Below, one piece after another: positions 1 to 64,000 of a stretch of DNA of 64,000 nt. A program made the position numbers and the translations under genes. The notes below the pieces were generated by a model that saw only the letters and a program-made list of their open reading frames with translations, did not search any database and was not told the origin of the DNA. This stretch comes from Vallitaleaceae bacterium 9-2 (GTDB taxonomy: Bacteria > Bacillota > Clostridia > Lachnospirales > Vallitaleaceae): positions 62,001-126,000 of the forward strand of contig CP121691.1 in NCBI GenBank assembly GCA_038396585.1. Reading direction: 5' to 3'. Every line of letters starts with the position of its first letter. The stretch's first letter is position 1.

Positions 1-1596
1 CTGTTTTTTGATGAAACCCAAATACATAATAGCTTTATAAAATTATATTATCAGCAATACTCTGGAGGAGAAATTATATATTTCACCTTGATACCCTATA
101 AAGTCTTAAATATAGATGATGCATTGTGGTATCTAAAATATAATAATAGACTTATTGGCACTAGTGATATCGAGCTATACCAAAATAATATTGATGATAA
201 TAGGTCGCAGACATTTCAAAAAATAACGTATAGTGAAAATTCAGGACATGGATTTCAGTATACATATGTAAAAGAAAGTATGGCACTTTATTTTCTCGTT
301 TTTGTTATTTCCATCGTTATCATCATAAGCGGAATTATCCTTTTTTTAATCTTGAAGATTATGTCTATTGTATATGAGCCGATTAATCGTATAGTTAATG
401 ACGATAGCAAAAGCATAGATGAGATAAAATTATTTCAAGAAAGTATAGTAGAAGTTAATTTCTTAAATAGTAAGCTAGAATCTATAAAAAATGATATTAG
501 CGCAAAAACACAAGAGAGAAAGTATTTTAATTTACTTATTGGCCTTAGAGAAGATATTGATTATAATATTGATCAGTTTTGTGTAAGCATTTTAGAATTT
601 GATAATTTTGAAAATAGTGATAATGTATTTTATATAAAAAATGATCTTCAAGCATATGCAAGTAAAGATGATAATATTATTTATATTCATTTAGATAAGT
701 CGCGTATATTGTTTATACATAAAGTGATGACTTATTCTGAGGCAGAAAAGCAACTTACGCATTTATTACATAGTTATGTTGCGAATGTAAATATTAAGAT
801 TGCGCTTACAGACGTCTATGATTCAATTAATCAATTGCCTATTGCGTACGAGTTTGCAAACAAAATCTTAAATTTTAAATACCATTTCCAGGAAAAGGAT
901 ATTATTTTATTTAGTGATATTTCAAATATTATAGATGATGAATATAATTTTTCGGTTAACGTTGAATATACTTTAATCCATAAAGTGCTAAATGCGGATA
1001 AAACAGCAATTGATATTTTTGATAAATTTTTGCGGGAAAATATGAAGAACCAGAGTGTCTCAAGTAGCACAACGGAAAAGTATATATTGACACTTATAAA
1101 TATGGTAAATAGGATATTTGCAGAATTAAAAATCTCTTCCTTAGATTTAATAGGTTATGAGATTTCTTTTACAGAATGGCAATGCATGAGAGATAATCCG
1201 AATATCATTAATATTATTCGCAATACACTTATTGATATAATCTCTAGTTTATCAGAGAAGAACACATCGGGAAATTTAGAAAGTGCTGAGAAAATATTGG
1301 ATTATATCCATAAAAATTATATGAAAGATATAATGCTGGTTGATATAAATACGGAATTTGGATTATCTCCACAAAGAGTTCATACGATTTTTAAAGAGGA
1401 ATTAAATACGAACTTTAAAACATATCTCAATGAATATAGAATTAATATAGCGCAACAACTTCAAAGAGAAGATAAAAGTATCAAGACGACAGAGTTATCG
1501 GAGTTAGTTGGTTTTAACAGTTCCACAAGTTTCATAAGAGTGTACAAAAAACACGTAGGCTTATCACCACAGGAGTACCAAAAAAGCCTCAAATAA
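1..1596 (+). CDS. Membrane-anchored AraC-family transcriptional regulator (YesS-like), 5' end cut by window
   Basis: The reading frame is open from the first base, so the gene starts upstream and the TTG at 88 is not its start. The visible part has the tail of an extracytoplasmic sensor region, one strongly hydrophobic helix (about codons 95-121 of the visible frame), a middle region of roughly 280 residues, and a C-terminal AraC-type double helix-turn-helix of about 100 residues ending LSPQEYQKSLK. This layout, one protein with an outside sensor and a cytoplasmic AraC domain, is known for YesS-like regulators in Firmicutes that control glycan importers. It lies upstream of an LplB/YtcP-type importer and probably senses its substrate. 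Family call is firm; ligand unknown. Confidence 0.85.
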   Translation: MFFDETQIHNSFIKLYYQQYSGGEIIYFTLIPYKVLNIDDALWYLKYNNRLIGTSDIELYQNNIDDNRSQTFQKITYSENSGHGFQYTYVKESMALYFLVFVISIVIIISGIILFLILKIMSIVYEPINRIVNDDSKSIDEIKLFQESIVEVNFLNSKLESIKNDISAKTQERKYFNLLIGLREDIDYNIDQFCVSILEFDNFENSDNVFYIKNDLQAYASKDDNIIYIHLDKSRILFIHKVMTYSEAEKQLTHLLHSYVANVNIKIALTDVYDSINQLPIAYEFANKILNFKYHFQEKDIILFSDISNIIDDEYNFSVNVEYTLIHKVLNADKTAIDIFDKFLRENMKNQSVSSSTTEKYILTLINMVNRIFAELKISSLDLIGYEISFTEWQCMRDNPNIINIIRNTLIDIISSLSEKNTSGNLESAEKILDYIHKNYMKDIMLVDINTEFGLSPQRVHTIFKEELNTNFKTYLNEYRINIAQQLQREDKSIKTTELSELVGFNSSTSFIRVYKKHVGLSPQEYQKSLK

Positions 1597-1645
1597 AGGA
1601 GGAATCAGCAAAATATTTTTTGTTGATTGCCTAAAAATTGTGTAT

Positions 1646-1680
1646 AAAAAAAAGCTTACCATTTTGAGTAAGCTTTTTTT
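1646..1680 (+). terminator. Rho-independent terminator
   Basis: Inverted repeat aagcttac / gtaagctt with an 8-base loop, flanked by A and T runs and ending in seven T. It lies 50 bases after the AraC gene and separates it from the importer operon. The A-rich left arm could also make it work from the other side. Confidence 0.85.
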
Positions 1681-1709
1681 ATTTTGGAGAGCGTCAATGA
1701 TTTTGTATA

Positions 1710-1729
1710 GTCGATAAATATTGTCGATA
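1710..1729 (+). repeat. Direct repeat gtcgata, 13-bp period, upstream of the importer operon
   Basis: gtcgata occurs at 1710-1716 and 1723-1729, about one helical turn apart, between the terminator and the first permease gene. AraC-type activators commonly bind paired direct repeats, so this may be the binding site of the regulator encoded just upstream. The repeat is short and could be chance. Confidence 0.3.
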
Positions 1730-1808
1730 TTAAAAACGAAGAAGGTGTGCTAAATTTAAAATGCACTTTTGTGAGGTACAAAAACGATTAAAGAAAAGAG
1801 GTGTTTTA

Positions 1809-2720
1809 TTGTCAAATAGTGTAATAGATAGAATAAAAAAGACGGATTGGCAACTGATAATATTATTATTGCCAGGTCTTATATGGCTGGTTATGTTTGC
1901 GTATATACCCATGGCAGGATTAAAAATGGCATTTTACAATTATAATGCATTTGCCGGATTTGATGGAAGTGTGTTTGTGGGACTAAAAAATTTCCAACAG
2001 TTGTTTCAAGGTCAAGATTTTTTGAGAGCATTTAAAAATACCTTACAAATTGGAGTGTTACAACTAATCATATGTTTTCCATTCTCAATATTTTTGGCGA
2101 TTTTAGTTACAGAAATGCGAAGTAAGTTTTTACCAAAGATAACACAAACAGTTACGTTTTTACCTTATTTTGTATCTACTGTTGTCGCTTGTGGAATTGT
2201 CATAAGCTTTTTATCACCAAGTACCGGAATTATAAATTTATTATTAAACAAACTAGGGCATGAATCAATTTATTTTATGGTCGATCCTAAATATTTTAAA
2301 GGTATCTATGTTACCATGATGCTTTGGAAAACGGCGGGATTTAATGCTGTGGTATATATTGCAGCCCTGATGGGAATTGATCCTAGTCTTTATGAGGCAG
2401 CAGATGTGGAAGGGGCAACCCGAATGCAAAAAATAAGGAAAATTACCTTGCCTTGTATTGCACCAACGATATCTGTAATGTTAATTTTAGAGCTGGGTAG
2501 AATAATGAAAGTCGGATATGAATCCATACTTTTGTTATATCAACCGTCAACATATTCAACAGCAGATGTTATAGGAACGTATACCTACCGATTAGGTATA
2601 GTACAAAATAATTTTGGGTTATCAACGGCTGCGGGATTATTTGAGTCCGTAATTGCGTTAATAATGGTTATTGCAGCAAACCGAATATCAAAAAAATTAT
2701 CAGAATCATCAATATGGTAG
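1809..2720 (+). CDS. ABC importer permease, LplB-like (MetI fold)
   Basis: Inner-membrane permease of a carbohydrate uptake importer. The protein has six hydrophobic segments, the N-terminal signature LLPGLIWLVMF, and the EAA loop (YEAADVEGA followed by TLP) that contacts the ATPase. I place the start at TTG 1809, which has aagaggtg 5 bases upstream and gives the usual 20-odd residue N-terminus. An in-frame ATG at 1761 would add 16 residues but has a poorly spaced ribosome site. It is followed 16 bases later by the partner permease and then the binding protein. No ATPase gene is nearby. Family is clear; substrate is not, but the downstream hydrolases point to uronic-acid-containing oligosaccharides. 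Confidence 0.9.
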   Translation: MSNSVIDRIKKTDWQLIILLLPGLIWLVMFAYIPMAGLKMAFYNYNAFAGFDGSVFVGLKNFQQLFQGQDFLRAFKNTLQIGVLQLIICFPFSIFLAILVTEMRSKFLPKITQTVTFLPYFVSTVVACGIVISFLSPSTGIINLLLNKLGHESIYFMVDPKYFKGIYVTMMLWKTAGFNAVVYIAALMGIDPSLYEAADVEGATRMQKIRKITLPCIAPTISVMLILELGRIMKVGYESILLLYQPSTYSTADVIGTYTYRLGIVQNNFGLSTAAGLFESVIALIMVIAANRISKKLSESSIW

Positions 2721-2736
2721 AAAGGAGAAAAAAGTC

Positions 2737-3633
2737 TTGAAGAGAAAAAAAAGAAAAAAGATTAAGATAAGACAAAGTGATATGATTTATACTATAATAA
2801 CTAGACTACTGGGAATAATCATTGTGTTTTTATTCTTCTTTCCACTATGGTATATAGTTATTGCATCCTTTAGTAGACCCTATTATGTTATCAATGGGGA
2901 TGTTATTTTATGGTTTAAGGAGTTTACGCTTGGTGCATATCAACAAGCTTTCCAAGCTAAAGGTATTTGGCGAGGCTATGGAAACAGTGTGTTTATTACA
3001 GTATTTGGTACAGTAACCAATATGATCTTTACAACAACACTTGCTTTTGCTTTATCAAGAAAAGAGCTACCCTTTAGAAAGTTTTTTAACTTTTTCACAG
3101 TATTTACTATGTTGTTTACTGCTGGGATGATTCCATTATATCGAACACTCATGAACTACAATCTTATAGATACTTATTGGGGAAATATTATTGCTTTTGG
3201 AATCAATACATTCAACGTGATTATTTTAAGAAGTTTCTTTGAACAAATACCAAATGATTACTTTGAAGCGGCAAGAATAGATGGTGCAGGAACGTTTAGA
3301 ACTTTTTTTAAAATTGTATTGCCGTTATCAAAAGCTTCATTAGCTACAGTTACTTTATTTTATGCGGTTAGTCGATGGAACGGGTACTTTTGGTCATCCA
3401 TTATTTTAAAATCAGAGTCCAAGCAACCCCTACAAGTACTTTTAAAGAAACTCTTAGTTGAGCAAACAGATTTAATGGACTTAGCACAGCCGGTAACATC
3501 AGCTTCATTATATGCACCAACAACGATAGCATATGCAATCATTGTTATTTCTATATTACCAATGATTTTAATATTCCCATATATTCAAAAATATTTTAAA
3601 ACGGGAGTTAATCTTGGTGGCGTCAAGGGATAG
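2737..3633 (+). CDS. ABC importer permease, YtcP-like (MetI fold)
   Basis: Second permease subunit, pairing with the LplB-like protein upstream. After a very basic N-terminus (KRKKRKKIKIR) there are six membrane segments and the EAA loop FEAARIDGAGTFRTFFKIVLP; it ends in the family-typical GVNLGGVKG. The start is TTG 2737, with AAAGGAG 9 bases upstream; the frame is open back to 2671 but that region overlaps the previous gene and lacks a ribosome site. It continues the operon into the binding protein 39 bases downstream. Confidence 0.92.
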   Translation: MKRKKRKKIKIRQSDMIYTIITRLLGIIIVFLFFFPLWYIVIASFSRPYYVINGDVILWFKEFTLGAYQQAFQAKGIWRGYGNSVFITVFGTVTNMIFTTTLAFALSRKELPFRKFFNFFTVFTMLFTAGMIPLYRTLMNYNLIDTYWGNIIAFGINTFNVIILRSFFEQIPNDYFEAARIDGAGTFRTFFKIVLPLSKASLATVTLFYAVSRWNGYFWSSIILKSESKQPLQVLLKKLLVEQTDLMDLAQPVTSASLYAPTTIAYAIIVISILPMILIFPYIQKYFKTGVNLGGVKG

Positions 3634-3672
3634 CTTATACTCAATACTACATATAATAAGAAGGAGATTATT

Positions 3673-5247
3673 ATGAAAAAAGTCTATAGAAAAATATTAA
3701 GTTTAGCATTGGTAACATTTTTGTTGTTTGGAATGACTGCTTGTGGCGAGGCAGATACAACACCGGATGCGAGTGAAACATCAAAAGAAGAAACTGTCCC
3801 AGAACTTACAGTACATGGTATGTGGGATAGTTCGCAAATACTTGATTTTAGTACTCCGGTATTGCAAGAAATACAAAAACAGGCAGGGGTAAAATTGGTA
3901 AATACTGTGCCTACAAGTGCAACAGACGTTGACCAAACTTGGACACTTATGATGTCAACGCCAGACCAAATGCCAGATATTATTATTAACTCTCAAATAT
4001 CTAAAATGGAAAAATTAGGTATGGATGGAGGACTTATTTCCTTAGAAAGTTTAATCGAAGAGCATGCGCCAAATATTCAAAAAATATTTGAAGAACATCC
4101 GGAATTGTTAGCAGCTTCAACAGCGGCAGATGGACACATCTATCATGTGGCTAGTATGAAGGAACTTAAGACCTCAACAACTTGGGTAATTCGACAAGAT
4201 TGGATTGATAACTTAGGTTTAGAAACACCGGAAACAATTGATGATTTATATAATGTTCTATATGCTTTTAAATATGAAGATCCAAATGGAAATGGTGAGC
4301 AAGATGAGCAACCGTTTATAAGTAGACTGTCAGGAAAAGATTTTACGAATACATTTTTAAGCCTTTTTGATTCAAGTCTACAATTAATGGTTAGAGATGG
4401 TGTGGTTATGTACGATCCATTAGGCGAAGATTTTAAGTATGGTATGGAGCAAGCTATAAAGTGGTATGATGAAGGGATTATTGATCAAGAAATATTTACA
4501 CGAGGAAAAGAATCAAGAAATGTAATGTATGGTGAAAATAAAGGTGGATTTATTTGTGATTGGATTCCTTCAACGGTTCAATATAATGATAGCCTTGCAG
4601 ATACGATTCCCGGATTTAAAAATGTTGCGTTAGCGCCACCAATTGATCAAAATGGAAATCAAAAAGTTAAATGGTTAACGGCTCCATATGCAGGACCTGG
4701 AATTTCTTCGAACTGTGAAGATCCAGTAGCTGCGATTAAATTCATTGACTTTATGTATAGTGATGCAGGTAGAATGCTAGACGGTTTTGGTATAGAAGGT
4801 GATACATACACAATTGATGCGGATGGCAATCCACAATTTACAGACAAGGTCAAAGGCTATGAAGGCGGTATAGGTGCTGGTAGAAAAGCACTTGGTATGA
4901 TGGCAAGATTAGGGTGTATTGACTCGATTGAGATGGAATATGCGGGAATATTTAATACGTTGGCACAAGAAGGTATTGAAATGCATATGGCTAACCCACA
5001 ATGGTATCCTCAAGATGAGTATTTGAATTTCCAATTTAAATATACAGCTGAAGAAAGCCAAGAGATTGCAATCATTCAATCGGGTCTTGATGCATACGTG
5101 GCTGAAAAAACCACAAGTTGGATATTAGGCAACGGTGACTTTAATGCAGAATATGAAGACTTTGTGAATGAAATTAAGCAAAGAGATGTGGATAGATTAA
5201 TCGATATATCTCAAGCTGCTTATGATAGAGTTGCTAAATCAAATTAA
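3673..5247 (+). CDS. Extracellular solute-binding lipoprotein (LplA-like)
   Basis: Captures the sugar outside the cell for the two permeases just upstream. It has a lipoprotein signal peptide ending GMTAC, with Cys24 the lipidated residue, then an acidic Thr/Ser-rich linker and a type-1 binding-protein body (524 residues, usual for the LplA group). A calcium-loop-like stretch DPNGNGEQDE lies near residue 210, as in other members. The ATG follows AAGGAG by a normal spacing. A hairpin after the stop may set mRNA levels relative to the enzymes downstream. Ligand not deducible; the operon suggests oligosaccharides with uronic acids. Confidence 0.92.
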   Translation: MKKVYRKILSLALVTFLLFGMTACGEADTTPDASETSKEETVPELTVHGMWDSSQILDFSTPVLQEIQKQAGVKLVNTVPTSATDVDQTWTLMMSTPDQMPDIIINSQISKMEKLGMDGGLISLESLIEEHAPNIQKIFEEHPELLAASTAADGHIYHVASMKELKTSTTWVIRQDWIDNLGLETPETIDDLYNVLYAFKYEDPNGNGEQDEQPFISRLSGKDFTNTFLSLFDSSLQLMVRDGVVMYDPLGEDFKYGMEQAIKWYDEGIIDQEIFTRGKESRNVMYGENKGGFICDWIPSTVQYNDSLADTIPGFKNVALAPPIDQNGNQKVKWLTAPYAGPGISSNCEDPVAAIKFIDFMYSDAGRMLDGFGIEGDTYTIDADGNPQFTDKVKGYEGGIGAGRKALGMMARLGCIDSIEMEYAGIFNTLAQEGIEMHMANPQWYPQDEYLNFQFKYTAEESQEIAIIQSGLDAYVAEKTTSWILGNGDFNAEYEDFVNEIKQRDVDRLIDISQAAYDRVAKSN

Positions 5248-5258
5248 GAGATAAAACC

Positions 5259-5292
5259 AATAGAGAGAAGGTCGATCGGACTTCTCTCTATT
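5259..5292 (+). terminator. Intra-operon hairpin, possible partial terminator
   Basis: Perfect 12-bp arms, aatagagagaag and cttctctctatt, with a 10-base loop that is itself near-palindromic, followed by TTTT. The short T run suggests partial termination or mRNA stabilisation of the binding-protein transcript rather than a full stop. Confidence 0.6.
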
Positions 5293-5335
5293 TTAAAGTA
5301 TACGTAAAACATCAATTCTAATCAGGAGGTTAAAG

Positions 5336-7072
5336 GTGTATAACAAAAAATATTATCATAAAATATTTACAGACTTAGTCGAACCATTGATAAAATATTA
5401 TAGCTCTGAAAATGCAAATTTAGTTCTTGGTACAACGGCAGCAGCCTATGGAAATGACATTGGAAAAATGGAAGGATTTTCAAGAATACTGTGGGGCTTT
5501 GTACCGTTTTTATATGGAGGAGGCTCCAATGATGAACTTCTATCGATCTATCAAAATGGATTAAAAAATGGCGTGCGTCAAGACTCAAAAGAATATTGGG
5601 GTGATATATCTGATTTTGATCAGAGAATGGTAGAGATGGCGGCAATCAGTTATGCCTTATTAATGTTACCTGAATATTTTTGGGAAGGGTTGGATCAAGA
5701 GGCTAAAGAAAATCTTTCAAAATGGTTATATACGATTAATTTATACGATATGCCTAAAACAAATTGGCAATTTTTTAGGGTATTGACAAATCTAGCTTTA
5801 AAAAGTGTAGGAGAAAACTACAGTAAGGAACAGATATCAAAAGGGGTTGCATTATACGAATCTTTTTATTTGGGTAATGGTTGGTATTCTGATGGAGATA
5901 GACCTCAAAAAGATTATTATACTTCGTTTGCAATACACTATTATTGTTTGTTATATTCAAAATTTATGCAAGATGAAGAGCCAGACCGATGTAGTTTATA
6001 TAAAGAACGAGCTTCTTTTTTTTCAAAAACGTTTATCTATTGGTTTGATGATGAAGGAAAATCGATTCCTTTTGGCCGTTCATTGACGTATAGATTTGCT
6101 GAGGTTTCGTTTTGGAGTGCATGTCTATTGGCCGAAGTGCCGACTTTTTCTGTGGGAGTTGTTAAAGGATTAATAACGCGACACTTAGAGTATTGGTTAC
6201 GACAACCTATTTTTGATAATGGAAAAATATTAACGGTTGGATATACGTATCCAAACTTATTAATGTCGGAAAATTATAATTCAACAGGTTCACCATATTG
6301 GGCCTTTAAAGCCTTTGCCTTTTTAGCCTTAGACGATAAACATGAATTCTGGAAATGTGCAATAGAGGCATTGCCAACGGGTGATGCGGCGGTACTGATT
6401 AAAGAATCGAATATGATCATAACAAAATCTCCATATGATGTGAAGGCATTAACATCCGGACAGTATCCTTCTAAAAATTTCACCCATTGTGCAGAGAAAT
6501 ATTCTAAATTTGCCTATTCTTCTGCCTTTGGATTTTCAGTGCCCCGTTCATATTTTACCTTGGAAGAAACCGCTCCTGATAGTATGCTGGCATTTTATGT
6601 GAATGGTATGTATTATGTGAGAAGAAAATGTAAAAGTTATACCTTAGAAAAAGATAAAATTGTGTCCATTTGGTCGCCATGTAAAGATATAGAGGTTGAG
6701 ACAACGTTAATTCCGACAAAAAATGGACATGTTCGAAAGCATAAGGTTACCAGTAACATTGAGTGTGTTGCTTATGATAGTGGATATTCGTACCCGAAAA
6801 ACAGAACAAAAATTAAATACATGATAGATGATAAGTTGTCTTGTGTTTATGATGAAAACGGAAAAAGCCAGGTCAAATCGACGATGGGTAAAGCAATGGT
6901 AATAAATCCTTCGCCCAATACGAATTTAGTATTTCCGGTTACGAGTATACCATCTATTGAAATTAAAATTGGAATAGGCGTTACAAAATTTGAAAGTGTT
7001 GTAGAAACGGACTTTACGATGAAAGGTGTTTATGTTGGAGGCGATTGTTATGAGGTACGAGATGAACAGTGA
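5336..7072 (+). CDS. DUF2264-family protein, putative glycan-active enzyme
   Basis: Soluble 578-residue protein without a signal peptide. The N-terminal two thirds match the DUF2264 pattern: FSRILWG near residue 50, YWGD, QRMVEMAA, LPEYFW, NWQFFRVLTNLAL and GWYSDG...YYTSFAIHYY. These look like the helical repeats of an alpha/alpha barrel. The C-terminal part is beta-rich. GTG 5336 is chosen because caggaggt lies 5 bases upstream. The next gene, a GH88-type hydrolase, overlaps its end by 23 bases, so the two are co-translated and probably act in sequence in the cytoplasm. Exact reaction unknown; a uronidase-like role is only a guess from the neighbour. Confidence 0.8.
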   Translation: MYNKKYYHKIFTDLVEPLIKYYSSENANLVLGTTAAAYGNDIGKMEGFSRILWGFVPFLYGGGSNDELLSIYQNGLKNGVRQDSKEYWGDISDFDQRMVEMAAISYALLMLPEYFWEGLDQEAKENLSKWLYTINLYDMPKTNWQFFRVLTNLALKSVGENYSKEQISKGVALYESFYLGNGWYSDGDRPQKDYYTSFAIHYYCLLYSKFMQDEEPDRCSLYKERASFFSKTFIYWFDDEGKSIPFGRSLTYRFAEVSFWSACLLAEVPTFSVGVVKGLITRHLEYWLRQPIFDNGKILTVGYTYPNLLMSENYNSTGSPYWAFKAFAFLALDDKHEFWKCAIEALPTGDAAVLIKESNMIITKSPYDVKALTSGQYPSKNFTHCAEKYSKFAYSSAFGFSVPRSYFTLEETAPDSMLAFYVNGMYYVRRKCKSYTLEKDKIVSIWSPCKDIEVETTLIPTKNGHVRKHKVTSNIECVAYDSGYSYPKNRTKIKYMIDDKLSCVYDENGKSQVKSTMGKAMVINPSPNTNLVFPVTSIPSIEIKIGIGVTKFESVVETDFTMKGVYVGGDCYEVRDEQ

Positions 7073-8183
7073 TGATAAAATGTATTTAGAGAATTTCTAT
7101 AAAAAATTAGAAAGAAAACTTTCGGTGCAATGCGATAGATTAGGAAGTATTATGCCTTATACCACAGAAAACGGACAGTATTTTGATATGGGACAAAGGC
7201 ATTTAGAGGCTTGGACCAACGGATTTTATTGTGGCATACTTTGGCAAATGTATCATGCGACGAAAAAAGAAAAATATAAAGTTAATGCAGAAAAAATTGA
7301 AGAACGATTAGATGAAGCATTAACAAAATTTGTGCATCTAGACCACGATGTAGGGTTTCAATGGTTACATACTTCGGTAGCGAACTATAGATTAACAAAT
7401 AATGAAAAATCCTTAGAAAGAAGTCTACATGCAGCAAATATTTTAGCAGGTAGGTTTAATACACAGGGAAATTTTATCCGAGCTTGGAACGATTCAGAAA
7501 AGATGGGAATTACGATTATTGACTGTTTAATGAATTTACCGCTTTTACATTTTGCTTTTAAAGAAACGAATAATTATGCCTATAAGCATATTGCGATTTC
7601 TCATGCGGACATGGCTCTAGAGTATTTAATACGTCCAGATGGTTCTTGTCATCATATTGCAAAATTTGATGCCAAAACAGGAGCTTTTATTGAAAACTTA
7701 GGTGGTCAAGGCTATGGTCTGAATTCTTCTTGGAGTCGAGGTCAAGCTTGGGCAATTTATGGGATGGCTTTAGCATATAGGTATACAAAGGATGAAAAAT
7801 ATTTAAATGCTGCAAAAACGTGTGCAGCGTATTTTTTAGCAAATATAGCCTTAAATGATTATATTGCGTTACTTGATTTTAGATCACCTAAGGAGCCTAA
7901 GTATATTGATACAACAGCCTCTGCCTGTGCAATATGTGGACTGTTGGAGATTGCTGAATTTGTCCCGGAGCTAGAAAAATCACTATATGTAGAGTCTTCA
8001 TTAAAATGCATAAAAGCGTTAGAAAAATATTGCTGTTTTGATGTAGATAAGGATTCAATACTATCGTATGGATCGGCGAGGTATGATCGATCATCAGATA
8101 GAGAAGTTCCAATTATATACGGAGATTATTTTTTAACGGAAGGAATTTTAAGATTATTAGCTAAAGATTTTTTAATATGGTAA
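7050..8183 (+). CDS. Unsaturated uronyl hydrolase, glycoside hydrolase family 88/105 type
   Basis: Expected to remove 4,5-unsaturated uronic acids from oligosaccharides left by polysaccharide lyases, in the cytoplasm. The alpha/alpha barrel is recognisable by AWTNGFYCGILW near residue 43, the segment AWND...IIDCLMNLPLL with the catalytic Asp, then GQGYGLNSSWSRGQAWAIYG. Length (377 residues) is normal. Start ATG 7050 has GGAGG 9 bases upstream and lies inside the DUF2264 gene; the frame is open further up but without a ribosome site. No lyase gene is in the window, so the lyase step must be encoded elsewhere or outside the window. Confidence 0.88.
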   Translation: MRYEMNSDDKMYLENFYKKLERKLSVQCDRLGSIMPYTTENGQYFDMGQRHLEAWTNGFYCGILWQMYHATKKEKYKVNAEKIEERLDEALTKFVHLDHDVGFQWLHTSVANYRLTNNEKSLERSLHAANILAGRFNTQGNFIRAWNDSEKMGITIIDCLMNLPLLHFAFKETNNYAYKHIAISHADMALEYLIRPDGSCHHIAKFDAKTGAFIENLGGQGYGLNSSWSRGQAWAIYGMALAYRYTKDEKYLNAAKTCAAYFLANIALNDYIALLDFRSPKEPKYIDTTASACAICGLLEIAEFVPELEKSLYVESSLKCIKALEKYCCFDVDKDSILSYGSARYDRSSDREVPIIYGDYFLTEGILRLLAKDFLIW

Positions 8184-8324
8184 TACAAAGTACTCGAAAG
8201 CAAATACTTCTAAACATTTTACATTAAACTAAAGGTTTTTTATATATACACCCGAGAATAATCATAATATATTGGAAGAGTATATGGGTAAGCAATAATA
8301 CAGATATATCTTGGGAGGAAAATT

Positions 8325-10730
8325 ATGGAAAAAACAATGGAGTTATTAGTCATTCATCATTCACATACCGACATTGGGTATACAGATCGACAGGAGAAAA
8401 TTGAGTGGCACCATATTAAGTATATTGAACGAGTTATTGATATTCTTAATGCGCAGGCGCCCAATCAACAACAGGAACCCTTTAAATGGACGTGTGAAAG
8501 TTTCTGGTGTGTAGAAAAATTCCTAGATAATACAACGCAAGAATATATTGATGATTTTATCAAATATGTGAAGGAAGGAAAGATAGGTGTATCCGGCAAC
8601 TATCTTAACTGCACGGATCTATTACATGAGACGATACATCAACAGACGCTCCACAAAGCTGTAGAAAAAATGGATGGCTTGGGATTAAACCTAACATGTG
8701 CAATGACGGCAGACATCAATGGTTATGGATGGGGGTATCCAGATGCCTTGTTGGATGAGGGGATTTCTAACTTTTATTCAGCATTACATACACATCATGG
8801 GTTTTATCCGACGAATAAAAAACAACGACCGTTTTTCTGGGAAGCACCAAGTGGAAGAAAAATTTTGGTGTGGCTAGGGGAACATTATAATATTGGAAAT
8901 GACTTGGGGCTTGTACAGTCCAACATTGGAAATTATATGGTTAGGGATGGTCTGCAAAATGAAAAGATTCCACCGTTTGAACTAGCAGAACAAAGAATCT
9001 ATAGATATGTTGAAAAGCTACGTGAAGATGGATATGCTTATGATTTTGTTCCGATTACAGTATCAGGACTTATGACAGACAATGCGCCGCCTAACGAGGC
9101 CATCTATAACTTTATTCAAGCATTTAATGAGAAGCATGGCAAGGCAATAAAAATTAAAATGGTCACGCTAGAAGAATTATTTGCCTATGTCCGTAAGCAT
9201 GAGAGCACAATTGAAACGTTTAAAGGTGACTGGACAGATTGGTGGGCAGATGGGATTGGTTCAACGCCCAATACCGTTAAGCACTATCGACAAGCACAGA
9301 GAAAATACAACATCTGTGAACGGCTTGATCCAAATCGAGAGATTATTGATCCAGATGTTATGGAGACAGCAAGGTACAACCTAATGTTCTACTCCGAGCA
9401 TACATGGGGATACTCTTCATCCATTATTGAACCATGGCATCCACAAGTGAATAATCTAGATCAAAGGAAGAATATGTATGCGAGCTTAGCGGATGAAGCG
9501 ACAAGTCGCGCCATAGATCAACTCAACGCATCCTATGGTGAAACAGAGGTGCGCATGAATAACGATTACCGTTTTAAGGTGATTAACCCTCATGACGTCA
9601 AGGTATCTGAGATTGCAAAGGTAAACTTAGAGATTCTTTTTTCCCATGAATGCTTTGATATTGTTGAAGAAGAGACAGGACATATCGTGCCCTATCAATG
9701 TGTAAGAATCCCTCGTGGTTTTGAAATTAATTTTTTAGCACAATTAGAACCAAAACAAATGAAAACGTATCGTGTTATTGAAAAAAAATCACCGTCACTT
9801 CATGCACCGGGTATGTCGGCAAATGACGGCAGCGATAGAATCGCTGACTTATATGCCCCAACAAGCGATTGTCCATTAAAGGTAACACCTTATCAATTAG
9901 AGACACCGTATTTTTCTATGGCATTTGATGAAGAGGATGGCATAACTTCCTTGGTGAATAAAGAAACGATGTGTGAACTTATTCATGAAGAGAAAGAATA
10001 TAACGTATTTACACCAATCTATGAGGTCACACCTTATACGCTAGACCCATGCGAGCAAAGACGAGTGATGGGACGTAACCGAAAGGATACCGGCACCCAA
10101 CGGCATGCAGGAAAGCTTAAGAAGATAGAGGTGCTTGAACAAGGTGATGTGTTGGGACGCCTAAAGCTGTCCTATGAATTACAAGGGACAACATTATGTG
10201 ACGTTATTTTAACGGGGTATATGCATCTGCCCAAAATTGATGTTGAGCTAAGAATACATAAGACGAGTGTGTGGGAACCGGAAAATCTGTACCTGGCATT
10301 GCCGCTTACAGCCGGTTTGGAAGAAGAAATATGGATGGACAAGTCTGGCGTGGCTTTTCGCCCAAGAGTTGATCAATTGCCGGGAAGCTGCATAGATTTT
10401 TATAGTATTCAAAATGGAATTGCTATGATTGGAAAAGATGCATCCATCATGGTGCTTACGCCGGATACTCCATTAGTTTCCATGGGAACGATAAAAGCGC
10501 ATCCTATAAAATTAGCAAAAGAAGCCCAGGTGAACAATGTGGACTTTATATACTCATGGGTGATGAATAATTTTTGGGAAACCAACTTCAAAGCATCCCT
10601 AGGTGGATTCTATCAATTTAACTATAGCATAGTATCCACTAAACACACACAACCGGAAAAATGTTTTGCTTTAGCCAAAGCGATGAATGACTCGGTTCTA
10701 GCCTTTCATATGTTTGATGTAAAGTATTAA
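8325..10730 (+). CDS. Glycoside hydrolase family 38-like protein (divergent alpha-mannosidase group)
   Basis: 801-residue cytoplasmic protein. The N-terminal GH38 catalytic domain starts at once with HHSHTDIGYT (residues 11-20); His14 and Asp16 are in place to bind the active-site zinc. The segment MTADINGYGW carries the likely nucleophile Asp130. A middle helical domain and a C-terminal beta-sandwich region follow. The sequence is far from the classical GH38 protein at 21467 (HTHIDVAW, LPDVFGYS), so this is a separate branch whose substrate may not be a plain mannoside. Ribosome site gggagg precedes ATG 8325. The UroD-family gene follows after 117 bases with its own possible promoter. Confidence 0.8.
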   Translation: MEKTMELLVIHHSHTDIGYTDRQEKIEWHHIKYIERVIDILNAQAPNQQQEPFKWTCESFWCVEKFLDNTTQEYIDDFIKYVKEGKIGVSGNYLNCTDLLHETIHQQTLHKAVEKMDGLGLNLTCAMTADINGYGWGYPDALLDEGISNFYSALHTHHGFYPTNKKQRPFFWEAPSGRKILVWLGEHYNIGNDLGLVQSNIGNYMVRDGLQNEKIPPFELAEQRIYRYVEKLREDGYAYDFVPITVSGLMTDNAPPNEAIYNFIQAFNEKHGKAIKIKMVTLEELFAYVRKHESTIETFKGDWTDWWADGIGSTPNTVKHYRQAQRKYNICERLDPNREIIDPDVMETARYNLMFYSEHTWGYSSSIIEPWHPQVNNLDQRKNMYASLADEATSRAIDQLNASYGETEVRMNNDYRFKVINPHDVKVSEIAKVNLEILFSHECFDIVEEETGHIVPYQCVRIPRGFEINFLAQLEPKQMKTYRVIEKKSPSLHAPGMSANDGSDRIADLYAPTSDCPLKVTPYQLETPYFSMAFDEEDGITSLVNKETMCELIHEEKEYNVFTPIYEVTPYTLDPCEQRRVMGRNRKDTGTQRHAGKLKKIEVLEQGDVLGRLKLSYELQGTTLCDVILTGYMHLPKIDVELRIHKTSVWEPENLYLALPLTAGLEEEIWMDKSGVAFRPRVDQLPGSCIDFYSIQNGIAMIGKDASIMVLTPDTPLVSMGTIKAHPIKLAKEAQVNNVDFIYSWVMNNFWETNFKASLGGFYQFNYSIVSTKHTQPEKCFALAKAMNDSVLAFHMFDVKY

Positions 10731-10793
10731 TCAATGGTGAGCGAAATCCACAAGTTCATGAGCGAATATCTTAAATGTCAATCAAGCGCCAAT

Positions 10794-10801
10794 GCTATAC
10801 T
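10794..10801 (+). promoter_or_regulatory. Possible extended -10 promoter for the UroD-family gene
   Basis: TGCTATACT forms an extended -10 box 46 bases before the ATG at 10848; TTAAAT at 10771 is a weak -35 with 19-base spacing. It would let the UroD-family gene be expressed separately from the GH38 gene upstream. Confidence 0.4.
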
Positions 10802-10847
10802 GCTAATATGAAAAAAATAAAGTTAGCTATGTATTGGAGGTAATCAG

Positions 10848-11855
10848 ATGACATCAAGAGAATTAGTATATCAAGCGTTGGAATTTAAACAGCCAAAGCG
10901 GGTGCCAAGGGATTTGTGGATTTTGCCTTGGGCACAGGAGAATTATTCGCAAGCATTGCAAAGGCTTAAAAAAGAGTATCCGAGTGACTTTACAGGAGCA
11001 CCGGGATATTGCTTAGAGCAAGATATAGCAAAGGGAGACCCCTATGCAGTTGGAGAATCTGTGGATGCATGGGGGTGTCGATTTATCAATTATCAAAAAG
11101 GGATTATTGGTGAGGTTAAGACACCGCTTGTTTGTGGAGAAAACTGGGAAGACGTGGATAATGTTCATATCCCCATAGAATGGTTGACCATCGATGAACA
11201 AAAAATTAATGCGTTTTGTAGCAGTACGGACAAGTTTGTTATGGCAGGATGTTGCCCGCGGCCCTTTGAGCAGCTACAGTTTATTCGTGGAACACAAAAT
11301 CTATTTGTTGATTTAATGTTATTGCCAGAAGGCTTGCTTGAGTTTATGAAACGCATGCATAAGTTTTACTGTGAACTTCTTGAAAAATGGGCAAAAACAG
11401 ATGTCGATGCGCTAATGATTATGGATGATTGGGGGTCACAGCAAAGCTTGCTGATCAATCCAAAATTATGGATTGAGTTATTTAAGCCCATGTATAAGGA
11501 TTATATTGATATCGCTCATCGACATGGGAAAAAAATATTTATGCATTCAGATGGATATATCCTTGATATTTTTCCACATCTTATTGAGCTAGGATTAGAT
11601 GCGATTAATTCGCAAGTCTTTTGTATGACACCCAAGCTTTTATCCCAATATCAAGGGAAAATAACCTTTTGGGGAGAGATTGATCGACAATATATCTTAC
11701 CGTTTGGAACCGAAAAAGAAGTTGAACAAGCGGTGCACAGTATTAAGGAATATCTTTACCATGGCGGTGGCTGCATAGCTCAATGTGAGTTTGGCCCCGG
11801 TGCAAAGCCTGAAAATATAACCAAAGTCTTTAAAACATGGGATGAGATTAGTTGA
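10848..11855 (+). CDS. Uroporphyrinogen decarboxylase-family protein (methyltransferase-like), altered zinc site
   Basis: 335-residue TIM-barrel protein of the UroD/MtaA superfamily. It is not a haem enzyme by context: no haem genes are nearby. Corrinoid methyltransferases of this family bind zinc through a His-x-Cys motif before a Gly; here the motif reads MHSDG (His233, Asp235), so the Cys is replaced by Asp. A Cys pair occurs near the C-terminus in GGGCIAQCEFGPG, where family members carry another zinc ligand. The start ATG follows ggaggt. It sits between a GH38 gene and an AraC gene. A role in methyl transfer or another small-molecule reaction on glycan fragments is inference. Confidence 0.75.
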   Translation: MTSRELVYQALEFKQPKRVPRDLWILPWAQENYSQALQRLKKEYPSDFTGAPGYCLEQDIAKGDPYAVGESVDAWGCRFINYQKGIIGEVKTPLVCGENWEDVDNVHIPIEWLTIDEQKINAFCSSTDKFVMAGCCPRPFEQLQFIRGTQNLFVDLMLLPEGLLEFMKRMHKFYCELLEKWAKTDVDALMIMDDWGSQQSLLINPKLWIELFKPMYKDYIDIAHRHGKKIFMHSDGYILDIFPHLIELGLDAINSQVFCMTPKLLSQYQGKITFWGEIDRQYILPFGTEKEVEQAVHSIKEYLYHGGGCIAQCEFGPGAKPENITKVFKTWDEIS

Positions 11856-11861
11856 GTTAGG

Positions 11862-12719
11862 ATGATGTGTATGAAAAACTTTGAGCCACTTCTAAAAATA
11901 TGCCAACAAGACATAAAATTCAATACGGTTGGAATTCGAATTCTTGGAATCCATGATATGGATAATGGAAGTCAATGGAAAGTTACAAGGCATCGACATA
12001 CTTTTTTTGAATTGCATTATGTGATTAAAGGGCATGTACATACACGGATGGAAGAACAGGAATATAAAATAGAAGCCGGTACCTATTATATTATTGCTCC
12101 ACAAACGTATCATTCACATAAGCAAAAAGAAGACTCCTCACATATTGGAGTGGCAATCCGTTGGGAGTTCACCAATGAAACTATCGAGACAAAAGAGCTA
12201 GCATCAGCACTTGAACAAGCCTCTTTGGAGCCTATAGCAGAAGATGCAAACATGCATGCATACATAGCGAGTCTTTTAAAAACAGGCGAAGCAAACAAGA
12301 GCATGTCCGAAGTACAGCTTTTAGTATTGCAAATTGTTTTTCGCGCAGCAGCCCAGCAGCAACGAGAAGATGCGATGGACTACTCCATGTATAAAAAGCG
12401 ACAGCATGATCATATAGTCAATCAAGCTCTTCGCTTTATCGAAGAAAATTATATGCAAGACATATTGGTTGAGGATGTAGCCCATTCAGTGTAAATGAGC
12501 TATAGTCAACTCTCAAGGCTTTTTAAAAGATATGTTGGAACTTCGGTCAATCAATATATCAATGCATATCGTATTGAAAGGGCAAAAGTCCTGCTTAAGA
12601 CGACACCTTATGAGATTCGAAGAATTGCAGAAGTTACAGGCTTTAATAGCGAGTATTACTTCTGCAATGCTTTTAAAAATCATATGGGGATTGCGCCAAG
12701 TAGATATAGAAAATTATAA
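11862..12719 (+). pseudogene. AraC-family regulator interrupted by an in-frame TAA
   Basis: Two parts lie in the same frame with nothing between them: 11862-12494 (cupin-type sensing domain and the start of the AraC domain, ending VEDVAHSV) and 12495-12719 (rest of the AraC domain, MSYSQLSRLFKRYVG to PSRYRKL). The TAA stop at 12492-12494 falls where intact AraC proteins have one residue, usually Gly, in the first recognition helix region. A single base change from AAA, GAA or CAA would give this stop. The ATG right after it has no well-placed ribosome site (gaggatg is 17 bases away). Most likely a recent nonsense mutation or a base error. The 3' end overlaps the convergent sulfatase gene by 6 bases. 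Confidence 0.75.
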
Positions 12720-14156
12720 ATATTTATCGCGTAATTTTTGTGCGCCTGCACAGCGATTGGTAGACTCTAGGCGCTTGATGTAGGCCTCAAGATCTGTGCG
12801 AGTATGAAAAGGACCGCCTTCACGCATGACTGTCCACATCGGATCGGTGATGCCCGGATTTTCAAGTAACAACTCTTCTTGCCAGTCTAAGATTAATTTT
12901 GCGCCTTGAGCGCAAATATCTGGATGTGCATCTTTTACATCATATTGCTCATAGGGATCATTTTTTAAGTTATATAGCATTTCCTTATCAAACAGATGGT
13001 AGCCATCATGTATGGTACGCATATATAGCCAATCTCCAAATCGAGCACTGCGTTGACACACATGCGCATTTTGCGAAAGAATTAAATAGTCTCTTGTAGC
13101 GTCGCCGCCATTAAAGACAGAAGCATAGCTCTTGCCATCCCAGTGGGAAGCGCTATCGACCCCTAACATCTCCGAAAGCGTTGGCAATAGGTCTAAATTA
13201 TAATGGAAGCCGGAGTCAATTTTACCGCCGATGACACCGGGCCACTTGATAATCATAGGAATATTACAAGTAGCTTTATCGGCGGTTCCATGTTCTGCAT
13301 AGATGCCTAGTTCACCCATATTTTCTCCGTGATCAGAAGTGATAATAATTGCAGTATCTTCATAGATGCCTAAGGATTTTAACTTATCAATGACTTGACC
13401 GACGATATAATCGGCATATAAAATTCCAGTATCATATCCATTGAGAAACTTAATAAAGGTATCATAATCTTCGCAACTGCCCGGTTGTCTAGGAAAATTC
13501 CCAACATTATCGTCATACATTCCTGTTTCTAAAATTGAATGTGGACCAACATGGGACTTGTGTGCTTCAAAAACTTCAGGAGTTAACCACGCTTTTATGG
13601 GGTCATTTTTAAAAGGGTCTCCAAACTCTTGAGGTGCGCGATAAGGGGTGTGAGGATCCCAGATATGAAAATGCAGGTACCAGTTATCGTCTGAACCTTT
13701 ACGTTCTAACCAATCAAGGGCTGTAGGCAAAACCTGCTCGCCGGATTCACTTCCACAACCGCCTTGATTATAGCATTCGTTAAGACCTGCATTAAACCAC
13801 CACATGGAGTGGCGCTCAGGAAAAGTACTAATTGAAGCCGTCTGCATTCCGGCTTTTCTAAAGATATTGTGAAAATTATCCACATCGACATAGTCTTGAA
13901 AGGAGCGGTCAGCACCAGAGAGACGGCGGTCGGCTGCTGTTCCTCCATGGCCGACAGCACCATTTTTAAATCCAAACATTCCACTGATAAGTGCCGCCCT
14001 AGAAGGTAGACAAGGAGCGTTGGATGTATAATAATTGTCAAAGCGGATGCCTTCATTACAGAGTAGGTCGATGTTAGGGGTTGTTTTTCTGTGATAACCA
14101 TAACAGCTCATATGGTCAGGTCTTAAAGTATCGATATCGATAAATAACAGTCGCAT
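12714..14156 (-). CDS. Sulfatase, type I (formylglycine-dependent, Cys type)
   Basis: Hydrolyses sulfate esters, probably from glycan fragments in the cytoplasm, as there is no signal peptide. The metal-binding start LFIDIDTLRPDHMSCYGY is followed by the sulfatase signature PCLPSR, where Cys49 would be converted to formylglycine. Further landmarks are a lysine-containing GNPxx-free mid region, TSDHGENMGELG near residue 280 and ADKATCNIPMIIKWPG. Length 480 is normal. The Cys form needs an anaerobic radical-SAM maturase, which is not in this window. Ribosome site aggaga precedes the ATG. It is divergent from the AraC gene at 14279, a likely regulator. Confidence 0.92.
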   Translation of the reverse strand: MRLLFIDIDTLRPDHMSCYGYHRKTTPNIDLLCNEGIRFDNYYTSNAPCLPSRAALISGMFGFKNGAVGHGGTAADRRLSGADRSFQDYVDVDNFHNIFRKAGMQTASISTFPERHSMWWFNAGLNECYNQGGCGSESGEQVLPTALDWLERKGSDDNWYLHFHIWDPHTPYRAPQEFGDPFKNDPIKAWLTPEVFEAHKSHVGPHSILETGMYDDNVGNFPRQPGSCEDYDTFIKFLNGYDTGILYADYIVGQVIDKLKSLGIYEDTAIIITSDHGENMGELGIYAEHGTADKATCNIPMIIKWPGVIGGKIDSGFHYNLDLLPTLSEMLGVDSASHWDGKSYASVFNGGDATRDYLILSQNAHVCQRSARFGDWLYMRTIHDGYHLFDKEMLYNLKNDPYEQYDVKDAHPDICAQGAKLILDWQEELLLENPGITDPMWTVMREGGPFHTRTDLEAYIKRLESTNRCAGAQKLRDKYL

Positions 14157-14197
14157 AGGTAATCTCCTTTACATAATAATATTTGATGTTATACTCA

Positions 14198-14207
14198 TAC
14201 TATAGTA
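14198..14207. promoter_or_regulatory. Palindrome tactatagta between divergent sulfatase and AraC genes
   Basis: A perfect 10-base palindrome in the 122-base divergent region, overlapping possible -10 boxes on both strands. Candidate operator; short and AT-rich, so weak evidence. Confidence 0.3.
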
Positions 14208-14278
14208 AGATGCATAGCGAAAAAAGGTAGTAAATCATAAAAAAAATAGCACAATATTCATATTATCGAGGTGAAGTG

Positions 14279-15142
14279 ATGATGAATAAAGTTCCAAAAC
14301 ACCAATTTATTGATATTGGGAAAAAACGTTTGCCGGTATGGATAACAAAACAGTATAGAAATAAAAATGATACTGGATTTGAAATGCATTGGCATGAAGC
14401 GATTGAGTTTTACTTTGTCTTACAAGGTGCAGTGGAAGTCTTTTGTAACAAAGAACGGGAGTGGTTATATGAAGGGGATACAGGTTATATTGGATGGTGT
14501 GAGGTACATAATGGCATGGATTTTTTAGATGGGACAACGTTCTTGACGGTTCAAATTGATCTGACAGCGTTTGAATATGGAGAAGATGAAGAAAATCCAT
14601 TTATTGATGTATATAAACACGTTCCGACATTTATCAAAAATGATGAGCAATTAAGAAGGATTGCACAACAACTTCAAACCCTTAATGCAAGAGATGACGA
14701 GGCGAGTTACTATAGGGTTAAGGGTGTTATCTATCAATTAATAGGCTATCTTTTAGAGATTCGAACCCAAAATAACCAGCATCAATTAGTGGGTAATAAA
14801 CAATCAGAAAAGCTCGTAAGAGAAGTCGTGCGGTATATAACCTATCACTTTAACGAGCATTTGTCGCTCATGCAACTTAGTAAAGAAATCGGAGTGACAC
14901 CGCAACACTTGAGTATGATTTTTAAAAAACAATCCGGATTAACATTGCATCAATATATCAATAAATATCGATGTTATAGAGCGTTGACACATATGGTTAA
15001 TGGGATGACCTTTTCCCAGGCAGCCTTTGAGGTGGGATATAATGACTATAACTATTTTTCAAGAGCGTTTAAAAAAGTATTTGGAATGTCGCCGCGTAAT
15101 TATATAGAGGGAATGCAGGCGTATAAAAAGCGTGAAAAATAA
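14279..15142 (+). CDS. AraC-family transcriptional regulator with cupin sensing domain
   Basis: About 287 residues: an N-terminal cupin-like domain (HWHEAIEFYFVLQGAVEVF around residues 37-55, with the usual His residues) and a C-terminal AraC domain of about 100 residues ending FGMSPRNYIEG. Codons GTG 14276, ATG 14279 and ATG 14282 are consecutive and gaggtg ends at 14273, so the start is uncertain by one or two codons. It lies divergent to a sulfatase and directly upstream of a permease operon; either may be its target. Ligand unknown. Confidence 0.9.
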   Translation: MMNKVPKHQFIDIGKKRLPVWITKQYRNKNDTGFEMHWHEAIEFYFVLQGAVEVFCNKEREWLYEGDTGYIGWCEVHNGMDFLDGTTFLTVQIDLTAFEYGEDEENPFIDVYKHVPTFIKNDEQLRRIAQQLQTLNARDDEASYYRVKGVIYQLIGYLLEIRTQNNQHQLVGNKQSEKLVREVVRYITYHFNEHLSLMQLSKEIGVTPQHLSMIFKKQSGLTLHQYINKYRCYRALTHMVNGMTFSQAAFEVGYNDYNYFSRAFKKVFGMSPRNYIEGMQAYKKREK

Positions 15143-15210
15143 TAGGCATATGTGGAATATGTTGAAAAAAAGTTCGAGTATTTGTTATGAAAAAGTATGT
15201 TTTGAAAATA

Positions 15211-15336
15211 TCTAGTGAATATATATAAAATCAAGCAAATAAATCCATATATACTAACGAAAAATACAGTAATGTGAATTTTTTACAGTGAATTTAAACA
15301 AATGCAACTGGCAGGAATCTCTAGAAAAAGTATAAT
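15211..15336 (+). promoter_or_regulatory. Two-box activator-type promoter of the permease-sulfatase operon
   Basis: Box 1 (15211-15235, begins tctagt, ends tcaag) and box 2 (15281-15314, begins ttttacagtgaa, contains aatgcaact) are followed by TATAAT at 15331-15336. The same arrangement occurs before the binding-protein gene at 28353: box 2 is identical at 29 of 34 positions, box 1 at 21 of 25. Box 2 to TATAAT is 50 bases in both, and box 1 to box 2 is 70 versus 71. There is no good -35 box, so an activator bound at box 2 probably recruits RNA polymerase. Confidence 0.7.
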
Positions 15337-15384
15337 TGTAGATAGATCATCAGTTTCACATATCTATATTTAGGAGGTTTACAT

Positions 15385-16305
15385 ATGCTGTATAAAATGA
15401 GGAAAAATTTACCCTTTTTACTAATGGTATTACCAGGGTTTATTTGGTTATTAGTCATTAAATATTTACCAATGGCAGGTGTTGTCATTGCATTTAAAGA
15501 TTTTCGCTATTATCCCGGAGGATTTATTAACAGTTTGCTAAAAAGTGAATGGGTTGGCTTTGACAACTTTAGATTTTTGTTTGCATCCAACGATGCCAAA
15601 GTAATCATTCGAAACACGTTAGGCTATAATATTATATTTATTATTACAGGAACTGTTCTTGCGGTATCCTTTGCAATTATGCTTAATGAGTTGACGAATC
15701 ACCGCTTAAGCAAAATTTATCAGACGAGTATGTTCTTTCCGTATTTTTTATCGTGGGTCATCGTATCTTACTTCGTCTTTACTTTTTTGAGTATAGATAA
15801 GGGTGTAGTTAATAATATTTTGGTAAGCATGGGGCGAGAACCGGTGTCTTGGTATTCAGAGACAAAATGGTGGCCGTTCTTCCTAGTATTGATTAACAAC
15901 TGGAAAAATGTAGGGTATTCTACCGTGTTTTACTTAGCAGCAATTGTAAGTATTGATAAGGCTTATTATGAATCAGCGATGCTTGATGGAGCAGGAAAGT
16001 GGAAACAGATTATATACATTACACTTCCCCATTTAAAACCAATGATCATAACCCTTACCGTCTTAGCTGTAGGTCGGATTTTCAATGCGGATTTTGGACT
16101 GTTTTATAATGTGCCCAAAGAATCCGGACCACTATTTCCGGTAACGAATGTTATTGATACATATGTATATCGTGGACTTATGAAAACAGGTGATGTTGGA
16201 ATTACAACCGCAACAGGGCTTTTGCAATCAACAGTTGGTTTTATAATGATTATGCTTACTAACGCAATTATACGAAAAGTAGACAAAGAAAACAGCATTT
16301 TCTAA
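15385..16305 (+). CDS. ABC importer permease, LplB-like
   Basis: 306-residue membrane subunit of a carbohydrate importer: N-terminal MVLPGFIWLLVI, six membrane segments, and EAA loop YESAMLDGAGKWKQIIYITLP. It starts after a strong aggaggt site. It is followed 14 bases later by its partner permease. There is no binding-protein gene in this operon; the missing one is probably the gene at 28353, which has the same promoter element. Substrate unknown, with a sulfatase in the same operon. Confidence 0.92.
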   Translation: MLYKMRKNLPFLLMVLPGFIWLLVIKYLPMAGVVIAFKDFRYYPGGFINSLLKSEWVGFDNFRFLFASNDAKVIIRNTLGYNIIFIITGTVLAVSFAIMLNELTNHRLSKIYQTSMFFPYFLSWVIVSYFVFTFLSIDKGVVNNILVSMGREPVSWYSETKWWPFFLVLINNWKNVGYSTVFYLAAIVSIDKAYYESAMLDGAGKWKQIIYITLPHLKPMIITLTVLAVGRIFNADFGLFYNVPKESGPLFPVTNVIDTYVYRGLMKTGDVGITTATGLLQSTVGFIMIMLTNAIIRKVDKENSIF

Positions 16306-16319
16306 AGAAGGAGGTTATT

Positions 16320-17234
16320 ATGTTCGCAAAAAGAAAGAGAAAAAATTTTCATCAGATATCAAGAGGACCAGAAATTGCCATTGCTGTTTTTTTTGGATTA
16401 TTTTCACTAGCATGTTTTGTTCCGTTTTTACTTGTGATCGTGGCATCATTTACGGATGAAAGCACATTGATACAAAATGGATATACGCTATTTCCCGAAA
16501 AATATAGCTTGAACGCATATATTTATATTTTTAAAGTAGGAAAACAAATCTTGCGCTCTTTTGGTGTAACCATCTTCATTACAGTTATAGGTACAACACT
16601 TAGCTTGATTGTAACGTCGTTTTATTCTTATGCACTGACAAGACCAAAGTTCATCTTCCGTAAGTTTTTTAATTATGCAGCATTTTTTACGATGCTCTTT
16701 ACAGGGGGATTGGTTCCGACGTATTTAGTAGTTACACGTGTTCTTGGCTTAGGAAATACAATTTGGGCACTGATACTTCCGCTATTAATGAATGCGTTTT
16801 ATATTATTGTTATGCGTACATTTTTTAAAACAACCATACCGGAATCTATTATTGAAGCGGCACATATTGATGGAGCGGGTGAGTTTAGAACGTTTTTAAA
16901 AATTGTCGTTCCTATTTCCCTGCCATCCATTGCAACCATTGCGTTATTTACGACATTGGCGTATTGGAATGATTGGTTCCAAGCGTTACTATATATTGAC
17001 TCGGCGGAATATATGCCTATTCAATATTTGATGATGAAAATTGAAAGTCAGATGCAGTTTCTCATCCAAAATGCAGATGCAATCGGAAGTAGTGCAATCT
17101 CTATTGCAGATTTACCGGCAGAGACCCTAAGAATGGCGATTGTAGTTATCTCAACGGTTCCGATTGCCTGTGCCTATCCCTTCTTCCAAAAGTATTTTGT
17201 TAAGGGACTGACTGTAGGCTCTGTAAAAGGATAG
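16320..17234 (+). CDS. ABC importer permease, YtcP-like
   Basis: 304-residue partner of the permease at 15385, with six membrane segments, EAA loop IEAAHIDGAGEFRTFLKIVVP and the usual C-terminal KGLTVGSVKG. Strong ribosome site AAGGAGG. It is followed by a YesL-like gene, an arrangement common in Firmicute glycan loci of this type. Confidence 0.93.
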   Translation: MFAKRKRKNFHQISRGPEIAIAVFFGLFSLACFVPFLLVIVASFTDESTLIQNGYTLFPEKYSLNAYIYIFKVGKQILRSFGVTIFITVIGTTLSLIVTSFYSYALTRPKFIFRKFFNYAAFFTMLFTGGLVPTYLVVTRVLGLGNTIWALILPLLMNAFYIIVMRTFFKTTIPESIIEAAHIDGAGEFRTFLKIVVPISLPSIATIALFTTLAYWNDWFQALLYIDSAEYMPIQYLMMKIESQMQFLIQNADAIGSSAISIADLPAETLRMAIVVISTVPIACAYPFFQKYFVKGLTVGSVKG

Positions 17235-17286
17235 ATGCACAGATTAGGAGACAAGGCAATGCAGTGTCAACGATATAGGAGGCATT

Positions 17287-17922
17287 ATGAAAAGTGTATT
17301 TTCGATTGATGGCATAATGTATAAATGGGGAATGGCAATGATTGATGCCATCTATATGAATTTATTATGGATAGTGTTTACCTTGATTGGTCTTGGATTT
17401 ACGGGGGGAGCGGCAACGGTTGCCTTAATGACTATGTTTAAAAGGAAGAATGAAGGCAAGGGAAATATTGGCTTTCATTACTTTTTTGAAGTGTTTAAGC
17501 AAAAGTTTCACATAGCAACAAAAGTTTGGCTGATTATGCTAAGTTGTATAGCGGTTATTTTAATTAACTTAACCCAGATGGATCGCTTGACGCGTATTTT
17601 TAGCAACCCGGTTCTGTTGCTGATCATCTTTGCAGTGCAGTTTACGCTGTTGATTCAAATTATAGCAACCACCACATATACGTTGATTTTGTTGGCATAT
17701 AAATCAGGGACCATTAAACAGTTGTTTTTTGAAGCAACGGTGATGGCTTATCAATTTTTAGGAACGACAATCACACTTTTGGCACTGTTAAGTGTACTTG
17801 TGTATGGAAGTGTTTTTGTACCAATTTTTAATTTTGTAGGCATTAGTGTATTTAGTATTATTGCTATAAAAATGCTAAATACAAAAATCATCATAAAAGA
17901 GGAGGCACATCATGACGAATGA
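17287..17922 (+). CDS. YesL-like membrane protein (DUF624)
   Basis: 211 residues with about five hydrophobic helices. The N-terminus (FSIDGIMYKWGMAMIDAIYMNLLWIVF) and the GLGFTGGAATVALMTM segment match the YesL/DUF624 family, which is often encoded beside LplB/YtcP importers and YesMN systems. Molecular role is not established. It overlaps the next gene (sulfatase) by 11 bases, so the two are co-translated. Confidence 0.85.
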   Translation: MKSVFSIDGIMYKWGMAMIDAIYMNLLWIVFTLIGLGFTGGAATVALMTMFKRKNEGKGNIGFHYFFEVFKQKFHIATKVWLIMLSCIAVILINLTQMDRLTRIFSNPVLLLIIFAVQFTLLIQIIATTTYTLILLAYKSGTIKQLFFEATVMAYQFLGTTITLLALLSVLVYGSVFVPIFNFVGISVFSIIAIKMLNTKIIIKEEAHHDE

Positions 17923-19360
17923 AAACATTCTTCTAATTACAACAGATCAACAGCGCTTTGATACAATACAAGCGCTTGGAAATAGGCACATTTTCACACC
18001 CCACCTAAATTATCTTGCGCAAGAGGGAATTGCCTTTACCAGAGGCTATGCAGATTGCCCGGTATGTGTTCCGTCAAGGACAACGATTATGACAGGATAT
18101 CGAGGGTTTGAGTCTGGTGTGATTAGTAATGCGGATCATGAAAGCTTTATGAAAAAAATAACGGCAAAAAAAGCAACACTGCCGGGGATTTTGACAGAAA
18201 ATGGATATCAAACAAAAGCCGTTGGAAAAATGCATTTTACACCGGCACGGGCAAACTATGGATTTGAGGATATGATATTGCCCCTTGATTATATGCGTGA
18301 GTATGATAAGAAGCAAGATCAAGCAAAACCGAAGGCGCATGGTATGGGTGAATGCCCATCGGAGCCGGGAATTTCAACGGTGCATGAAAATGACAGTATG
18401 ACCCATTGGATTGTAGAAAAATCCATTGATTTTTTAGAAACCAGAGATACCACGCGACCTTTTTTCTTGTGGACAAGCTTTACAAAACCCCATCCTCCGT
18501 TTGATCCTTGTCTCAATTATTGGACGTTGTATCAAGATATTGATATTCCAGGACCGACGTATGGAGATTGGTCCCAAGATATTGAACATACGCCTCAAGG
18601 ATTTTTAGCCGGGTCTTATGAAAATACCAATATGCACCTGCATACGAAGGAACAGATTAAGGTGATTAAAAGAGCATACTACGCACTGATTACGCAGATT
18701 GATTACTCTCTAGGTCGACTTTTTGGCGCGCTACGGGAGAATAATCTTTTTGAAAATACATGGATTGTGTTTGTCTCTGATCATGGGGAGATGCTAGGAG
18801 ATCATCATGCGGCCCAAAAAAATCTATACTTTGAAGGATCGGCACATGTTCCGCTTATTATTCTTCCACCAACATCCAGACAGGAATTAAGAAAAGGGCA
18901 AAAAATAGATCGTATGGCAGAGATGGCAGATATCTATCCAACAATTCTTGAGATGGCAGGGATAGAAGCGACAAGCGAAGCGATGGGTGGGCGAAGTCTC
19001 TTTAAGGTCATGAACGATGATGTGGATAGAGTCTTCTATGGTAATACCCTTAATACGAATTTTTGCGTCATGAAAGATTACATGAAGTTAGTATATTCAA
19101 GACGAGGCGATCATTATCTATTATTTGATATGCAAAACGACCCGATGGAGGAACGTGACTTATCAACAGACCCACAGTACAAAGCGACGTATGAAGAATT
19201 AAAAACCTTATTATATGAACACATAAAGACAACCGTTCCACAGGTATTGGATGATACAGGCGAGCTTATTATTCTACCTGCACCATCATATCCTGGACAA
19301 GCCCAATCACGGTGGTTTGGCTTTCACTATAAAGACTACAGTATTGATACCTTTCATTAA
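17912..19360 (+). CDS. Sulfatase, type I (formylglycine-dependent, Cys type)
   Basis: 482-residue cytoplasmic arylsulfatase-type enzyme with LLITTDQQRFD (metal ligands), the signature CPVCVPSR with Cys52 the residue to be made formylglycine, FLWTSFTKPHPPF, and VSDHGEMLGDH near residue 290. It is clearly a different subgroup from the sulfatase at 12714. It is the last gene of the permease-YesL operon, so it acts on imported sulfated oligosaccharides. Its stop codon lies in a hairpin shared with the convergent UroD-family gene. Confidence 0.93.
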   Translation: MTNENILLITTDQQRFDTIQALGNRHIFTPHLNYLAQEGIAFTRGYADCPVCVPSRTTIMTGYRGFESGVISNADHESFMKKITAKKATLPGILTENGYQTKAVGKMHFTPARANYGFEDMILPLDYMREYDKKQDQAKPKAHGMGECPSEPGISTVHENDSMTHWIVEKSIDFLETRDTTRPFFLWTSFTKPHPPFDPCLNYWTLYQDIDIPGPTYGDWSQDIEHTPQGFLAGSYENTNMHLHTKEQIKVIKRAYYALITQIDYSLGRLFGALRENNLFENTWIVFVSDHGEMLGDHHAAQKNLYFEGSAHVPLIILPPTSRQELRKGQKIDRMAEMADIYPTILEMAGIEATSEAMGGRSLFKVMNDDVDRVFYGNTLNTNFCVMKDYMKLVYSRRGDHYLLFDMQNDPMEERDLSTDPQYKATYEELKTLLYEHIKTTVPQVLDDTGELIILPAPSYPGQAQSRWFGFHYKDYSIDTFH

Positions 19361-19375
19361 GTGCTTGTGCACTTA
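19358..19375. terminator. Hairpin joining the two convergent stop codons
   Basis: taagtgc-ttgt-gcactta: 7-bp perfect arms whose outer bases are the TAA stops of the sulfatase (19358-19360) and of the convergent UroD-family gene (19373-19375). No T run, so termination is likely weak; it may limit transcript read-through between the convergent genes. Confidence 0.45.
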
Positions 19376-20404
19376 GGAGAGTAAGATACCGGTAGCTGCT
19401 TCAGATAAAGCGGTAACATTTGCCATGGAGACATCGGTCATAAGAGCCTCGTGTGAAGGGGATACGATAAATCCGGGACCAAGTTTTTCTTTTAGCTGGC
19501 GGATGGTGCGATGAATTTCTTCAGGAGTGCCGCTAGGGAGCAAATGCTGTGCATCAACGGCGCCACAAAAGATTAGCTGATCTTTATATTGCACCAATTC
19601 ATCAGCACTCATTTTTGCGGCAAGGGCTTGAAGGGGATGAAGTGCATGGATGCCGGTAGCAATGAGCTTGGGAATAACACGATAGATGGAACCACAAGAA
19701 TGAAGCATAACATACTTGCCATAATGATTGCCTAAGTCAACGAGCTGTTTAAAATATGGCAAAACAAAGGTATCAAAAGCCTCAGGACTTACCAGAAGAT
19801 CATTTTGTGTTCCAAAATCATTGCCAAAGAAAAAGATATCAATTAAATCACCAACGGCCTCAAAGCATAAGCGGTTGGCTTCTAAGTAGCATTCAACCAT
19901 TTTGTTGGTAAGATAGGCAACCAACTCAGGATGTGTATACATTTTGATAAAATAGTTTTCCATCCCTAAAAAATCGGACATATTATGAAAAAAAGGTGAC
20001 CAGAATCCACCAGCTACAGCGAAACCGCGTGCTCTTGCATCAAGAAGGAGTTCACGATATTCACTAAAGTCAAGATATTGCATATTAGGCCATTCAAAGG
20101 CCTCGATGTCTTTAATTGATTGCGCATCCTTAAGTTTTCCGCCTTCCCCAAGGTGATGAAGCGCTTCTCCTTGACGAAAATCAAAGAAAGGTCTTTGGTC
20201 GGGATGCTTCCAGCAGTACTTGTCTGCCATTAACCAAACCATATCATCATTAAGGGTTTCGGATAAATCAAGAGGATGGGGCGTTGTATTAAAGTGAGCA
20301 GCTATTTTATTGGCTTGCTCATCAATAGGATTACCCTTCCAAAAAGGGGTGCGATCGGTTTGTTTTCTTTCAAATGTTGCAATAATACGTTCACGACCAG
20401 TCAT
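19373..20404 (-). CDS. Uroporphyrinogen decarboxylase-family protein (methyltransferase-like)
   Basis: 343-residue UroD/MtaA-type barrel. The zinc motif is intact: MLHSCG, with His and Cys two apart, as in corrinoid-dependent methyltransferases. The C-terminal loop reads GFIVSPSH, lacking the third Cys ligand seen in MtaA itself. I choose the ATG at 20404 because GGAGGTTA lies just before it; an upstream in-frame ATG would place the ribosome site inside the gene. Convergent with a sulfatase and divergent from an AraC gene; no haem genes nearby. Methyl transfer from glycan-derived methyl ethers is a hypothesis. Confidence 0.8.
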   Translation of the reverse strand: MTGRERIIATFERKQTDRTPFWKGNPIDEQANKIAAHFNTTPHPLDLSETLNDDMVWLMADKYCWKHPDQRPFFDFRQGEALHHLGEGGKLKDAQSIKDIEAFEWPNMQYLDFSEYRELLLDARARGFAVAGGFWSPFFHNMSDFLGMENYFIKMYTHPELVAYLTNKMVECYLEANRLCFEAVGDLIDIFFFGNDFGTQNDLLVSPEAFDTFVLPYFKQLVDLGNHYGKYVMLHSCGSIYRVIPKLIATGIHALHPLQALAAKMSADELVQYKDQLIFCGAVDAQHLLPSGTPEEIHRTIRQLKEKLGPGFIVSPSHEALMTDVSMANVTALSEAATGILLS

Positions 20405-20556
20405 ATTAACCTCCATATACATGTGCTGTTTATTTTTATTAAGAGTATCAATGTTATATTGAACGTATTATAGCATTGATAAGGAAAAAGATAGGAATGA
20501 AAAAAGGTCAAAAATCTTAGAAATTAGGACAAAAGATAGTGTGGTGATGGGTGTAT

Positions 20557-21417
20557 ATGAACAATTGTTTTGATGCGGAAAGTTTTATTGAAAAGGTGTA
20601 TGTACCTAGCCAAAAACCCTATAGGTATACAGTCGGAGGCTATCGGCTAACGATAGACTATCACAATTATGTGAGCTTTAAGCATATGCTATCAAACAAC
20701 ATCCACCGGCACAATAATTATGAGATTTGTCTATGTCTATATGGACAAGGGCGATTCATACACAACAAGGAAAGTTTTAACATATCTGAAGGGACGATTT
20801 TTATTGCAGAGCCTTATCTCTTTCATGAGATTCAGTCGTCACAAGACTCTGCGTTATATCTTTTTTTCTTTGGACTACGTATTGAAAAAGTAACGGGTGA
20901 ACAGGAAGTGTCAGTGGTCGGAGATTTTATGCATAGACATAGAACAGTGGTAGAGCACTGCCAAGACTTGTTTCATTATCTGCCGCTTATTGATCGTGAG
21001 ATAAAAAAAAGCCGATTGGATTTATCAGATAAGCTCCTTGAGTTATTGAGTCTGGATATGATAGAACGCTTCATTGGTTCCTCAGAAGTTGACCGGGTTC
21101 ATATGGAGAGAATGCGCGAGGTTGTTATACAGGCAGATGCATATGTATCAGAAAACTTGGCGGCAAAAATTACGGTAGAGGATGTAGCAAAAGAGTGTTA
21201 TGTTAGTTCAAGACATCTACAGCGGATTGTCAAAGAACAGTTTCATCAAAGCGTCGGAAAATGGATTCTTGATAAGAAACTTCACGCTGCCTGCAGTCAA
21301 CTGAAAAATGGGCAGTCAGTTAAAGAAGTTGCAAAGATGTTCGGGTTTATAGATCCAAATTATTTCTCGGTAGCTTTTAAGAAAAAATATGGTATACCCC
21401 CATCAATTTATAAGTAA
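20557..21417 (+). CDS. AraC-family transcriptional regulator with cupin sensing domain
   Basis: 286 residues: cupin domain with HRHNNYEICLCLYGQGRF near residue 50 and a C-terminal AraC domain (VEDVAKECYVSSRHLQRIVKEQF and the end GIPPSIYK). ATG 20557 is preferred over GTG 20551 from the spacing to ggtgatgg. It lies 50 bases before the GH38 alpha-mannosidase gene and probably controls it. Confidence 0.9.
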   Translation: MNNCFDAESFIEKVYVPSQKPYRYTVGGYRLTIDYHNYVSFKHMLSNNIHRHNNYEICLCLYGQGRFIHNKESFNISEGTIFIAEPYLFHEIQSSQDSALYLFFFGLRIEKVTGEQEVSVVGDFMHRHRTVVEHCQDLFHYLPLIDREIKKSRLDLSDKLLELLSLDMIERFIGSSEVDRVHMERMREVVIQADAYVSENLAAKITVEDVAKECYVSSRHLQRIVKEQFHQSVGKWILDKKLHAACSQLKNGQSVKEVAKMFGFIDPNYFSVAFKKKYGIPPSIYK

Positions 21418-21466
21418 TGGTGACTAAAAAAACAACAAATTTTATTGAGAAAAAATGAGGTAAATA

Positions 21467-24400
21467 ATGTTTTTTGAGATTGAACGAATAAATAAGATTG
21501 TAGAAGAGTTAAATGAACAAAAATATGTAAAAAAAATTGAAGTGACAGATGTAGTTTATAAAAAAATCAAAGCGTTTTCTCCAGAAGAAGCTAGTGCACA
21601 CAAAGATGCATGGTGTGACTTTGAACCGGGAGGACGTTGGGGGCGTGACAGCAAATATGCATGGTTTAAGGCATCGATAGAAATCGATGAACAGCTTGCA
21701 GGAAAAAAACTAATATATCGAGTGATTACAGGTAAAGAAGGCGGATGGGACATTCATAATCCCCAGTTCCTTGCATTTGTTAATGGAAGTTCAAAGCAAG
21801 GTATGGATATTAATCACACAGAGTTTTTACTAACGAACCATTCTAACCTTGGAGAAAGGTTTGACATTGAGCTTCAGGCATATAACGGGTCCTTAGATAC
21901 GTTGTCAGAATGTGAACAGGCAGTTCTTATCCTTGATGATGCCATTGAAAAACTATACTACGATTTGCTGATTCCTCTTGAGGCATGCAAACTCCTGCCC
22001 AAGGAAGATAAAGACCGGATTGATACACTTAAATGTTTAACCAAAGCAGTAAATAGGATTGATATGCGAATTCCTTACACACAAGAATATTATCAAAGTA
22101 TTCATGAAGCAACCCAGTGTCTTGAAAGAGAATATTACAGTAAGCTTGATTCTAAGAACAATGTGGTGGCACGATGTGTTGGGCATACCCATATCGATGT
22201 AGCCTGGTTATGGGATCTTGAACAGACGCGTCAAAAAGTTCGCCGAAGCTTTGCGACGGTTTTGGAATTGATGAAACAATACGATGATTATATTTTTATG
22301 TCGAGTCAACCCCAAAACTACACGTTCATTAAAGAGGATGACCCTCAGATGTATGAAGAAATCAAAGAACGTATTAAAGAGGGACGCTGGGAACCAGAAG
22401 GTGCTATGTGGGTCGAAGCGGATTGTAATTTAAGTTCAGGTGAATCCTTGGTGCGCCAAGTTTTATTGGGCAAAAAGTATTTTAGAGATGAATTTGAAAA
22501 AGAAAGCAAAATCCTCTGGCTTCCGGATGTTTTTGGATATAGTGCGGCATTGCCTCAAATATTAAAAAAATCCTCAGTAGACTACTTCATGACAACAAAA
22601 ATCAGTTGGAATGAGTATAATAAACTTCCCTATGATACCTTTGACTGGGTGGGGCTGGACGGAACAAAAATATTAACGCATTTTATTACAACAGCAAATT
22701 TTGATGATTTACCTGAAAAATTTATGACAACGTATAACGGAAATATAGATGTTAACTCGGTCAAAGGAGCCTGGGAGCGATATCAGCAAAAAGATATTAG
22801 CGATGAAGTGCTTATTAGTTTTGGTTATGGTGATGGCGGTGGTGGCCCGACCAAAAAAATGCTCGAAACGGCTAAGCGCCTAGAACAAGGTGTCAAAGGG
22901 GTTCCTACAGTAAAAATGAGCACGTCGACAGAGTTTTTTGAGACGCTGGATAAGAATGTATCGGATAATAAGAAACTTCCCCGATGGGTTGGAGAGCTTT
23001 ACTTTGAATATCACCGGGGTACGCTTACGAGTATGGCAAGAAATAAGCGCTATAACCGAAAGTCAGAGTTTTTATATGAAGACCTTGAATGGGCTTCATC
23101 CATGGCAAAGATTATTAATGACACACCCTATCCTACACAGATTATTGACAAAGGATGGGAGATTATCTGCTTAAATCAGTTCCATGATATCATTCCGGGA
23201 TCATCGATTAAGAAAGTGTATGAAGATTCCAAAGAACAGTACGAGGAAATTATTCAAATCGGTGAGGCGACGCTTCAAAGTCGTCTTGAAAGTATAGCAA
23301 AAGAAGTGGCAACAGGTAAAAAAGCAGTGGTTGTCTTTAATTCATTGTCCTTTGAGCGCTATGATTTGGTTCGATTTGAATATCCGAATCCTGTAGTTAT
23401 CTATGATGATGGACAGGAGATTGAAAGTGTCTATGAAGATGGATATGTTGCCTTTTATGGAACAATTCCGTCAAAAGGATATAAAAGCTTTGAGATAGTA
23501 GATAGAGCTCAGGTACAAGCACCTATCGATAATACGCTTATTCTTTCAAAGCAATGTTTGGAAAATCAATTCTTTAAAATTCAATTAGATGAAACAGGAT
23601 GTATTGTTTCCCTTTTTGATAAAAAAGAGGCGCGAGAAGTATTGATTCCAGGGCAACGAGGCAACGTATTGCAGGCGTTTGAGGATAAGCCGCATAACTG
23701 GGATGCTTGGGATATTAATATTTATTATCAGGAAAAAATGTGGGAAATTGAAGACGTTGAGTCAATTGAGGTTGAAAGCAATAACGGATTGGAAGGGACG
23801 CTTTGTATTAAGCGTAAATTCATGAATTCGACGCTTATCCAAAGAATGCATGTCTACCGAGATATACCACGTGTTGATTTTGAAAATGATATCGATTGGA
23901 AGGAAAAACATATATTGCTTAAAGCAGCATTTCCGGTAGATATTCATACAGAAAAAGCGGCGTATGATATTCAATTTGGAAATGTGGAAAGACCAACACA
24001 TTGGAATACAAGTTGGGACATAGCCAAGTTTGAGGTTTGTGGTCATAAATGGGCAGATCTATCTGAAGGTAATTATGGGGTAAGCTTAATGAACGACTGT
24101 AAATACGGGTACGATATCAAAGATCAGAATATGCGCCTTACGTTACTTAAATCACCGACGATTCCCAACGAAGATGCGGATCGAGAACGACACCAGTTTG
24201 TGTATTCTCTATATCCGCATAAGGGAGATTTTAAAATTGGTGGAACCAATCAAGAAGCATATAAATTGAATGTAGCATTGTATGTACAGCTTGTGGAAGG
24301 CGCGAGCGGAAAACTTCCGGCAAAACTTTCAGCGGTTGATATAGGTCAAGATAATGTGGTTTGTGAAGTGCTAAAACAAAGCGAAGACAAGGGATATATT

Positions 24401-24589
24401 CTTCGTGTATATGAAGTCCATAATAAAAGAACCCGGTGTGACGTCAAGATGTTTAAAGCATTGGCAACGGTTGTTGAATGCGATCTTGAGGAACGTGCTA
24501 TTGGGGATGTAGAGAAAGTCGAGGGGCAGCAGTTTAGTTTTGAGATTAAACCTTTTGAAGTTAAAACGTATAAGATTACCTTTGCATAA
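21467..24589 (+). CDS. Alpha-mannosidase, glycoside hydrolase family 38
   Basis: 1040-residue classical GH38 enzyme, cytoplasmic. An N-terminal domain of about 230 residues is followed by the catalytic domain: GHTHIDVAWLW (His242 and Asp244 as zinc ligands), SSQPQNYTF, EGAMWVEADCN and LPDVFGYSA with nucleophile Asp354. Then come the helical bundle with NQFHDIIPGSSI, another metal-site His-Asp, and the C-terminal beta domains. It releases alpha-linked mannose from oligosaccharides taken into the cell. Start ATG has gaggt upstream. Preceded by an AraC gene in the same orientation and ended by a bidirectional terminator. Confidence 0.94.
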   Translation: MFFEIERINKIVEELNEQKYVKKIEVTDVVYKKIKAFSPEEASAHKDAWCDFEPGGRWGRDSKYAWFKASIEIDEQLAGKKLIYRVITGKEGGWDIHNPQFLAFVNGSSKQGMDINHTEFLLTNHSNLGERFDIELQAYNGSLDTLSECEQAVLILDDAIEKLYYDLLIPLEACKLLPKEDKDRIDTLKCLTKAVNRIDMRIPYTQEYYQSIHEATQCLEREYYSKLDSKNNVVARCVGHTHIDVAWLWDLEQTRQKVRRSFATVLELMKQYDDYIFMSSQPQNYTFIKEDDPQMYEEIKERIKEGRWEPEGAMWVEADCNLSSGESLVRQVLLGKKYFRDEFEKESKILWLPDVFGYSAALPQILKKSSVDYFMTTKISWNEYNKLPYDTFDWVGLDGTKILTHFITTANFDDLPEKFMTTYNGNIDVNSVKGAWERYQQKDISDEVLISFGYGDGGGGPTKKMLETAKRLEQGVKGVPTVKMSTSTEFFETLDKNVSDNKKLPRWVGELYFEYHRGTLTSMARNKRYNRKSEFLYEDLEWASSMAKIINDTPYPTQIIDKGWEIICLNQFHDIIPGSSIKKVYEDSKEQYEEIIQIGEATLQSRLESIAKEVATGKKAVVVFNSLSFERYDLVRFEYPNPVVIYDDGQEIESVYEDGYVAFYGTIPSKGYKSFEIVDRAQVQAPIDNTLILSKQCLENQFFKIQLDETGCIVSLFDKKEAREVLIPGQRGNVLQAFEDKPHNWDAWDINIYYQEKMWEIEDVESIEVESNNGLEGTLCIKRKFMNSTLIQRMHVYRDIPRVDFENDIDWKEKHILLKAAFPVDIHTEKAAYDIQFGNVERPTHWNTSWDIAKFEVCGHKWADLSEGNYGVSLMNDCKYGYDIKDQNMRLTLLKSPTIPNEDADRERHQFVYSLYPHKGDFKIGGTNQEAYKLNVALYVQLVEGASGKLPAKLSAVDIGQDNVVCEVLKQSEDKGYILRVYEVHNKRTRCDVKMFKALATVVECDLEERAIGDVEKVEGQQFSFEIKPFEVKTYKITFA

Positions 24590-24618
24590 GCGATGCTTCT
24601 AAATTAAAACGGTAAGAA

Positions 24619-24653
24619 AAAACAAGCCATCGGAATTTCCGATGGCTTGTTTT
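24619..24653. terminator. Bidirectional rho-independent terminator
   Basis: Near-perfect inverted repeat aaaacaagccatcgga / tccgatggcttgtttt with a 3-4 base loop, flanked by A and T runs. It sits between the GH38 gene (+) and the response regulator (-) and should stop transcription from both. Confidence 0.9.
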
Positions 24654-26207
24654 CTACCTTTTTTTAAAGTCAGAAGGAGACAGGCCGACATATTTTTTGA
24701 ATGTTCGGTAAAAATAATTTGGATCCGAGTAACCGACTTTTTTGGCGATATTAGCGGTCTTATCGTGGCTTTCCAATAATAGGGCTTTCGCCTTTTCGAT
24801 TCGGTAATTGTTTAAATACTTTGGAAAGGAGATGCCAGTTTCTTTTTTGAACAGCTGACCCAAATATGTGGGATTGATATTGTACTTTACAGAATATTTT
24901 TTTAAGGATAAATCTTCGCTTAGGTGTGTCTGTAGGTGTTTGATGATTTCACAGATAATGGGATTCATGTCCATGTTCTGTTGGGATATATGCTTAAACA
25001 GATCGGCAAAAACTTGCTTAATACGTCGCTTTAAATCGTTTATATCCGTGACGCCATGAAGCTCAGAGAGGAATTTGATTTCGCGAAGAAACAGTTCATT
25101 CGAATCAAGCATATAATTTTTTGTACGGCTAAGTTGGATGAAGATTTCCATTACGATGATTCTTGGTATGTCAGGGTTTGAAATCGAATGCATGGACAAG
25201 CTATTAAAGAGAGTGTCAATATATATGTTTAATCCTTCAAGGTCTGCTTCGGCGACTAATTTGGAGATAAGGTCATGGTCGATATCAAAGGGTTGGGAAT
25301 GTTCTTGAGTGATAATATCTCCTGGTTTTAATACAGTTTTACTTGGATGTACCAAAAAGTAATCAAATAGGGAAAGGGCCTGTACATAACTTTTTTGCAC
25401 TTCGCGAAAAGAACTAACCAAAGTTCCAATAGTAGCTTGAATGGGAATGCGTTTGGCTTTGAATCGGGCAGTAAGTTTTTCTAATAGTTCTCCGGTAACG
25501 GATAAGAACCCGGATGGATCCAAGTTGCCATGAAAAATAATAACTAAGTCGCCAGATAAATCGTTAAAAATCATGGCATTGTCTATGATGTTTGGAACTT
25601 TTAGGCAGTTATCATATAGAACATCTTCTGAAACAATTTCGCCATCTTGATTAGGTATGCCACGAATCAGTGCGACTAAATAGTTAGAGCTATCAACAGT
25701 AATATTGAGTAAGTCGGCGCGACTAATCACTTCTTCAATAGATATCTTTCCTGTAATACAACGATACAAGATGGTATTTAACAAGATGTTTAGCTCGTCG
25801 GTGTTGACAGAGAAAGATGCCGGCTTTGTCTGTTTATCGAGTATCTCTGTGGCTGTTTTTAAAGTATCTTGTAGTTCGTCCATATTGACAGGTTTGGTCA
25901 GATAGTTATCAATACCTAGGCGAATGCCTTCTTTGACATACTCAAAATCATTGAAGCCACTTAAGATGATGAATTTACATTGCGCATTTTCTGCCTTGAT
26001 TTTTTCAATCAATTCGATGCCGGACATTTCTGGCATTTTAATATCGGTGATAATGATATCTGCAGGACGCTTTTGGTATAAAGCATATGCTTCCACACCG
26101 TTATGGGCTTTGCCGATAACTTCTAATCCCAGTGCGTTCCAATCGATAAGAACATTGAGACCATCAACAATAAACGGATCATCGTCAACTAATATTACAG
26201 TATGCAT
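24654..26207 (-). CDS. Response regulator, YesN-like (receiver plus AraC DNA-binding domain)
   Basis: 517 residues: receiver domain with acidic pocket VDDDP and phospho-acceptor Asp55 in ITDIKMPEMSG, a long middle region of about 270 residues, and a C-terminal AraC-type domain (SLKKYSVKYNINPTYLGQLFKKETG; ends VGLSPSDFKKR). It pairs with the YesM-like kinase upstream, 25 bases away on the same transcript. Such pairs control nearby importers; the most likely target is the two-box promoter at 28146 and its twin at 15211. That link is inferred. Confidence 0.94.
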   Translation of the reverse strand: MHTVILVDDDPFIVDGLNVLIDWNALGLEVIGKAHNGVEAYALYQKRPADIIITDIKMPEMSGIELIEKIKAENAQCKFIILSGFNDFEYVKEGIRLGIDNYLTKPVNMDELQDTLKTATEILDKQTKPASFSVNTDELNILLNTILYRCITGKISIEEVISRADLLNITVDSSNYLVALIRGIPNQDGEIVSEDVLYDNCLKVPNIIDNAMIFNDLSGDLVIIFHGNLDPSGFLSVTGELLEKLTARFKAKRIPIQATIGTLVSSFREVQKSYVQALSLFDYFLVHPSKTVLKPGDIITQEHSQPFDIDHDLISKLVAEADLEGLNIYIDTLFNSLSMHSISNPDIPRIIVMEIFIQLSRTKNYMLDSNELFLREIKFLSELHGVTDINDLKRRIKQVFADLFKHISQQNMDMNPIICEIIKHLQTHLSEDLSLKKYSVKYNINPTYLGQLFKKETGISFPKYLNNYRIEKAKALLLESHDKTANIAKKVGYSDPNYFYRTFKKYVGLSPSDFKKR

Positions 26208-26232
26208 GGTTAATCTCCTTTGTTAAAAAAAT

Positions 26233-28026
26233 TTATGTTAATCGCTTCTGACAAGGTAAACGAAGCGTAACGGTGGTTCCTACATCAAGGGTCGATTCAA
26301 TACTTAGACCATAGGAAGCGCCATATTGAATTTGCAACCGTTCATGGACATTGATGAGCCCGATGCTTTTGGCATCGATACTGTGATCGAGTGTAGAACG
26401 AATGGTATCTAAGGTTTGCTGATCCATTCCGCACCCGTTATCCGAGATGGTTATCCAGATATTTTCATCACGAATAAAACCTTTTATAATAATTTTATTG
26501 TCGTTACGATTTAAGTTGATACCATGAACAATATAGTTTTCCACAATAGGTTGGATGCTAAGCTTTATGATGCTATAGCTTAAAACTGCCGGATCGATAT
26601 CGATATCAACATGTAGTTTGTCTACATATTGAATTTGAAATAATTGAAGGTAGAGGCGGCTATGGTTGATTTCTTCTTCGATGGTGATAATCGTGTCATA
26701 GTTTAATGATTTTCGAAAGAAGGTAGCTAAGATATAGATCATTTTACTGACATCCATATCATTGTTAATAGCTGCTCTCATACGTATGTTTTCTAGGGTG
26801 TTATAGAGAAAATGCGGATTGATTTGAGCTTGCAAAGCTTCAAGTTCTGCCGCCTTTTGTTTAAGTTGAAGAACGTATACTTTATCGATATAATTTTCTA
26901 TTTCATGGCACATGACGTTAAAATTTTGTGCAATGGAGCCAAGTTCATCTTGGCGGGTGTCTAGTTGGATTCGGGAAGTAAAATCACCGGTCTTAATTTT
27001 ATCAATTGCATCTGTAATCGTTTTTAATCGATAAGAATAAGAATGTGAATAGGTGAAGGTTAAAAAAACAATTAAGGCAATGCTAAGGATTGCACTGACA
27101 ATAATAATCAAAGATGTTGGTCGCATGAGCTTATATACCAACGTTGTTGGGGTAAAATTAATGAGTGCAAGATCGGTGCTACCTATGGGCGTTACAAAAA
27201 AATGATGATCGAAGTTGGAGCTTTCAATGATGCTGTCGTCATTTGTGGCGATAATCTCTTTAATGCTAGATTCGTCAAATAATCCGTTTGAGGAGTCGTA
27301 TAATACAGTTCCGCTGTTGTGAGCCAGAATAAAATCTCCATAATGATCATTCGCACCGGATCGTAAAAGGGTATCAATCTCGGAATCTAAATTATGGGTA
27401 AAGATCAAATAGCCTTTATTAATCAGGGTACTTGAATCTTGTATGCGAATGATAATATCAAAGGTATAATCACCGTTTTGTTTTTTGACATGAGGTTGAA
27501 AGGAATAATTACCGCTAAGGTTGAGTTCCTTGATAATTTCACTGTAAGTGGTGGCTTGCTCTGTTCCTTGACGATAAAAAAAGCTGTTGGCACGTTCATA
27601 GGTGTAGATAAATTCGTTATTACTATATAAAGAAATACTTTCAATACTGGGGTCTGCATTAACAATATTTTCAAAATAAACGCCCATTAATTTCATTGGA
27701 GAAAGATTGGTTTTATAAAATTGGTCAAGAGAATATAAAAGAAATTCATCCATACCAATATCTAAAAATGTTATAATGGTTTCTTGATAGTTTGCGTTTG
27801 CGTATAAAGTTTTTACAGCGTTATGTGCCTGGAAGTATTTTTGATTGACAAGTTCAATAATCGCATTATTGATGACTGTGTTTTGACTTTGAATATTATT
27901 TTTGGAACGTGTGTAGATCATACACAAAAAAGAAGTGGATAATCCAATAATAACAATGATGGTTATTATAGTGTAAAAAGTGATGATTTTTTTAAAAGAT
28001 GCATTGTAGGAATATAAGTTTTTCAT
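26233..28026 (-). CDS. Sensor histidine kinase, YesM-like
   Basis: 597-residue membrane kinase. Membrane helix near residues 14-37, an extracytoplasmic sensor domain of about 240 residues, a second helix near 285-307, a HAMP domain (TITDAIDKIKTGDFTSRI), the His_kinase segment QINPHFLYNTLENIRM with the phosphorylated His, and an ATPase domain with VENYIVHG, DNGCGM and the glycine-rich GLINVHERL. Senses an extracellular sugar or a liganded binding protein and phosphorylates the YesN-like regulator downstream. Confidence 0.94.
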   Translation of the reverse strand: MKNLYSYNASFKKIITFYTIITIIVIIGLSTSFLCMIYTRSKNNIQSQNTVINNAIIELVNQKYFQAHNAVKTLYANANYQETIITFLDIGMDEFLLYSLDQFYKTNLSPMKLMGVYFENIVNADPSIESISLYSNNEFIYTYERANSFFYRQGTEQATTYSEIIKELNLSGNYSFQPHVKKQNGDYTFDIIIRIQDSSTLINKGYLIFTHNLDSEIDTLLRSGANDHYGDFILAHNSGTVLYDSSNGLFDESSIKEIIATNDDSIIESSNFDHHFFVTPIGSTDLALINFTPTTLVYKLMRPTSLIIIVSAILSIALIVFLTFTYSHSYSYRLKTITDAIDKIKTGDFTSRIQLDTRQDELGSIAQNFNVMCHEIENYIDKVYVLQLKQKAAELEALQAQINPHFLYNTLENIRMRAAINNDMDVSKMIYILATFFRKSLNYDTIITIEEEINHSRLYLQLFQIQYVDKLHVDIDIDPAVLSYSIIKLSIQPIVENYIVHGINLNRNDNKIIIKGFIRDENIWITISDNGCGMDQQTLDTIRSTLDHSIDAKSIGLINVHERLQIQYGASYGLSIESTLDVGTTVTLRLPCQKRLT

Positions 28027-28067
28027 GGTAACCTCAATCTATTGGTCAAATATTACTTGCTTCATTA

Positions 28068-28096
28068 ATTATAATATGATATATAGTGAATGTCCA
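28068..28096 (-). promoter_or_regulatory. Promoter of the two-component operon
   Basis: On the minus strand TGGACA (complement of 28091-28096), 17 bases, TATAAT (complement of 28068-28073), ending 42 bases before the kinase ATG. Spacing is ideal for the housekeeping sigma factor. Confidence 0.75.
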
Positions 28097-28101
28097 CTAT
28101 A
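28082..28101. promoter_or_regulatory. Inverted repeat TATAGTG-N6-CACTATA over the -35 box
   Basis: Perfect 7-bp arms with a 6-base spacer, covering the -35 box of the two-component promoter. This is the geometry of a dimeric repressor or regulator site. The binding protein is unknown. Confidence 0.5.
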
Positions 28102-28145
28102 GGCAAGGTGAAAATTAGGGCAAAAAAGTGTGGAACTAAAAAAAG

Positions 28146-28272
28146 TCTAGTTAATATAAATATATTCAAGTGCTTTTTTAAAAAGAATTTGTGGGCTTTG
28201 GATAGTGCGATTAACTTTTTACAGTGAAACTAAATAAATGCAACTAGTAGAATAGAGACGGCACGTTATAAT
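28146..28272 (+). promoter_or_regulatory. Two-box activator-type promoter of the binding-protein/GH130 operon
   Basis: Second copy of the element at 15211: box 1 at 28146-28170, box 2 at 28217-28250 (ttttacagtgaaactaaat, then aatgcaact) and TATAAT at 28267-28272, with the same spacings to within one base. No fitting -35 box. The 326-base region 28027-28352 also holds the opposite promoter of the two-component genes; I see no small gene in it. Confidence 0.7.
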
Positions 28273-28352
28273 TTACATAGAGCTAAAGACAGTGGTAAAA
28301 CATAGCTGCTTTAACTTGGGAACCGATTAAAAAGTATTAAGGGAGGAAAAAC

Positions 28353-29846
28353 ATGAAAAGATTATTAGCAATGATGTTAGCACTAACATTGGTTATGTCC
28401 TTGTTTGTTGGATGTGGCAAAAAGGAAGAAGGAACAACTGATTCAAAAACAGAAGGTACAACACAAGAGACAATAACAGAAAAAGAAGACCCTGTTGAGT
28501 TGATATGGTATACAATCGGAACACCACAACAGGACATGGGAATGGTTAATGACAAACTTAATGAGTATCTATTAGAAAAAATTAACGCTACAGTTAAAAT
28601 TACACAATTTGACTGGGGTGAGTATACACAAAAGATGCAAGTTAAGATTGCCTCAGGAGAGCCATTTGATTTAATGTTTACATGCTCATGGGCAAATGAC
28701 TATGCGACAAATGTTGCCAGAGGCGCATTGTTACCGCTTAATGATTTGGTCGATGAATATGCACCGGCAGTCAAAGAAAATTTAAACCCTCTTTTTCTTG
28801 AAGGAGCAGCGGTAAATGGTGAGATATATGCCTTACCAACGAATAAAGAGCTTGGATGGCAAGCGATGTGGATCTTTAACAAAGACCTTGTGGATAAGTA
28901 TGATATGGACCTTAGTCAAGTATCTGACCTTGAAAGCTTAGAGCCATTACTACAAGTCATTAAAGAAAATGAACCAGAAATCCTACCTCTTGCATTTGAC
29001 AAAGATGGTGGACCATTTATTCGTATGGATGGTGGAATCCTAGGCGACACAAGTCCTTTTGTTATCGAGTTTGACGGGGACACAATTTTAAACAAATATA
29101 CAACAGATACATTCAAAGAAATCGCTAAGACGATGCATAGATACAGTGAATTAGGTTATATGCATCCAGATAGAACTGTAAGCTTAACGCGTGATATCAA
29201 ACAAGCAGGAAAGTATTTTGTTGCTAAAGCACATTATCAACCTTATGCTGAAATCGTTTGGCAAAACAATGTATTCTCATCAACACCAATTGAACTTGTA
29301 CCTGTTCATGAGCCATTTGCAAATAATGGATCAACGCGAGGAGCAATGCAAGGTATATCTGTTACTTCAGAGCATCCAGAAAAAACAATGGAGTTTTTAA
29401 ACTTACTTTACACAGATGAATATGTCATTAACCTTATTGATTATGGTGTTGAAGACGTACATTATGAAGTACTTGATGAGACACATATTGCACGCACAGA
29501 ACAAGGAAATAATAACTATAACTTCCCTGCATTCTCAGTAGGAAATCTCTTTAACACATACTCTTTTGAAGGAACACCAGATGACAAGTGGGAGAAGTTC
29601 GAAGAGTTTAACGATGCATGTGTTCAAGCACCAACACTTGGCTTTACACCGGACTTTGAACCTTATAAGATGCAATTAGCTTCCATCACCAATGTAAATG
29701 AAGAATATTGGGCAAGCATCAGTCTTGGCCTTGTGGATCCAGAAGAATATTTACCACAGGTTAATGAGAAGTTAGAAGCAGCAGGTATTAATGAAGTGAT
29801 TGAAGGTCTTCAAGCACAATATGATGAATGGTTAAGTTCAAAATAA
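28353..29846 (+). CDS. Extracellular solute-binding lipoprotein
   Basis: 497 residues. Lipoprotein signal peptide ends LFVGC with Cys21 lipidated, followed by a Lys/Glu/Thr-rich linker and a type-1 carbohydrate-binding protein body with the YtcQ/LplA-type C-terminal region. Ribosome site gggagg. There are no permease genes beside it; the shared promoter element points to the permeases at 15385 and 16320. The next gene is a GH130 phosphorylase, so the ligand is probably a mannose-containing oligosaccharide. Confidence 0.92.
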   Translation: MKRLLAMMLALTLVMSLFVGCGKKEEGTTDSKTEGTTQETITEKEDPVELIWYTIGTPQQDMGMVNDKLNEYLLEKINATVKITQFDWGEYTQKMQVKIASGEPFDLMFTCSWANDYATNVARGALLPLNDLVDEYAPAVKENLNPLFLEGAAVNGEIYALPTNKELGWQAMWIFNKDLVDKYDMDLSQVSDLESLEPLLQVIKENEPEILPLAFDKDGGPFIRMDGGILGDTSPFVIEFDGDTILNKYTTDTFKEIAKTMHRYSELGYMHPDRTVSLTRDIKQAGKYFVAKAHYQPYAEIVWQNNVFSSTPIELVPVHEPFANNGSTRGAMQGISVTSEHPEKTMEFLNLLYTDEYVINLIDYGVEDVHYEVLDETHIARTEQGNNNYNFPAFSVGNLFNTYSFEGTPDDKWEKFEEFNDACVQAPTLGFTPDFEPYKMQLASITNVNEEYWASISLGLVDPEEYLPQVNEKLEAAGINEVIEGLQAQYDEWLSSK

Positions 29847-29862
29847 TAATATGTTAACTGCC

Positions 29863-29897
29863 AATGGGATTGGGGATATGAAGAACCCAATCCCATT
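29863..29897 (+). other. Strong intra-operon hairpin after the binding-protein gene
   Basis: Arms aatgggattggg and cccaatcccatt pair perfectly over 12 bp with an 11-base loop, but no T run follows. Typical of a 3' stabiliser that keeps binding-protein mRNA more abundant than the downstream enzyme mRNA. Confidence 0.6.
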
Positions 29898-29935
29898 CAA
29901 TAATTAACGATGATAAAAAAGTGAGAGAAATGACG

Positions 29936-30922
29936 ATGAAAGAATATAAAATTATTGGAAATGTATTGGAAAATATTCCATGGGAAGATAAACCTGAAGG
30001 ATGCAAGGATGTGTTATGGCGTTCATCAATGAATCCGATTATACCGCGTGATTTATTACCAAAATCAAACAGTATCTTTAACAGTGCAGTGGTTGCATTT
30101 GAAGATGGGTTTGCAGGCGTTTTTCGTGTGGACGATACGCGAAGAGAGATGCGTATTCATGCCGGTTTTAGTAAGGATGGTGTCCACTGGGATATTGACG
30201 AAAAACCGATAGAGTTCATAGGCGATATTGAACAAGTCAGTGAATTTGATTATGCCTATGATCCACGTGTAGTCTGGATTGAAGACCGATATTATGTGAC
30301 ATGGTGCAATGGATTTCATGGACCAACGATAGGCATTGCCTACACCTATGATTTTAAAGCATTTTATCAGATGGAAAATGCATTGCTTCCATATAATCGT
30401 AATGGAGTTCTTTTTCCAAGAAAAATCAATGGAAAATTTGCCATGTTAAGTCGTCCAAGTGATTCGGGGCATACACCTTTTGGCGATATTTTTTATAGCC
30501 AAAGTCCAGATCTAATTCACTGGGGACAACACCGACATGTTATGGAACCTAGAGGCTGGTGGCAGAGCACGAAAATCGGAGCAGGACCTGTTCCAATTGA
30601 GACGTCCGAAGGATGGCTGTTGATTTATCATGGTGTGTTGACTTCATGTAACGGTTATGTATACCATATGGGAGCGGCATTGCTTGATTTAGAAAAACCT
30701 TGGAAAGTTATTGCCAGAACAGAACCATATATATTAAACCCAAGACACGACTATGAATGTGTTGGTGATGTGCCAAATGTTGTCTTTCCTTGTGCAGCGT
30801 TAACCGATGAAGCGACCGGACGTATTGCTATTTACTATGGTGGAGCAGATACAGTCACATGCTTAGCATATACAACAGTCGATGAGCTTGTTCGCTTTAC
30901 ATTAGAAAACTCTAAGTTATAA
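29936..30922 (+). CDS. Glycoside hydrolase family 130 protein, beta-mannoside phosphorylase type
   Basis: About 328 residues with the five-bladed propeller pattern of GH130: [28 protein letters not shown] followed by [41 protein letters not shown], and the HHG-like IYHGVL segment. GH130 enzymes cleave beta-mannosides with phosphate to give mannose 1-phosphate. Possible starts are GTG 29921, ATG 29930 and ATG 29936; I prefer the last because gagaga lies about 7 bases before it. It sits between the binding protein and a UroD-family gene. Exact acceptor (GlcNAc, mannose or glucose) cannot be told by eye. Confidence 0.88.
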
Positions 30923-30960
30923 ACTTGCTGACAACGCGCACATAAAGTATAAGGAGAATT

Positions 30961-32088
30961 ATGGAATCTAGGATTAGAATGTTGAATGTCTTGGATAAAA
31001 AGCCTGTAGATAGGCTGCCAGTGACGACCCATCATGTTCAAGACTATTTTTTAAAAAAGTACATGAAAGATATCAGTGTGGATGATTTTTTTGAGGAGGT
31101 CGGCTTAGATCCGATTGTTTGGATACATGAAATCAAAGGTGCAGATAATACGGGAACATTCATAAAAGATGGGGTGTTGCAAAGTGAAAATTGGCGTGTA
31201 ACAGCTCAAGAGCTTCCGGACCCCGATTATAAAACGATTCGATATACGATTCATACACCCAAAAAACAACTGACCATGGTAAAACAATGCAATGAATATA
31301 CTTGCTGGGTAGGCGAACATCTCGTTAAAGAAAAAAGTGATATTGATGTGATTGCTCAATATGCACCGATAGAACAATGTGATGTAGAGGCGATTAATAA
31401 AGTTGCAGCACAGACAGGCAATAAAGCGCTAATACGAGGAATGATTCCCAGTTTTCCTTTTTATGGTCAGCCTGGATGCTGGCAAGATGCAGCGTGTCTA
31501 TTTGGTATTGAACCGTTGATTATGGAAACGTTTGATGACCCTGAGTGGGTACATGAGTTTTTAAAAGTACTTCATCATCGAAAGATGACCTATGTCAATT
31601 CGTTGGATAAAGCTGCTTTTGACATATTGGAACTAGGCGGTGGAGATGCATCCTCAACAGTTATTTCTCCAACAATTCTTGAGCAATTTGTATTGCCTTA
31701 TGACAGTCAGATTATTCAAAAGGCAAAGGAGTTTAACCAACGAATTGCATACCATACATGTGGTGGCATGATGCCTATATTGGAACAATTGGCCTCGATG
31801 AAGCCTGCGGCACTAGAGACATTTACCCCGGTTGGTATGGGAGGCGATGTGGACTTAGCACAAGCAAAAAGGCGTATCGGTGATAAAGTGGCCATGATTG
31901 GCGGCTTTGATCAAGGAAAGTATTTTATGGGCGCATCAGAACAAGAGGTTCGAAGTGCAGTAAGAAAATGCTTTAACGAGGCAGGAGAAGGTGGCGGATT
32001 TATTTTATCCCCTTCAGATCATTTTTTTGATGCAAATCCAGAGCTTATAAAAGTGTTTGCCGACGAAGCAAAAAAATGTACGTATTAA
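30961..32088 (+). CDS. Uroporphyrinogen decarboxylase-family protein (methyltransferase-like)
   Basis: 375-residue UroD/MtaA-type barrel with an intact His-x-Cys zinc motif, YHTCGG, and a C-terminal GGFILSPSDHFFDA loop. It follows the GH130 gene by 38 bases in the same operon, with aaggaga before its ATG. A strong terminator separates it from the PocR-type regulator and corrinoid genes just downstream. A role as the substrate-side methyltransferase for a methylated sugar, handing the methyl group to the corrinoid proteins at 33502 and 34236, fits the position but is not shown. Confidence 0.82.
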   Translation: MESRIRMLNVLDKKPVDRLPVTTHHVQDYFLKKYMKDISVDDFFEEVGLDPIVWIHEIKGADNTGTFIKDGVLQSENWRVTAQELPDPDYKTIRYTIHTPKKQLTMVKQCNEYTCWVGEHLVKEKSDIDVIAQYAPIEQCDVEAINKVAAQTGNKALIRGMIPSFPFYGQPGCWQDAACLFGIEPLIMETFDDPEWVHEFLKVLHHRKMTYVNSLDKAAFDILELGGGDASSTVISPTILEQFVLPYDSQIIQKAKEFNQRIAYHTCGGMMPILEQLASMKPAALETFTPVGMGGDVDLAQAKRRIGDKVAMIGGFDQGKYFMGASEQEVRSAVRKCFNEAGEGGGFILSPSDHFFDANPELIKVFADEAKKCTY

Positions 32089-32100
32089 ACAAACGTGAAG

Positions 32101-32134
32101 GGCGTTATTCTCATCTTGAGAATAACGCCTTTTT
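32101..32134 (+). terminator. Rho-independent terminator
   Basis: 13-bp perfect stem ggcgttattctca / tgagaataacgcc, loop TCT, followed by TTTTTA. Ends the binding-protein/GH130/UroD operon. Confidence 0.92.
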
Positions 32135-32203
32135 ATCAAACAGAGCCAAGAAACCATTAAAGTGTATGAAAATCTAGGTGATGAAAGACGGTGGAAGATA
32201 CCA

Positions 32204-33472
32204 ATGAATTTTGATGAAAAAGAGCTTGAACATATTCGCGTATCTATGGGAATCTTTTATAATACCACAGGGATTCCATGTATCTTGACTGATGAAGAAG
32301 GCAAAATTTTATATTGTGAAGGTGAGCGTAGAAATTACTGTGTTAAACTTCAAAATCTGCCTGAAAGTGCGTATACATGTCAATTAGCGCATAAAGAGGC
32401 GAGCAGGCAGGCACAGACGCTTGGTGAAGCCTATATATCCTATTGTCCTGCCGGGTTGATTAACTATAGTGTCGCCTTAACCAGCGGTAAACTGTTTAAG
32501 GGAGCGATTGTTGCAGGCCCGGTACATATGAGTGAACCCGATGATTATGAAGTGGATATGACCGTTAAAAAAATGCTGCTACCGCATCAAGAAAAGCAGA
32601 TGCTTAAAAACTTGTATCGATTAATCCCGATGATCTCTCCAAATGTTGCAAGATATCAGTTGGAGCTGTTGACAATACTGGCAAAAGATATTATGTCAGA
32701 CCATAAAAATGTTCTGGAAAAGAAAAAAGCCTTTTATGATGAACAACGTACCATTAGTGAACGTATTCAAGAGATAAAAGAAACGTTGCCCTTAGCAACA
32801 ACAACGGGCAAGGGCTACCCGATTTATCTGGAAAAAGATTTGGCATTAGCAATTATCAAAGGTGATGCATCATCTGCAAAAGCAGTTCTTAATGAGCTCC
32901 TTGGCTATATATTTTTTATGCATAAAGGCGATAACAAAAAAATCATTGCAATGACACTAGAGCTTGTAGTCGTTATGTCAAGAGCGGCGGTTGAAGGTGG
33001 CGTGCGTTATGAAGAGATATCTAAAGTAACGCAGGATATGTTCTTAAAAACCTATGATTTAGAAGATATTGAGACTATATGTATGAATCTTATGGAAGTT
33101 TTGGAAGATATTATTTTATTTGTTTTTCCGATGGATACAAACAAGCAAGAGCAAATCGGGGTTATGCGAAAAGCGGTTATGTATATGAATCAGAACCTAC
33201 AAAATAATATTGGTTTAGAAGATGTCGCTAAAGCCATTGGCTTAAGTCCAACATATTTTTCAAGAATGTTTAGCCAAGAAATGAAGATGACCTTTATCGA
33301 TTATATGACAAAGATTCGTATTGAAGAAAGTAAAAAATACTTGGTGGATTCGGGACAAAGTATTAGCGATATCGCATTAAGGTTAGGATTTTCTGATCAA
33401 AGCTATTTTTCCAAAGTGTTTAAAAAAGTTGAAGGCATGACGCCGGGAAAATATCGAAAGATGTATTTATAA
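32204..33472 (+). CDS. AraC-family regulator with PocR sensory domain
   Basis: 422 residues. The first ~160 residues form a PocR-type ligand or redox-sensing domain with several Cys (GIPCILTDEEGKILYC, NYCVKL, YTCQLAH, SYCPAGLINY). A middle helical region follows, then a C-terminal AraC domain (VAKAIGLSPTYFSRMFSQEM; ends MTPGKYRKMYL). ATG 32204 is chosen over GTG 32162 because ggtggaag lies 6 bases upstream. PocR-domain regulators are known beside cobalamin-dependent pathways, and this gene opens the corrinoid cluster, so it probably activates it in response to the methylated substrate or product. Confidence 0.92.
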   Translation: MNFDEKELEHIRVSMGIFYNTTGIPCILTDEEGKILYCEGERRNYCVKLQNLPESAYTCQLAHKEASRQAQTLGEAYISYCPAGLINYSVALTSGKLFKGAIVAGPVHMSEPDDYEVDMTVKKMLLPHQEKQMLKNLYRLIPMISPNVARYQLELLTILAKDIMSDHKNVLEKKKAFYDEQRTISERIQEIKETLPLATTTGKGYPIYLEKDLALAIIKGDASSAKAVLNELLGYIFFMHKGDNKKIIAMTLELVVVMSRAAVEGGVRYEEISKVTQDMFLKTYDLEDIETICMNLMEVLEDIILFVFPMDTNKQEQIGVMRKAVMYMNQNLQNNIGLEDVAKAIGLSPTYFSRMFSQEMKMTFIDYMTKIRIEESKKYLVDSGQSISDIALRLGFSDQSYFSKVFKKVEGMTPGKYRKMYL

Positions 33473-33501
33473 TGATGGTGTAGAAATAAAGGTGGGTATA
33501 C

Positions 33502-34143
33502 ATGGACAGATTAGAAATAATAAATTCTTCACTGCGACAAGGCAATTCAGGGCAAACGCGTAAAAATGTCATTCAAGCCTTAGACAGTGGTTGTGATTGT
33601 CGCCAAATTATTGAAAGTATGTTAGCGGTCATGGAAGATGTGGGGCAGCAATTTAAAAATAATGAGCTGTTTGTACCGGAGGTGCTTATCATCGGAAGAG
33701 CCTTTAATGTTGCACTTGATGTCATGGGTCCCTTACTCGATGCCAAGCAGGAATATAAAGGAGTTGTTGTCATAGGAACGGTTCAAGGGGACCTACATGA
33801 TATTGGCAAAAACCTTGTGAAGATGCTGATGGTTGGTACGGGAGCCAAAGTTATTGACCTGGGTGTTGATGTAAAACCGGAAGCGTTTGTGGAAGCAATC
33901 AAAGCATATCAACCGGATATTGTGGCCATGTCGGCATTATTAACAACAACGATGATTCAAATCAAACAGACGATTAAAGCGATTGAACAGGCCGGACTTA
34001 GAGATCAAGTTAAGATTTTTGTTGGGGGAGCACCGGTGACACAGCATTATGCGAAAAATGTAGGGGCGGATTATTATGCCCTTGATGCCGGGAGTGCGGC
34101 AGAAATTGTACGACAAGTGTATCGGAACAAAGTGGTCGAATAG
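33502..34143 (+). CDS. Corrinoid (cobalamin-binding) methyl-carrier protein
   Basis: 213 residues, the normal length for MtaC/MtbC-type carriers. A helical cap domain (PEVLIIGRAF) precedes a Rossmann B12-binding domain with DLHDIGKNLV; His99 is the lower cobalt ligand. GLGVDV- and MVGGAP-type motifs follow (DLGVDV, FVGGAPVT). It carries a methyl group on cobalt between two methyltransferases. A paralogue lies 92 bases downstream. Ribosome site aaaggtggg. Confidence 0.95.
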   Translation: MDRLEIINSSLRQGNSGQTRKNVIQALDSGCDCRQIIESMLAVMEDVGQQFKNNELFVPEVLIIGRAFNVALDVMGPLLDAKQEYKGVVVIGTVQGDLHDIGKNLVKMLMVGTGAKVIDLGVDVKPEAFVEAIKAYQPDIVAMSALLTTTMIQIKQTIKAIEQAGLRDQVKIFVGGAPVTQHYAKNVGADYYALDAGSAAEIVRQVYRNKVVE

Positions 34144-34235
34144 ACCTCAAGATATTACCAAAAGTGATAACGAACTTCTATCATAGAGGCTAAAAACAGA
34201 TTAGAATGAAGCTAATATGATTATTAGGAGGTAAT

Positions 34236-34874
34236 ATGATGAGTCAAAATTATGAGCAAATCAGTGAGTTGTTGCAAAAAGGAAATATGCCGGAAGTGGT
34301 ACGATTATGTCAAGAAGCAGTGCATAGCGGTGCACCTGCCTCTGAAATTCTAGAAGCACTTTTATCAGGGATGAGTGTTATCGGAGGAAAATTCAAACGC
34401 AATGAAGTCTTTGTCCCTGAAGTGTTGATAGCAGCAAGGGCAATGAACGGTGGATTAGATGTTATTAAACCACTCTTGGCATCCGAAGGTGTTCAGTCCA
34501 TTGGAAAGGTTGTTATAGGAACGGTAAAAGGGGACTTGCATGATATCGGTAAAAACCTTGTAGCCATGATGTTAACAGGAGCTGGGCTTGAAGTTATTGA
34601 TTTAGGTGTTGACGTATCAGCGGAAAAATATGTCGAGGCAATTGAAGAGCATGAGGCAGATATTGTGTGTATGTCAGCCCTATTGACAACAACCATGACG
34701 TATATGAAAACCGTTCTAGAGGCCATCAATGAAAGAGGGATTCGAGATAAGGTTAAGGTTATGGTCGGAGGTGCACCGGTCACAGATGAATACGCACTGG
34801 AAATCGGAGCGGATAAATATACAGCGGATGCGGCAACGGCTGCAGAAGAAGCGAAGATGTTATTAACAGCTTAA
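34236..34874 (+). CDS. Corrinoid (cobalamin-binding) methyl-carrier protein, second copy
   Basis: 212 residues, clearly a paralogue of the preceding gene with the same cap and B12 domain; DLHDIGKNLV has lower ligand His102. Strong aggaggt site; ATG 34236 or the next codon. The two carriers differ mainly in the cap region, which contacts the substrate methyltransferase, so each may serve a different one. This fits the presence of several UroD-family genes nearby. The 92-base gap before it shows no clear terminator. Confidence 0.95.
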   Translation: MMSQNYEQISELLQKGNMPEVVRLCQEAVHSGAPASEILEALLSGMSVIGGKFKRNEVFVPEVLIAARAMNGGLDVIKPLLASEGVQSIGKVVIGTVKGDLHDIGKNLVAMMLTGAGLEVIDLGVDVSAEKYVEAIEEHEADIVCMSALLTTTMTYMKTVLEAINERGIRDKVKVMVGGAPVTDEYALEIGADKYTADAATAAEEAKMLLTA

Positions 34875-34905
34875 GCACATTGTGCAGTAGAAAAGGAGCC
34901 TTATC

Positions 34906-36264
34906 ATGACAGGAAAAGAACGTATTCTTAATACATTAAATCATAAAACAACAGATAGAGCGCCGTGGGTACCCTTTGCAGGCGTTCATGCCGGAGCACT
35001 CATCGGAAAAAATGCGACCCAAGTACTCACCGATGGTGAGCTGCTTTTTGAAGCGTTAAAAAAGGTGAAAGAGTTATATGCACCTGATGGGATGCCGGTT
35101 GTTTTTGATTTGCAAGTGGAAGCAGAGATTTTGGGGTGTGAATTGGTGTGGGCAGATGAAGCGCCACCGTCAGTAAAGACACATCCGTTGGAAGATACGA
35201 CACAGATGCTTTGTGACTGTAAACAACCGGAACCGGACAAAGGACGACTTCCAATGATTTTGGATGTAATGCAGAAGATGTATAGGGCCTATGGAGAAGA
35301 TACGGCGTTATATGGATTGATTTGCGGGCCGTTTACCTTGGCATCACATCTTAGAGGGAACAACCTTTTTATGGACATGGTTTTGGATGAAGCCTATGTG
35401 AAAAAGCTTATGGAATACACAACAACGACAGCGCTTAAGATGTGTGACATGTATATAGACGCAGGAATGGATGTTATCGCAGTCGTTGATCCATTGGCCT
35501 CTCAGATATCACCGGAACACTTTAGCAGTATGTGTCATGAGGCATTTAAGACGATATATGATTACATACGCGCAAAGGGCAAAGCATCTTCCTTTTTTGT
35601 TTGTGGCAATGCAACGCGCCAGATTGAGGTGATGTGTCAGACAGGACCGGATTCCATTTCAGTGGATGAAAATGTAGAGATGAAAGCGGCAAAAGCCATC
35701 ACAGATCAGTATAATGTTGCGATTGGAGGCAATATTCCCTTAACCACATTGATGCTCCATGGAACCCAGCAAGAAAATATGAAATATGTGGTGAATATGT
35801 TGGACGAACTAGGTAGCGATAATCTCATCATTGCTCCTGGGTGTGATATGCCGTATGCTGTTCCGGCAGAAAATACTATTGGAATAGCCCAGGCAGTTCG
35901 CGAGACGGACTCAGTGCGTGAGATGGTTAAAAATTATGAAGCACCAAAGGAAGACATAGAGGTAGAACTTCCGGATTATCAACACCTTGAAAAACCACTT
36001 GTTGAAGTGTTTACCCTTGATTCAGCAACGTGTGCGGCGTGTACATATATGATGGATGCTATGAATGTTGCAGGTGAAGCATACAAAGAACAAATCGATC
36101 TTATCGAATATAAATTCACCAAAAAAGAGAATATAGCTCGCTGCGTAAAAATGGGGGTTAAAAATCTACCCTGTGTATATATTAACGGAGAGCTAAAGTG
36201 GTCTTCCATCATTCCAAGTAGGGAAGAGCTGTTTGGCGAGATTGATAAGCATTTAAAACAATAA
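34906..36264 (+). CDS. MtaA/CmuA-type methyltransferase with C-terminal thioredoxin-like CxxC domain
   Basis: 452 residues. Residues 1-345 form a UroD/MtaA barrel with FFVCGNAT in the zinc-motif position (His replaced by Phe) and the third-ligand loop IAPGCDMPYAVP. The last ~85 residues form a small thioredoxin-like domain with CAAC near residue 377 and the cis-Pro-like NLPCVYING. Encoded between the corrinoid carriers and their activator, it is the probable methyltransferase moving methyl between corrinoid and an acceptor. The extra redox domain is unusual for MtaA itself; it may deliver a thiol or protect the zinc site. Ribosome site aaaggag. Confidence 0.88.
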   Translation: MTGKERILNTLNHKTTDRAPWVPFAGVHAGALIGKNATQVLTDGELLFEALKKVKELYAPDGMPVVFDLQVEAEILGCELVWADEAPPSVKTHPLEDTTQMLCDCKQPEPDKGRLPMILDVMQKMYRAYGEDTALYGLICGPFTLASHLRGNNLFMDMVLDEAYVKKLMEYTTTTALKMCDMYIDAGMDVIAVVDPLASQISPEHFSSMCHEAFKTIYDYIRAKGKASSFFVCGNATRQIEVMCQTGPDSISVDENVEMKAAKAITDQYNVAIGGNIPLTTLMLHGTQQENMKYVVNMLDELGSDNLIIAPGCDMPYAVPAENTIGIAQAVRETDSVREMVKNYEAPKEDIEVELPDYQHLEKPLVEVFTLDSATCAACTYMMDAMNVAGEAYKEQIDLIEYKFTKKENIARCVKMGVKNLPCVYINGELKWSSIIPSREELFGEIDKHLKQ

Positions 36265-36298
36265 AAGTAGTAAAAATATTGGTATGGAGAAAACGCAC

Positions 36299-38464
36299 AT
36301 GGGTGAATACATTAAATTAAAGAGAAGGTTTGATAAAGAGGCAGTCTTAACAATGGTGGAGTGTTATAAAGATAATCCATCATATGCTTCATATAGTCAA
36401 TTGTTTGATGAACTTGTTGAACAATATCTAGATAAAATCACACCCAAAGGGTATGTGGAGGTATATAAGGAACAAAACCGCATAGAATGCTTAGTAACGT
36501 TGGGACCAGATTGTGACCGATGGATAAGAGAAGCCTTTGACCATTACATGTACTTGGAGGGGATGCTACTTAATAGCTTGTTTGATATGATGCTGTATGA
36601 AGCCAGCAATCAATTGTATGAAACCGTTAAAACGATGGTTCCAAAAGGAAAACATTTGAGTATGCGTTATGAACCGGGACAATTAAACGTACCGATGCAA
36701 GAGCAACGCTATATTTTTGAAAGGTTGCAAAAAAGCTGTGATTTACAGATGTCCATTACACAAGGATGCATGCTTAATCCGACAAAGTCAACGGTGTATT
36801 ATTATGAGCTTGTGGACTACGAGTGTGCATTTGGCATTGACCATGATTGTAGTCACTGCCAGACCCCATGTAGTAACAAAAAACATACAATAACAATTAA
36901 AAATCCAGATTCCTTACAAGTGTTACAAATCATACAAGGCAAAAAAGGAGAAAATATTTTAGACGTCTTAAGGCAAAACCATCGTTTTGTTGATGCACCT
37001 TGTGGTGGGAAAAAGGTTTGCGGTAAATGTAAAATACAAGTAGAAGAACATGAATTTTGCATAGAAGATGCAGAGCGGGCATTTTTAGGAGAGCATCTGG
37101 TTGAAGAAGGGTTTATATTGGCATGCTATCATGAATTGGACAGGGATTTAGTAATGTTGTCCAATGAAATGGGGGCAAAGGAAGAGATGAATACTCCCCA
37201 AAAAACACATATTGAAGCAGAGTATACACCTTATAAAATCACAGAACCTAAATATCCAAAAGATGAGAGAACACCCCACTTTGGCGTGGCAATAGATATT
37301 GGGACAACAACAATAGTGGTCAGTCTTATTGACTTAGTTTCAAAAGAAACTATCGCAACTAAAAAGGTACTCAATCCACAAAAAGCCTATGGAGCAGATG
37401 TGATTAGCCGTATTCATTATGTTAATGAACATAAGGAACATGATCTAGGTACGAGCATTCGTAATAAGTTATGGGAGTTAACAAAAGTATTATTGGAAGA
37501 CCATGCACAACAGCTAGGTGCAAAGACCCTGGTTGAAATTGAAGAAATGGTTATCTCCGGTAATACGACAATGATATATCTGCTTCTTGATATCGTACCG
37601 GAAAAATTGGCGATAGCGCCTTTTGAAACCGTTTGTCCGCCACCGATTGTCTGCTCATCTCAGGATGTATTGGATATACCTTATATATTTGATATTGTTG
37701 TCATTCCATGGGTATCGGCCTATGTGGGAGGCGATATTGTCTCGGGGATGTATATGACGCAATTTGATCAGACACCAGGCAATAATCTTTTTATTGACAT
37801 AGGGACCAATGGTGAAATGGCAATCAAAACAGAAAACGGATTGGTTTCAGCAGCGACGGCTGCCGGACCGGCTTTTGAAGGCGCAAATATCAAGTGTGGT
37901 ATGGGATCTGTGGATGGAGCAATTTGTGAAATCCATAGGCAAGAAGAAGGCTATGGAATTGTGACCTTAGGTGGAGAAAAAGCAATTGGAATTAATGGGT
38001 CGGCCTTAGTCGATGGGGTTGCGTTATTACTTGAAGATAAAAAAGTGAATGCGATGGGATATATGGAATCACCGGAGATGATTTTTGAACATATCGGATT
38101 TTATCCAGAAGATATAAGACAGCTTCAACTGGCTAAAAGCGCCATATGTGCAGGCGTTGACGTGCTCATAGGTGAAGCCGGAATCCAGGTGGAGGATATT
38201 GATACGGTATACATCGCTGGAGGATTTGGCAGTCATCTAAATATTAAACATGCAATTACGATAGGCCTGATTCCAAAAGCTTTAGAGTCTAAGGTAAACG
38301 TGATTGGAAATGCATCTTTAGGCGGAGCGATACGTTGTCTTTTAGAACGCCGGGGGAAAGAAAAAATTGTTGAAATTGCTAAGGCATGTCAGTACTTAGA
38401 ACTATCGAGTAATTATAGGTTTAATACGGCATATATGGAACGCATGATTTTTGAAATGGAGTGA
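36299..38464 (+). CDS. Reductive activator of corrinoid proteins (RACE), with N-terminal MetH-activation-like domain
   Basis: 721 residues from ATG 36299 (GGAG 9 bases upstream; ATG 36284 would add five). Residues ~1-170 resemble the AdoMet-binding activation domain of methionine synthase: MRYEPGQLNVPMQEQRYIF, then MSITQGCMLNPTKST. A four-Cys patch follows (Cys176, 184, 187, 191). A [2Fe-2S] ferredoxin domain comes next with CGGKKVCGKC (Cys235, 241, 244) and a later ACYHE. The rest is the ASKHA-type ATPase (DUF4445) starting VAIDIGTTT. RACE proteins use ATP to reduce inactive cob(II)amide. It follows the methyltransferase by 34 bases and overlaps no other gene. Confidence 0.92.
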   Translation: MGEYIKLKRRFDKEAVLTMVECYKDNPSYASYSQLFDELVEQYLDKITPKGYVEVYKEQNRIECLVTLGPDCDRWIREAFDHYMYLEGMLLNSLFDMMLYEASNQLYETVKTMVPKGKHLSMRYEPGQLNVPMQEQRYIFERLQKSCDLQMSITQGCMLNPTKSTVYYYELVDYECAFGIDHDCSHCQTPCSNKKHTITIKNPDSLQVLQIIQGKKGENILDVLRQNHRFVDAPCGGKKVCGKCKIQVEEHEFCIEDAERAFLGEHLVEEGFILACYHELDRDLVMLSNEMGAKEEMNTPQKTHIEAEYTPYKITEPKYPKDERTPHFGVAIDIGTTTIVVSLIDLVSKETIATKKVLNPQKAYGADVISRIHYVNEHKEHDLGTSIRNKLWELTKVLLEDHAQQLGAKTLVEIEEMVISGNTTMIYLLLDIVPEKLAIAPFETVCPPPIVCSSQDVLDIPYIFDIVVIPWVSAYVGGDIVSGMYMTQFDQTPGNNLFIDIGTNGEMAIKTENGLVSAATAAGPAFEGANIKCGMGSVDGAICEIHRQEEGYGIVTLGGEKAIGINGSALVDGVALLLEDKKVNAMGYMESPEMIFEHIGFYPEDIRQLQLAKSAICAGVDVLIGEAGIQVEDIDTVYIAGGFGSHLNIKHAITIGLIPKALESKVNVIGNASLGGAIRCLLERRGKEKIVEIAKACQYLELSSNYRFNTAYMERMIFEME

Positions 38465-38468
38465 ATTC

Positions 38469-39398
38469 ATGACCAATATATATTTAATCACAGGATTTTT
38501 GGGGGCTGGAAAAACAACGTTTTTAAACAGACAATTAGCGAATTGCACTAGAAAAACGGGAGTTTTGATCAATGAGTTTGGCAAGGTGAGTATGGATACA
38601 ATCGCTATGGAGAGCCATGGAATTGATGTGTTGGAATTGACCAATGGATCGATTTTTTGTGCGTGTCTTAAGGACCGCTTTATAGAAGGGTTAATACAAC
38701 TAGTACAAATGGATTTGGATGATATTTATATTGAAAGCTCCGGGTTATCCGATCCTTCAAACATGGAAAGTGTCCTAAAAATTCTAGAAAAAAAAGTACA
38801 GGATGTATCGTATGTATATAGGGGCTCCATATGTCTTGTGGATGGTCTGTATTTTTTTGAGGAACTAGAAAAACTGGCGAATGTAGAACGCCAGATAAAA
38901 CATAGTCATTATATTATCATTAATAAAGCGGATCTTATTAGTGATAAGAAAATCATGGATATAAAAAAAGCCCTTGTTGCCATGAACCCGCATTGCATAA
39001 TTGAGGTTGCAGACCATGGAAGGTGTCCCATGAATCCTGTGAAAAATCTTTATTATCCGATAGATGAAGATGAGACCATTAACACCCAAGACAATCGTCC
39101 CAAGCAGTTGATTATGTCTTTTTTGAAATCACCAACACGTGAGCAACTACAAGAATTTTTAGAGGAAATATGTGTCGGATTCTATCGATTCAAAGGTTAT
39201 GTTCGAATCGATAACCAAATGTTTAAAGTGGATGGCGTGAACAAAAGAATTGATATGGTTGCAATAGACGAAAAAGCGCCTGGGTTAAACGCGAGTAACA
39301 CCTTGGTATTTCTTGCGTCCAATGGCCTAGAAAGCATTACACTATTGCTAGCATCTGCAGAAAAATACATAGCGGGTCTATATAAAATTCAAGTCTAA
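38469..39398 (+). CDS. CobW-like P-loop GTPase
   Basis: 309 residues. Walker A GFLGAGKTTF, switch region ESSGLSDPSNME, base-specificity motif NKAD, and a short C-terminal domain. The metal motif reads NGSIFCAC rather than the GCICC of standard CobW proteins. ATG 38469 has tggag 7 bases upstream; the frame is open back to 38451 but inside the RACE gene. As part of the corrinoid operon it could supply metal (zinc for the methyltransferase or cobalt) or act as a chaperone; role is inferred. Confidence 0.88.
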   Translation: MTNIYLITGFLGAGKTTFLNRQLANCTRKTGVLINEFGKVSMDTIAMESHGIDVLELTNGSIFCACLKDRFIEGLIQLVQMDLDDIYIESSGLSDPSNMESVLKILEKKVQDVSYVYRGSICLVDGLYFFEELEKLANVERQIKHSHYIIINKADLISDKKIMDIKKALVAMNPHCIIEVADHGRCPMNPVKNLYYPIDEDETINTQDNRPKQLIMSFLKSPTREQLQEFLEEICVGFYRFKGYVRIDNQMFKVDGVNKRIDMVAIDEKAPGLNASNTLVFLASNGLESITLLLASAEKYIAGLYKIQV

Positions 39399-39439
39399 TT
39401 ACCTCAATATTCATAGAGCATTGTCACCAATAGATATGC

Positions 39440-39445
39440 TATAAT
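39440..39445 (+). promoter_or_regulatory. Extended -10 promoter of the short-chain dehydrogenase gene
   Basis: TGCTATAAT lies 31 bases before the ATG at 39471. A TTGTCA at 39421 is too close to be its -35, so the extended TG probably supports it. Confidence 0.5.
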
Positions 39446-39470
39446 GGACTCAAAAAGGTAGGTGCGACAG

Positions 39471-40208
39471 ATGAAAAATGCAATCGTCACAGGTGGGGCA
39501 AGTGGTATCGGACAAAGTATCGTTAAAGCCTTGATTCACGAAGGATATAGAGTAGGAATCATAGATTCAAACCTCAAAGCCATAGAAGCGCTGAGGACAC
39601 AAGTGCCTTTGGATGCGTTGAAAATATTTCATGGAGATGTTGGTATCCAAGGAGATTTGGATGCTTTTGTTGCAATGCTGCGTGGGGAATTTGAGCATAT
39701 TGACGTGCTTGTTAATAATGCCTGCTATAGTCGCGGGGGATTGGAAACTTGTGATTATGAAGCTTTTAATGAAGTGCTTCGTGTAGGTGCTAGTGCTCCT
39801 TTTTATTTGACCCAACAGTTGATGGATTTTTTTTCTGAAGAAGCCAGTATAATCAATATATCATCAACGCGGTACTTGATGTCCCAATCCAACACGGAAA
39901 GTTATACAGCGGCTAAAGGGGCTATTACAGCGTTGACACATGCTATGGCCGTAACGTTGCGAGGACGGGTTCGGGTCAATGCCATAAGTCCTGGCTGGAT
40001 TGATACACAACAAGGCCAGTGGAGTGATGCAGATAAGGCGCAACATTTGGTAGAACGCATCGGTCAACCGCAAGATATTGCCAACATGGTTATATACTTA
40101 ATTAGTGATAAAGCGGGATTTATTACCGGTCAGAATTTTATTGTTGATGGAGGCATGAGTAAGCAGATGATTTATCATGGAGATGAAGGGTGGAATAGGG
40201 AAATATAA
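39471..40208 (+). CDS. Short-chain dehydrogenase/reductase
   Basis: 245 residues, Rossmann fold. Cofactor motif TGGASGIG, NNA segment (LVNNACYS), catalytic Ser in NISSTR and Tyr-Lys in SYTAAKGA, and the C-terminal VDGGMSKQMIYHG. ATG 39471 follows aggtaggtg; GTG 39462 is in frame but too close to it. It has its own promoter and a terminator behind it. It may oxidise or reduce a sugar or alcohol released by the glycan/methyl pathway; the substrate cannot be read from sequence. Confidence 0.92.
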   Translation: MKNAIVTGGASGIGQSIVKALIHEGYRVGIIDSNLKAIEALRTQVPLDALKIFHGDVGIQGDLDAFVAMLRGEFEHIDVLVNNACYSRGGLETCDYEAFNEVLRVGASAPFYLTQQLMDFFSEEASIINISSTRYLMSQSNTESYTAAKGAITALTHAMAVTLRGRVRVNAISPGWIDTQQGQWSDADKAQHLVERIGQPQDIANMVIYLISDKAGFITGQNFIVDGGMSKQMIYHGDEGWNREI

Positions 40209-40240
40209 AAAAGCCAGTAGGTATGACTATTGGCTTTTTT
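40207..40240. terminator. Rho-independent terminator
   Basis: aaaaaagccagtag / ctattggctttttt with a 6-base loop and one G-T pair. A and T runs on both sides allow termination of the dehydrogenase (+) and of the convergent stalk-domain gene (-). Confidence 0.88.
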
Positions 40241-40251
40241 ATTCGAGTATC

Positions 40252-41583
40252 TTATTTTGCAACGGTTAATACATGGTCATTGACGCTCACAGCTTCTGAA
40301 CTGCCAAGGAGTAGGTTGAAATAATTTGCTGGGACATAAGTTGTACCATGAACCAATCTTGGGGCAACGCCAAGTTCTTTTGTATCAAGGATACTTGATG
40401 TGGAGATGCTTTTTGTAAAGTAGTGATTGTACCCAAGTTGAACTGTGGAGGTGATTTCACTATTGAAGATTGTAGCAGAACTTGTCTGTGCATCCCAAGT
40501 TAACTCAAAGCCCAAAGCTTCTGCAACTGCGCGTACAGGAACCATGACAACACCGTTTTGGACGACGGTTTGTACATCGGATAATACATTACCGTTGACA
40601 ACAAGTTGGTTGATAAGCAATGCATTGATTTGATCAGAATCTATAGCGAACTCTTTTTCATTAGCTAGAGACAACACGGCACTTATTTCATTGGTAGTAA
40701 CTGATTGATTCCAAAGCTCTTGGTTTTCATATTGTGCTTGTGTAATTAAACCTAATTCGTTTGCCTTAGCCATATATGGCATAGCATAGTGTGTATCCAT
40801 GATCATAGGTTGTTCACCTTCGATTTGGATGACAACGGCACGAATAAGTTCTGCAAAGGTCAAGTTTTCAACACGAGGTTCACTGACTTTGTCTTGAGCT
40901 GTAGCCACTGGAAGAACAACAGCTTTTTCTGCGGCTGCTTGAGCTGGATAACTTAGGGCTGCAACGTCAAACCAAGCAAGAATTCGGTCGCCTTCTTTAA
41001 TATCTGAGTAGTGTAATATATTTTTTGTTAAGTATGGCATCACATTTGTATCTTGATTAAAGTGAATGATATAGTCACCTTTTTTATTTAAAGCGCTGAT
41101 GGCATCGTCTTTTTCAGTAATACGAGCAACGTCAATAAGAGTAGCGATACTTTCATTTTCTTTAACATTGGTCAAGATAACAAATGCAGCTGTTTGAGCA
41201 GGTAAGCTTCTTGTGGTAGCTGTTGAATGATAGACATAGATACTATCATCTTTTTTTAGGTCATTAATACTTGAAGCGGCTCCGGTTTCGTTATTGACAA
41301 AATAAGTTTCATCGGAAATATTTAAAACATAAGTTTGAACGTTGTCGTCATCAGTGTGTTGGATAGTCACAACAATTTGATTGTCAAGTATATCAACAAT
41401 CGTTGCATTGGCACCAATAAAATCTGCTTGAGAAGTGATGGTATCAGTGGCTTCGTCGATCGCTATGCTAATGGGAACAGCTTTAATGGGAGCTGTGGCT
41501 GCCATAGCAAAAGTTGGGGTCAAAAGTGAAATACCTAAAGCAATTGATAACATAGTGGATAATCTTTTTTTTGTATTTTTCAT
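40252..41583 (-). CDS. Secreted protein with copper-amine-oxidase-N-type (stalk) domain
   Basis: 443 residues. A Sec signal peptide ends near residue 28 (TFAMA, then ATAP). Beta-rich region follows, and a C-terminal stalk domain of the type called copper amine oxidase N: VVQNGVVMVPVRAVAEALGFELTWDAQTSSATI. Despite the name the domain has no copper site; in Clostridia and Paenibacillus it occurs in many cell-wall-associated proteins. ATG follows aaaggag. It stands alone between terminator-flanked genes. Function unknown; probably an envelope or wall-bound protein. Confidence 0.85.
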   Translation of the reverse strand: MKNTKKRLSTMLSIALGISLLTPTFAMAATAPIKAVPISIAIDEATDTITSQADFIGANATIVDILDNQIVVTIQHTDDDNVQTYVLNISDETYFVNNETGAASSINDLKKDDSIYVYHSTATTRSLPAQTAAFVILTNVKENESIATLIDVARITEKDDAISALNKKGDYIIHFNQDTNVMPYLTKNILHYSDIKEGDRILAWFDVAALSYPAQAAAEKAVVLPVATAQDKVSEPRVENLTFAELIRAVVIQIEGEQPMIMDTHYAMPYMAKANELGLITQAQYENQELWNQSVTTNEISAVLSLANEKEFAIDSDQINALLINQLVVNGNVLSDVQTVVQNGVVMVPVRAVAEALGFELTWDAQTSSATIFNSEITSTVQLGYNHYFTKSISTSSILDTKELGVAPRLVHGTTYVPANYFNLLLGSSEAVSVNDHVLTVAK

Positions 41584-41652
41584 AATAAAAACTCCTTTTC
41601 ATATAATAATTAAATGATTTTTTTGTGTTGTTGTGTTGCCTTCGATATCTTT

Positions 41653-41664
41653 GACGTCAACAAA
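41653..41664. repeat. Palindrome ttgacgtcaa region in the divergent spacer
   Basis: A perfect 10-base palindrome lies in the 255-base spacer between the stalk-domain gene and the phosphorylase gene, within a stretch rich in ctttg/caaag. It could be an operator or a small hairpin; nothing else supports a role. Confidence 0.25.
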
Positions 41665-41703
41665 GGAACTAAAGTTCCATAAATAGGGAAAAAAATTTTT
41701 TAC

Positions 41704-41732
41704 TTGCAGAAAACGGTTTCCTAAGATATGAT
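41704..41732 (+). promoter_or_regulatory. Promoter of the phosphorylase gene with a cre-like site inside
   Basis: TTGCAG (41704-41709), 17 bases, TATGAT (41727-41732). The spacer holds AGAAAACGGTTTCC (41708-41721), which matches the CcpA cre consensus TGWAANCGNTNWCA except at the two outermost bases. A site between -35 and -10 would give carbon catabolite repression. Its AACGGTT core also resembles the first MalR-type core at 45842, so a LacI regulator other than CcpA is possible. Confidence 0.6.
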
Positions 41733-41838
41733 AAGTAATAATCGGTTAGGTATTAAAGCGAAGCAGTTTAATATTTAAACCATAGTTTTTTAAAAGACGT
41801 AAAAAACAAGTGTAAATATTTAGGAGGAAAACAGAACC

Positions 41839-44118
41839 ATGGAAAAACAGTTATCATCAATAATTCAACGGTTATATGGAACGTCAGAATCAATCGAAAC
41901 GTGCTCAAACGAACAGTTGTATGAAGCGGTACTCTTTCTTACCAAAGAATATACAGATGAGAAGCCGATGATTCGAGGAAAGAAAAAAGTGTATTATATT
42001 TCTTCAGAATTTTTAATTGGAAAGCTTCTGTCAAATAATCTCATCAATCTGGGAATCTATGATGAACTCCAAGTGCTACTGGACAAAAAAGGCAGATCTT
42101 TAGCAGAACTTGAAGAGATTGAACCCGAGCCATCCCTTGGAAATGGTGGTCTCGGTCGATTGGCAGCATGTTTTTTAGACTCAATAGCAACATTAAATCT
42201 TCCAGGAGATGGTATCGGGCTAAATTATCACTATGGTTTGTTTAAACAAACCTTTAAAAACCTTAAGCAATATCCAGAAAAAAACACGTGGATAACACCA
42301 AATAGCTGGCTTACCAAAACAGAAAAATCATATACAGTTTCATTTAAAGACCAAGAGGTGGAATCTATATTATATGAAATTGATGTTATTGGATATAAAG
42401 GTAACAAAAATAAATTACGGCTTTTTGATTTAAAGTCGGTTGATCCTTCAATTGTTAGTGAAGGCATAACATTTGATAAAACACAAATCGATAAGAACTT
42501 GACATTATTTTTGTATCCAGATGATTCGGATAAAGATGGGCATTTGTTGCGAATATATCAACAATACTTTATGGTTAGTAACGGCGCACAGCTAATACTA
42601 GATGAGATGAAGGCAAACCACCACGATCTTTTACACTTGCATGAACATGCAATAATCCAAATCAATGATACGCACCCAACGATGGTCATTCCAGAACTTA
42701 TTCGTTTGCTTGTTAAGGAAGGGATTGACATGGAGCAGGCTATCGAGATTGTGACAAAAACGTGTGCATATACCAACCATACTATTTTAGCAGAAGCACT
42801 TGAAAAATGGCCTCTTGAGTATATAGAACAGGTAGTGCCACAGCTTGTGCCCATTATTAAAGCATTAAATACACGGATTCAAGAGCAACATACGGCATCG
42901 AATGTGCAGATTATTGATCGAGATGGACGTGTGCATATGGCACACATGGCGATTCATTATGGATTTTCAGTGAATGGGGTTGCAGCTATCCATACAGACA
43001 TCTTAAAGCAGACAGAGCTACAACAATTTTATAAGCTTTATCCAGACAAGTTTAACAACAAAACGAATGGGATTACTTTTAGACGATGGTTGTTAGGTTG
43101 TAATCCGGAGCTTACTTCCTTTTTAAAAGCATATATTGGGGATGGGTTTTTACAAGAAGCAACGGAACTTGAAAAACTATTGGCATTTGCGGATGACTCC
43201 AAAGCGCTAGAAACACTACAAAAGATTAAGCGTAACAATAAAGAAAACCTTGTAACCTATATGAAAACATATGAAAATATATCCATAAATCCAGACTCGA
43301 TTTTTGATATTCAAATTAAAAGGCTGCACGAGTATAAGCGCCAACAGATGAATGCGCTTTATATTATTCACAAATACCTAGAAATCAAACGAGGAATCTA
43401 TCCGACGACGCCACTAACATTTATCTTTGGAGCTAAGGCCGCTCCGGCATATACAATTGCACAAGATATTATTCATCTTCTGCTGGTTCTTCAAGAAATC
43501 ATCGCCAAAGATCCACAGGTCAATCAACATATGCAGGTTGTCATGATTGAAAACTATAATGTAAGTAAAGCAGAGAAGCTCATTCCTGCATGTGATGTAT
43601 CCGAGCAGATTTCCTTAGCCTCAAAAGAAGCTTCGGGAACAGGTAATATGAAATTTATGCTAAATGGAGCGTTGACACTGGGGACATCGGATGGCGCCAA
43701 CGTAGAAATTCATGAATTAGTCGGTGATGACAATATTTATATCTTTGGAGAAAAGTCTGACCAAGTCATTACGCACTATCGACAGGGAACGTATAACGCA
43801 AAAGCGCTATATGACAGTAGTCGGGTGATTCGGGAAGCGCTTGATTTCATTCAGTCAGATAGCGTATTTAAGTATGGCGATAAAAAAAGTTTGACACGCT
43901 TGTATCAGGAGATTTTGAACAAGGATTATTTTATGACATTGCTTGATTTTGAAGCATATATTGCACAAAAAGATCAAATGTTTAAGGACTATGAAGATCA
44001 AGAGCGCTGGACGAAAAAGTGCCTTGTCAATATTGCAAAAGCCGGATTCTTCTCATCGGATCGAACCATTGCAGAGTATAACGAAGACATATGGAAGTTG
44101 AATGTGGATATTGTATAA
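41839..44118 (+). CDS. Glycogen/maltodextrin phosphorylase (GT35)
   Basis: 759-residue pyridoxal-phosphate enzyme releasing glucose 1-phosphate from alpha-1,4-glucans. Seen: [19 protein letters not shown] near residue 100, [30 protein letters not shown], and the cofactor region [28 protein letters not shown] with the PLP-binding Lys. Somewhat shorter than E. coli GlgP/MalP because N-terminal regulatory loops are reduced. Strong aggagg site. Before the insertion sequence arrived, its stop codon lay about 110 bases from the maltodextrin operon promoter, so maltodextrin use is the likely role. The last codons and stop are inside the target duplication and remain intact. Confidence 0.95.
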
Positions 44119-44135
44119 GAAAATAAAAAGGCTAT
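44108..44135 (+). repeat. Left copy of a 28-bp target site duplication
   Basis: Identical to 45780-45807. It covers the last codons and stop of the phosphorylase gene and 17 bases beyond. One copy lies on each side of the insertion sequence. Confidence 0.85.
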
Positions 44136-45779
44136 GTCAACCGTTTTTGAGAATGTCCCAAAAAAAATTAATAATTAGCACTGTCAGGTGCATGGCTTTT
44201 TTCTTTATGGTGCTTCGTCCCCATCCTCGCCGTAAGGCAGGCACCGGAGTCGTCCTAGTTGGACAGTACTTCCTGCGTATAGCAGGCAGACTCAAAGTCA
44301 ATCCGATGGCGTTGCTGTTTTGCAAAGTTCGCAAATGTAGCCTGGCGCCATGGATGGTTGATAGGGGGAATGGTTTGCTTCTTAGGCTCGGATATTTTTG
44401 ATAGGCTGTCAAAGTTAATCGAAGAGTATTCATGTTCAGGAATGAGCCTTAGGGCATAGGTTTCATCATTGATTGAAGTATAGAGCTGGTTATCGAAAGC
44501 TTGGATAACTAGAGATTTAGTACCTTTATAAAAGTGCTTAGGCAAACCATCTCGACCTGTTGGCATGTAATAATGCTTGTTGTAACGGATGCAATGACCA
44601 TTATCGATTTTGCGGTCAGAAAGCACGGCAAGAATGAGGTTAATTTTTTCCTGAGGGGGTTGCTTTTCAAAGACACTTTTGATATGCTTGGAGTCTATTG
44701 CGAACTGAGCATTGTATTCTTTTATGTAGGAGTTCAAGAATACGTTGGCTTGCTTAGTCGTTGTCACACCTTTCAGTCGAAGTTCGACTGGAAGGCGTGA
44801 TTGCAAAGTCTGGAACAACCGTTCAACCCGACCTTTGGCTTGGGGGATACTGGTGGTCTTAATATCAACTCCCAACTGATGACAAGCATAACTGAACTGA
44901 GTGAAGGTATCGGCTTCGATAGAAGCGGATCTTTTTTGTTTGTATTCAAAAACAGTGCGTCGGTCGGTATAAAACATATAGGGAATTCCATAATTGGATA
45001 GGATTTGATGGAATACGTTGTAATAGCCGTTAAGTGTCTCCTGTTCGTCGAAATAGGCGCCTACAATAGAGCCAGTAGCATCATCGATGGCGATGTGAAG
45101 TTGGGACTTTGTCTGACCGTACCATTGGTGGATGGAGGCGTCCATCTGCAACATTTCACCAAAGAAGGAACAGCGGGGACGGCGGGGATGGGCATCATCG
45201 ATGTCGACCAAGGCAGTGTCGATTCTTTTGATGTCCTTTTTCGCTTTTGCCATTTTTTTCATAGCCTTGAGCCTTTCCTTCATCCTTCGTTTGGTTTTTC
45301 GGTTGGCCTTGGGTGATAGGATGAATTCGGTACTTAGAATGTTGTTGATGGTTGTGGCAGAAACCTGAATATGTTCGTACTTTGCCAAGAGTTCTTGGAA
45401 ATGTGAGAAGTTGGCATCATAGTACTTGTTGCGGTAGAGATCCAAAATCTTCTGACGGGTTTCGTCATCAAGTGTGATGCTAGGCTTTCGCCCTTTGTTA
45501 CCATGCTGGAAATAACCTTTGCCGTTTGCTTTGTAGCCGGCAATCATTCGGTTCACATGGCGAACGGAACAGCCGATCTTGATGGAAGCATTGAGTTTGT
45601 TACCGTTAGTTTCAACAAGTTTCTTGATAATTTCATATTTGTGATGTTCTTTCATGTTAAGTTCAATTTTTCGCATAATATAACCTCGTTCGTTTAGTGA
45701 GTTTCTATTATACGACATCCTTTCCCTTTGGGACATAATCAAATGTGGTTACTTAAGACATTATCAGATATGAATCAGA
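44136..45779 (-). mobile_element. IS1202-type (ISNCY) insertion sequence, about 1.64 kb
   Basis: One transposase gene between two copies of a 28-bp direct repeat. End-like inverted repeats lie at 44137-44162 and 45727-45752; 19 of 26 positions match, including atgtcccaaa. The left repeat starts right at the duplication, but the right one ends 27 bases before it, so the exact right end is unsure. Long duplications of about this size are known for IS1202 of Streptococcus pneumoniae. The interior looks more GC-rich than its surroundings. Confidence 0.85.
44255..45676 (-). CDS. ISNCY/IS1202-type DDE transposase
   Basis: About 473 residues from the Met of MRKIELNMKEHHKYEIIK, which follows a gaggtta site; the frame is open upstream to 45742 by 22 more codons. 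N-terminal helix-turn-helix (IKIGCSVRHVNRMIAGYK), GNKGRKPS linker, then the RNase-H-like core with MQMDASIHQW, FYTDRRTVF and PQAKGRVERLFQTLQ supplying the D, D and E residues. No frameshift or stop is seen, so it could be active. Antisense to the phosphorylase and maltodextrin genes on either side. Confidence 0.9.
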   Translation of the reverse strand: MRKIELNMKEHHKYEIIKKLVETNGNKLNASIKIGCSVRHVNRMIAGYKANGKGYFQHGNKGRKPSITLDDETRQKILDLYRNKYYDANFSHFQELLAKYEHIQVSATTINNILSTEFILSPKANRKTKRRMKERLKAMKKMAKAKKDIKRIDTALVDIDDAHPRRPRCSFFGEMLQMDASIHQWYGQTKSQLHIAIDDATGSIVGAYFDEQETLNGYYNVFHQILSNYGIPYMFYTDRRTVFEYKQKRSASIEADTFTQFSYACHQLGVDIKTTSIPQAKGRVERLFQTLQSRLPVELRLKGVTTTKQANVFLNSYIKEYNAQFAIDSKHIKSVFEKQPPQEKINLILAVLSDRKIDNGHCIRYNKHYYMPTGRDGLPKHFYKGTKSLVIQAFDNQLYTSINDETYALRLIPEHEYSSINFDSLSKISEPKKQTIPPINHPWRQATFANFAKQQRHRIDFESACYTQEVLSN

Positions 45780-45807
45780 ATATTGTATAAGAAAATAAAA
45801 AGGCTAT
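45780..45807 (+). repeat. Right copy of the 28-bp target site duplication
   Basis: Identical to 44108-44135. Its last base touches the putative -35 region of the maltodextrin operon promoter (TTGCAT at 45807-45812). Confidence 0.85.
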
Positions 45808-45838
45808 TGCATATTTTTGGAGATTATGCTACTATACT
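45807..45838 (+). promoter_or_regulatory. Putative promoter of the maltodextrin operon
   Basis: TATACT at 45833-45838 is a good -10 box placed just before the operator array. TTGCAT at 45807-45812 is the best -35, but the 20-base spacing is long. The insertion sequence ends just upstream and could change expression. Confidence 0.45.
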
Positions 45839-45841
45839 GTT

Positions 45842-45883
45842 AACGGTTCCGGTAACGTTACTGATAACGTTGCCGAGAACGTT
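45842..45883. promoter_or_regulatory. Array of four AACG(G)TT operator cores at 12-bp period
   Basis: aacggtt at 45842, then aacgtt at 45854, 45866 and 45878: starts exactly 12 bases apart. Central-CG palindromes are the hallmark of LacI-family operators. The array lies just downstream of the -10 box, where bound repressor would block transcription. The LacI gene at 50646, last in this operon, is the likely binder. Confidence 0.7.
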
Positions 45884-45921
45884 AACAAGAAATCAATCAA
45901 TGATAGAAGGAGAGAAAACAC

Positions 45922-47349
45922 ATGAAAAATTGGGTGGTCAAAGTTTTAGCATTATCAATGGTTTTGGTTTTATTTGTAGGATGTAGTGGAGCGGGAGATT
46001 CATCAAATGATTCAAGCGACAATGCATCAACTGATACAGAAACACAAACAGATGCAAATGCCTCAGATCAATCAAATGAAACTGCTGACGGAAGTGGTGA
46101 AGAAGGTTCCGTATATTTCTTAAACTTTAAACCAGAGATTGAACAAGTATGGCAAAAAATCGCAAAAGAGTATACAGAAAAAACAGGTGTTGACGTAAAA
46201 GTTGTTACAGCTGCAGCAGGAACTTATGAGCAGACGCTTCGTTCTGAGATTGCAAAAAGTGATGCCCCAACATTATTCCAGATTAATGGACCTGTTGGCT
46301 ATGAAGCTTGGAAGAGTTATACAAAAGATTTATCGGATACAGACTTATACAGTTGGCTGTTGGATAAGAGTTTAGTTGTATCAGGAGATGACGGCGGAGT
46401 CTATGGAATCCCTTATGTTGTTGAAGGCTATGGAATTATCTATAATGATGCTATCATGGATCAATACTTTGCATCAGCAAGCAAAACAACATCCTTTACT
46501 TCTATGGATGAAATCAATAACTATGCAGCACTTGAAGCGGTTGTTGAAGATATGACAGCGATTAAAGATGAATTGGGTATTCAAGGTGTTTTTGCATCAA
46601 CATCATTTTCAACAGGTGAAGACTGGAGATGGCAAACACACTTAGCTAACTTACCGATCTATTATGAATTCAAAGAAAAAGGTATTGGTGATGCGGCAGA
46701 AATCGATTTAACTTATGGACAAGAATACAAAAATATTTTTGATTTGTATATTAATAACTCAATTACTAAACCAACACTTTTAAGTTCAAAAACAGTTAAC
46801 GATTCGATGGCAGAATTTGCACTTGGTCAAGTTGCCATGGTTCAAAACGGTAACTGGGGATGGGGACAAATTAATGGCGTTGATGGTAATGTTGTTGCAG
46901 AAGAAGACGTGAAGTTCTTGCCAATATACACAGGTGTTGAAGGCGAAGAAAGTCAAGGGCTTTGTACCGGAACAGAAAACTTCTTTAGTATTAATGCACA
47001 AGCATCAGAAGCGGATCAACAAGCATCAATTGCATTTGTTGAATGGCTATTTTCATCCGATGAAGGTAAAAGCTATGTAACAAATGAGTTTGGTTTTATC
47101 GCTCCATTTAATACATTTGGTGATGATGAGACACCAACAGATCCATTAGCAAAAGAAGTATTACGCTATATGGCAGATGAATCATTAACATCTGTTTCAT
47201 GGAACTTTACAGCATTCCCTTCACAGCAATTCAAAGATATTTTAGGCTATTCACTTCTTGATTATGCACAAGGAACAGGCGACTGGTCAGGAGTTGAGAC
47301 AGCATTTGTTGAAGGATGGAAAGACGAAAAAGCGGCTACAGCGCAATAA
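45922..47349 (+). CDS. Maltodextrin-type ABC importer binding lipoprotein
   Basis: 475 residues. Lipoprotein signal LFVGC with Cys21 lipidated, a long Ser/Asp/Thr linker, then a family-1 sugar-binding body (GIPYVVEGYGIIYN, GQVAMVQNGNWGWGQ). It is followed by MalF/MalG-like permeases and 4-alpha-glucanotransferase, which fix the substrate as maltodextrins or related alpha-glucans. Start after aaggaga. Controlled by the operator array upstream. Confidence 0.93.
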   Translation: MKNWVVKVLALSMVLVLFVGCSGAGDSSNDSSDNASTDTETQTDANASDQSNETADGSGEEGSVYFLNFKPEIEQVWQKIAKEYTEKTGVDVKVVTAAAGTYEQTLRSEIAKSDAPTLFQINGPVGYEAWKSYTKDLSDTDLYSWLLDKSLVVSGDDGGVYGIPYVVEGYGIIYNDAIMDQYFASASKTTSFTSMDEINNYAALEAVVEDMTAIKDELGIQGVFASTSFSTGEDWRWQTHLANLPIYYEFKEKGIGDAAEIDLTYGQEYKNIFDLYINNSITKPTLLSSKTVNDSMAEFALGQVAMVQNGNWGWGQINGVDGNVVAEEDVKFLPIYTGVEGEESQGLCTGTENFFSINAQASEADQQASIAFVEWLFSSDEGKSYVTNEFGFIAPFNTFGDDETPTDPLAKEVLRYMADESLTSVSWNFTAFPSQQFKDILGYSLLDYAQGTGDWSGVETAFVEGWKDEKAATAQ

Positions 47350-47377
47350 ATTAGATCTGTTTTCTATAACAATCATG

Positions 47378-47399
47378 AGGGTAAGCTTGCGCTTACCCT
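47378..47399 (+). other. Intra-operon hairpin after the binding-protein gene
   Basis: agggtaagc-ttgc-gcttaccct, 9-bp perfect stem, followed by only a few T. Same position as the hairpin at 29863; probably lowers permease expression relative to the binding protein. Confidence 0.6.
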
Positions 47400-47422
47400 T
47401 TCACTAACTAAGGAGGAATTTT

Positions 47423-48265
47423 ATGCAAAAAGCAATAAAAAAATATTTTTTTATTTTTGTTTTTCCCACGTTATTGGCGTTTATTGTTGTCTTCGTAGTG
47501 CCTTTTTTAATGGGAATATATCTGTCGTTTACTGAATTTACAACAGTAACGGATTCGACATGGGTAGGACTTGATAACTATATTAAAGTGTTTAAAGACC
47601 CGACTTTTGTACAAGCTATGGGCTTTACTGGGGCATTTACAATTGTATCTGTCATTTCTATTAATGTACTTGCATTTACGATTGCGTTGTTATTGACGCG
47701 GGGAATTCGAGGAACCAATATCTTTAGAACGGTATTTTTTATGCCAAACCTTATTGGAGGAATTGTCCTTGGATATATATGGCAATTAATTTTAAATGGA
47801 ATACTGTATAAGTTTGACCGTACGTTGACCTTTGCTCCGGAATATGGATTCTGGGGACTGATTATTTTAATGAATTGGCAGATGATTGGATATATGATGG
47901 TTATCTACATTGCAGGTATTCAAAATATTCCGGGTGAACTTAATGAAGCTGCTAAAATCGATGGCGCTTCAAAATGGCAAATCTTAAAAAATGTCACGAT
48001 ACCTATGGTTATGCCGTCATTTACCATTTCATTGTTTCTTACATTGACGAACTCATTTAAGCTATTTGACCAAAACTTGGCATTAACAGGAGGCGCACCG
48101 GCGGCAAAGACAGAGATGCTGGCGTTAAATATTTATAATACATTTTATGGTCGTGTAGGATGGGAAGGTGTAGGCCAGGCCAAAGCCGTTATTTTCTTTA
48201 TTATCGTTGCAGCGATTGCATTAACCCAGTTAAGTATCAGTCGTAAGCGGGAGGTACAACAATAA
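47423..48265 (+). CDS. ABC importer permease, MalF/UgpA-like
   Basis: 280 residues, six membrane segments, EAA loop LNEAAKIDGASKWQILKNVTIP. Strong AAGGAGG site. Its TAA shares the A with the ATG of the next permease (TAATG), showing translational coupling. Forms the maltodextrin channel with the gene at 48265; the ATPase is not encoded here. Confidence 0.93.
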   Translation: MQKAIKKYFFIFVFPTLLAFIVVFVVPFLMGIYLSFTEFTTVTDSTWVGLDNYIKVFKDPTFVQAMGFTGAFTIVSVISINVLAFTIALLLTRGIRGTNIFRTVFFMPNLIGGIVLGYIWQLILNGILYKFDRTLTFAPEYGFWGLIILMNWQMIGYMMVIYIAGIQNIPGELNEAAKIDGASKWQILKNVTIPMVMPSFTISLFLTLTNSFKLFDQNLALTGGAPAAKTEMLALNIYNTFYGRVGWEGVGQAKAVIFFIIVAAIALTQLSISRKREVQQ

Positions 48266-49107
48266 TGAAAACAGTGAGAAAATATAACAAATTTGAAAAA
48301 CCATTGATTGTGCTTTTTATCCTCTTATCGGGAGCCTTCCTTTTCCCGATTTTTGAGATTGCTATGAACTCCTTAAAAGGTCGTTTTTTTATTGCAGATG
48401 ATCCTTTTAGTCTGCCAACAAAAGAAACTTTTGTCGGCTTGTTAAATTATACCGAAGGTGTCGGCAAAACAGGCTTTTTTCAAGCGTTTGGATGGTCGGT
48501 TTGGATTACGGTTGCTTCAGTTGCCGTTATCATTTTATTTACTTCAATGACCGCATGGTATATTGTTCGCGTGGATAATAAGGCAACATCTGCCTTATAT
48601 TATTTATTTGTATTTGCAATGATTGTACCGTTTCAGATGGTGATGTTTACCATGTCAAAAGTAGCAAATATACTTCATTTAGATAATCCTTTAGGCATTA
48701 TTTTTGTCTATTTGGGGTTTGGAGCTGGTTTAGCAGTATTTATGTTTAGTGGATTTATCAAATCTATTCCGTTAGAGATCGAAGAAGCTGCGATGATGGA
48801 TGGATGTAACCCGGTACAGTTGTTTTTTAGAATCATTATGCCAATCCTTAAGCCGACAGCAATTACTATTACAATATTGCAGACGATGTGGATATGGAAT
48901 GACTATCTGCTTCCCTACTTAATTCTTGGGACGGACTATAAGACCATACCGATTGCGATACAATATCTGCGTGGTGGGTATGGATCCATTGATATGGGAG
49001 CGATGATGGCGATGTTGGTTTTAGCAATATTACCTATTGTTATCTTGTATCTCTTTGGTCAGAAGTATATAATTGAAGGTGTAGTAGCCGGAGCAGTAAA
49101 AGGTTGA
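48265..49107 (+). CDS. ABC importer permease, MalG-like
   Basis: 280 residues, six membrane segments, EAA loop IEEAAMMDGCNPVQLFFRIIMP and the C-terminal GVVAGAVKG typical of this subunit. gggaggt precedes the coupled ATG. Partner of the MalF-like protein. Confidence 0.93.
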   Translation: MKTVRKYNKFEKPLIVLFILLSGAFLFPIFEIAMNSLKGRFFIADDPFSLPTKETFVGLLNYTEGVGKTGFFQAFGWSVWITVASVAVIILFTSMTAWYIVRVDNKATSALYYLFVFAMIVPFQMVMFTMSKVANILHLDNPLGIIFVYLGFGAGLAVFMFSGFIKSIPLEIEEAAMMDGCNPVQLFFRIIMPILKPTAITITILQTMWIWNDYLLPYLILGTDYKTIPIAIQYLRGGYGSIDMGAMMAMLVLAILPIVILYLFGQKYIIEGVVAGAVKG

Positions 49108-49126
49108 TAAAAGAAAGAGGATGGAT

Positions 49127-50605
49127 ATGAGAAAAGCCGGAATATTAATGCCTATAGCAAGTTTGCCGTCACGATATGGTATTGGCGCATTTTCAAAAGA
49201 TGCATATGACTTTGTCGATTGGCTCGTCGAAGCGGGACAAAGTTACTGGCAAGTTTTACCATTAGGACCGACAGGATATGGAGACAGTCCATATCAATCA
49301 TTTTCAACATTTGCAGGAAATCCCTATTTCATTGACTTAGAAGAACTCGTACAGCAAGGCTATTTAACATACGAACAATGTGAGGCATACGATTTTGGGA
49401 AAAACCCAAGATATATTAACTATGAAAAAATATATCAAGCGAGATATCAAATCCTTCAACTTGCTTATAAGCAGAGCAATATAATGGAAGAGGAAGGGTT
49501 TCATCAGTTTGTAACGCGTGAAAAAAAGTGGCTTGAAGATTACGCTCTATATATGGTCATTAAGGATATCCATGAAGCAAAAGCTTGGAATCAATGGCCA
49601 AAAGAACTTAAAGAGCGCTCACCTCAAGCAATAGAAGCCGTTAAAGAAAAGTATTCAGAAGAAATAGGTTTTTACGAGTTTCAGCAATATATGTTTCACC
49701 GACAGTGGCAAAAACTTAAAACATATGCAAATCAAAAAGGTATTCAAATCATTGGAGACATACCTATTTATGTGGCTTTTGATTCTTCAGATGCCTGGGC
49801 TTCGCCGCAGCTTTTTGAGTTCAACGAACAATTGATGCCCTATAGTGTGGCAGGCTGTCCACCAGATAGTTTTTCAAGTACAGGACAATTATGGGGTAAC
49901 CCGCTCTATAATTGGCAGCAACATAAAAAGATGCAGTATTCTTGGTGGATACAAAGACTTGAGCAGTGTTTTAAATGGTATGATATGGTACGCATTGATC
50001 ATTTTCGGGGATTTGATGAATTTTATTCGATTCCAAGTGGTGACAAAACAGCGGAAAATGGATGCTGGAAAAAAGGACCTGGATATGATATATTTAAACA
50101 AATAAATGAATCATTATCAGATGCAAAAGTTATTGCAGAGGACCTTGGATATTTAACGGATACTGTGGTTGAACTCCTTAGACAAACAGGATATCCGGGA
50201 ATGAAAGTTTTACAGTTTGCCTTTGATTCAAGAGAAGAAAGTGACTATTTGCCGCATAATTATACACAAAACTGTGTTGTATATACGGGGACGCATGACA
50301 ATGATACTGTAAAAGGATGGTATCAAGCCATTTCACCCCAGGATAAGAAGCTATGCGATGAGTATCTTAATATTCGCTCGGATGATGCAGACAATATTCA
50401 CTGGTACATGATTCGATCAGCGCTCTCAAGCGTTGCAAAAATAGCAATAATACCTATTCAAGATTATCTTGGCCTAGGAAGTGAAGCAAGGATTAACACA
50501 CCATCGACACTAGGGAATAATTGGCATTGGAGATTATATCATAATGAACTAGGTTCTGCATTGGCAAAACATGTAGCACATATGACCAGACTATACGGAC
50601 GATAA
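49127..50605 (+). CDS. malQ: 4-alpha-glucanotransferase (amylomaltase, GH77)
   Basis: 492 residues. Characteristic start RKAGILMPIASLPSRYGIG, WQVLPLGPTGYGDSPYQS, the catalytic motifs MVRIDHFRGF (nucleophile Asp), IAEDLGY (acid Glu) and YTGTHDNDT. It rearranges maltodextrins so that phosphorylase (41839) can degrade them. ATG 49127 is favoured because aaagagg ends 6 bases upstream; ATG 49121 abuts that site. Fourth gene of the maltodextrin operon. Confidence 0.96.
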   Translation: MRKAGILMPIASLPSRYGIGAFSKDAYDFVDWLVEAGQSYWQVLPLGPTGYGDSPYQSFSTFAGNPYFIDLEELVQQGYLTYEQCEAYDFGKNPRYINYEKIYQARYQILQLAYKQSNIMEEEGFHQFVTREKKWLEDYALYMVIKDIHEAKAWNQWPKELKERSPQAIEAVKEKYSEEIGFYEFQQYMFHRQWQKLKTYANQKGIQIIGDIPIYVAFDSSDAWASPQLFEFNEQLMPYSVAGCPPDSFSSTGQLWGNPLYNWQQHKKMQYSWWIQRLEQCFKWYDMVRIDHFRGFDEFYSIPSGDKTAENGCWKKGPGYDIFKQINESLSDAKVIAEDLGYLTDTVVELLRQTGYPGMKVLQFAFDSREESDYLPHNYTQNCVVYTGTHDNDTVKGWYQAISPQDKKLCDEYLNIRSDDADNIHWYMIRSALSSVAKIAIIPIQDYLGLGSEARINTPSTLGNNWHWRLYHNELGSALAKHVAHMTRLYGR

Positions 50606-50645
50606 ACGGAGGCTATGCAAAGAAAAAAGTTTTGGGGGTCTTAGA

Positions 50646-51677
50646 GTGAATACAATAACGATTAAAGATATTGCAAAGATATGTGGTGTGGGAGTAAGTA
50701 CGGTATCGCGAGCGATTAACAATCATCCGGATATTAATAAGGAAACAAAGGACTATATACTGTCGGTAATTAAAGAGCACAATTATATTCCAAATAATAG
50801 TGCGAGAAATTTAAAACGCATCGAGACCAATGCGATTGCTGTTTTGGTCAAAGGGATTACGAATCCCTTTTTCACCGATATGATTAAAATCATGGAGCAT
50901 GAAATTGAAAAACGCAAGTATTCATTAGTCTTACATCATGTTGAATTTAACGAAAATGAAATTGACGTCGCTCTAGAGTTGATTAAAGAAAAACGACTAC
51001 GTGGTATTGTCTTTTTAGGAGGACACTTTAGTCATTCGGAAGATAAACTCAAAAAAATCCCGGTTCCATTTGTCTTAAGCACGATTGGCGGTATAGTTGA
51101 TGAAAATAATCGCGAAGGATATTCGTCGGTTTCCGTCAATGATATTGAAGAAAGCAAAAAAATCGTCGAGTTTTTATTGGACCAAGGACATGAAAAAATA
51201 GCGATTATCTGTGCAGAAGCCAAAGATGAAAGTATTAGTGCATTAAGGCTTGAGGGATATTATAGGGCGCTTCGTAAGCACCATATTAAACCAAATCCAT
51301 CATGGGTCTTTCGAATGCATAGTGATATTGAAGAATATTCCATTGAAAATGGGTATAACGTTGCAAGGGAAATTCTTGAATCCAAAGAAAACTTTACCGC
51401 TATTTATGCGATATCGGACATGCTTGCCATGGGCGCATGCAAGGCGTTGATTGATGGAGGAAAAAGTATACCTAGAGATTATTCTGTAGTTGGGTTTGAT
51501 GGGATTAAGTTGGGAAAATATTACAATCCATCCATTACTACATTGGTTCAACCGGTCGATACGATTGCCTATGAGACCATACAATTACTTTTTGATGTCA
51601 TTGAAAATGACAAAAAACATAAACACTTGACATTTGAAGGAACATTAGCTATTCGAGAATCAACAAAAGTGTTATAA
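50646..51677 (+). CDS. LacI-family transcriptional regulator, probable maltodextrin repressor
   Basis: 343 residues. N-terminal helix-turn-helix TIKDIAKICGVGVSTVSRAINN with the hinge helix (SARNLKR), then a sugar-binding periplasmic-type domain (FTAIYAISDMLAMGACKAL; VVGFDGIKLG). GTG start after gggggt. As the last gene of the maltodextrin operon it probably binds the AACGTT array at 45842 and is released by maltose or maltodextrin; inferred from position and operator type. Confidence 0.93.
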   Translation: MNTITIKDIAKICGVGVSTVSRAINNHPDINKETKDYILSVIKEHNYIPNNSARNLKRIETNAIAVLVKGITNPFFTDMIKIMEHEIEKRKYSLVLHHVEFNENEIDVALELIKEKRLRGIVFLGGHFSHSEDKLKKIPVPFVLSTIGGIVDENNREGYSSVSVNDIEESKKIVEFLLDQGHEKIAIICAEAKDESISALRLEGYYRALRKHHIKPNPSWVFRMHSDIEEYSIENGYNVAREILESKENFTAIYAISDMLAMGACKALIDGGKSIPRDYSVVGFDGIKLGKYYNPSITTLVQPVDTIAYETIQLLFDVIENDKKHKHLTFEGTLAIRESTKVL

Positions 51678-51724
51678 TAGAATGTGTCTAACCTATACGA
51701 GTATTCCTTTAAAGAGGTGTGTTT

Positions 51725-52882
51725 ATGGAGCTGAGAAAATTTGTGGCACCAGAAATAATTAGCGGTTACCAAGCCAGTTTGCTTGTTGGACGATATTTAA
51801 AGCACTTTGCATCAAGATGTCCAATGGTGGTAACAGATCAGAACTTGGTACAATATGATTGGTTCACGCAGATTATGGAGTCTATTCGTGATGCTGTGGA
51901 CGATGTAATTTTGTATACTGAGGTCACAGTGAACCCCAAAGATTATGAAGCGATGAAAGGGGCAGAGATATTTTTGTCCAAAAATTGCGACTTGATCATT
52001 GCCATTGGTGGTGGAAGTCCGATGGATTGTGCAAAATGTATTAGCATTGTCTCGACAAATGGTGGACATATATTGGACTATGAAGGGGTCGATGTGATTA
52101 ATCTCCCGGGACCACCACTCATATGCATTCCTACAACAGCGGGAACAAGTGCAGATGTTTCTCAGTTTGCTATTATCAATGATGTAGAACAACAACTAAA
52201 AAAGACAATTATCAGTAAAAAAGTAGTGCCGGATTTGGCACTTATAGATCCGGTTCCGTTAATGACAAAAGATCGTTATTTAACGGCGTGCACCGGTATA
52301 GATGCATTAACACATGCGATTGAAGCATATGTGTCGAATGCCCAATCTCCGATAACAGATGTTCATGCACTAGAAGCCATAAAGCTTGTTCATGAAAATC
52401 TTATAGAGGCTTGCTCAGCCAAACGGAGTATTGAGACTATGTATAAGATGATGATTGCATCCTTATCCGCAGGACTCGCCTTTTCCAATGCCAGCCTTGG
52501 AGCGGTACATGCCTTAGCGCATAGCCTTGGAGGACGTCTGAATCTAGCACACGGTGAATGCAACAGTATCTTATTGGACCGCGTTATTGATATAAACTAT
52601 ACGAGTGCAACAAAACGATACGATACCATTGCGCAGATTTTTGGTATTGATATTAATCAAGGAAGGACAAAAGAGGCTCTTATTCAGTATATCCAAAATA
52701 TACGTAAGACATTAAATATTCATGATCAGATTATTGTGTCAGATATTGATATACATGAGGAGTCCAGAGAGATGCTTCTTCAGGATTTAGTGGAAGGAGC
52801 CATCAATGACCCTTGCATGGTGACGAATCCAAAACAATTAAGCGAGGCTGAAGTGAGGTATATATATGAGCAAATACTCTAG
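51725..52882 (+). CDS. Iron-containing alcohol dehydrogenase
   Basis: 386 residues. NAD-binding GGGSPMDCAKCIS, PTTAGTSADVSQF, and metal-binding His residues in HAIEAYVSN and AVHALAHSLGG...AHGECN. ATG 51725 follows agagg by 7; GTG 51719 is less well placed. Catalyses oxidation or reduction of a short alcohol or aldehyde. The next gene starts inside its last 17 bases. Substrate not deducible. Confidence 0.92.
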   Translation: MELRKFVAPEIISGYQASLLVGRYLKHFASRCPMVVTDQNLVQYDWFTQIMESIRDAVDDVILYTEVTVNPKDYEAMKGAEIFLSKNCDLIIAIGGGSPMDCAKCISIVSTNGGHILDYEGVDVINLPGPPLICIPTTAGTSADVSQFAIINDVEQQLKKTIISKKVVPDLALIDPVPLMTKDRYLTACTGIDALTHAIEAYVSNAQSPITDVHALEAIKLVHENLIEACSAKRSIETMYKMMIASLSAGLAFSNASLGAVHALAHSLGGRLNLAHGECNSILLDRVIDINYTSATKRYDTIAQIFGIDINQGRTKEALIQYIQNIRKTLNIHDQIIVSDIDIHEESREMLLQDLVEGAINDPCMVTNPKQLSEAEVRYIYEQIL

Positions 52883-54317
52883 GGAATCGATTATCGGTCT
52901 AGGGGAAGCTTCTTTTCGCAAGAATTATTACCCGGAATTACAAGAAAAAATTGTGGATTTGGAACGGATGAATCTTCGTAATGAAGCCTTGATTCGAGCG
53001 ATTCCAGATATTATTCTTATCAGTGACTTGGAAGGGAATTTATTGCCTTTTGGGTCTTCTTTACGTCGAGAAAAAAAATTGCTCGATCAGATGTTGAATA
53101 CAGAGCATGTTCTTACCGTTCTTAGAAACTGTGTAGGTAAGATTGGGCAGGAAAAAGAGCGTGTACAGTGTGCGTTTGAACTGGAAGTGGATCAGCAGCA
53201 GCGATACTTTGAAGTAAGGGCACATGCAACAGAACTAAACGAAGTACTTATCCTTATTCGAGATGTCACAACTGAATCACAGTTAAAGAGTCGCTTGCGA
53301 TTTATGGCAGAACGCGACCCGTTGACATCATCATATAATCGTTGGTCCTTTGAAGAAAAGATGGAAAAGTATCACGAAAAAAATGAATCGAATTTTGGGC
53401 TTCTGGTTTTAGATATTGATGGACTCAAGTTTATTAATGATACATTAGGACACTTTCATGGTGATGAAGTCATAAAAAAAGTTAGTCGTATGATGCACAA
53501 GATTTTGGGCGAGGGTGCCTATATTGCCCGAATCGGTGGGGATGAATTTGGTGTCTTAATTAACAATGTCCAAAAAAAAGAATTAGAACAGGCACTATCA
53601 GATATCTATGGGGAAATTGGGCAGATGAATCAAAAAGAAGGTGCTATTCAAATAAGTGTATCGGTAGGATATGCTCTTCATGAAGAGGGATATATAGATG
53701 GCGTTAGCTTATATCAGGAAGCAGATAACAACATGTATCAGAATAAATTGTTGAAGACTTCAAGTTATCGCAGTAATCTTGTCAAATCCCTCATGAAGGC
53801 TTTGCAAGCCAGAGATTTCATTACGGAGGGACATGCAGATCGTATGGATGAGCTTGCAGAGGCGATAGGACGGCGTATGGGACTTTCTTCAGTTGAGTTG
53901 GACCGTATTGCATTACTTTGCAAATTCCACGATATTGGAAAGGTAGGGATTCCGGATTCTATCCTCAAGAAGCCGGGAAAACTGACGGAAGAAGAATATA
54001 AAATCATGAAGAATCATGCAGCTATAGGTGAGCGTATTGCACTGGCTTCAGGAGAGCTAAAAGAAATTGCACATCTTATTATGAAGCATCATGAACGTCA
54101 TGATGGTAAAGGATATCCAATAGGACTTAAAGAGATGGAGATACCGATTGAATGTCAAATTCTTTCAGTGGTGGATACCTACGATGCCATGACAAATGAT
54201 CGACCTTATCGCAAGGCGCTTAGTAGAGAGACGGCTATCAAAGAAATTGTCGCTTATCGCGGGACGCAATTTTCTCCAAAGGTTGTCGATGCTTTCTTAG
54301 AGGTAATGCAACGATAA
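52866..54317 (+). CDS. Cyclic-di-GMP enzyme with PAS, GGDEF and HD-GYP domains
   Basis: 483 residues, no membrane helix. PAS-like domain near residues 40-150, GGDEF domain near 155-300 with intact RIGGDEFGVL (synthesis motif), and HD-GYP domain from about 310 with HDIGK and HHERHDGKGYP (phosphodiesterase motif intact). No RxxD inhibitory site is seen just before GGDEF. Both activities could be present. It overlaps the alcohol dehydrogenase gene by 17 bases; the reason for the pairing is unclear. Confidence 0.93.
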   Translation: MSKYSRESIIGLGEASFRKNYYPELQEKIVDLERMNLRNEALIRAIPDIILISDLEGNLLPFGSSLRREKKLLDQMLNTEHVLTVLRNCVGKIGQEKERVQCAFELEVDQQQRYFEVRAHATELNEVLILIRDVTTESQLKSRLRFMAERDPLTSSYNRWSFEEKMEKYHEKNESNFGLLVLDIDGLKFINDTLGHFHGDEVIKKVSRMMHKILGEGAYIARIGGDEFGVLINNVQKKELEQALSDIYGEIGQMNQKEGAIQISVSVGYALHEEGYIDGVSLYQEADNNMYQNKLLKTSSYRSNLVKSLMKALQARDFITEGHADRMDELAEAIGRRMGLSSVELDRIALLCKFHDIGKVGIPDSILKKPGKLTEEEYKIMKNHAAIGERIALASGELKEIAHLIMKHHERHDGKGYPIGLKEMEIPIECQILSVVDTYDAMTNDRPYRKALSRETAIKEIVAYRGTQFSPKVVDAFLEVMQR

Positions 54318-54410
54318 AGGCAGTGCTAAAGCTTTAATGAAATTTTAATAAAGTTTATATGAATATCTCCTTGTTCAAGGGTATAATATGAGAAGAAGGA
54401 GTGGATGACG

Positions 54411-55328
54411 ATGCAAATTATAGAAGCATTATTTTCGTTGTTTTTTACATTATTTACAGGTGTGTTGAATATAGCTTTTCGATTAATCGCGGCAGTTGTT
54501 GCAGGAATTGTAGCAGCTATTAAAGGGCGCAATCCTTTGTTTTGGGGGGCGTTGACCTTGATTTTTCCTTTAACGATATTGATAGTCTTTTTCTTACCAA
54601 CAAAAGAGTATCGCGTTAAATCCTATTTAACGAATAAGCGGGAATTTCAACAAGGGAATATAGTTGTTAGTGCACTGATGGCATTAACCGCAACAGTAGC
54701 CAAAGCTGACGGACAGGTAACAAAGGAAGAAGTGACAATTATTCGCCAATTTGTCATGCAAAATTTTCGAATGTCCAAAATGGAACTTAATCAATATGAA
54801 GAAGCTTTTAACTATGGAAAAGACCATCCTGAGGAAATGAATGAGTATATCCGCATCTTAAAAAGTTACCATCATCAACGCGATTTTATTATGTCGATTA
54901 GTTATTTATTGGTGATGATAGCAGCCAAAAGCGGTGTGGTATCGGAGAAGGAAGATCAGCTTGTTCGACGCATTACTCTTGAATTAGGATTAACGGCATA
55001 CGAATACGAAAGTATCAAACGATATATTGTTGGACATATGTCAGGTGCAAATGCAGGATATGGTCAATCCGGTTCAACAAATTATAATCAATATACCCAG
55101 AGTGTATCAAAAGAAGCGCTCGTTGAAAAATATACAAAAGTATTAGGTGTTCCACAAAATGCCGATGAAGGCACAATAAAAAAGGCGTACAGAAAATTAG
55201 CAAAAGAGTACCATCCGGATAAAGTAATGTCTGAAGGCATGCCGGATGAATATGTTGAATATGCAAATAAGCGTTTTTCAGAGATTAGCCATGCCTATGA
55301 CCAGCTTAAGACGCTTGTATTTGAATAG
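54411..55328 (+). CDS. TerB-like / DnaJ-domain membrane protein (DjlA-like)
   Basis: 305 residues. Hydrophobic N-terminus with two membrane segments (residues ~1-60), a TerB-like helical domain (ALMALTATVAKADGQVTKEEV, about 85-200), a Gly/Asn/Gln-rich linker, and a C-terminal J domain with the HPD motif (KEYHPDKV). The order resembles DjlA co-chaperones that recruit DnaK to the membrane. ATG 54411 is 9 bases after aaggag; ATG 54405 is too close. Confidence 0.88.
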   Translation: MQIIEALFSLFFTLFTGVLNIAFRLIAAVVAGIVAAIKGRNPLFWGALTLIFPLTILIVFFLPTKEYRVKSYLTNKREFQQGNIVVSALMALTATVAKADGQVTKEEVTIIRQFVMQNFRMSKMELNQYEEAFNYGKDHPEEMNEYIRILKSYHHQRDFIMSISYLLVMIAAKSGVVSEKEDQLVRRITLELGLTAYEYESIKRYIVGHMSGANAGYGQSGSTNYNQYTQSVSKEALVEKYTKVLGVPQNADEGTIKKAYRKLAKEYHPDKVMSEGMPDEYVEYANKRFSEISHAYDQLKTLVFE

Positions 55329-55336
55329 GAGTTATT

Positions 55337-56317
55337 ATGAACAAGAAAAGAATTATTAACCAATTGGCACTAATTTTACCTGCGGCACTGAGTTGCTTTT
55401 TGTGGGCAACGGCTATTCCGACCTTGAAGATCAGTTATGAACTGCTTGATATTCCGGCAGATGATATCTTTAATCGGTTTGTGCTTGCAGGTATTCGTTT
55501 TTTATTGGCAGGTGTATTGATTGGAGTATATCTTCTCGTTAAAGAGAAGAAGATTCCAATGCTAAAGGCGGCCCAATGGAAGACAATTATGGTCTTTGGG
55601 TTACTCAATACCACGCTACAATATATGTTTTTTTATACGGGAGTAGGTAATACAGGAGCAATCAAAGGTGTTCTTATAGATACATCAAAGCCTTTGATTG
55701 TTGTCATTTTAGCACATCTATTAACACAAGATGATAAAATTAACGTAAACAAGATTATTGGACTTATTATTGGGTTTGCAGGAATCATCCTGGCAAATCT
55801 TGAAAGTGCAGTAGGTGGAGGAATCAACCTTGAAGTGACATGGATGGGAGAAGGCGCCCTTGTGCTTGCTTCTTTGGTCTATGGTTTGGCGGTTCTTTAT
55901 GGCAAGAAGGCGATGAAAACGATATCATCTGTTGTGCTCAACATGTATCAGATGATTTTTGGGTCGATTATTTTACTTGGTGTGGGTCTTATTGGAGCTG
56001 GAGGCTTTAATCTTGTCTTTAATATGCATGCACTTTTACTGTTGATATATTCAGCCTTTTTATCGGCGATTGCTTTTGTGGTTTGGTATGGACTGATTCA
56101 CAAATATAACGCATCATCAGTGACAATATATATATTTTTGATTCCGGTTTTTGGATCCATTATCTCTTCCATTATTTTTCCGGAAGAGAACTTATCCATT
56201 TTTGTGCTTATCAGTCTTTTATTAATGACCATAAGCATTAACCTTGTGAATCGAAAAGGACAGACGAAAAAAGAGAGGATGACTTACTATGAAATTGAAG
56301 AAAATTCTACACCTTAG
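55337..56317 (+). CDS. EamA/DMT-family transporter
   Basis: 326 residues with ten hydrophobic helices in two EamA repeats (second starts GALVLASLVYGLAVLYGKKAM). Likely exports or imports a metabolite. taggag precedes the ATG, 8 bases after the DnaJ-type gene. The next gene overlaps its end by 29 bases. Substrate unknown. Confidence 0.9.
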   Translation: MNKKRIINQLALILPAALSCFLWATAIPTLKISYELLDIPADDIFNRFVLAGIRFLLAGVLIGVYLLVKEKKIPMLKAAQWKTIMVFGLLNTTLQYMFFYTGVGNTGAIKGVLIDTSKPLIVVILAHLLTQDDKINVNKIIGLIIGFAGIILANLESAVGGGINLEVTWMGEGALVLASLVYGLAVLYGKKAMKTISSVVLNMYQMIFGSIILLGVGLIGAGGFNLVFNMHALLLLIYSAFLSAIAFVVWYGLIHKYNASSVTIYIFLIPVFGSIISSIIFPEENLSIFVLISLLLMTISINLVNRKGQTKKERMTYYEIEENSTP

Positions 56318-57350
56318 TGTAGTGGCAAGCTTGATGCTGGTACTGTTAACAGCTTGCCAAGGAGAGCTATATACACCAGATTCAGCCTCGGGGCAAGAGA
56401 CGGATGATTATGTCGAAGTAAGAGTGGAAGCCCCTGAAAGTGAAACTGAGGAAACACAAGATACTCAAGATACAACGCAGGAAGTTGTGGATGTGGAAGA
56501 AGTGGATGAGGCTCCAGTGGAGACGCCGGAAGAAGAGCCCGAGACAGAAGCGTTGGAAGAAGAATCAGAGCAAAAACCAGAGCAAGGCATTACAGTCGAA
56601 TTTGCAAATCAGTTTGACACGGAGGATACATATGACTTGGAGCTAGATCCCAGCACGTTGGACAATACGGATACGAGTTGGTCCTTTAGACGTAACAAAG
56701 ATCATAGTCCGGTTACAGGCTATTATGACCTAGACTTAGAGCGCTATGGGGCCTATTTTATCAATCAGGAGGCATCAGAAGAAAAAGTAATGTATCTGAC
56801 CTTTGACGAAGGCTATGAATATGGGTTCACACCGAAGATATTAGATGTATTGAAAGAAAATGACGTTCAGGCAGCTTTTTTTGTAACGAAGTATTTTATA
56901 GATAAAGAGCCGGAATTGATTCAGCGTATGGTCGATGAAGGACATATTGTTGCTAATCATTCCAATACCCATCCGGCCTTTCCATCGTTGACGGGCGACG
57001 AGATTTATGATGAGTTAAAGACGACCAATGACCGCTTTAAAGAGGTGACGGGACAAGATATGGATCCGTTCTTTAGACCACCTATGGGAAAATATAGCGA
57101 GCGAAGCCTTTACCTTGTTCGCAAACTGGGATATCGAAGTATTTTTTGGAGTATGGCATATGCAGATTGGGATGTCAACAAACAACCGGGGAAAGAGGTT
57201 GCCTACAATCATGTCATGGATAACTACCATAATGGAGCAATTATCTTATTGCATGCGGTGTCAGAATCAAATACACAGGCTCTTGATGATATTTTAAAAT
57301 CGATGAAAGAAAAAGGCTATCGTTTTGGAAGTTTATATGAATTAGAATAG
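56289..57350 (+). CDS. Polysaccharide deacetylase lipoprotein, PdaA-like
   Basis: 353 residues. Lipoprotein signal LLTAC (Cys23), a linker of about 70 residues very rich in Glu, Asp and Thr, then a NodB-type deacetylase domain. Motif 1 is LTFDEGYEYG with Glu after Asp, as in PdaA rather than the usual Asp-Asp; the metal His pair is in ANHSNTHP; RPPMGKY and LLHAVS follow. PdaA removes acetyl from N-acetylmuramic acid on the way to the spore-cortex lactam, so this suggests a spore former. Overlaps the EamA gene by 29 bases. Confidence 0.9.
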   Translation: MKLKKILHLSVVASLMLVLLTACQGELYTPDSASGQETDDYVEVRVEAPESETEETQDTQDTTQEVVDVEEVDEAPVETPEEEPETEALEEESEQKPEQGITVEFANQFDTEDTYDLELDPSTLDNTDTSWSFRRNKDHSPVTGYYDLDLERYGAYFINQEASEEKVMYLTFDEGYEYGFTPKILDVLKENDVQAAFFVTKYFIDKEPELIQRMVDEGHIVANHSNTHPAFPSLTGDEIYDELKTTNDRFKEVTGQDMDPFFRPPMGKYSERSLYLVRKLGYRSIFWSMAYADWDVNKQPGKEVAYNHVMDNYHNGAIILLHAVSESNTQALDDILKSMKEKGYRFGSLYELE

Positions 57351-57371
57351 CATTTTATTGGCGGCTAATCC

Positions 57372-57400
57372 TTTACACCAAGGTTAATTTTATATATAAT
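57372..57400 (+). promoter_or_regulatory. Promoter of glucose-6-phosphate isomerase gene
   Basis: TTTACA (57372-57377), 17 bases, TATAAT (57395-57400), 51 bases before the ATG. Close to consensus with ideal spacing, as expected for a housekeeping gene. Confidence 0.8.
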
Positions 57401-57451
57401 CATAAGGAATCGAGTAAAGAGCGTTTAGAGTTTATAGGAGGAATAAAATCA

Positions 57452-58867
57452 ATGAATAAAGAAGCAATGAAGCTACGGTTGGATTTTAACAACATGATGG
57501 CAAACTTGATTGGCGAGCACGGTATTAGCGAAGAGGATTTTGCAAAACTTGAAGCTAAGATTGAAGCGGCTGAAAAAGGGATGGTCGAAAAACGCGCCAA
57601 TGGTGGAATGGACTGGAGAGACTTACCTTATAATCAGGATGCTATTGTTGAAGATATTGTCAATTATGTAGAGGAAAATAAAGACTGGGTTGAATCCTTT
57701 GTTGTTCTAGGTATTGGTGGGTCAGCACTAGGACCAATTGCTGTTCAACAAGCAATCAATCACCCCCATTGGAATGAATTATCCAAAAAAAAACGTAAAG
57801 GATATCCAAAACTTTATGTTGTCGACAATGTGGATCCGGAAAAATTGGTTGCATTGTTTGATGTTATTGATTTAGAGACTTCTCTATTTAACGTTATCTC
57901 AAAATCAGGTGGAACCAGTGAGACCATGTCTCAATTTATGATTATCAAAGAAATGATTGAAAAAGAGCTTGGAAAAGATGCAATCAAAAAGCATATTGTT
58001 GCAACAACAGATGCGTCCAAAGGAACCCTTCGTCCAATAGCCGATGAAGAAGGTCTTAAAAGCTATATCATCCCAGCAGGTGTAGGGGGAAGATTCTCCG
58101 AGTTGACACCTGTAGGATTGCTACCGGCAGCTATGTGTGGCATTGATATTAAAACACTGCTCGAAGGTGCAGCTTACATGGATGAGCTATGTAAAACAGA
58201 CGATACGTTCAAAAATCCGGCACATATGTATGGATTATTACAATATATCTCCATGCAACAAGGGAAAAACATCTCGATTGTTATGGCATATGCAGATGGA
58301 TTAAAATATATTGCTGACTGGTATGCGCAGTTGTGGGCAGAATCTTTAGGGAAAAAATTCGACCTTGATGGTAAGGTGGTTAATGTAGGACAAACTCCGG
58401 TTAAAGCACTCGGAGCGACGGATCAACATTCACAGGTTCAACTTTATGCAGAAGGTCCACATGACAAAGTGGTTCTCTTTATGGGCGTTGATAACTATCG
58501 TTCAGAGATTACCATTCCAGAGATTTATGGTGATGTGCCTAACCTTGGATTCTTAGGCGGAGCAACCCATAATAAGCTTATTCAAACAGAACAAATGGCG
58601 ACAGAGTATGCTTTGTTTAAAGCAGAACAAACCAACATGACATTAACGGTTCCTCAGATTAATGAGTTTACAGTAGGACAGATTCTTTACATGTTCGAGG
58701 TGGCTACAGGGTTTGCTGGAGAACTGATGAACATCAATGCTTTTGATCAACCAGGCGTTGAAGAAGGTAAAAACGCAACATATGCTATGTTTGGACGACC
58801 AGGTTATGAAGAGAAGAAAAAAGAGCTGGATGCTCGCCCAGAGAAAAAAGAAAAGTACATTATTTAA
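57452..58867 (+). CDS. pgi: Glucose-6-phosphate isomerase
   Basis: 471 residues. VLGIGGSALGP, the phosphate-binding SKSGGTSETMSQF, GRFSELTPVGLLPA and the C-terminal QPGVEEGKN with catalytic His/Gln-type residues nearby (GGATHNKLI). Interconverts glucose 6-phosphate and fructose 6-phosphate, the exit of both maltodextrin and mannose use into glycolysis. Strong ataggagg site and its own promoter. Confidence 0.97.
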   Translation: MNKEAMKLRLDFNNMMANLIGEHGISEEDFAKLEAKIEAAEKGMVEKRANGGMDWRDLPYNQDAIVEDIVNYVEENKDWVESFVVLGIGGSALGPIAVQQAINHPHWNELSKKKRKGYPKLYVVDNVDPEKLVALFDVIDLETSLFNVISKSGGTSETMSQFMIIKEMIEKELGKDAIKKHIVATTDASKGTLRPIADEEGLKSYIIPAGVGGRFSELTPVGLLPAAMCGIDIKTLLEGAAYMDELCKTDDTFKNPAHMYGLLQYISMQQGKNISIVMAYADGLKYIADWYAQLWAESLGKKFDLDGKVVNVGQTPVKALGATDQHSQVQLYAEGPHDKVVLFMGVDNYRSEITIPEIYGDVPNLGFLGGATHNKLIQTEQMATEYALFKAEQTNMTLTVPQINEFTVGQILYMFEVATGFAGELMNINAFDQPGVEEGKNATYAMFGRPGYEEKKKELDARPEKKEKYII

Positions 58868-58906
58868 GGGCTCTTTGGATTAAGTAAAGTTATATATGTC
58901 AGAATA

Positions 58907-58946
58907 AAAGCTGATACGAACGAAAAAAAACGTTTGTATCAGCTTT
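58907..58946. terminator. Stem-loop terminator after pgi
   Basis: aaagctgatacgaacg / cgtttgtatcagcttt, 16-bp stem with one G-U pair and an A8 loop, with few T after it. Probably ends pgi and faces the convergent small gene at 58982. Confidence 0.7.
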
Positions 58947-58981
58947 ATTATGTTCTTAGCAAATTCGACTTTAGCATTTTG

Positions 58982-59260
58982 CTATATCTTTTTGTCCTCT
59001 TCAATGATTTCGATTTCAAAGTAATCAAAATCGATGCTCTCAATAAATTGGTCATCGTGAAAGCTTGTCTTGGAAAACATGATGAGTTCTTTGGTGTTTT
59101 TATCAAACCAGTGTGGACGTTCCAAATCGAAATACTCACAAAATTGCTTAATGGCTTCATGTATTTTCTGATCTTTTGATAGGTCGCTATCTTCAATGGC
59201 TACGACATAGTCCTTAACAAAGCGCGTGTCTTTAATGATTTTTCCCCAAATACGGAACAT
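58982..59260 (-). CDS. Small protein of unknown function, 92 residues
   Basis: Not recognised. Starts MFRIWGKIIKD at 59260, where gaggt sits 8 bases upstream; the frame is open 18 codons further without a ribosome site. Charged, soluble, no signal peptide; Trp and aromatic-rich middle (YFDLERPHWFDKNTKE) and a very acidic end (FDYFEIEIIEEDKKI). Good ribosome site and codon pattern like its neighbours support a real gene. It is separated from pgi by a hairpin. Confidence 0.75.
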   Translation of the reverse strand: MFRIWGKIIKDTRFVKDYVVAIEDSDLSKDQKIHEAIKQFCEYFDLERPHWFDKNTKELIMFSKTSFHDDQFIESIDFDYFEIEIIEEDKKI

Positions 59261-59503
59261 AGTTTTATACCTCGTTGAATTTATGATTTTGCAACTTATA
59301 CGACAATAATGCATGCTGTATAAATAGAGTATACGTGTAGAGCGAAAAAATGTAAAGGTGTGATCATTGATTTTTCATTCGAAATAGTTTGTCGATTGTC
59401 AGCTGTCAGCGGACCAAAAGGTAAAATTATTGTGCTATGCTAGATTCATGTTGTATGGATACATGATAGATTAATAAATACAAAGGAGAGTATAGGAGAG
59501 ATT

Positions 59504-60424
59504 ATGAAGGCAAGTACAATTTATTTTAGTACAATGAAGTTTGTGTGGATGAAATTATTATTAGGTTTGGTTGTCGTAATAGTAGCCGCAGTTTTATTTG
59601 TTCCATTTCTTCTGATTGGGACGATGTTTGATTTTACAGGACTTATGATGGTAATGATTGCATGGTTGGCATGCGTATATGGAATCAGACACCTTGTTAT
59701 GCAGTATTTTGGATATATGGTAAAAGCCGGACATGTTGCCGTGATTACGGAGAGTATGATTCAACAAAAGATACCAACAAATTATTTTGAATTTGGGCTT
59801 CAGCAAGTGAAGGAAAAGTTTGTATCATCTAATGCTTTTTTTATTGTCGATAAGCTCATCTCAGGAGCAGTACGACAAATTCAAGGGAAGATGGAACGTA
59901 TTGGGAATTGGCTAAATCATATTCCGGGAATAGGCGTTATTGTTCAAGTCCTTAATTTGTTTATATCTATTTCCTTAAATTATATTGATGAATGTTGTTT
60001 AGGCTATACTTTTTATCAAAAAGATGAAAATACATTTAAGAGTGCCGCAAAAGGCATCGTTGTGTATGCGCAAAATTGGAAAAAGATTTTAAAAAGTGCT
60101 GCAGTCACAACAGGGGTCGTTCTTTTGGTCATGTTTGGTACGGTGATTAGTTTATTCTTTGGATTTAGTATTTTACTATCTGCTTTTAATATTCAATCAG
60201 GATTTGCAATTATTCCGGCAATCTTTTTAACGTTAGCGATTAAGTCTTCGTTTATTGATAGCTGGATTCTAGTTAAGACAATGTGTACATATATGGAGAT
60301 TGTTCCCGAAACAACGGTTTCCTTTGATTTATATGGAAAATTATCCAAGATGTCATCGCATTTTAGAGATTTATTGCATCAAGGAGATGTCTATGAAGAG
60401 CCATTAAGTGAAGCCCAAATATAA
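59504..60424 (+). CDS. Multi-pass membrane protein of unknown function
   Basis: 306 residues with about five to six membrane segments: 18-42, 45-70, a middle amphipathic part with GNWLNHIPGIGVIVQVL near 140, and 195-250. It ends in a hydrophilic tail. Strong taggaga site. No motif I recognise; weak resemblance in layout to choline-transporter-like proteins, not enough to name it. Single gene, with a bidirectional terminator behind. Confidence 0.75.
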   Translation: MKASTIYFSTMKFVWMKLLLGLVVVIVAAVLFVPFLLIGTMFDFTGLMMVMIAWLACVYGIRHLVMQYFGYMVKAGHVAVITESMIQQKIPTNYFEFGLQQVKEKFVSSNAFFIVDKLISGAVRQIQGKMERIGNWLNHIPGIGVIVQVLNLFISISLNYIDECCLGYTFYQKDENTFKSAAKGIVVYAQNWKKILKSAAVTTGVVLLVMFGTVISLFFGFSILLSAFNIQSGFAIIPAIFLTLAIKSSFIDSWILVKTMCTYMEIVPETTVSFDLYGKLSKMSSHFRDLLHQGDVYEEPLSEAQI

Positions 60425-60436
60425 ATATACTTAAAA

Positions 60437-60470
60437 AAATAACCGATATGCTTAAGCATATCGGTTATTT
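60437..60470. terminator. Bidirectional rho-independent terminator
   Basis: Perfect palindrome aaataaccgatatgctt / aagcatatcggttattt flanked by A and T runs, between the membrane-protein gene (+) and the epimerase-like gene (-). Confidence 0.9.
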
Positions 60471-60475
60471 TATAT

Positions 60476-61348
60476 CTATTCAATAGCGATACTTAATTGA
60501 GCTTCGAATGTTTTACCCGGTTCCAGCAAGACAATGCCCGGCTTTTTGGAGATGTCCCCCGTAAAGCCTAGCGGATCCCCATGACCTTGCCAGGGTTCAA
60601 TACAGATAAACGGTGCATCGGCAGGTTGCCAGATGCCTAAGTCTGGTAAGTTGTCCCAGCTTACCGTGATACGTTCAGGTGTGGCATCAGAGACGAGACG
60701 AATGGAGTTAGAACGTACGTCCTTAAAGACGATGGCTCCAGTGTAATAATCTTTGGTCACTAAGGGAAGTACAGAGGAGTTTTTCATCCAAGGGGTGCGG
60801 TCGTTGAGGTCAATGAGATTGCCATTGAGTCCGATGCGCTCAAGCGTTTCAGCATGACTAAACTCTAGACGCCACTGTTCCAGGCGGTCAGTATTACCCG
60901 TAGGGCAGATAAACGCAGGATGGGTACCCAGTGAAAAAGGTAAGACGTCTGTACCTGTATTGTTAACAAGGTAGTCAATGGTAATACAGTTGTCTTTTAA
61001 GGTATAGATAAGCTCCAAGACAAAAGTAAAAGGATAAACCTTTAATGTATCTGAGTTTTGCGTCAAGCGAAATACAGCGCGATTCGCGCTGGACTCGGTG
61101 AGTTCAAACTCTGAGCGTCGTGCAAAACCATGGTTTCCCATGGAGTAGTAGTGTCCGTTAATAAGTATCTTATCTTCGTTAAGGCTCCCGATAAGTGGAA
61201 AAAGAACTGGAGAGCGTCCGGTCCAAAAGGCAGGATCTCCTGACCACATATAGTTAGCATTACTTTCGTTTAAAAAAAAGTGTGTTAATTCGGCGCCTAA
61301 GCTGTTAATGGTAGCGGTTACCTTTGCATTTTGTAGTGTGATTTCCAT
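60476..61348 (-). CDS. Aldose 1-epimerase-family protein (LacX-like)
   Basis: 290 residues, beta-sandwich mutarotase fold. GAELTHFF, YMWSGDPAFWTGRSPVLFPLIG, GNHGFARRSEF, the catalytic-type His in LGTHPAFICP, and CIEPWQGHGDP. Converts alpha and beta forms of a sugar or sugar phosphate. gaggaggt precedes the ATG. Divergent from the LacI gene at 61491, 142 bases away, so the two may share control. Confidence 0.9.
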   Translation of the reverse strand: MEITLQNAKVTATINSLGAELTHFFLNESNANYMWSGDPAFWTGRSPVLFPLIGSLNEDKILINGHYYSMGNHGFARRSEFELTESSANRAVFRLTQNSDTLKVYPFTFVLELIYTLKDNCITIDYLVNNTGTDVLPFSLGTHPAFICPTGNTDRLEQWRLEFSHAETLERIGLNGNLIDLNDRTPWMKNSSVLPLVTKDYYTGAIVFKDVRSNSIRLVSDATPERITVSWDNLPDLGIWQPADAPFICIEPWQGHGDPLGFTGDISKKPGIVLLEPGKTFEAQLSIAIE

Positions 61349-61422
61349 GTTTACCTCCTCGATTGCTTTGTTTTATAATACCATACTTAATAAAAGAATA
61401 ATATTGAAAAACAGATTATTGA

Positions 61423-61451
61423 TTGACAAAGGAAAAAAATCGTTGTATCAT
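61423..61451 (+). promoter_or_regulatory. Promoter of the LacI-family gene
   Basis: TTGACA (61423-61428), 17 bases, TATCAT (61446-61451). The operator at 61456-61470 covers the expected start point, so the regulator should repress itself. Confidence 0.8.
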
Positions 61452-61455
61452 ATAG

Positions 61456-61470
61456 GTATAACGTTAAACC
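61456..61470. promoter_or_regulatory. LacI-type operator, copy 1
   Basis: gtataacgttaaacc, identical to 62520-62534. Central taacgtta palindrome. Lies just after the -10 box of the LacI gene. Confidence 0.75.
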
Positions 61471-61490
61471 AAATGATGGAAGTGAACACT

Positions 61491-62501
61491 ATGGCGACAA
61501 TAAAAGAAATAGCAAAATTATCGGGCGTAAGCCCAATGACTGTATCCAATGTCATTAATAAGAAACACAGTAAGGTTTCTCAAAAAACAATTGAAAAAGT
61601 AGAAAAAATTATTAAAGAGTTGGACTATGTACCCAATATGTCGGCAAGGTCTCTTGTAGCGAAGCATTCGAATATTATCGTTTTGATTATTCCACAGACA
61701 CTAGAAGATGACCCGGACAAAGACTATGCGATGAAAAACCCTTTTTATGGAGAATTTATTAATAGTATTGAATATAATCTTAGAAAAAAAGGATGTTATA
61801 TGATGTTAAGGTTTGTCTCAGAAGATGAAGAATACCATCAATCGCTGAAGGTGTGGAATGCCGATGGTGTGATTGTCTTGGGAACAGACCAGCAACAATT
61901 TGACCTTAACTTAGCTCGAATCGATATCCCCTTAGTTATGGTTGACTCTTATGTCAACGAGCAAGACAGTTATTGCACAGTTGTCAGTAATGACCGGGAT
62001 GGGGGAAGAATCGCTGCAAGTTACTTATTAGAGCGGCAATGCAAGAAGTTTGGCGTAGCCTGTACCGATATTTCACAAAAAGGGGTTTCCCAAGAACGTT
62101 TTAACGGTTTTGTGGATTGCTTAAGTAGTCATGAGATTCAGATGGAATCTAAGCATATCTTTCAAGGATATCCTTCTTATGAGTATGGATTGCAGATCGC
62201 TGAAAAAATTAGTGCATCTCATATTGACGGGGTTTTTGCAACCTCGGATATGTTGGCCTTTGGGATTATGGAGGGACTGCAAAAATTAGGGCTGAACGTA
62301 CCGGAAGATGTATCAGTCATAGGATTTGATGGATTATTTGTCAGTGAGTTAAGTAGTCCAAAATTAACAACAATCAAGCAAAATATTCAAGAAAAAGGTC
62401 GAGAAGCCGTGGACTTAATATTAAAGGTGAGACAAGACAATGCTTTTAGGGCAAGGGTGGTATTGCCGGTGAGCCTATTAAAAAAAGAATCAGTAAAATG
62501 A
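61491..62501 (+). CDS. LacI-family transcriptional regulator of the oligoglucosidase gene
   Basis: 336 residues. Helix-turn-helix TIKEIAKLSGVSPMTVSNVINKKH, hinge helix NMSARSLVAKH, and sugar-binding domain (DGVFATSDMLAFGIMEGL; VIGFDGLFVSELSSP). ATG 61491 is chosen from ggaagtg 6 bases upstream; the frame extends 61 codons further but crosses the promoter and operator. It should bind gtataacgttaaacc before itself and before the GH13 gene downstream. Confidence 0.93.
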   Translation: MATIKEIAKLSGVSPMTVSNVINKKHSKVSQKTIEKVEKIIKELDYVPNMSARSLVAKHSNIIVLIIPQTLEDDPDKDYAMKNPFYGEFINSIEYNLRKKGCYMMLRFVSEDEEYHQSLKVWNADGVIVLGTDQQQFDLNLARIDIPLVMVDSYVNEQDSYCTVVSNDRDGGRIAASYLLERQCKKFGVACTDISQKGVSQERFNGFVDCLSSHEIQMESKHIFQGYPSYEYGLQIAEKISASHIDGVFATSDMLAFGIMEGLQKLGLNVPEDVSVIGFDGLFVSELSSPKLTTIKQNIQEKGREAVDLILKVRQDNAFRARVVLPVSLLKKESVK

Positions 62502-62519
62502 TTTTTTTTTACCAAAAGA

Positions 62520-62534
62520 GTATAACGTTAAACC
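62520..62534. promoter_or_regulatory. LacI-type operator, copy 2
   Basis: gtataacgttaaacc, identical to 61456-61470, 26 bases before the GH13 start. There is no clear separate promoter here, so it may act as a roadblock or control a weak promoter in the T-rich stretch before it. Confidence 0.75.
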
Positions 62535-62560
62535 TGAAAAGGATTTAAGGAGAAATGAAG

Positions 62561-64000
62561 ATGAAATGGTGGCAAGAAGCAGTTGTATATCAAGTGTATC
62601 CGAGAAGTTTTAAAGATAGCAATAATGATGGTATCGGGGATTTGCAGGGAATTATTTCAAAGTTGGATTATATCGCATACTTGGGCGTTGATGTGATATG
62701 GCTATCGCCGGTATATCAATCCCCTAATGATGATAATGGCTATGATATTAGTGATTATTATGGGATTATGGAAGAGTTTGGAACGATGGAGGATATGGAA
62801 TTACTTATCCATGAAGCATCCTTAAGAGGAATTAAAATTATTATGGATCTAGTAGCCAATCATACATCAACATCCCATGAATGGTTTGTGCAAGCGACCA
62901 AGGACCCAAGTTCAAAATACCATGACTACTATTATTTTCGAGAGAATAATGGTCAAGTTCCCAATGATTTGCAATCCGTTTTTTTAGGTAGCGCATGGAC
63001 ATTACATGAAGACTTAGATGCGTACTATCTACATATGTTTGCAAAGACACAAGCAGATTTGAACTGGCATAACCCAGAGGTACGCCTTGAACTTTATAAG
63101 ATGATTAATTGGTGGTTGGAAAAAGGGATTGGAGGATTCCGATTAGATGTTATTGACTATGTAGCCAAGGATATTGACAATAAAATTATTACCGATGGCC
63201 CTCTTTTGCATAGCTACATACAAGAAATGACACGTCACACCTTTAATAATTATGATGTGTTAACAGTCGGTGAGACATGGGGAGCGGATACCCAAAAAGC
63301 CATTGCATATTCAAACTTAGATGGATCAGAGTTATCAATGATTTTTAATTTTTCACATATTTTACTGGATCAAGAAGGTGAAGAAAAATGGGATTATAAG
63401 GAAGTAGACCTCATAGAGCTTAAGAGAAATTTTGAAGAGCGCCAAAGAGGATTGTACCAAAAAGGATGGGATGCCTTGTTTTGGTGTAATCATGATTTGC
63501 CAAGAATTGTTTCAAGATGGGGCAACGATCAAAAGTATCGCACAGAGTCGGCAAAAATGTTGGCGACTATTTTGCACCTGATGCAAGGAACACCGTATAT
63601 ATACCAAGGAGAAGAACTTGGTATGACTAATGTATGCTTTGATTCGATTGAGGATTATCGTGACATTGAAAGTATTAATATGTATGCAGATAGACGCCAA
63701 AAAGGCTATAGTCATGAAGCGATTATGGATTCGATATATCATATAGGAAGAGATAATGCAAGAACACCTATGCAATGGGATGATAGTTCATATGGAGGAT
63801 TTTCAGAGGTTAAACCTTGGATCGGGGTCAATGCGAACTATCAAGAGATTAATGTATCTAGGCAGCAAGCGGATACAAGTTCAGTATTGTCTTACTATCG
63901 ACGATTAATTGAACTTCGTAAAAAAAGTCAATATCGTACATTGATTCGCGAAGGTAGTTTTGAGTTAGTCGAGGCACAACATCCTGATGTTTTTGCATAT
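62561..64000 (+). CDS. GH13 alpha-glucosidase, oligo-1,6-glucosidase type, 3' end cut by window
   Basis: Open to the window end: 480 codons of an expected ~550-560. Starts MKWWQEAVVYQVYPRSFKD after aaggag. Seen: DGIGDLQGI, WLSPVYQSPNDDNGYDI, MDLVANHTS, GGFRLDVID with nucleophile Asp, TVGETWG with acid Glu, and WCNHDLPRI with the third Asp. Val after the nucleophile (LDV) is the residue linked to alpha-1,6 rather than alpha-1,4 preference; QADLNW replaces the usual QPDLNW. Hydrolyses isomalto-oligosaccharides in the cytoplasm. Trehalose-6-phosphate hydrolase is a less likely alternative. Confidence 0.92.
   Translation, partial: MKWWQEAVVYQVYPRSFKDSNNDGIGDLQGIISKLDYIAYLGVDVIWLSPVYQSPNDDNGYDISDYYGIMEEFGTMEDMELLIHEASLRGIKIIMDLVANHTSTSHEWFVQATKDPSSKYHDYYYFRENNGQVPNDLQSVFLGSAWTLHEDLDAYYLHMFAKTQADLNWHNPEVRLELYKMINWWLEKGIGGFRLDVIDYVAKDIDNKIITDGPLLHSYIQEMTRHTFNNYDVLTVGETWGADTQKAIAYSNLDGSELSMIFNFSHILLDQEGEEKWDYKEVDLIELKRNFEERQRGLYQKGWDALFWCNHDLPRIVSRWGNDQKYRTESAKMLATILHLMQGTPYIYQGEELGMTNVCFDSIEDYRDIESINMYADRRQKGYSHEAIMDSIYHIGRDNARTPMQWDDSSYGGFSEVKPWIGVNANYQEINVSRQQADTSSVLSYYRRLIELRKKSQYRTLIREGSFELVEAQHPDVFAY

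Follow-up and report, generated by a model that had tools for sequence, protein, structure and literature searches.

A locus in Vallitaleaceae bacterium 9-2 holds B12-type methyl-transfer genes mixed into a mannose-glycan gene set, and because this pairing partly recurs in distant bacteria it suggests an unrecorded oxygen-free route for removing methyl groups from sugars. We lean, at slightly better than even likelihood, towards an O-demethylation pathway that depends on corrinoid and acts on methylated, mannose-containing oligosaccharides after their import; several URO-D enzymes would share one corrinoid shuttle, the protein encoded at 34906 being the likeliest acceptor-side enzyme. The window analysed is a stretch of 64,000 nucleotides; genes are referred to by their start position in it and lie on the plus strand unless noted. 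An initial annotation had proposed anaerobic demethylation of O-methylated sugars, an interpretation that is partly supported by the present data, with methyl-mannose favoured indirectly as substrate.

Gene content and layout

All four URO-D genes of the 3.81 Mb genome (genome-wide search, E ≤ 0.001) lie inside a 25.4 kb span; by a rough estimate, the chance of such clustering is ~2e-6. The upstream part of the locus starts with a DUF2264 protein, perhaps a glycan-processing enzyme (5336–7072; Pfam PF10022, 403.6 bits), a GH88-family unsaturated uronyl hydrolase (7026–8183; PF07470, 48.7 bits) and a divergent GH38 alpha-mannosidase-like protein (8325–10730; PF01074, 62 bits) that returned zero PDB sequence matches at E 0.001. 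A URO-D methyltransferase candidate (10848–11855; Pfam 46.9 bits) begins 117 bp downstream of this GH38 gene. Two ABC-type permeases (15385–16305 and 16320–17234; BPD_transp_1) are flanked by two sulfatases with the C-x-P-S-R motif, one on the minus strand (12714–14156; PF00884, 150.8 bits; CLPSR in the translation) and one on the plus strand (17912–19360; PF00884, 166.8 bits; CVPSR). The latter stands tail to tail, with 12 bp between, with the URO-D candidate 19373 (19373–20422, minus strand; Pfam 83.2 bits), and a GH38 alpha-mannosidase follows (21467–24589; PF01074, 307.4 bits).

The downstream part consists of ten genes in the same direction (28353–40208), spaced by −14 to 92 bp. An ABC importer solute-binding lipoprotein (28353–29846; SBP_bac_1, DUF3502) precedes a GH130 mannoside phosphorylase (29921–30922; Pfam 245 bits; closest solved chain UHGB_MP 4udg, E 2.9e-162), and the third URO-D candidate (30961–32088; Pfam 84.6 bits) begins 38 bp further on. 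Beyond a PocR-AraC regulator (32162–33472; PF10114, HTH_18) lie two corrinoid proteins with B12-binding and B12-binding_2 domains (33502–34143, NCBIfam MtgC-like below cut-off, and 34236–34874), an MtaA-like URO-D and thioredoxin fusion (34906–36264; Pfam 179.7 bits plus Thioredoxin_3), a RACo-type reductive activator of corrinoid proteins (36284–38464; PF14574, 205.2 bits) and a CobW-family GTPase (38451–39398; PF02492, 111.9 bits). The run is closed by an SDR oxidoreductase of uncertain role (39462–40208; PF13561, 170.7 bits), which the sister genome matches over a short stretch only. Predicted plus-strand terminators between 28353 and 40208 are all intragenic and the gaps are empty of them, which is weak evidence. 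No Rfam element, cobalamin riboswitch included, reached its gathering score in the window. A foreign island was rejected on composition, as GC content, computed every 4 kb, ranges from 0.31 to 0.41 and does not change abruptly where the cluster begins or ends.

Pfam and NCBIfam thus confirm the parts named in the initial annotation (four URO-D proteins, two B12-binding proteins, RACo, CobW, two GH38, GH130 and two sulfatases), as well as its placement of three URO-D genes directly beside glycosidase or sulfatase genes. The uronyl hydrolase is present too, albeit just outside the range 8325–39398 to which it had been assigned. An MttB-type substrate methyltransferase, said to be lacking, was searched for and rejected (0/1 genome). 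The further claim that haem genes are lacking holds as far as HemE is concerned: the best of the four URO-D proteins scores 68.8 bits against an NCBIfam HemE cut-off of 302.95 bits, and as none reaches it, the genome shows no HemE and a role in haem synthesis was rejected.

Fold and putative metal sites of the URO-D proteins

The three stand-alone proteins 10848, 19373 and 30961 all contain the Pfam URO-D domain. In 19373, H241-x-C243 ... H324-E325 is invariant in 28 sequences, and in 30961 the same holds for H265-x-C267 ... D353-H354 (n = 13). The 10848 family, matched in nine of 295 genomes of the order with its own included, carries H-x-D ... (C/L)-E in an 8-row motif alignment. If these residues bind metal, the predicted sites of 10848, 19373 and 30961 would be of the types H-D-E, H-C-H and H-C-D, respectively. 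The His-Cys-Cys site, described as nearly invariable in Mlp thiol methyltransferases (PMC10418091), is absent from all four URO-D proteins of the locus, where F-x-C...C, H-x-C...D, H-x-C...H and H-x-D...E are found instead. Judged by the criterion of PMC10418091, O-demethylation suits the putative metal-site residues better than S-demethylation. Still, metal residues are no proof of chemistry, because the URO-D methyltransferase CdmB is active without zinc according to PMC13222342.

A PDB sequence search gave no match for 10848 and 19373. The AlphaFold models of 19373 (pLDDT 93.3) and 30961 (pLDDT 91.5) adopt the URO-D/MtaA fold, which speaks to fold and not to activity. MtaA was the first PDB match by Foldseek E-value for both (4ay8 in the case of 30961), at a sequence identity of ~15% among the structural matches. 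MtaA and uroporphyrinogen decarboxylases cannot be told apart by TM-score: 19373 scored 0.69 against either, and 30961 scored 0.63 against 4ay8 and 0.66 against 3cyv. Sugar epimerases and xylanases occur among the lower structural matches of the 19373 model.

The thioredoxin fusion and the acceptor side

Residues 4–329 of 34906 align along MtaA 4ay7 (phmmer, E 6.6e-20), its best PDB sequence match. Its score against NCBIfam TIGR01463 (MtaA/CmuA), 161.7 bits, is below the cut-off of 235.4. The motifs F-x-C ... P-G-C and CxxC occur in 21/21 sequences of the family, and in the phmmer alignment all 21 have Phe in place of the zinc-binding His of the MtaA H-x-C motif. Since this ligand is missing throughout, the earlier proposal that 34906 passes the methyl group on remains a guess. 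No acetyl-CoA synthase was found in the genome, and PF00809 occurs in two frames only, a 1259-aa MetH-like protein and FolP, both far from the locus; an acetogenic folate route was rejected on these grounds. As the genome is without acetyl-CoA synthase and, except for the MetH-like protein, without a folate-type methyl-corrinoid transferase, 34906 would be the likeliest acceptor-side enzyme, probably directed at a thiol.

Linkage to sugar genes and co-occurrence in other genomes

Linkage was assessed for 19373-family genes at 79 non-self loci, drawn from the best 80 of 301 confirmed relatives. Within this set, 13 of the 79 loci have a GH38 gene nearby, mostly in Clostridia, with further cases in Kiritimatiellae and Bacteroidetes, and 13/79 have a 30961-family gene (132–479 bits), spread over at least four phyla. 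With these relatives, the pairing of URO-D and glycan genes is more than a local accident. The clearest layout is a Christensenellaceae run (L155) of GH38, URO-D (30961 family), URO-D, URO-D (19373 family), ROK kinase and D-lyxose isomerase. Another locus (L187) joins a corrinoid protein and a PfkB kinase to three URO-D genes, and a third (L119) has RACo, URO-D and URO-D (19373 family). GH38 near a 19373 relative was also seen in genomes G155 and G177. Overall, the genes linked to 19373- and 30961-family members in other genomes include those for GH38, GH130, GH31, GH2, sugar kinases and isomerases of sugars, with fucosidase, fucose isomerase, rhamnosidase and D-lyxose isomerase as further partners. 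A corrinoid protein was found in four of the 79 loci, one of them at 9 kb, and GH130 (72% identity) in one.

The genes nearest to the 19373 family were compared by Pfam with control genes, giving GH38 in 9/108 against ≤1/108 (p 0.003–0.019), where the control count is an upper bound because the tally shows the first 25 families (of 135 in the test set, 182 in the control set and 133 in a separate 86-gene neighbour set, which shares some loci with the test set). Genes >1.5 kb away, <150 aa or overlapping URO-D matches had been dropped, and of the 134 neighbour genes the first 108 formed the test set, with 26 left out; for the control set, 20 contig ends in 20 of the 50 genomes provided 114 ORFs, of which 108 were used. 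Neighbour ORFs were predicted with a basic gene finder, which overlooks genes on GC-rich contigs. A comparison of sugar markers, with GH38 in 1/20 and a sulfatase in 1/20 control loci, is biased and descriptive only, because some queries were taken from the tested loci. The PhyH family accounts for 2/86 neighbour genes, one of them in L187; as PhyH is a dioxygenase family using oxygen, the hosts need not all be strict anaerobes.

Co-occurrence with 34906 is mostly without physical linkage. Among genomes of the order at least 90% complete, a 34906 gene is present in 7/7 with 10848 and 10/13 with 19373, against 17/213 overall. Across all 295 genomes, own genome and sister included, the figures are 7/9 with 10848, 11/18 with 19373 and 4/4 with 30961, against 22/295, and counted by genus 7/12 with 19373 against 12/129 (p 5e-6). 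RACo was found in 17/18 genomes of the order with 19373 versus 119/295 overall (p 1e-6). Of the 79 genomes behind the named loci, the first 50 were screened and 44 of them have RACo, the controls giving 1/14. RACo is in any case a frequent gene in this order.

Several observations count against the O-demethylation reading. RACo was not matched in six of those 50 genomes, which are of unstated completeness, and a 34906 relative not in 31; in 59/79 loci of the 19373 family, a narrow query set detected no sugar gene at a distance of up to 4 kb; the GH38 link is mostly inside Clostridia; and beside the 10848 relatives of G155, G170, G177 and G014 nothing related to the window's glycosidases was seen. 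The initial annotation had named a corrinoid cluster standing alone in relatives as evidence against itself, and here the outcome is divided: the core is separate from the glycan URO-D genes in the relatives examined, while 19373- and 30961-family genes are linked to sugar genes elsewhere and the 19373 family co-occurs at genome level with genes for corrinoid activation.

Proposed pathway and rival explanations

According to the O-demethylation reading, the ABC importers would take up whole mannose-containing, sulfated, O-methylated oligosaccharides for breakdown in the cytoplasm, where the sulfatases, GH88/DUF2264, GH38 and the GH130 phosphorylase would strip sulfate, uronate and mannose. The candidates 10848, 19373 and 30961 would be the corrinoid methyltransferases of the substrate side; each would remove an O-methyl group from a sugar and presumably pass it to Co(I) of 33502 and 34236. 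RACo (36284) would re-reduce Co(II), and the fusion 34906 may transfer the methyl group to a thiol. Tentatively, and at somewhat less than even likelihood, this extends to a cross-phylum class of anaerobic corrinoid sugar O-demethylases, in which each genome would hold several to dozens of divergent URO-D proteins, associated with glycan loci and with particular methyl positions, along with one shuttle and a thioredoxin-fused, His-less MtaA-like protein ending on thiol, not folate. O-methyl sugars are present in algal, molluscan and plant glycans. If true, the pathway would account for the complete breakdown of methylated glycans by bacteria living without oxygen, give a use for large uncharacterised URO-D families and supply methyl groups to the sulfur or methionine metabolism of non-acetogens.

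The core 33502–39398 could instead be an S-/Se-demethylation system like the type 1 mlp clusters, with its glycan neighbours there by chance or through unrelated regulation. Such clusters have at least two Mlps, a corrinoid protein and Ram in one direction, <2 kb apart, with no folate methylase within 20 kb; an Mlp must share 25% identity with an SCMT, and the members belong to the Mlp2 and Mlp3 sequence clusters (PMC10418091). The one-direction run of two URO-D genes, two corrinoid genes and RACo with no folate methyltransferase nearby matches the gene layout (30961, 33502, 34236, 34906 and 36284 with gaps up to 92 bp, the PocR gene standing between 30961 and 33502). The MtaA match of 34906 and the separateness of the core in relatives point the same way. 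Against this stand the lack of His-Cys-Cys, for which type 1 mlp membership was rejected, the linkage of URO-D relatives to sugar genes, and the core's own neighbours in other genomes, namely a sugar-type MFS transporter (G014) and genes resembling the window's ABC permeases (G155, G170). We consider this unlikely, and grant the same low probability to the stand-alone URO-D proteins being sugar-acting decarboxylases, lyases or isomerase-like enzymes built on this barrel rather than methyltransferases. The decarboxylases of the superfamily with their MtaA-like TM-scores, the epimerase and xylanase matches and the six genomes without RACo would suit the latter; MtaA as top match by E-value for both models, the conserved H-x-C motif and third-ligand region, and corrinoid activation co-occurring above background argue for methyltransferases.

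Demethylation of methoxylated aromatics, or of other non-sugar methyl ethers attached to the glycan, appears very improbable. Methoxylated aromatics are substrates of known URO-D phenyl methyl ether O-demethylases, as described in PMC10418091 and PMC13222342, and their systems likewise consist of a substrate enzyme, a corrinoid protein and an activator. However, the partners in other genomes are GH38, fucosidase, rhamnosidase, fucose and D-lyxose isomerases and sugar kinases, no aromatic-degradation family appears among the first 25 of 135 and of 133 families, and a folate methyltransferase II is missing besides the MetH-like protein.

Comparison with known systems

In the open-access literature we found no report of anaerobic sugar O-demethylation, and an oxygen-dependent P450 was the sole route of sugar demethylation found. 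This aerobic monooxygenase demethylates 6-O-methyl-galactose and makes formaldehyde; judging from PMC10033563, it resembles the proposed pathway in removing O-methyl from a sugar during glycan degradation, whereas the proteins are unrelated. The locus shares with the type 1 mlp clusters of Kountz and Balskus (PMC10418091) several MtaA-like proteins, a corrinoid protein and a Ram/RACE activator in one direction, yet differs in its metal residues, in the thioredoxin fusion and Phe-for-His exchange of its MtaA-like protein, and in its link to glycan rather than sulfur/selenium genes. Compared with the MtaA/MtbA coenzyme M methyltransferases, 34906 aligns along MtaA with two Cys kept but falls under the NCBIfam cut-off, has lost the zinc His and carries the extra domain. 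A further likeness is to the three-component O-demethylases MtvB, OdmB, VdmB and MtoB, which also combine a URO-D-fold enzyme having metal residues other than His-Cys-Cys with a small corrinoid protein and a RACE-type activator; carriers and activator are represented here by 33502, 34236 and 36284. In contrast to these systems, the genome shows no folate-type methyltransferase II (Pterin_bind) besides the MetH-like protein, the neighbours are glycosidases, sugar kinases and isomerases, and the three substrate-side enzymes seem to share one shuttle.

Organization of the locus

Pfam searches confirmed the parts of the locus named in the initial annotation. The genome is one contig of 3,813,169 bases, of which the window covers bases 62001-126000, and all four of its URO-D matches fall within this locus. 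Three are stand-alone methyltransferase candidates, each with a glycosidase or sulfatase gene as neighbour, as described initially: 10848 follows the divergent GH38 gene, 19373 and a sulfatase gene converge tail to tail, and 30961 follows the GH130 gene. The genes at 28353-40208 share one orientation, are spaced -14 to 92 bp apart, and encode a binding protein, GH130, URO-D (30961), a PocR-AraC regulator, two corrinoid proteins (33502, 34236), the URO-D-thioredoxin fusion 34906, the reductive activator RACo (36284), CobW (38451), and an SDR. The SDR gene (39462-40208) that ends this run is open in the window and has only a short match in the sister genome. This sister genome, Clostridiales bacterium UBA4039 (L118), of the same species, carries a near-identical locus, most proteins sharing ~90-99% identity.

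The AraC-type regulator gene at 11862-12494 looks broken or split in the window and the sister genome alike, since its product is short (210 aa) and lacks an HTH match, relatives in G155, G170, G177 and G014 have 304-314 aa, and an HTH-like stretch directly follows the gene in the sister genome. A separate alpha-glucan cluster adjoins at 41839-50605 (glycogen phosphorylase, ABC sugar-type importer, 4-alpha-glucanotransferase).

Distribution within the order

Four protein searches, all run over one set of 295 order genomes that contains the own genome and its sister, found relatives of 30961 in 4, 34906 in 22, 19373 in 18 and 10848 in 9. In other genera the relatives of the three stand-alone proteins do not adjoin the corrinoid core (33502-39398); in G170, for example, the 34906 gene lies at C1:520446 and the URO-D genes at C1:823274, C4 and C26. 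Although unlinked, the three families do occur together with 34906. The latter is found in 17/213 genomes of at least 90% completeness, yet in 7/7 of those with a 10848 relative and 10/13 of those with a 19373 relative; across all genomes the values are 7/9 (10848), 11/18 (19373) and 4/4 (30961). Tallied by genus, they are 4/6, 7/12 and 3/3, respectively, against 12/129, these co-occurrence tests ignoring finer kinship. The 10848-bearing genomes lacking 34906 are G159 (66% complete) and G252 (70% complete); those with a 19373 relative are G018, G101, G124, G173, G203, G216 and G252. Conversely, the core is also present in genomes without any of the three families (e.g. G048, G115, G131, G190). 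RACo occurs in 119/295 genomes of the order but in 17/18 with a 19373 relative, the exception being G203 (84% complete).

First-look counts, with only six candidates per genome scored, gave 21 to 56 URO-D candidates per genome in G155, G170, G177, G149, G216 and G252, which suggests large URO-D expansions in some anaerobes. At 9626-14772 of L084 (G014), the corrinoid core adjoins a further URO-D gene and a sugar-type transporter of the MFS_2 family.

Linkage to glycan genes

Within the order, a link between URO-D and glycan genes was observed for relatives of 19373 and 30961. G155 and G177 carry a 19373 relative with the same GH38 (~1585 bits) as in the window and with a two-component pair, and in G101 GH38-like genes flank it on both sides. 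The 30961 relative of G170 lies in a run of GH38, unknown, GH31, URO-D, unknown, and PfkB, accompanied by another URO-D gene that adjoins an AraC gene and an L-fucose isomerase gene. In G014 the 30961 relative, surrounded by housekeeping genes, adjoins a GH2 and an AraC gene. The 10848 relatives in G155, G170, G177 and G014 keep the AraC partner, and comparison of their neighbours with the window proteins revealed no relatives of the window's glycosidases.

A 19373 profile search of GTDB genomes returned 301 relatives. The best 80 of these, 79 of them not from this species, come by record title from Clostridia, Spirochaetes, Kiritimatiellae, Lentisphaerae, Opitutaceae, Planctomycetes, Calditrichaeota, Cloacimonadota, Bacteroidetes, Chloroflexi, Gemmatimonadetes, Armatimonadota and others. 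By tblastn, GH38 is present in 13/79 loci (ten Clostridia, one Kiritimatiellae, one Bacteroidetes, one "Bacterium UASB270"), a 30961 relative (132-479 bits) in 13/79 (Clostridia, Spirochaetes, Kiritimatiellae, Bacteroidetes, Anaerolineae), a corrinoid protein in 4/79, and RACo and GH130 in 1/79 each. Counting against linkage, 59/79 loci have no marker gene within 4 kb. GH38 tops the Pfam tally of genes nearest the 19373 family (9/108, followed by alpha-fucosidase with 3, fucose isomerase with 2 and rhamnosidase with 2). Among 108 control genes, drawn from 20 of these genomes, GH38 and fucosidase each appear no more than once. Near 30961 relatives (86 genes), the families listed include GH38 (4), PfkB (3), ABC ATPase (3), and D-lyxose isomerase, ROK, GH31 and PhyH (2 each). 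L-fucose isomerase is found in 4 loci and D-lyxose isomerase, for which mannose is also a substrate, in 3. Among the first 50 genomes behind these loci, counted without regard to completeness, 44 encode RACo and 19 a 34906 relative.

Individual loci illustrate the arrangements. L136 (Kiritimatiellae) has 30961, 19373 and 8325-type GH38 genes in a row, and L155 (Christensenellaceae) GH38, three URO-D genes, ROK kinase and D-lyxose isomerase in one direction. L123 (Cloacimonadota) combines genes for GH31, a transglutaminase-like protein, 19373, a corrinoid protein, a protein that weakly matches methionine-synthase activation, and URO-D; L187 (Bacteroidetes) a corrinoid protein, PfkB kinase, three URO-D genes and PhyH; and L119 a corrinoid protein, URO-D, DUF2284, RACo, URO-D and 19373. 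The DUF2284 protein of L119 (6805-7386, between the URO-D and RACo genes), a predicted metal-binding protein, may be an additional component of these systems. Beside the 19373 family, a third type of URO-D is found repeatedly, in L155 (8901-9977), L150 (11039-12085) and L160; against the L155 copy, L150 scores 400 bits and L160 513 bits, and GH38 accompanies this type in L155 and L150.

The closest solved structure to the GH130 protein is the mannoside phosphorylase UHGB_MP, an enzyme active on N-glycan cores. Glycan breakdown would take place in the cytoplasm, because inspection of the translations by eye revealed no export signal in the glycosidases and sulfatases.

Active sites and candidate methyl acceptor

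According to PMC10418091, S-type URO-D methyltransferases carry His-Cys-Cys, and one or both Cys are replaced in O-type enzymes. In motif alignments, with the third position placed by motif context, H265, C267 and D353-H354 are invariant in 13 sequences of the 30961 family, and H241, C243, H324 and E325 in 28 of the 19373 family; in the 10848 family, most of the 8 aligned rows show H-x-D and (C/L)-E. This metal-residue rule is not absolute, as the URO-D methyltransferase CdmB is active without zinc (PMC13222342). AlphaFold models of 30961 (pLDDT 91.5) and 19373 (pLDDT 93.3) gave MtaA 4ay8 as first match by E-value (2.3e-15 and 1.3e-12), but uroporphyrinogen decarboxylases reach TM-scores no lower than those of MtaA.

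On the acceptor side, PF00809 is present in the genome only in a 1259-aa frame, assigned as MetH by length, and in FolP. The absence of an MttB-type methyltransferase, noted for the locus initially, holds genome-wide, and acetyl-CoA synthase is likewise absent from the genome. A thiol is therefore the likeliest acceptor, to which 34906, the putative acceptor-side enzyme, would hand the methyl group; alternatively, the MetH-like protein could serve on this side.

Comparison with known systems

Among the papers listed by full-text searches of an open-access library, which covers few subscription papers, none dealt with anaerobic sugar O-demethylation or with URO-D enzymes linked to glycosidases. 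The aerobic P450 route to methyl-galactose demethylation, mentioned initially, is described for 6-O-methyl-galactose in PMC10033563. 34906 aligns with MtaA (E 6.6e-20) and keeps both Cys, but has Phe where MtaA has the zinc His; Phe, both Cys and the thioredoxin CxxC are conserved in 21/21 sequences, window included. The proposed mechanism, a URO-D substrate enzyme with a corrinoid carrier and RACE, is of a known kind. Novelty would lie in the proposed substrate class, in one shuttle serving substrate enzymes scattered over the genome, and in a thioredoxin fusion that lacks the His.
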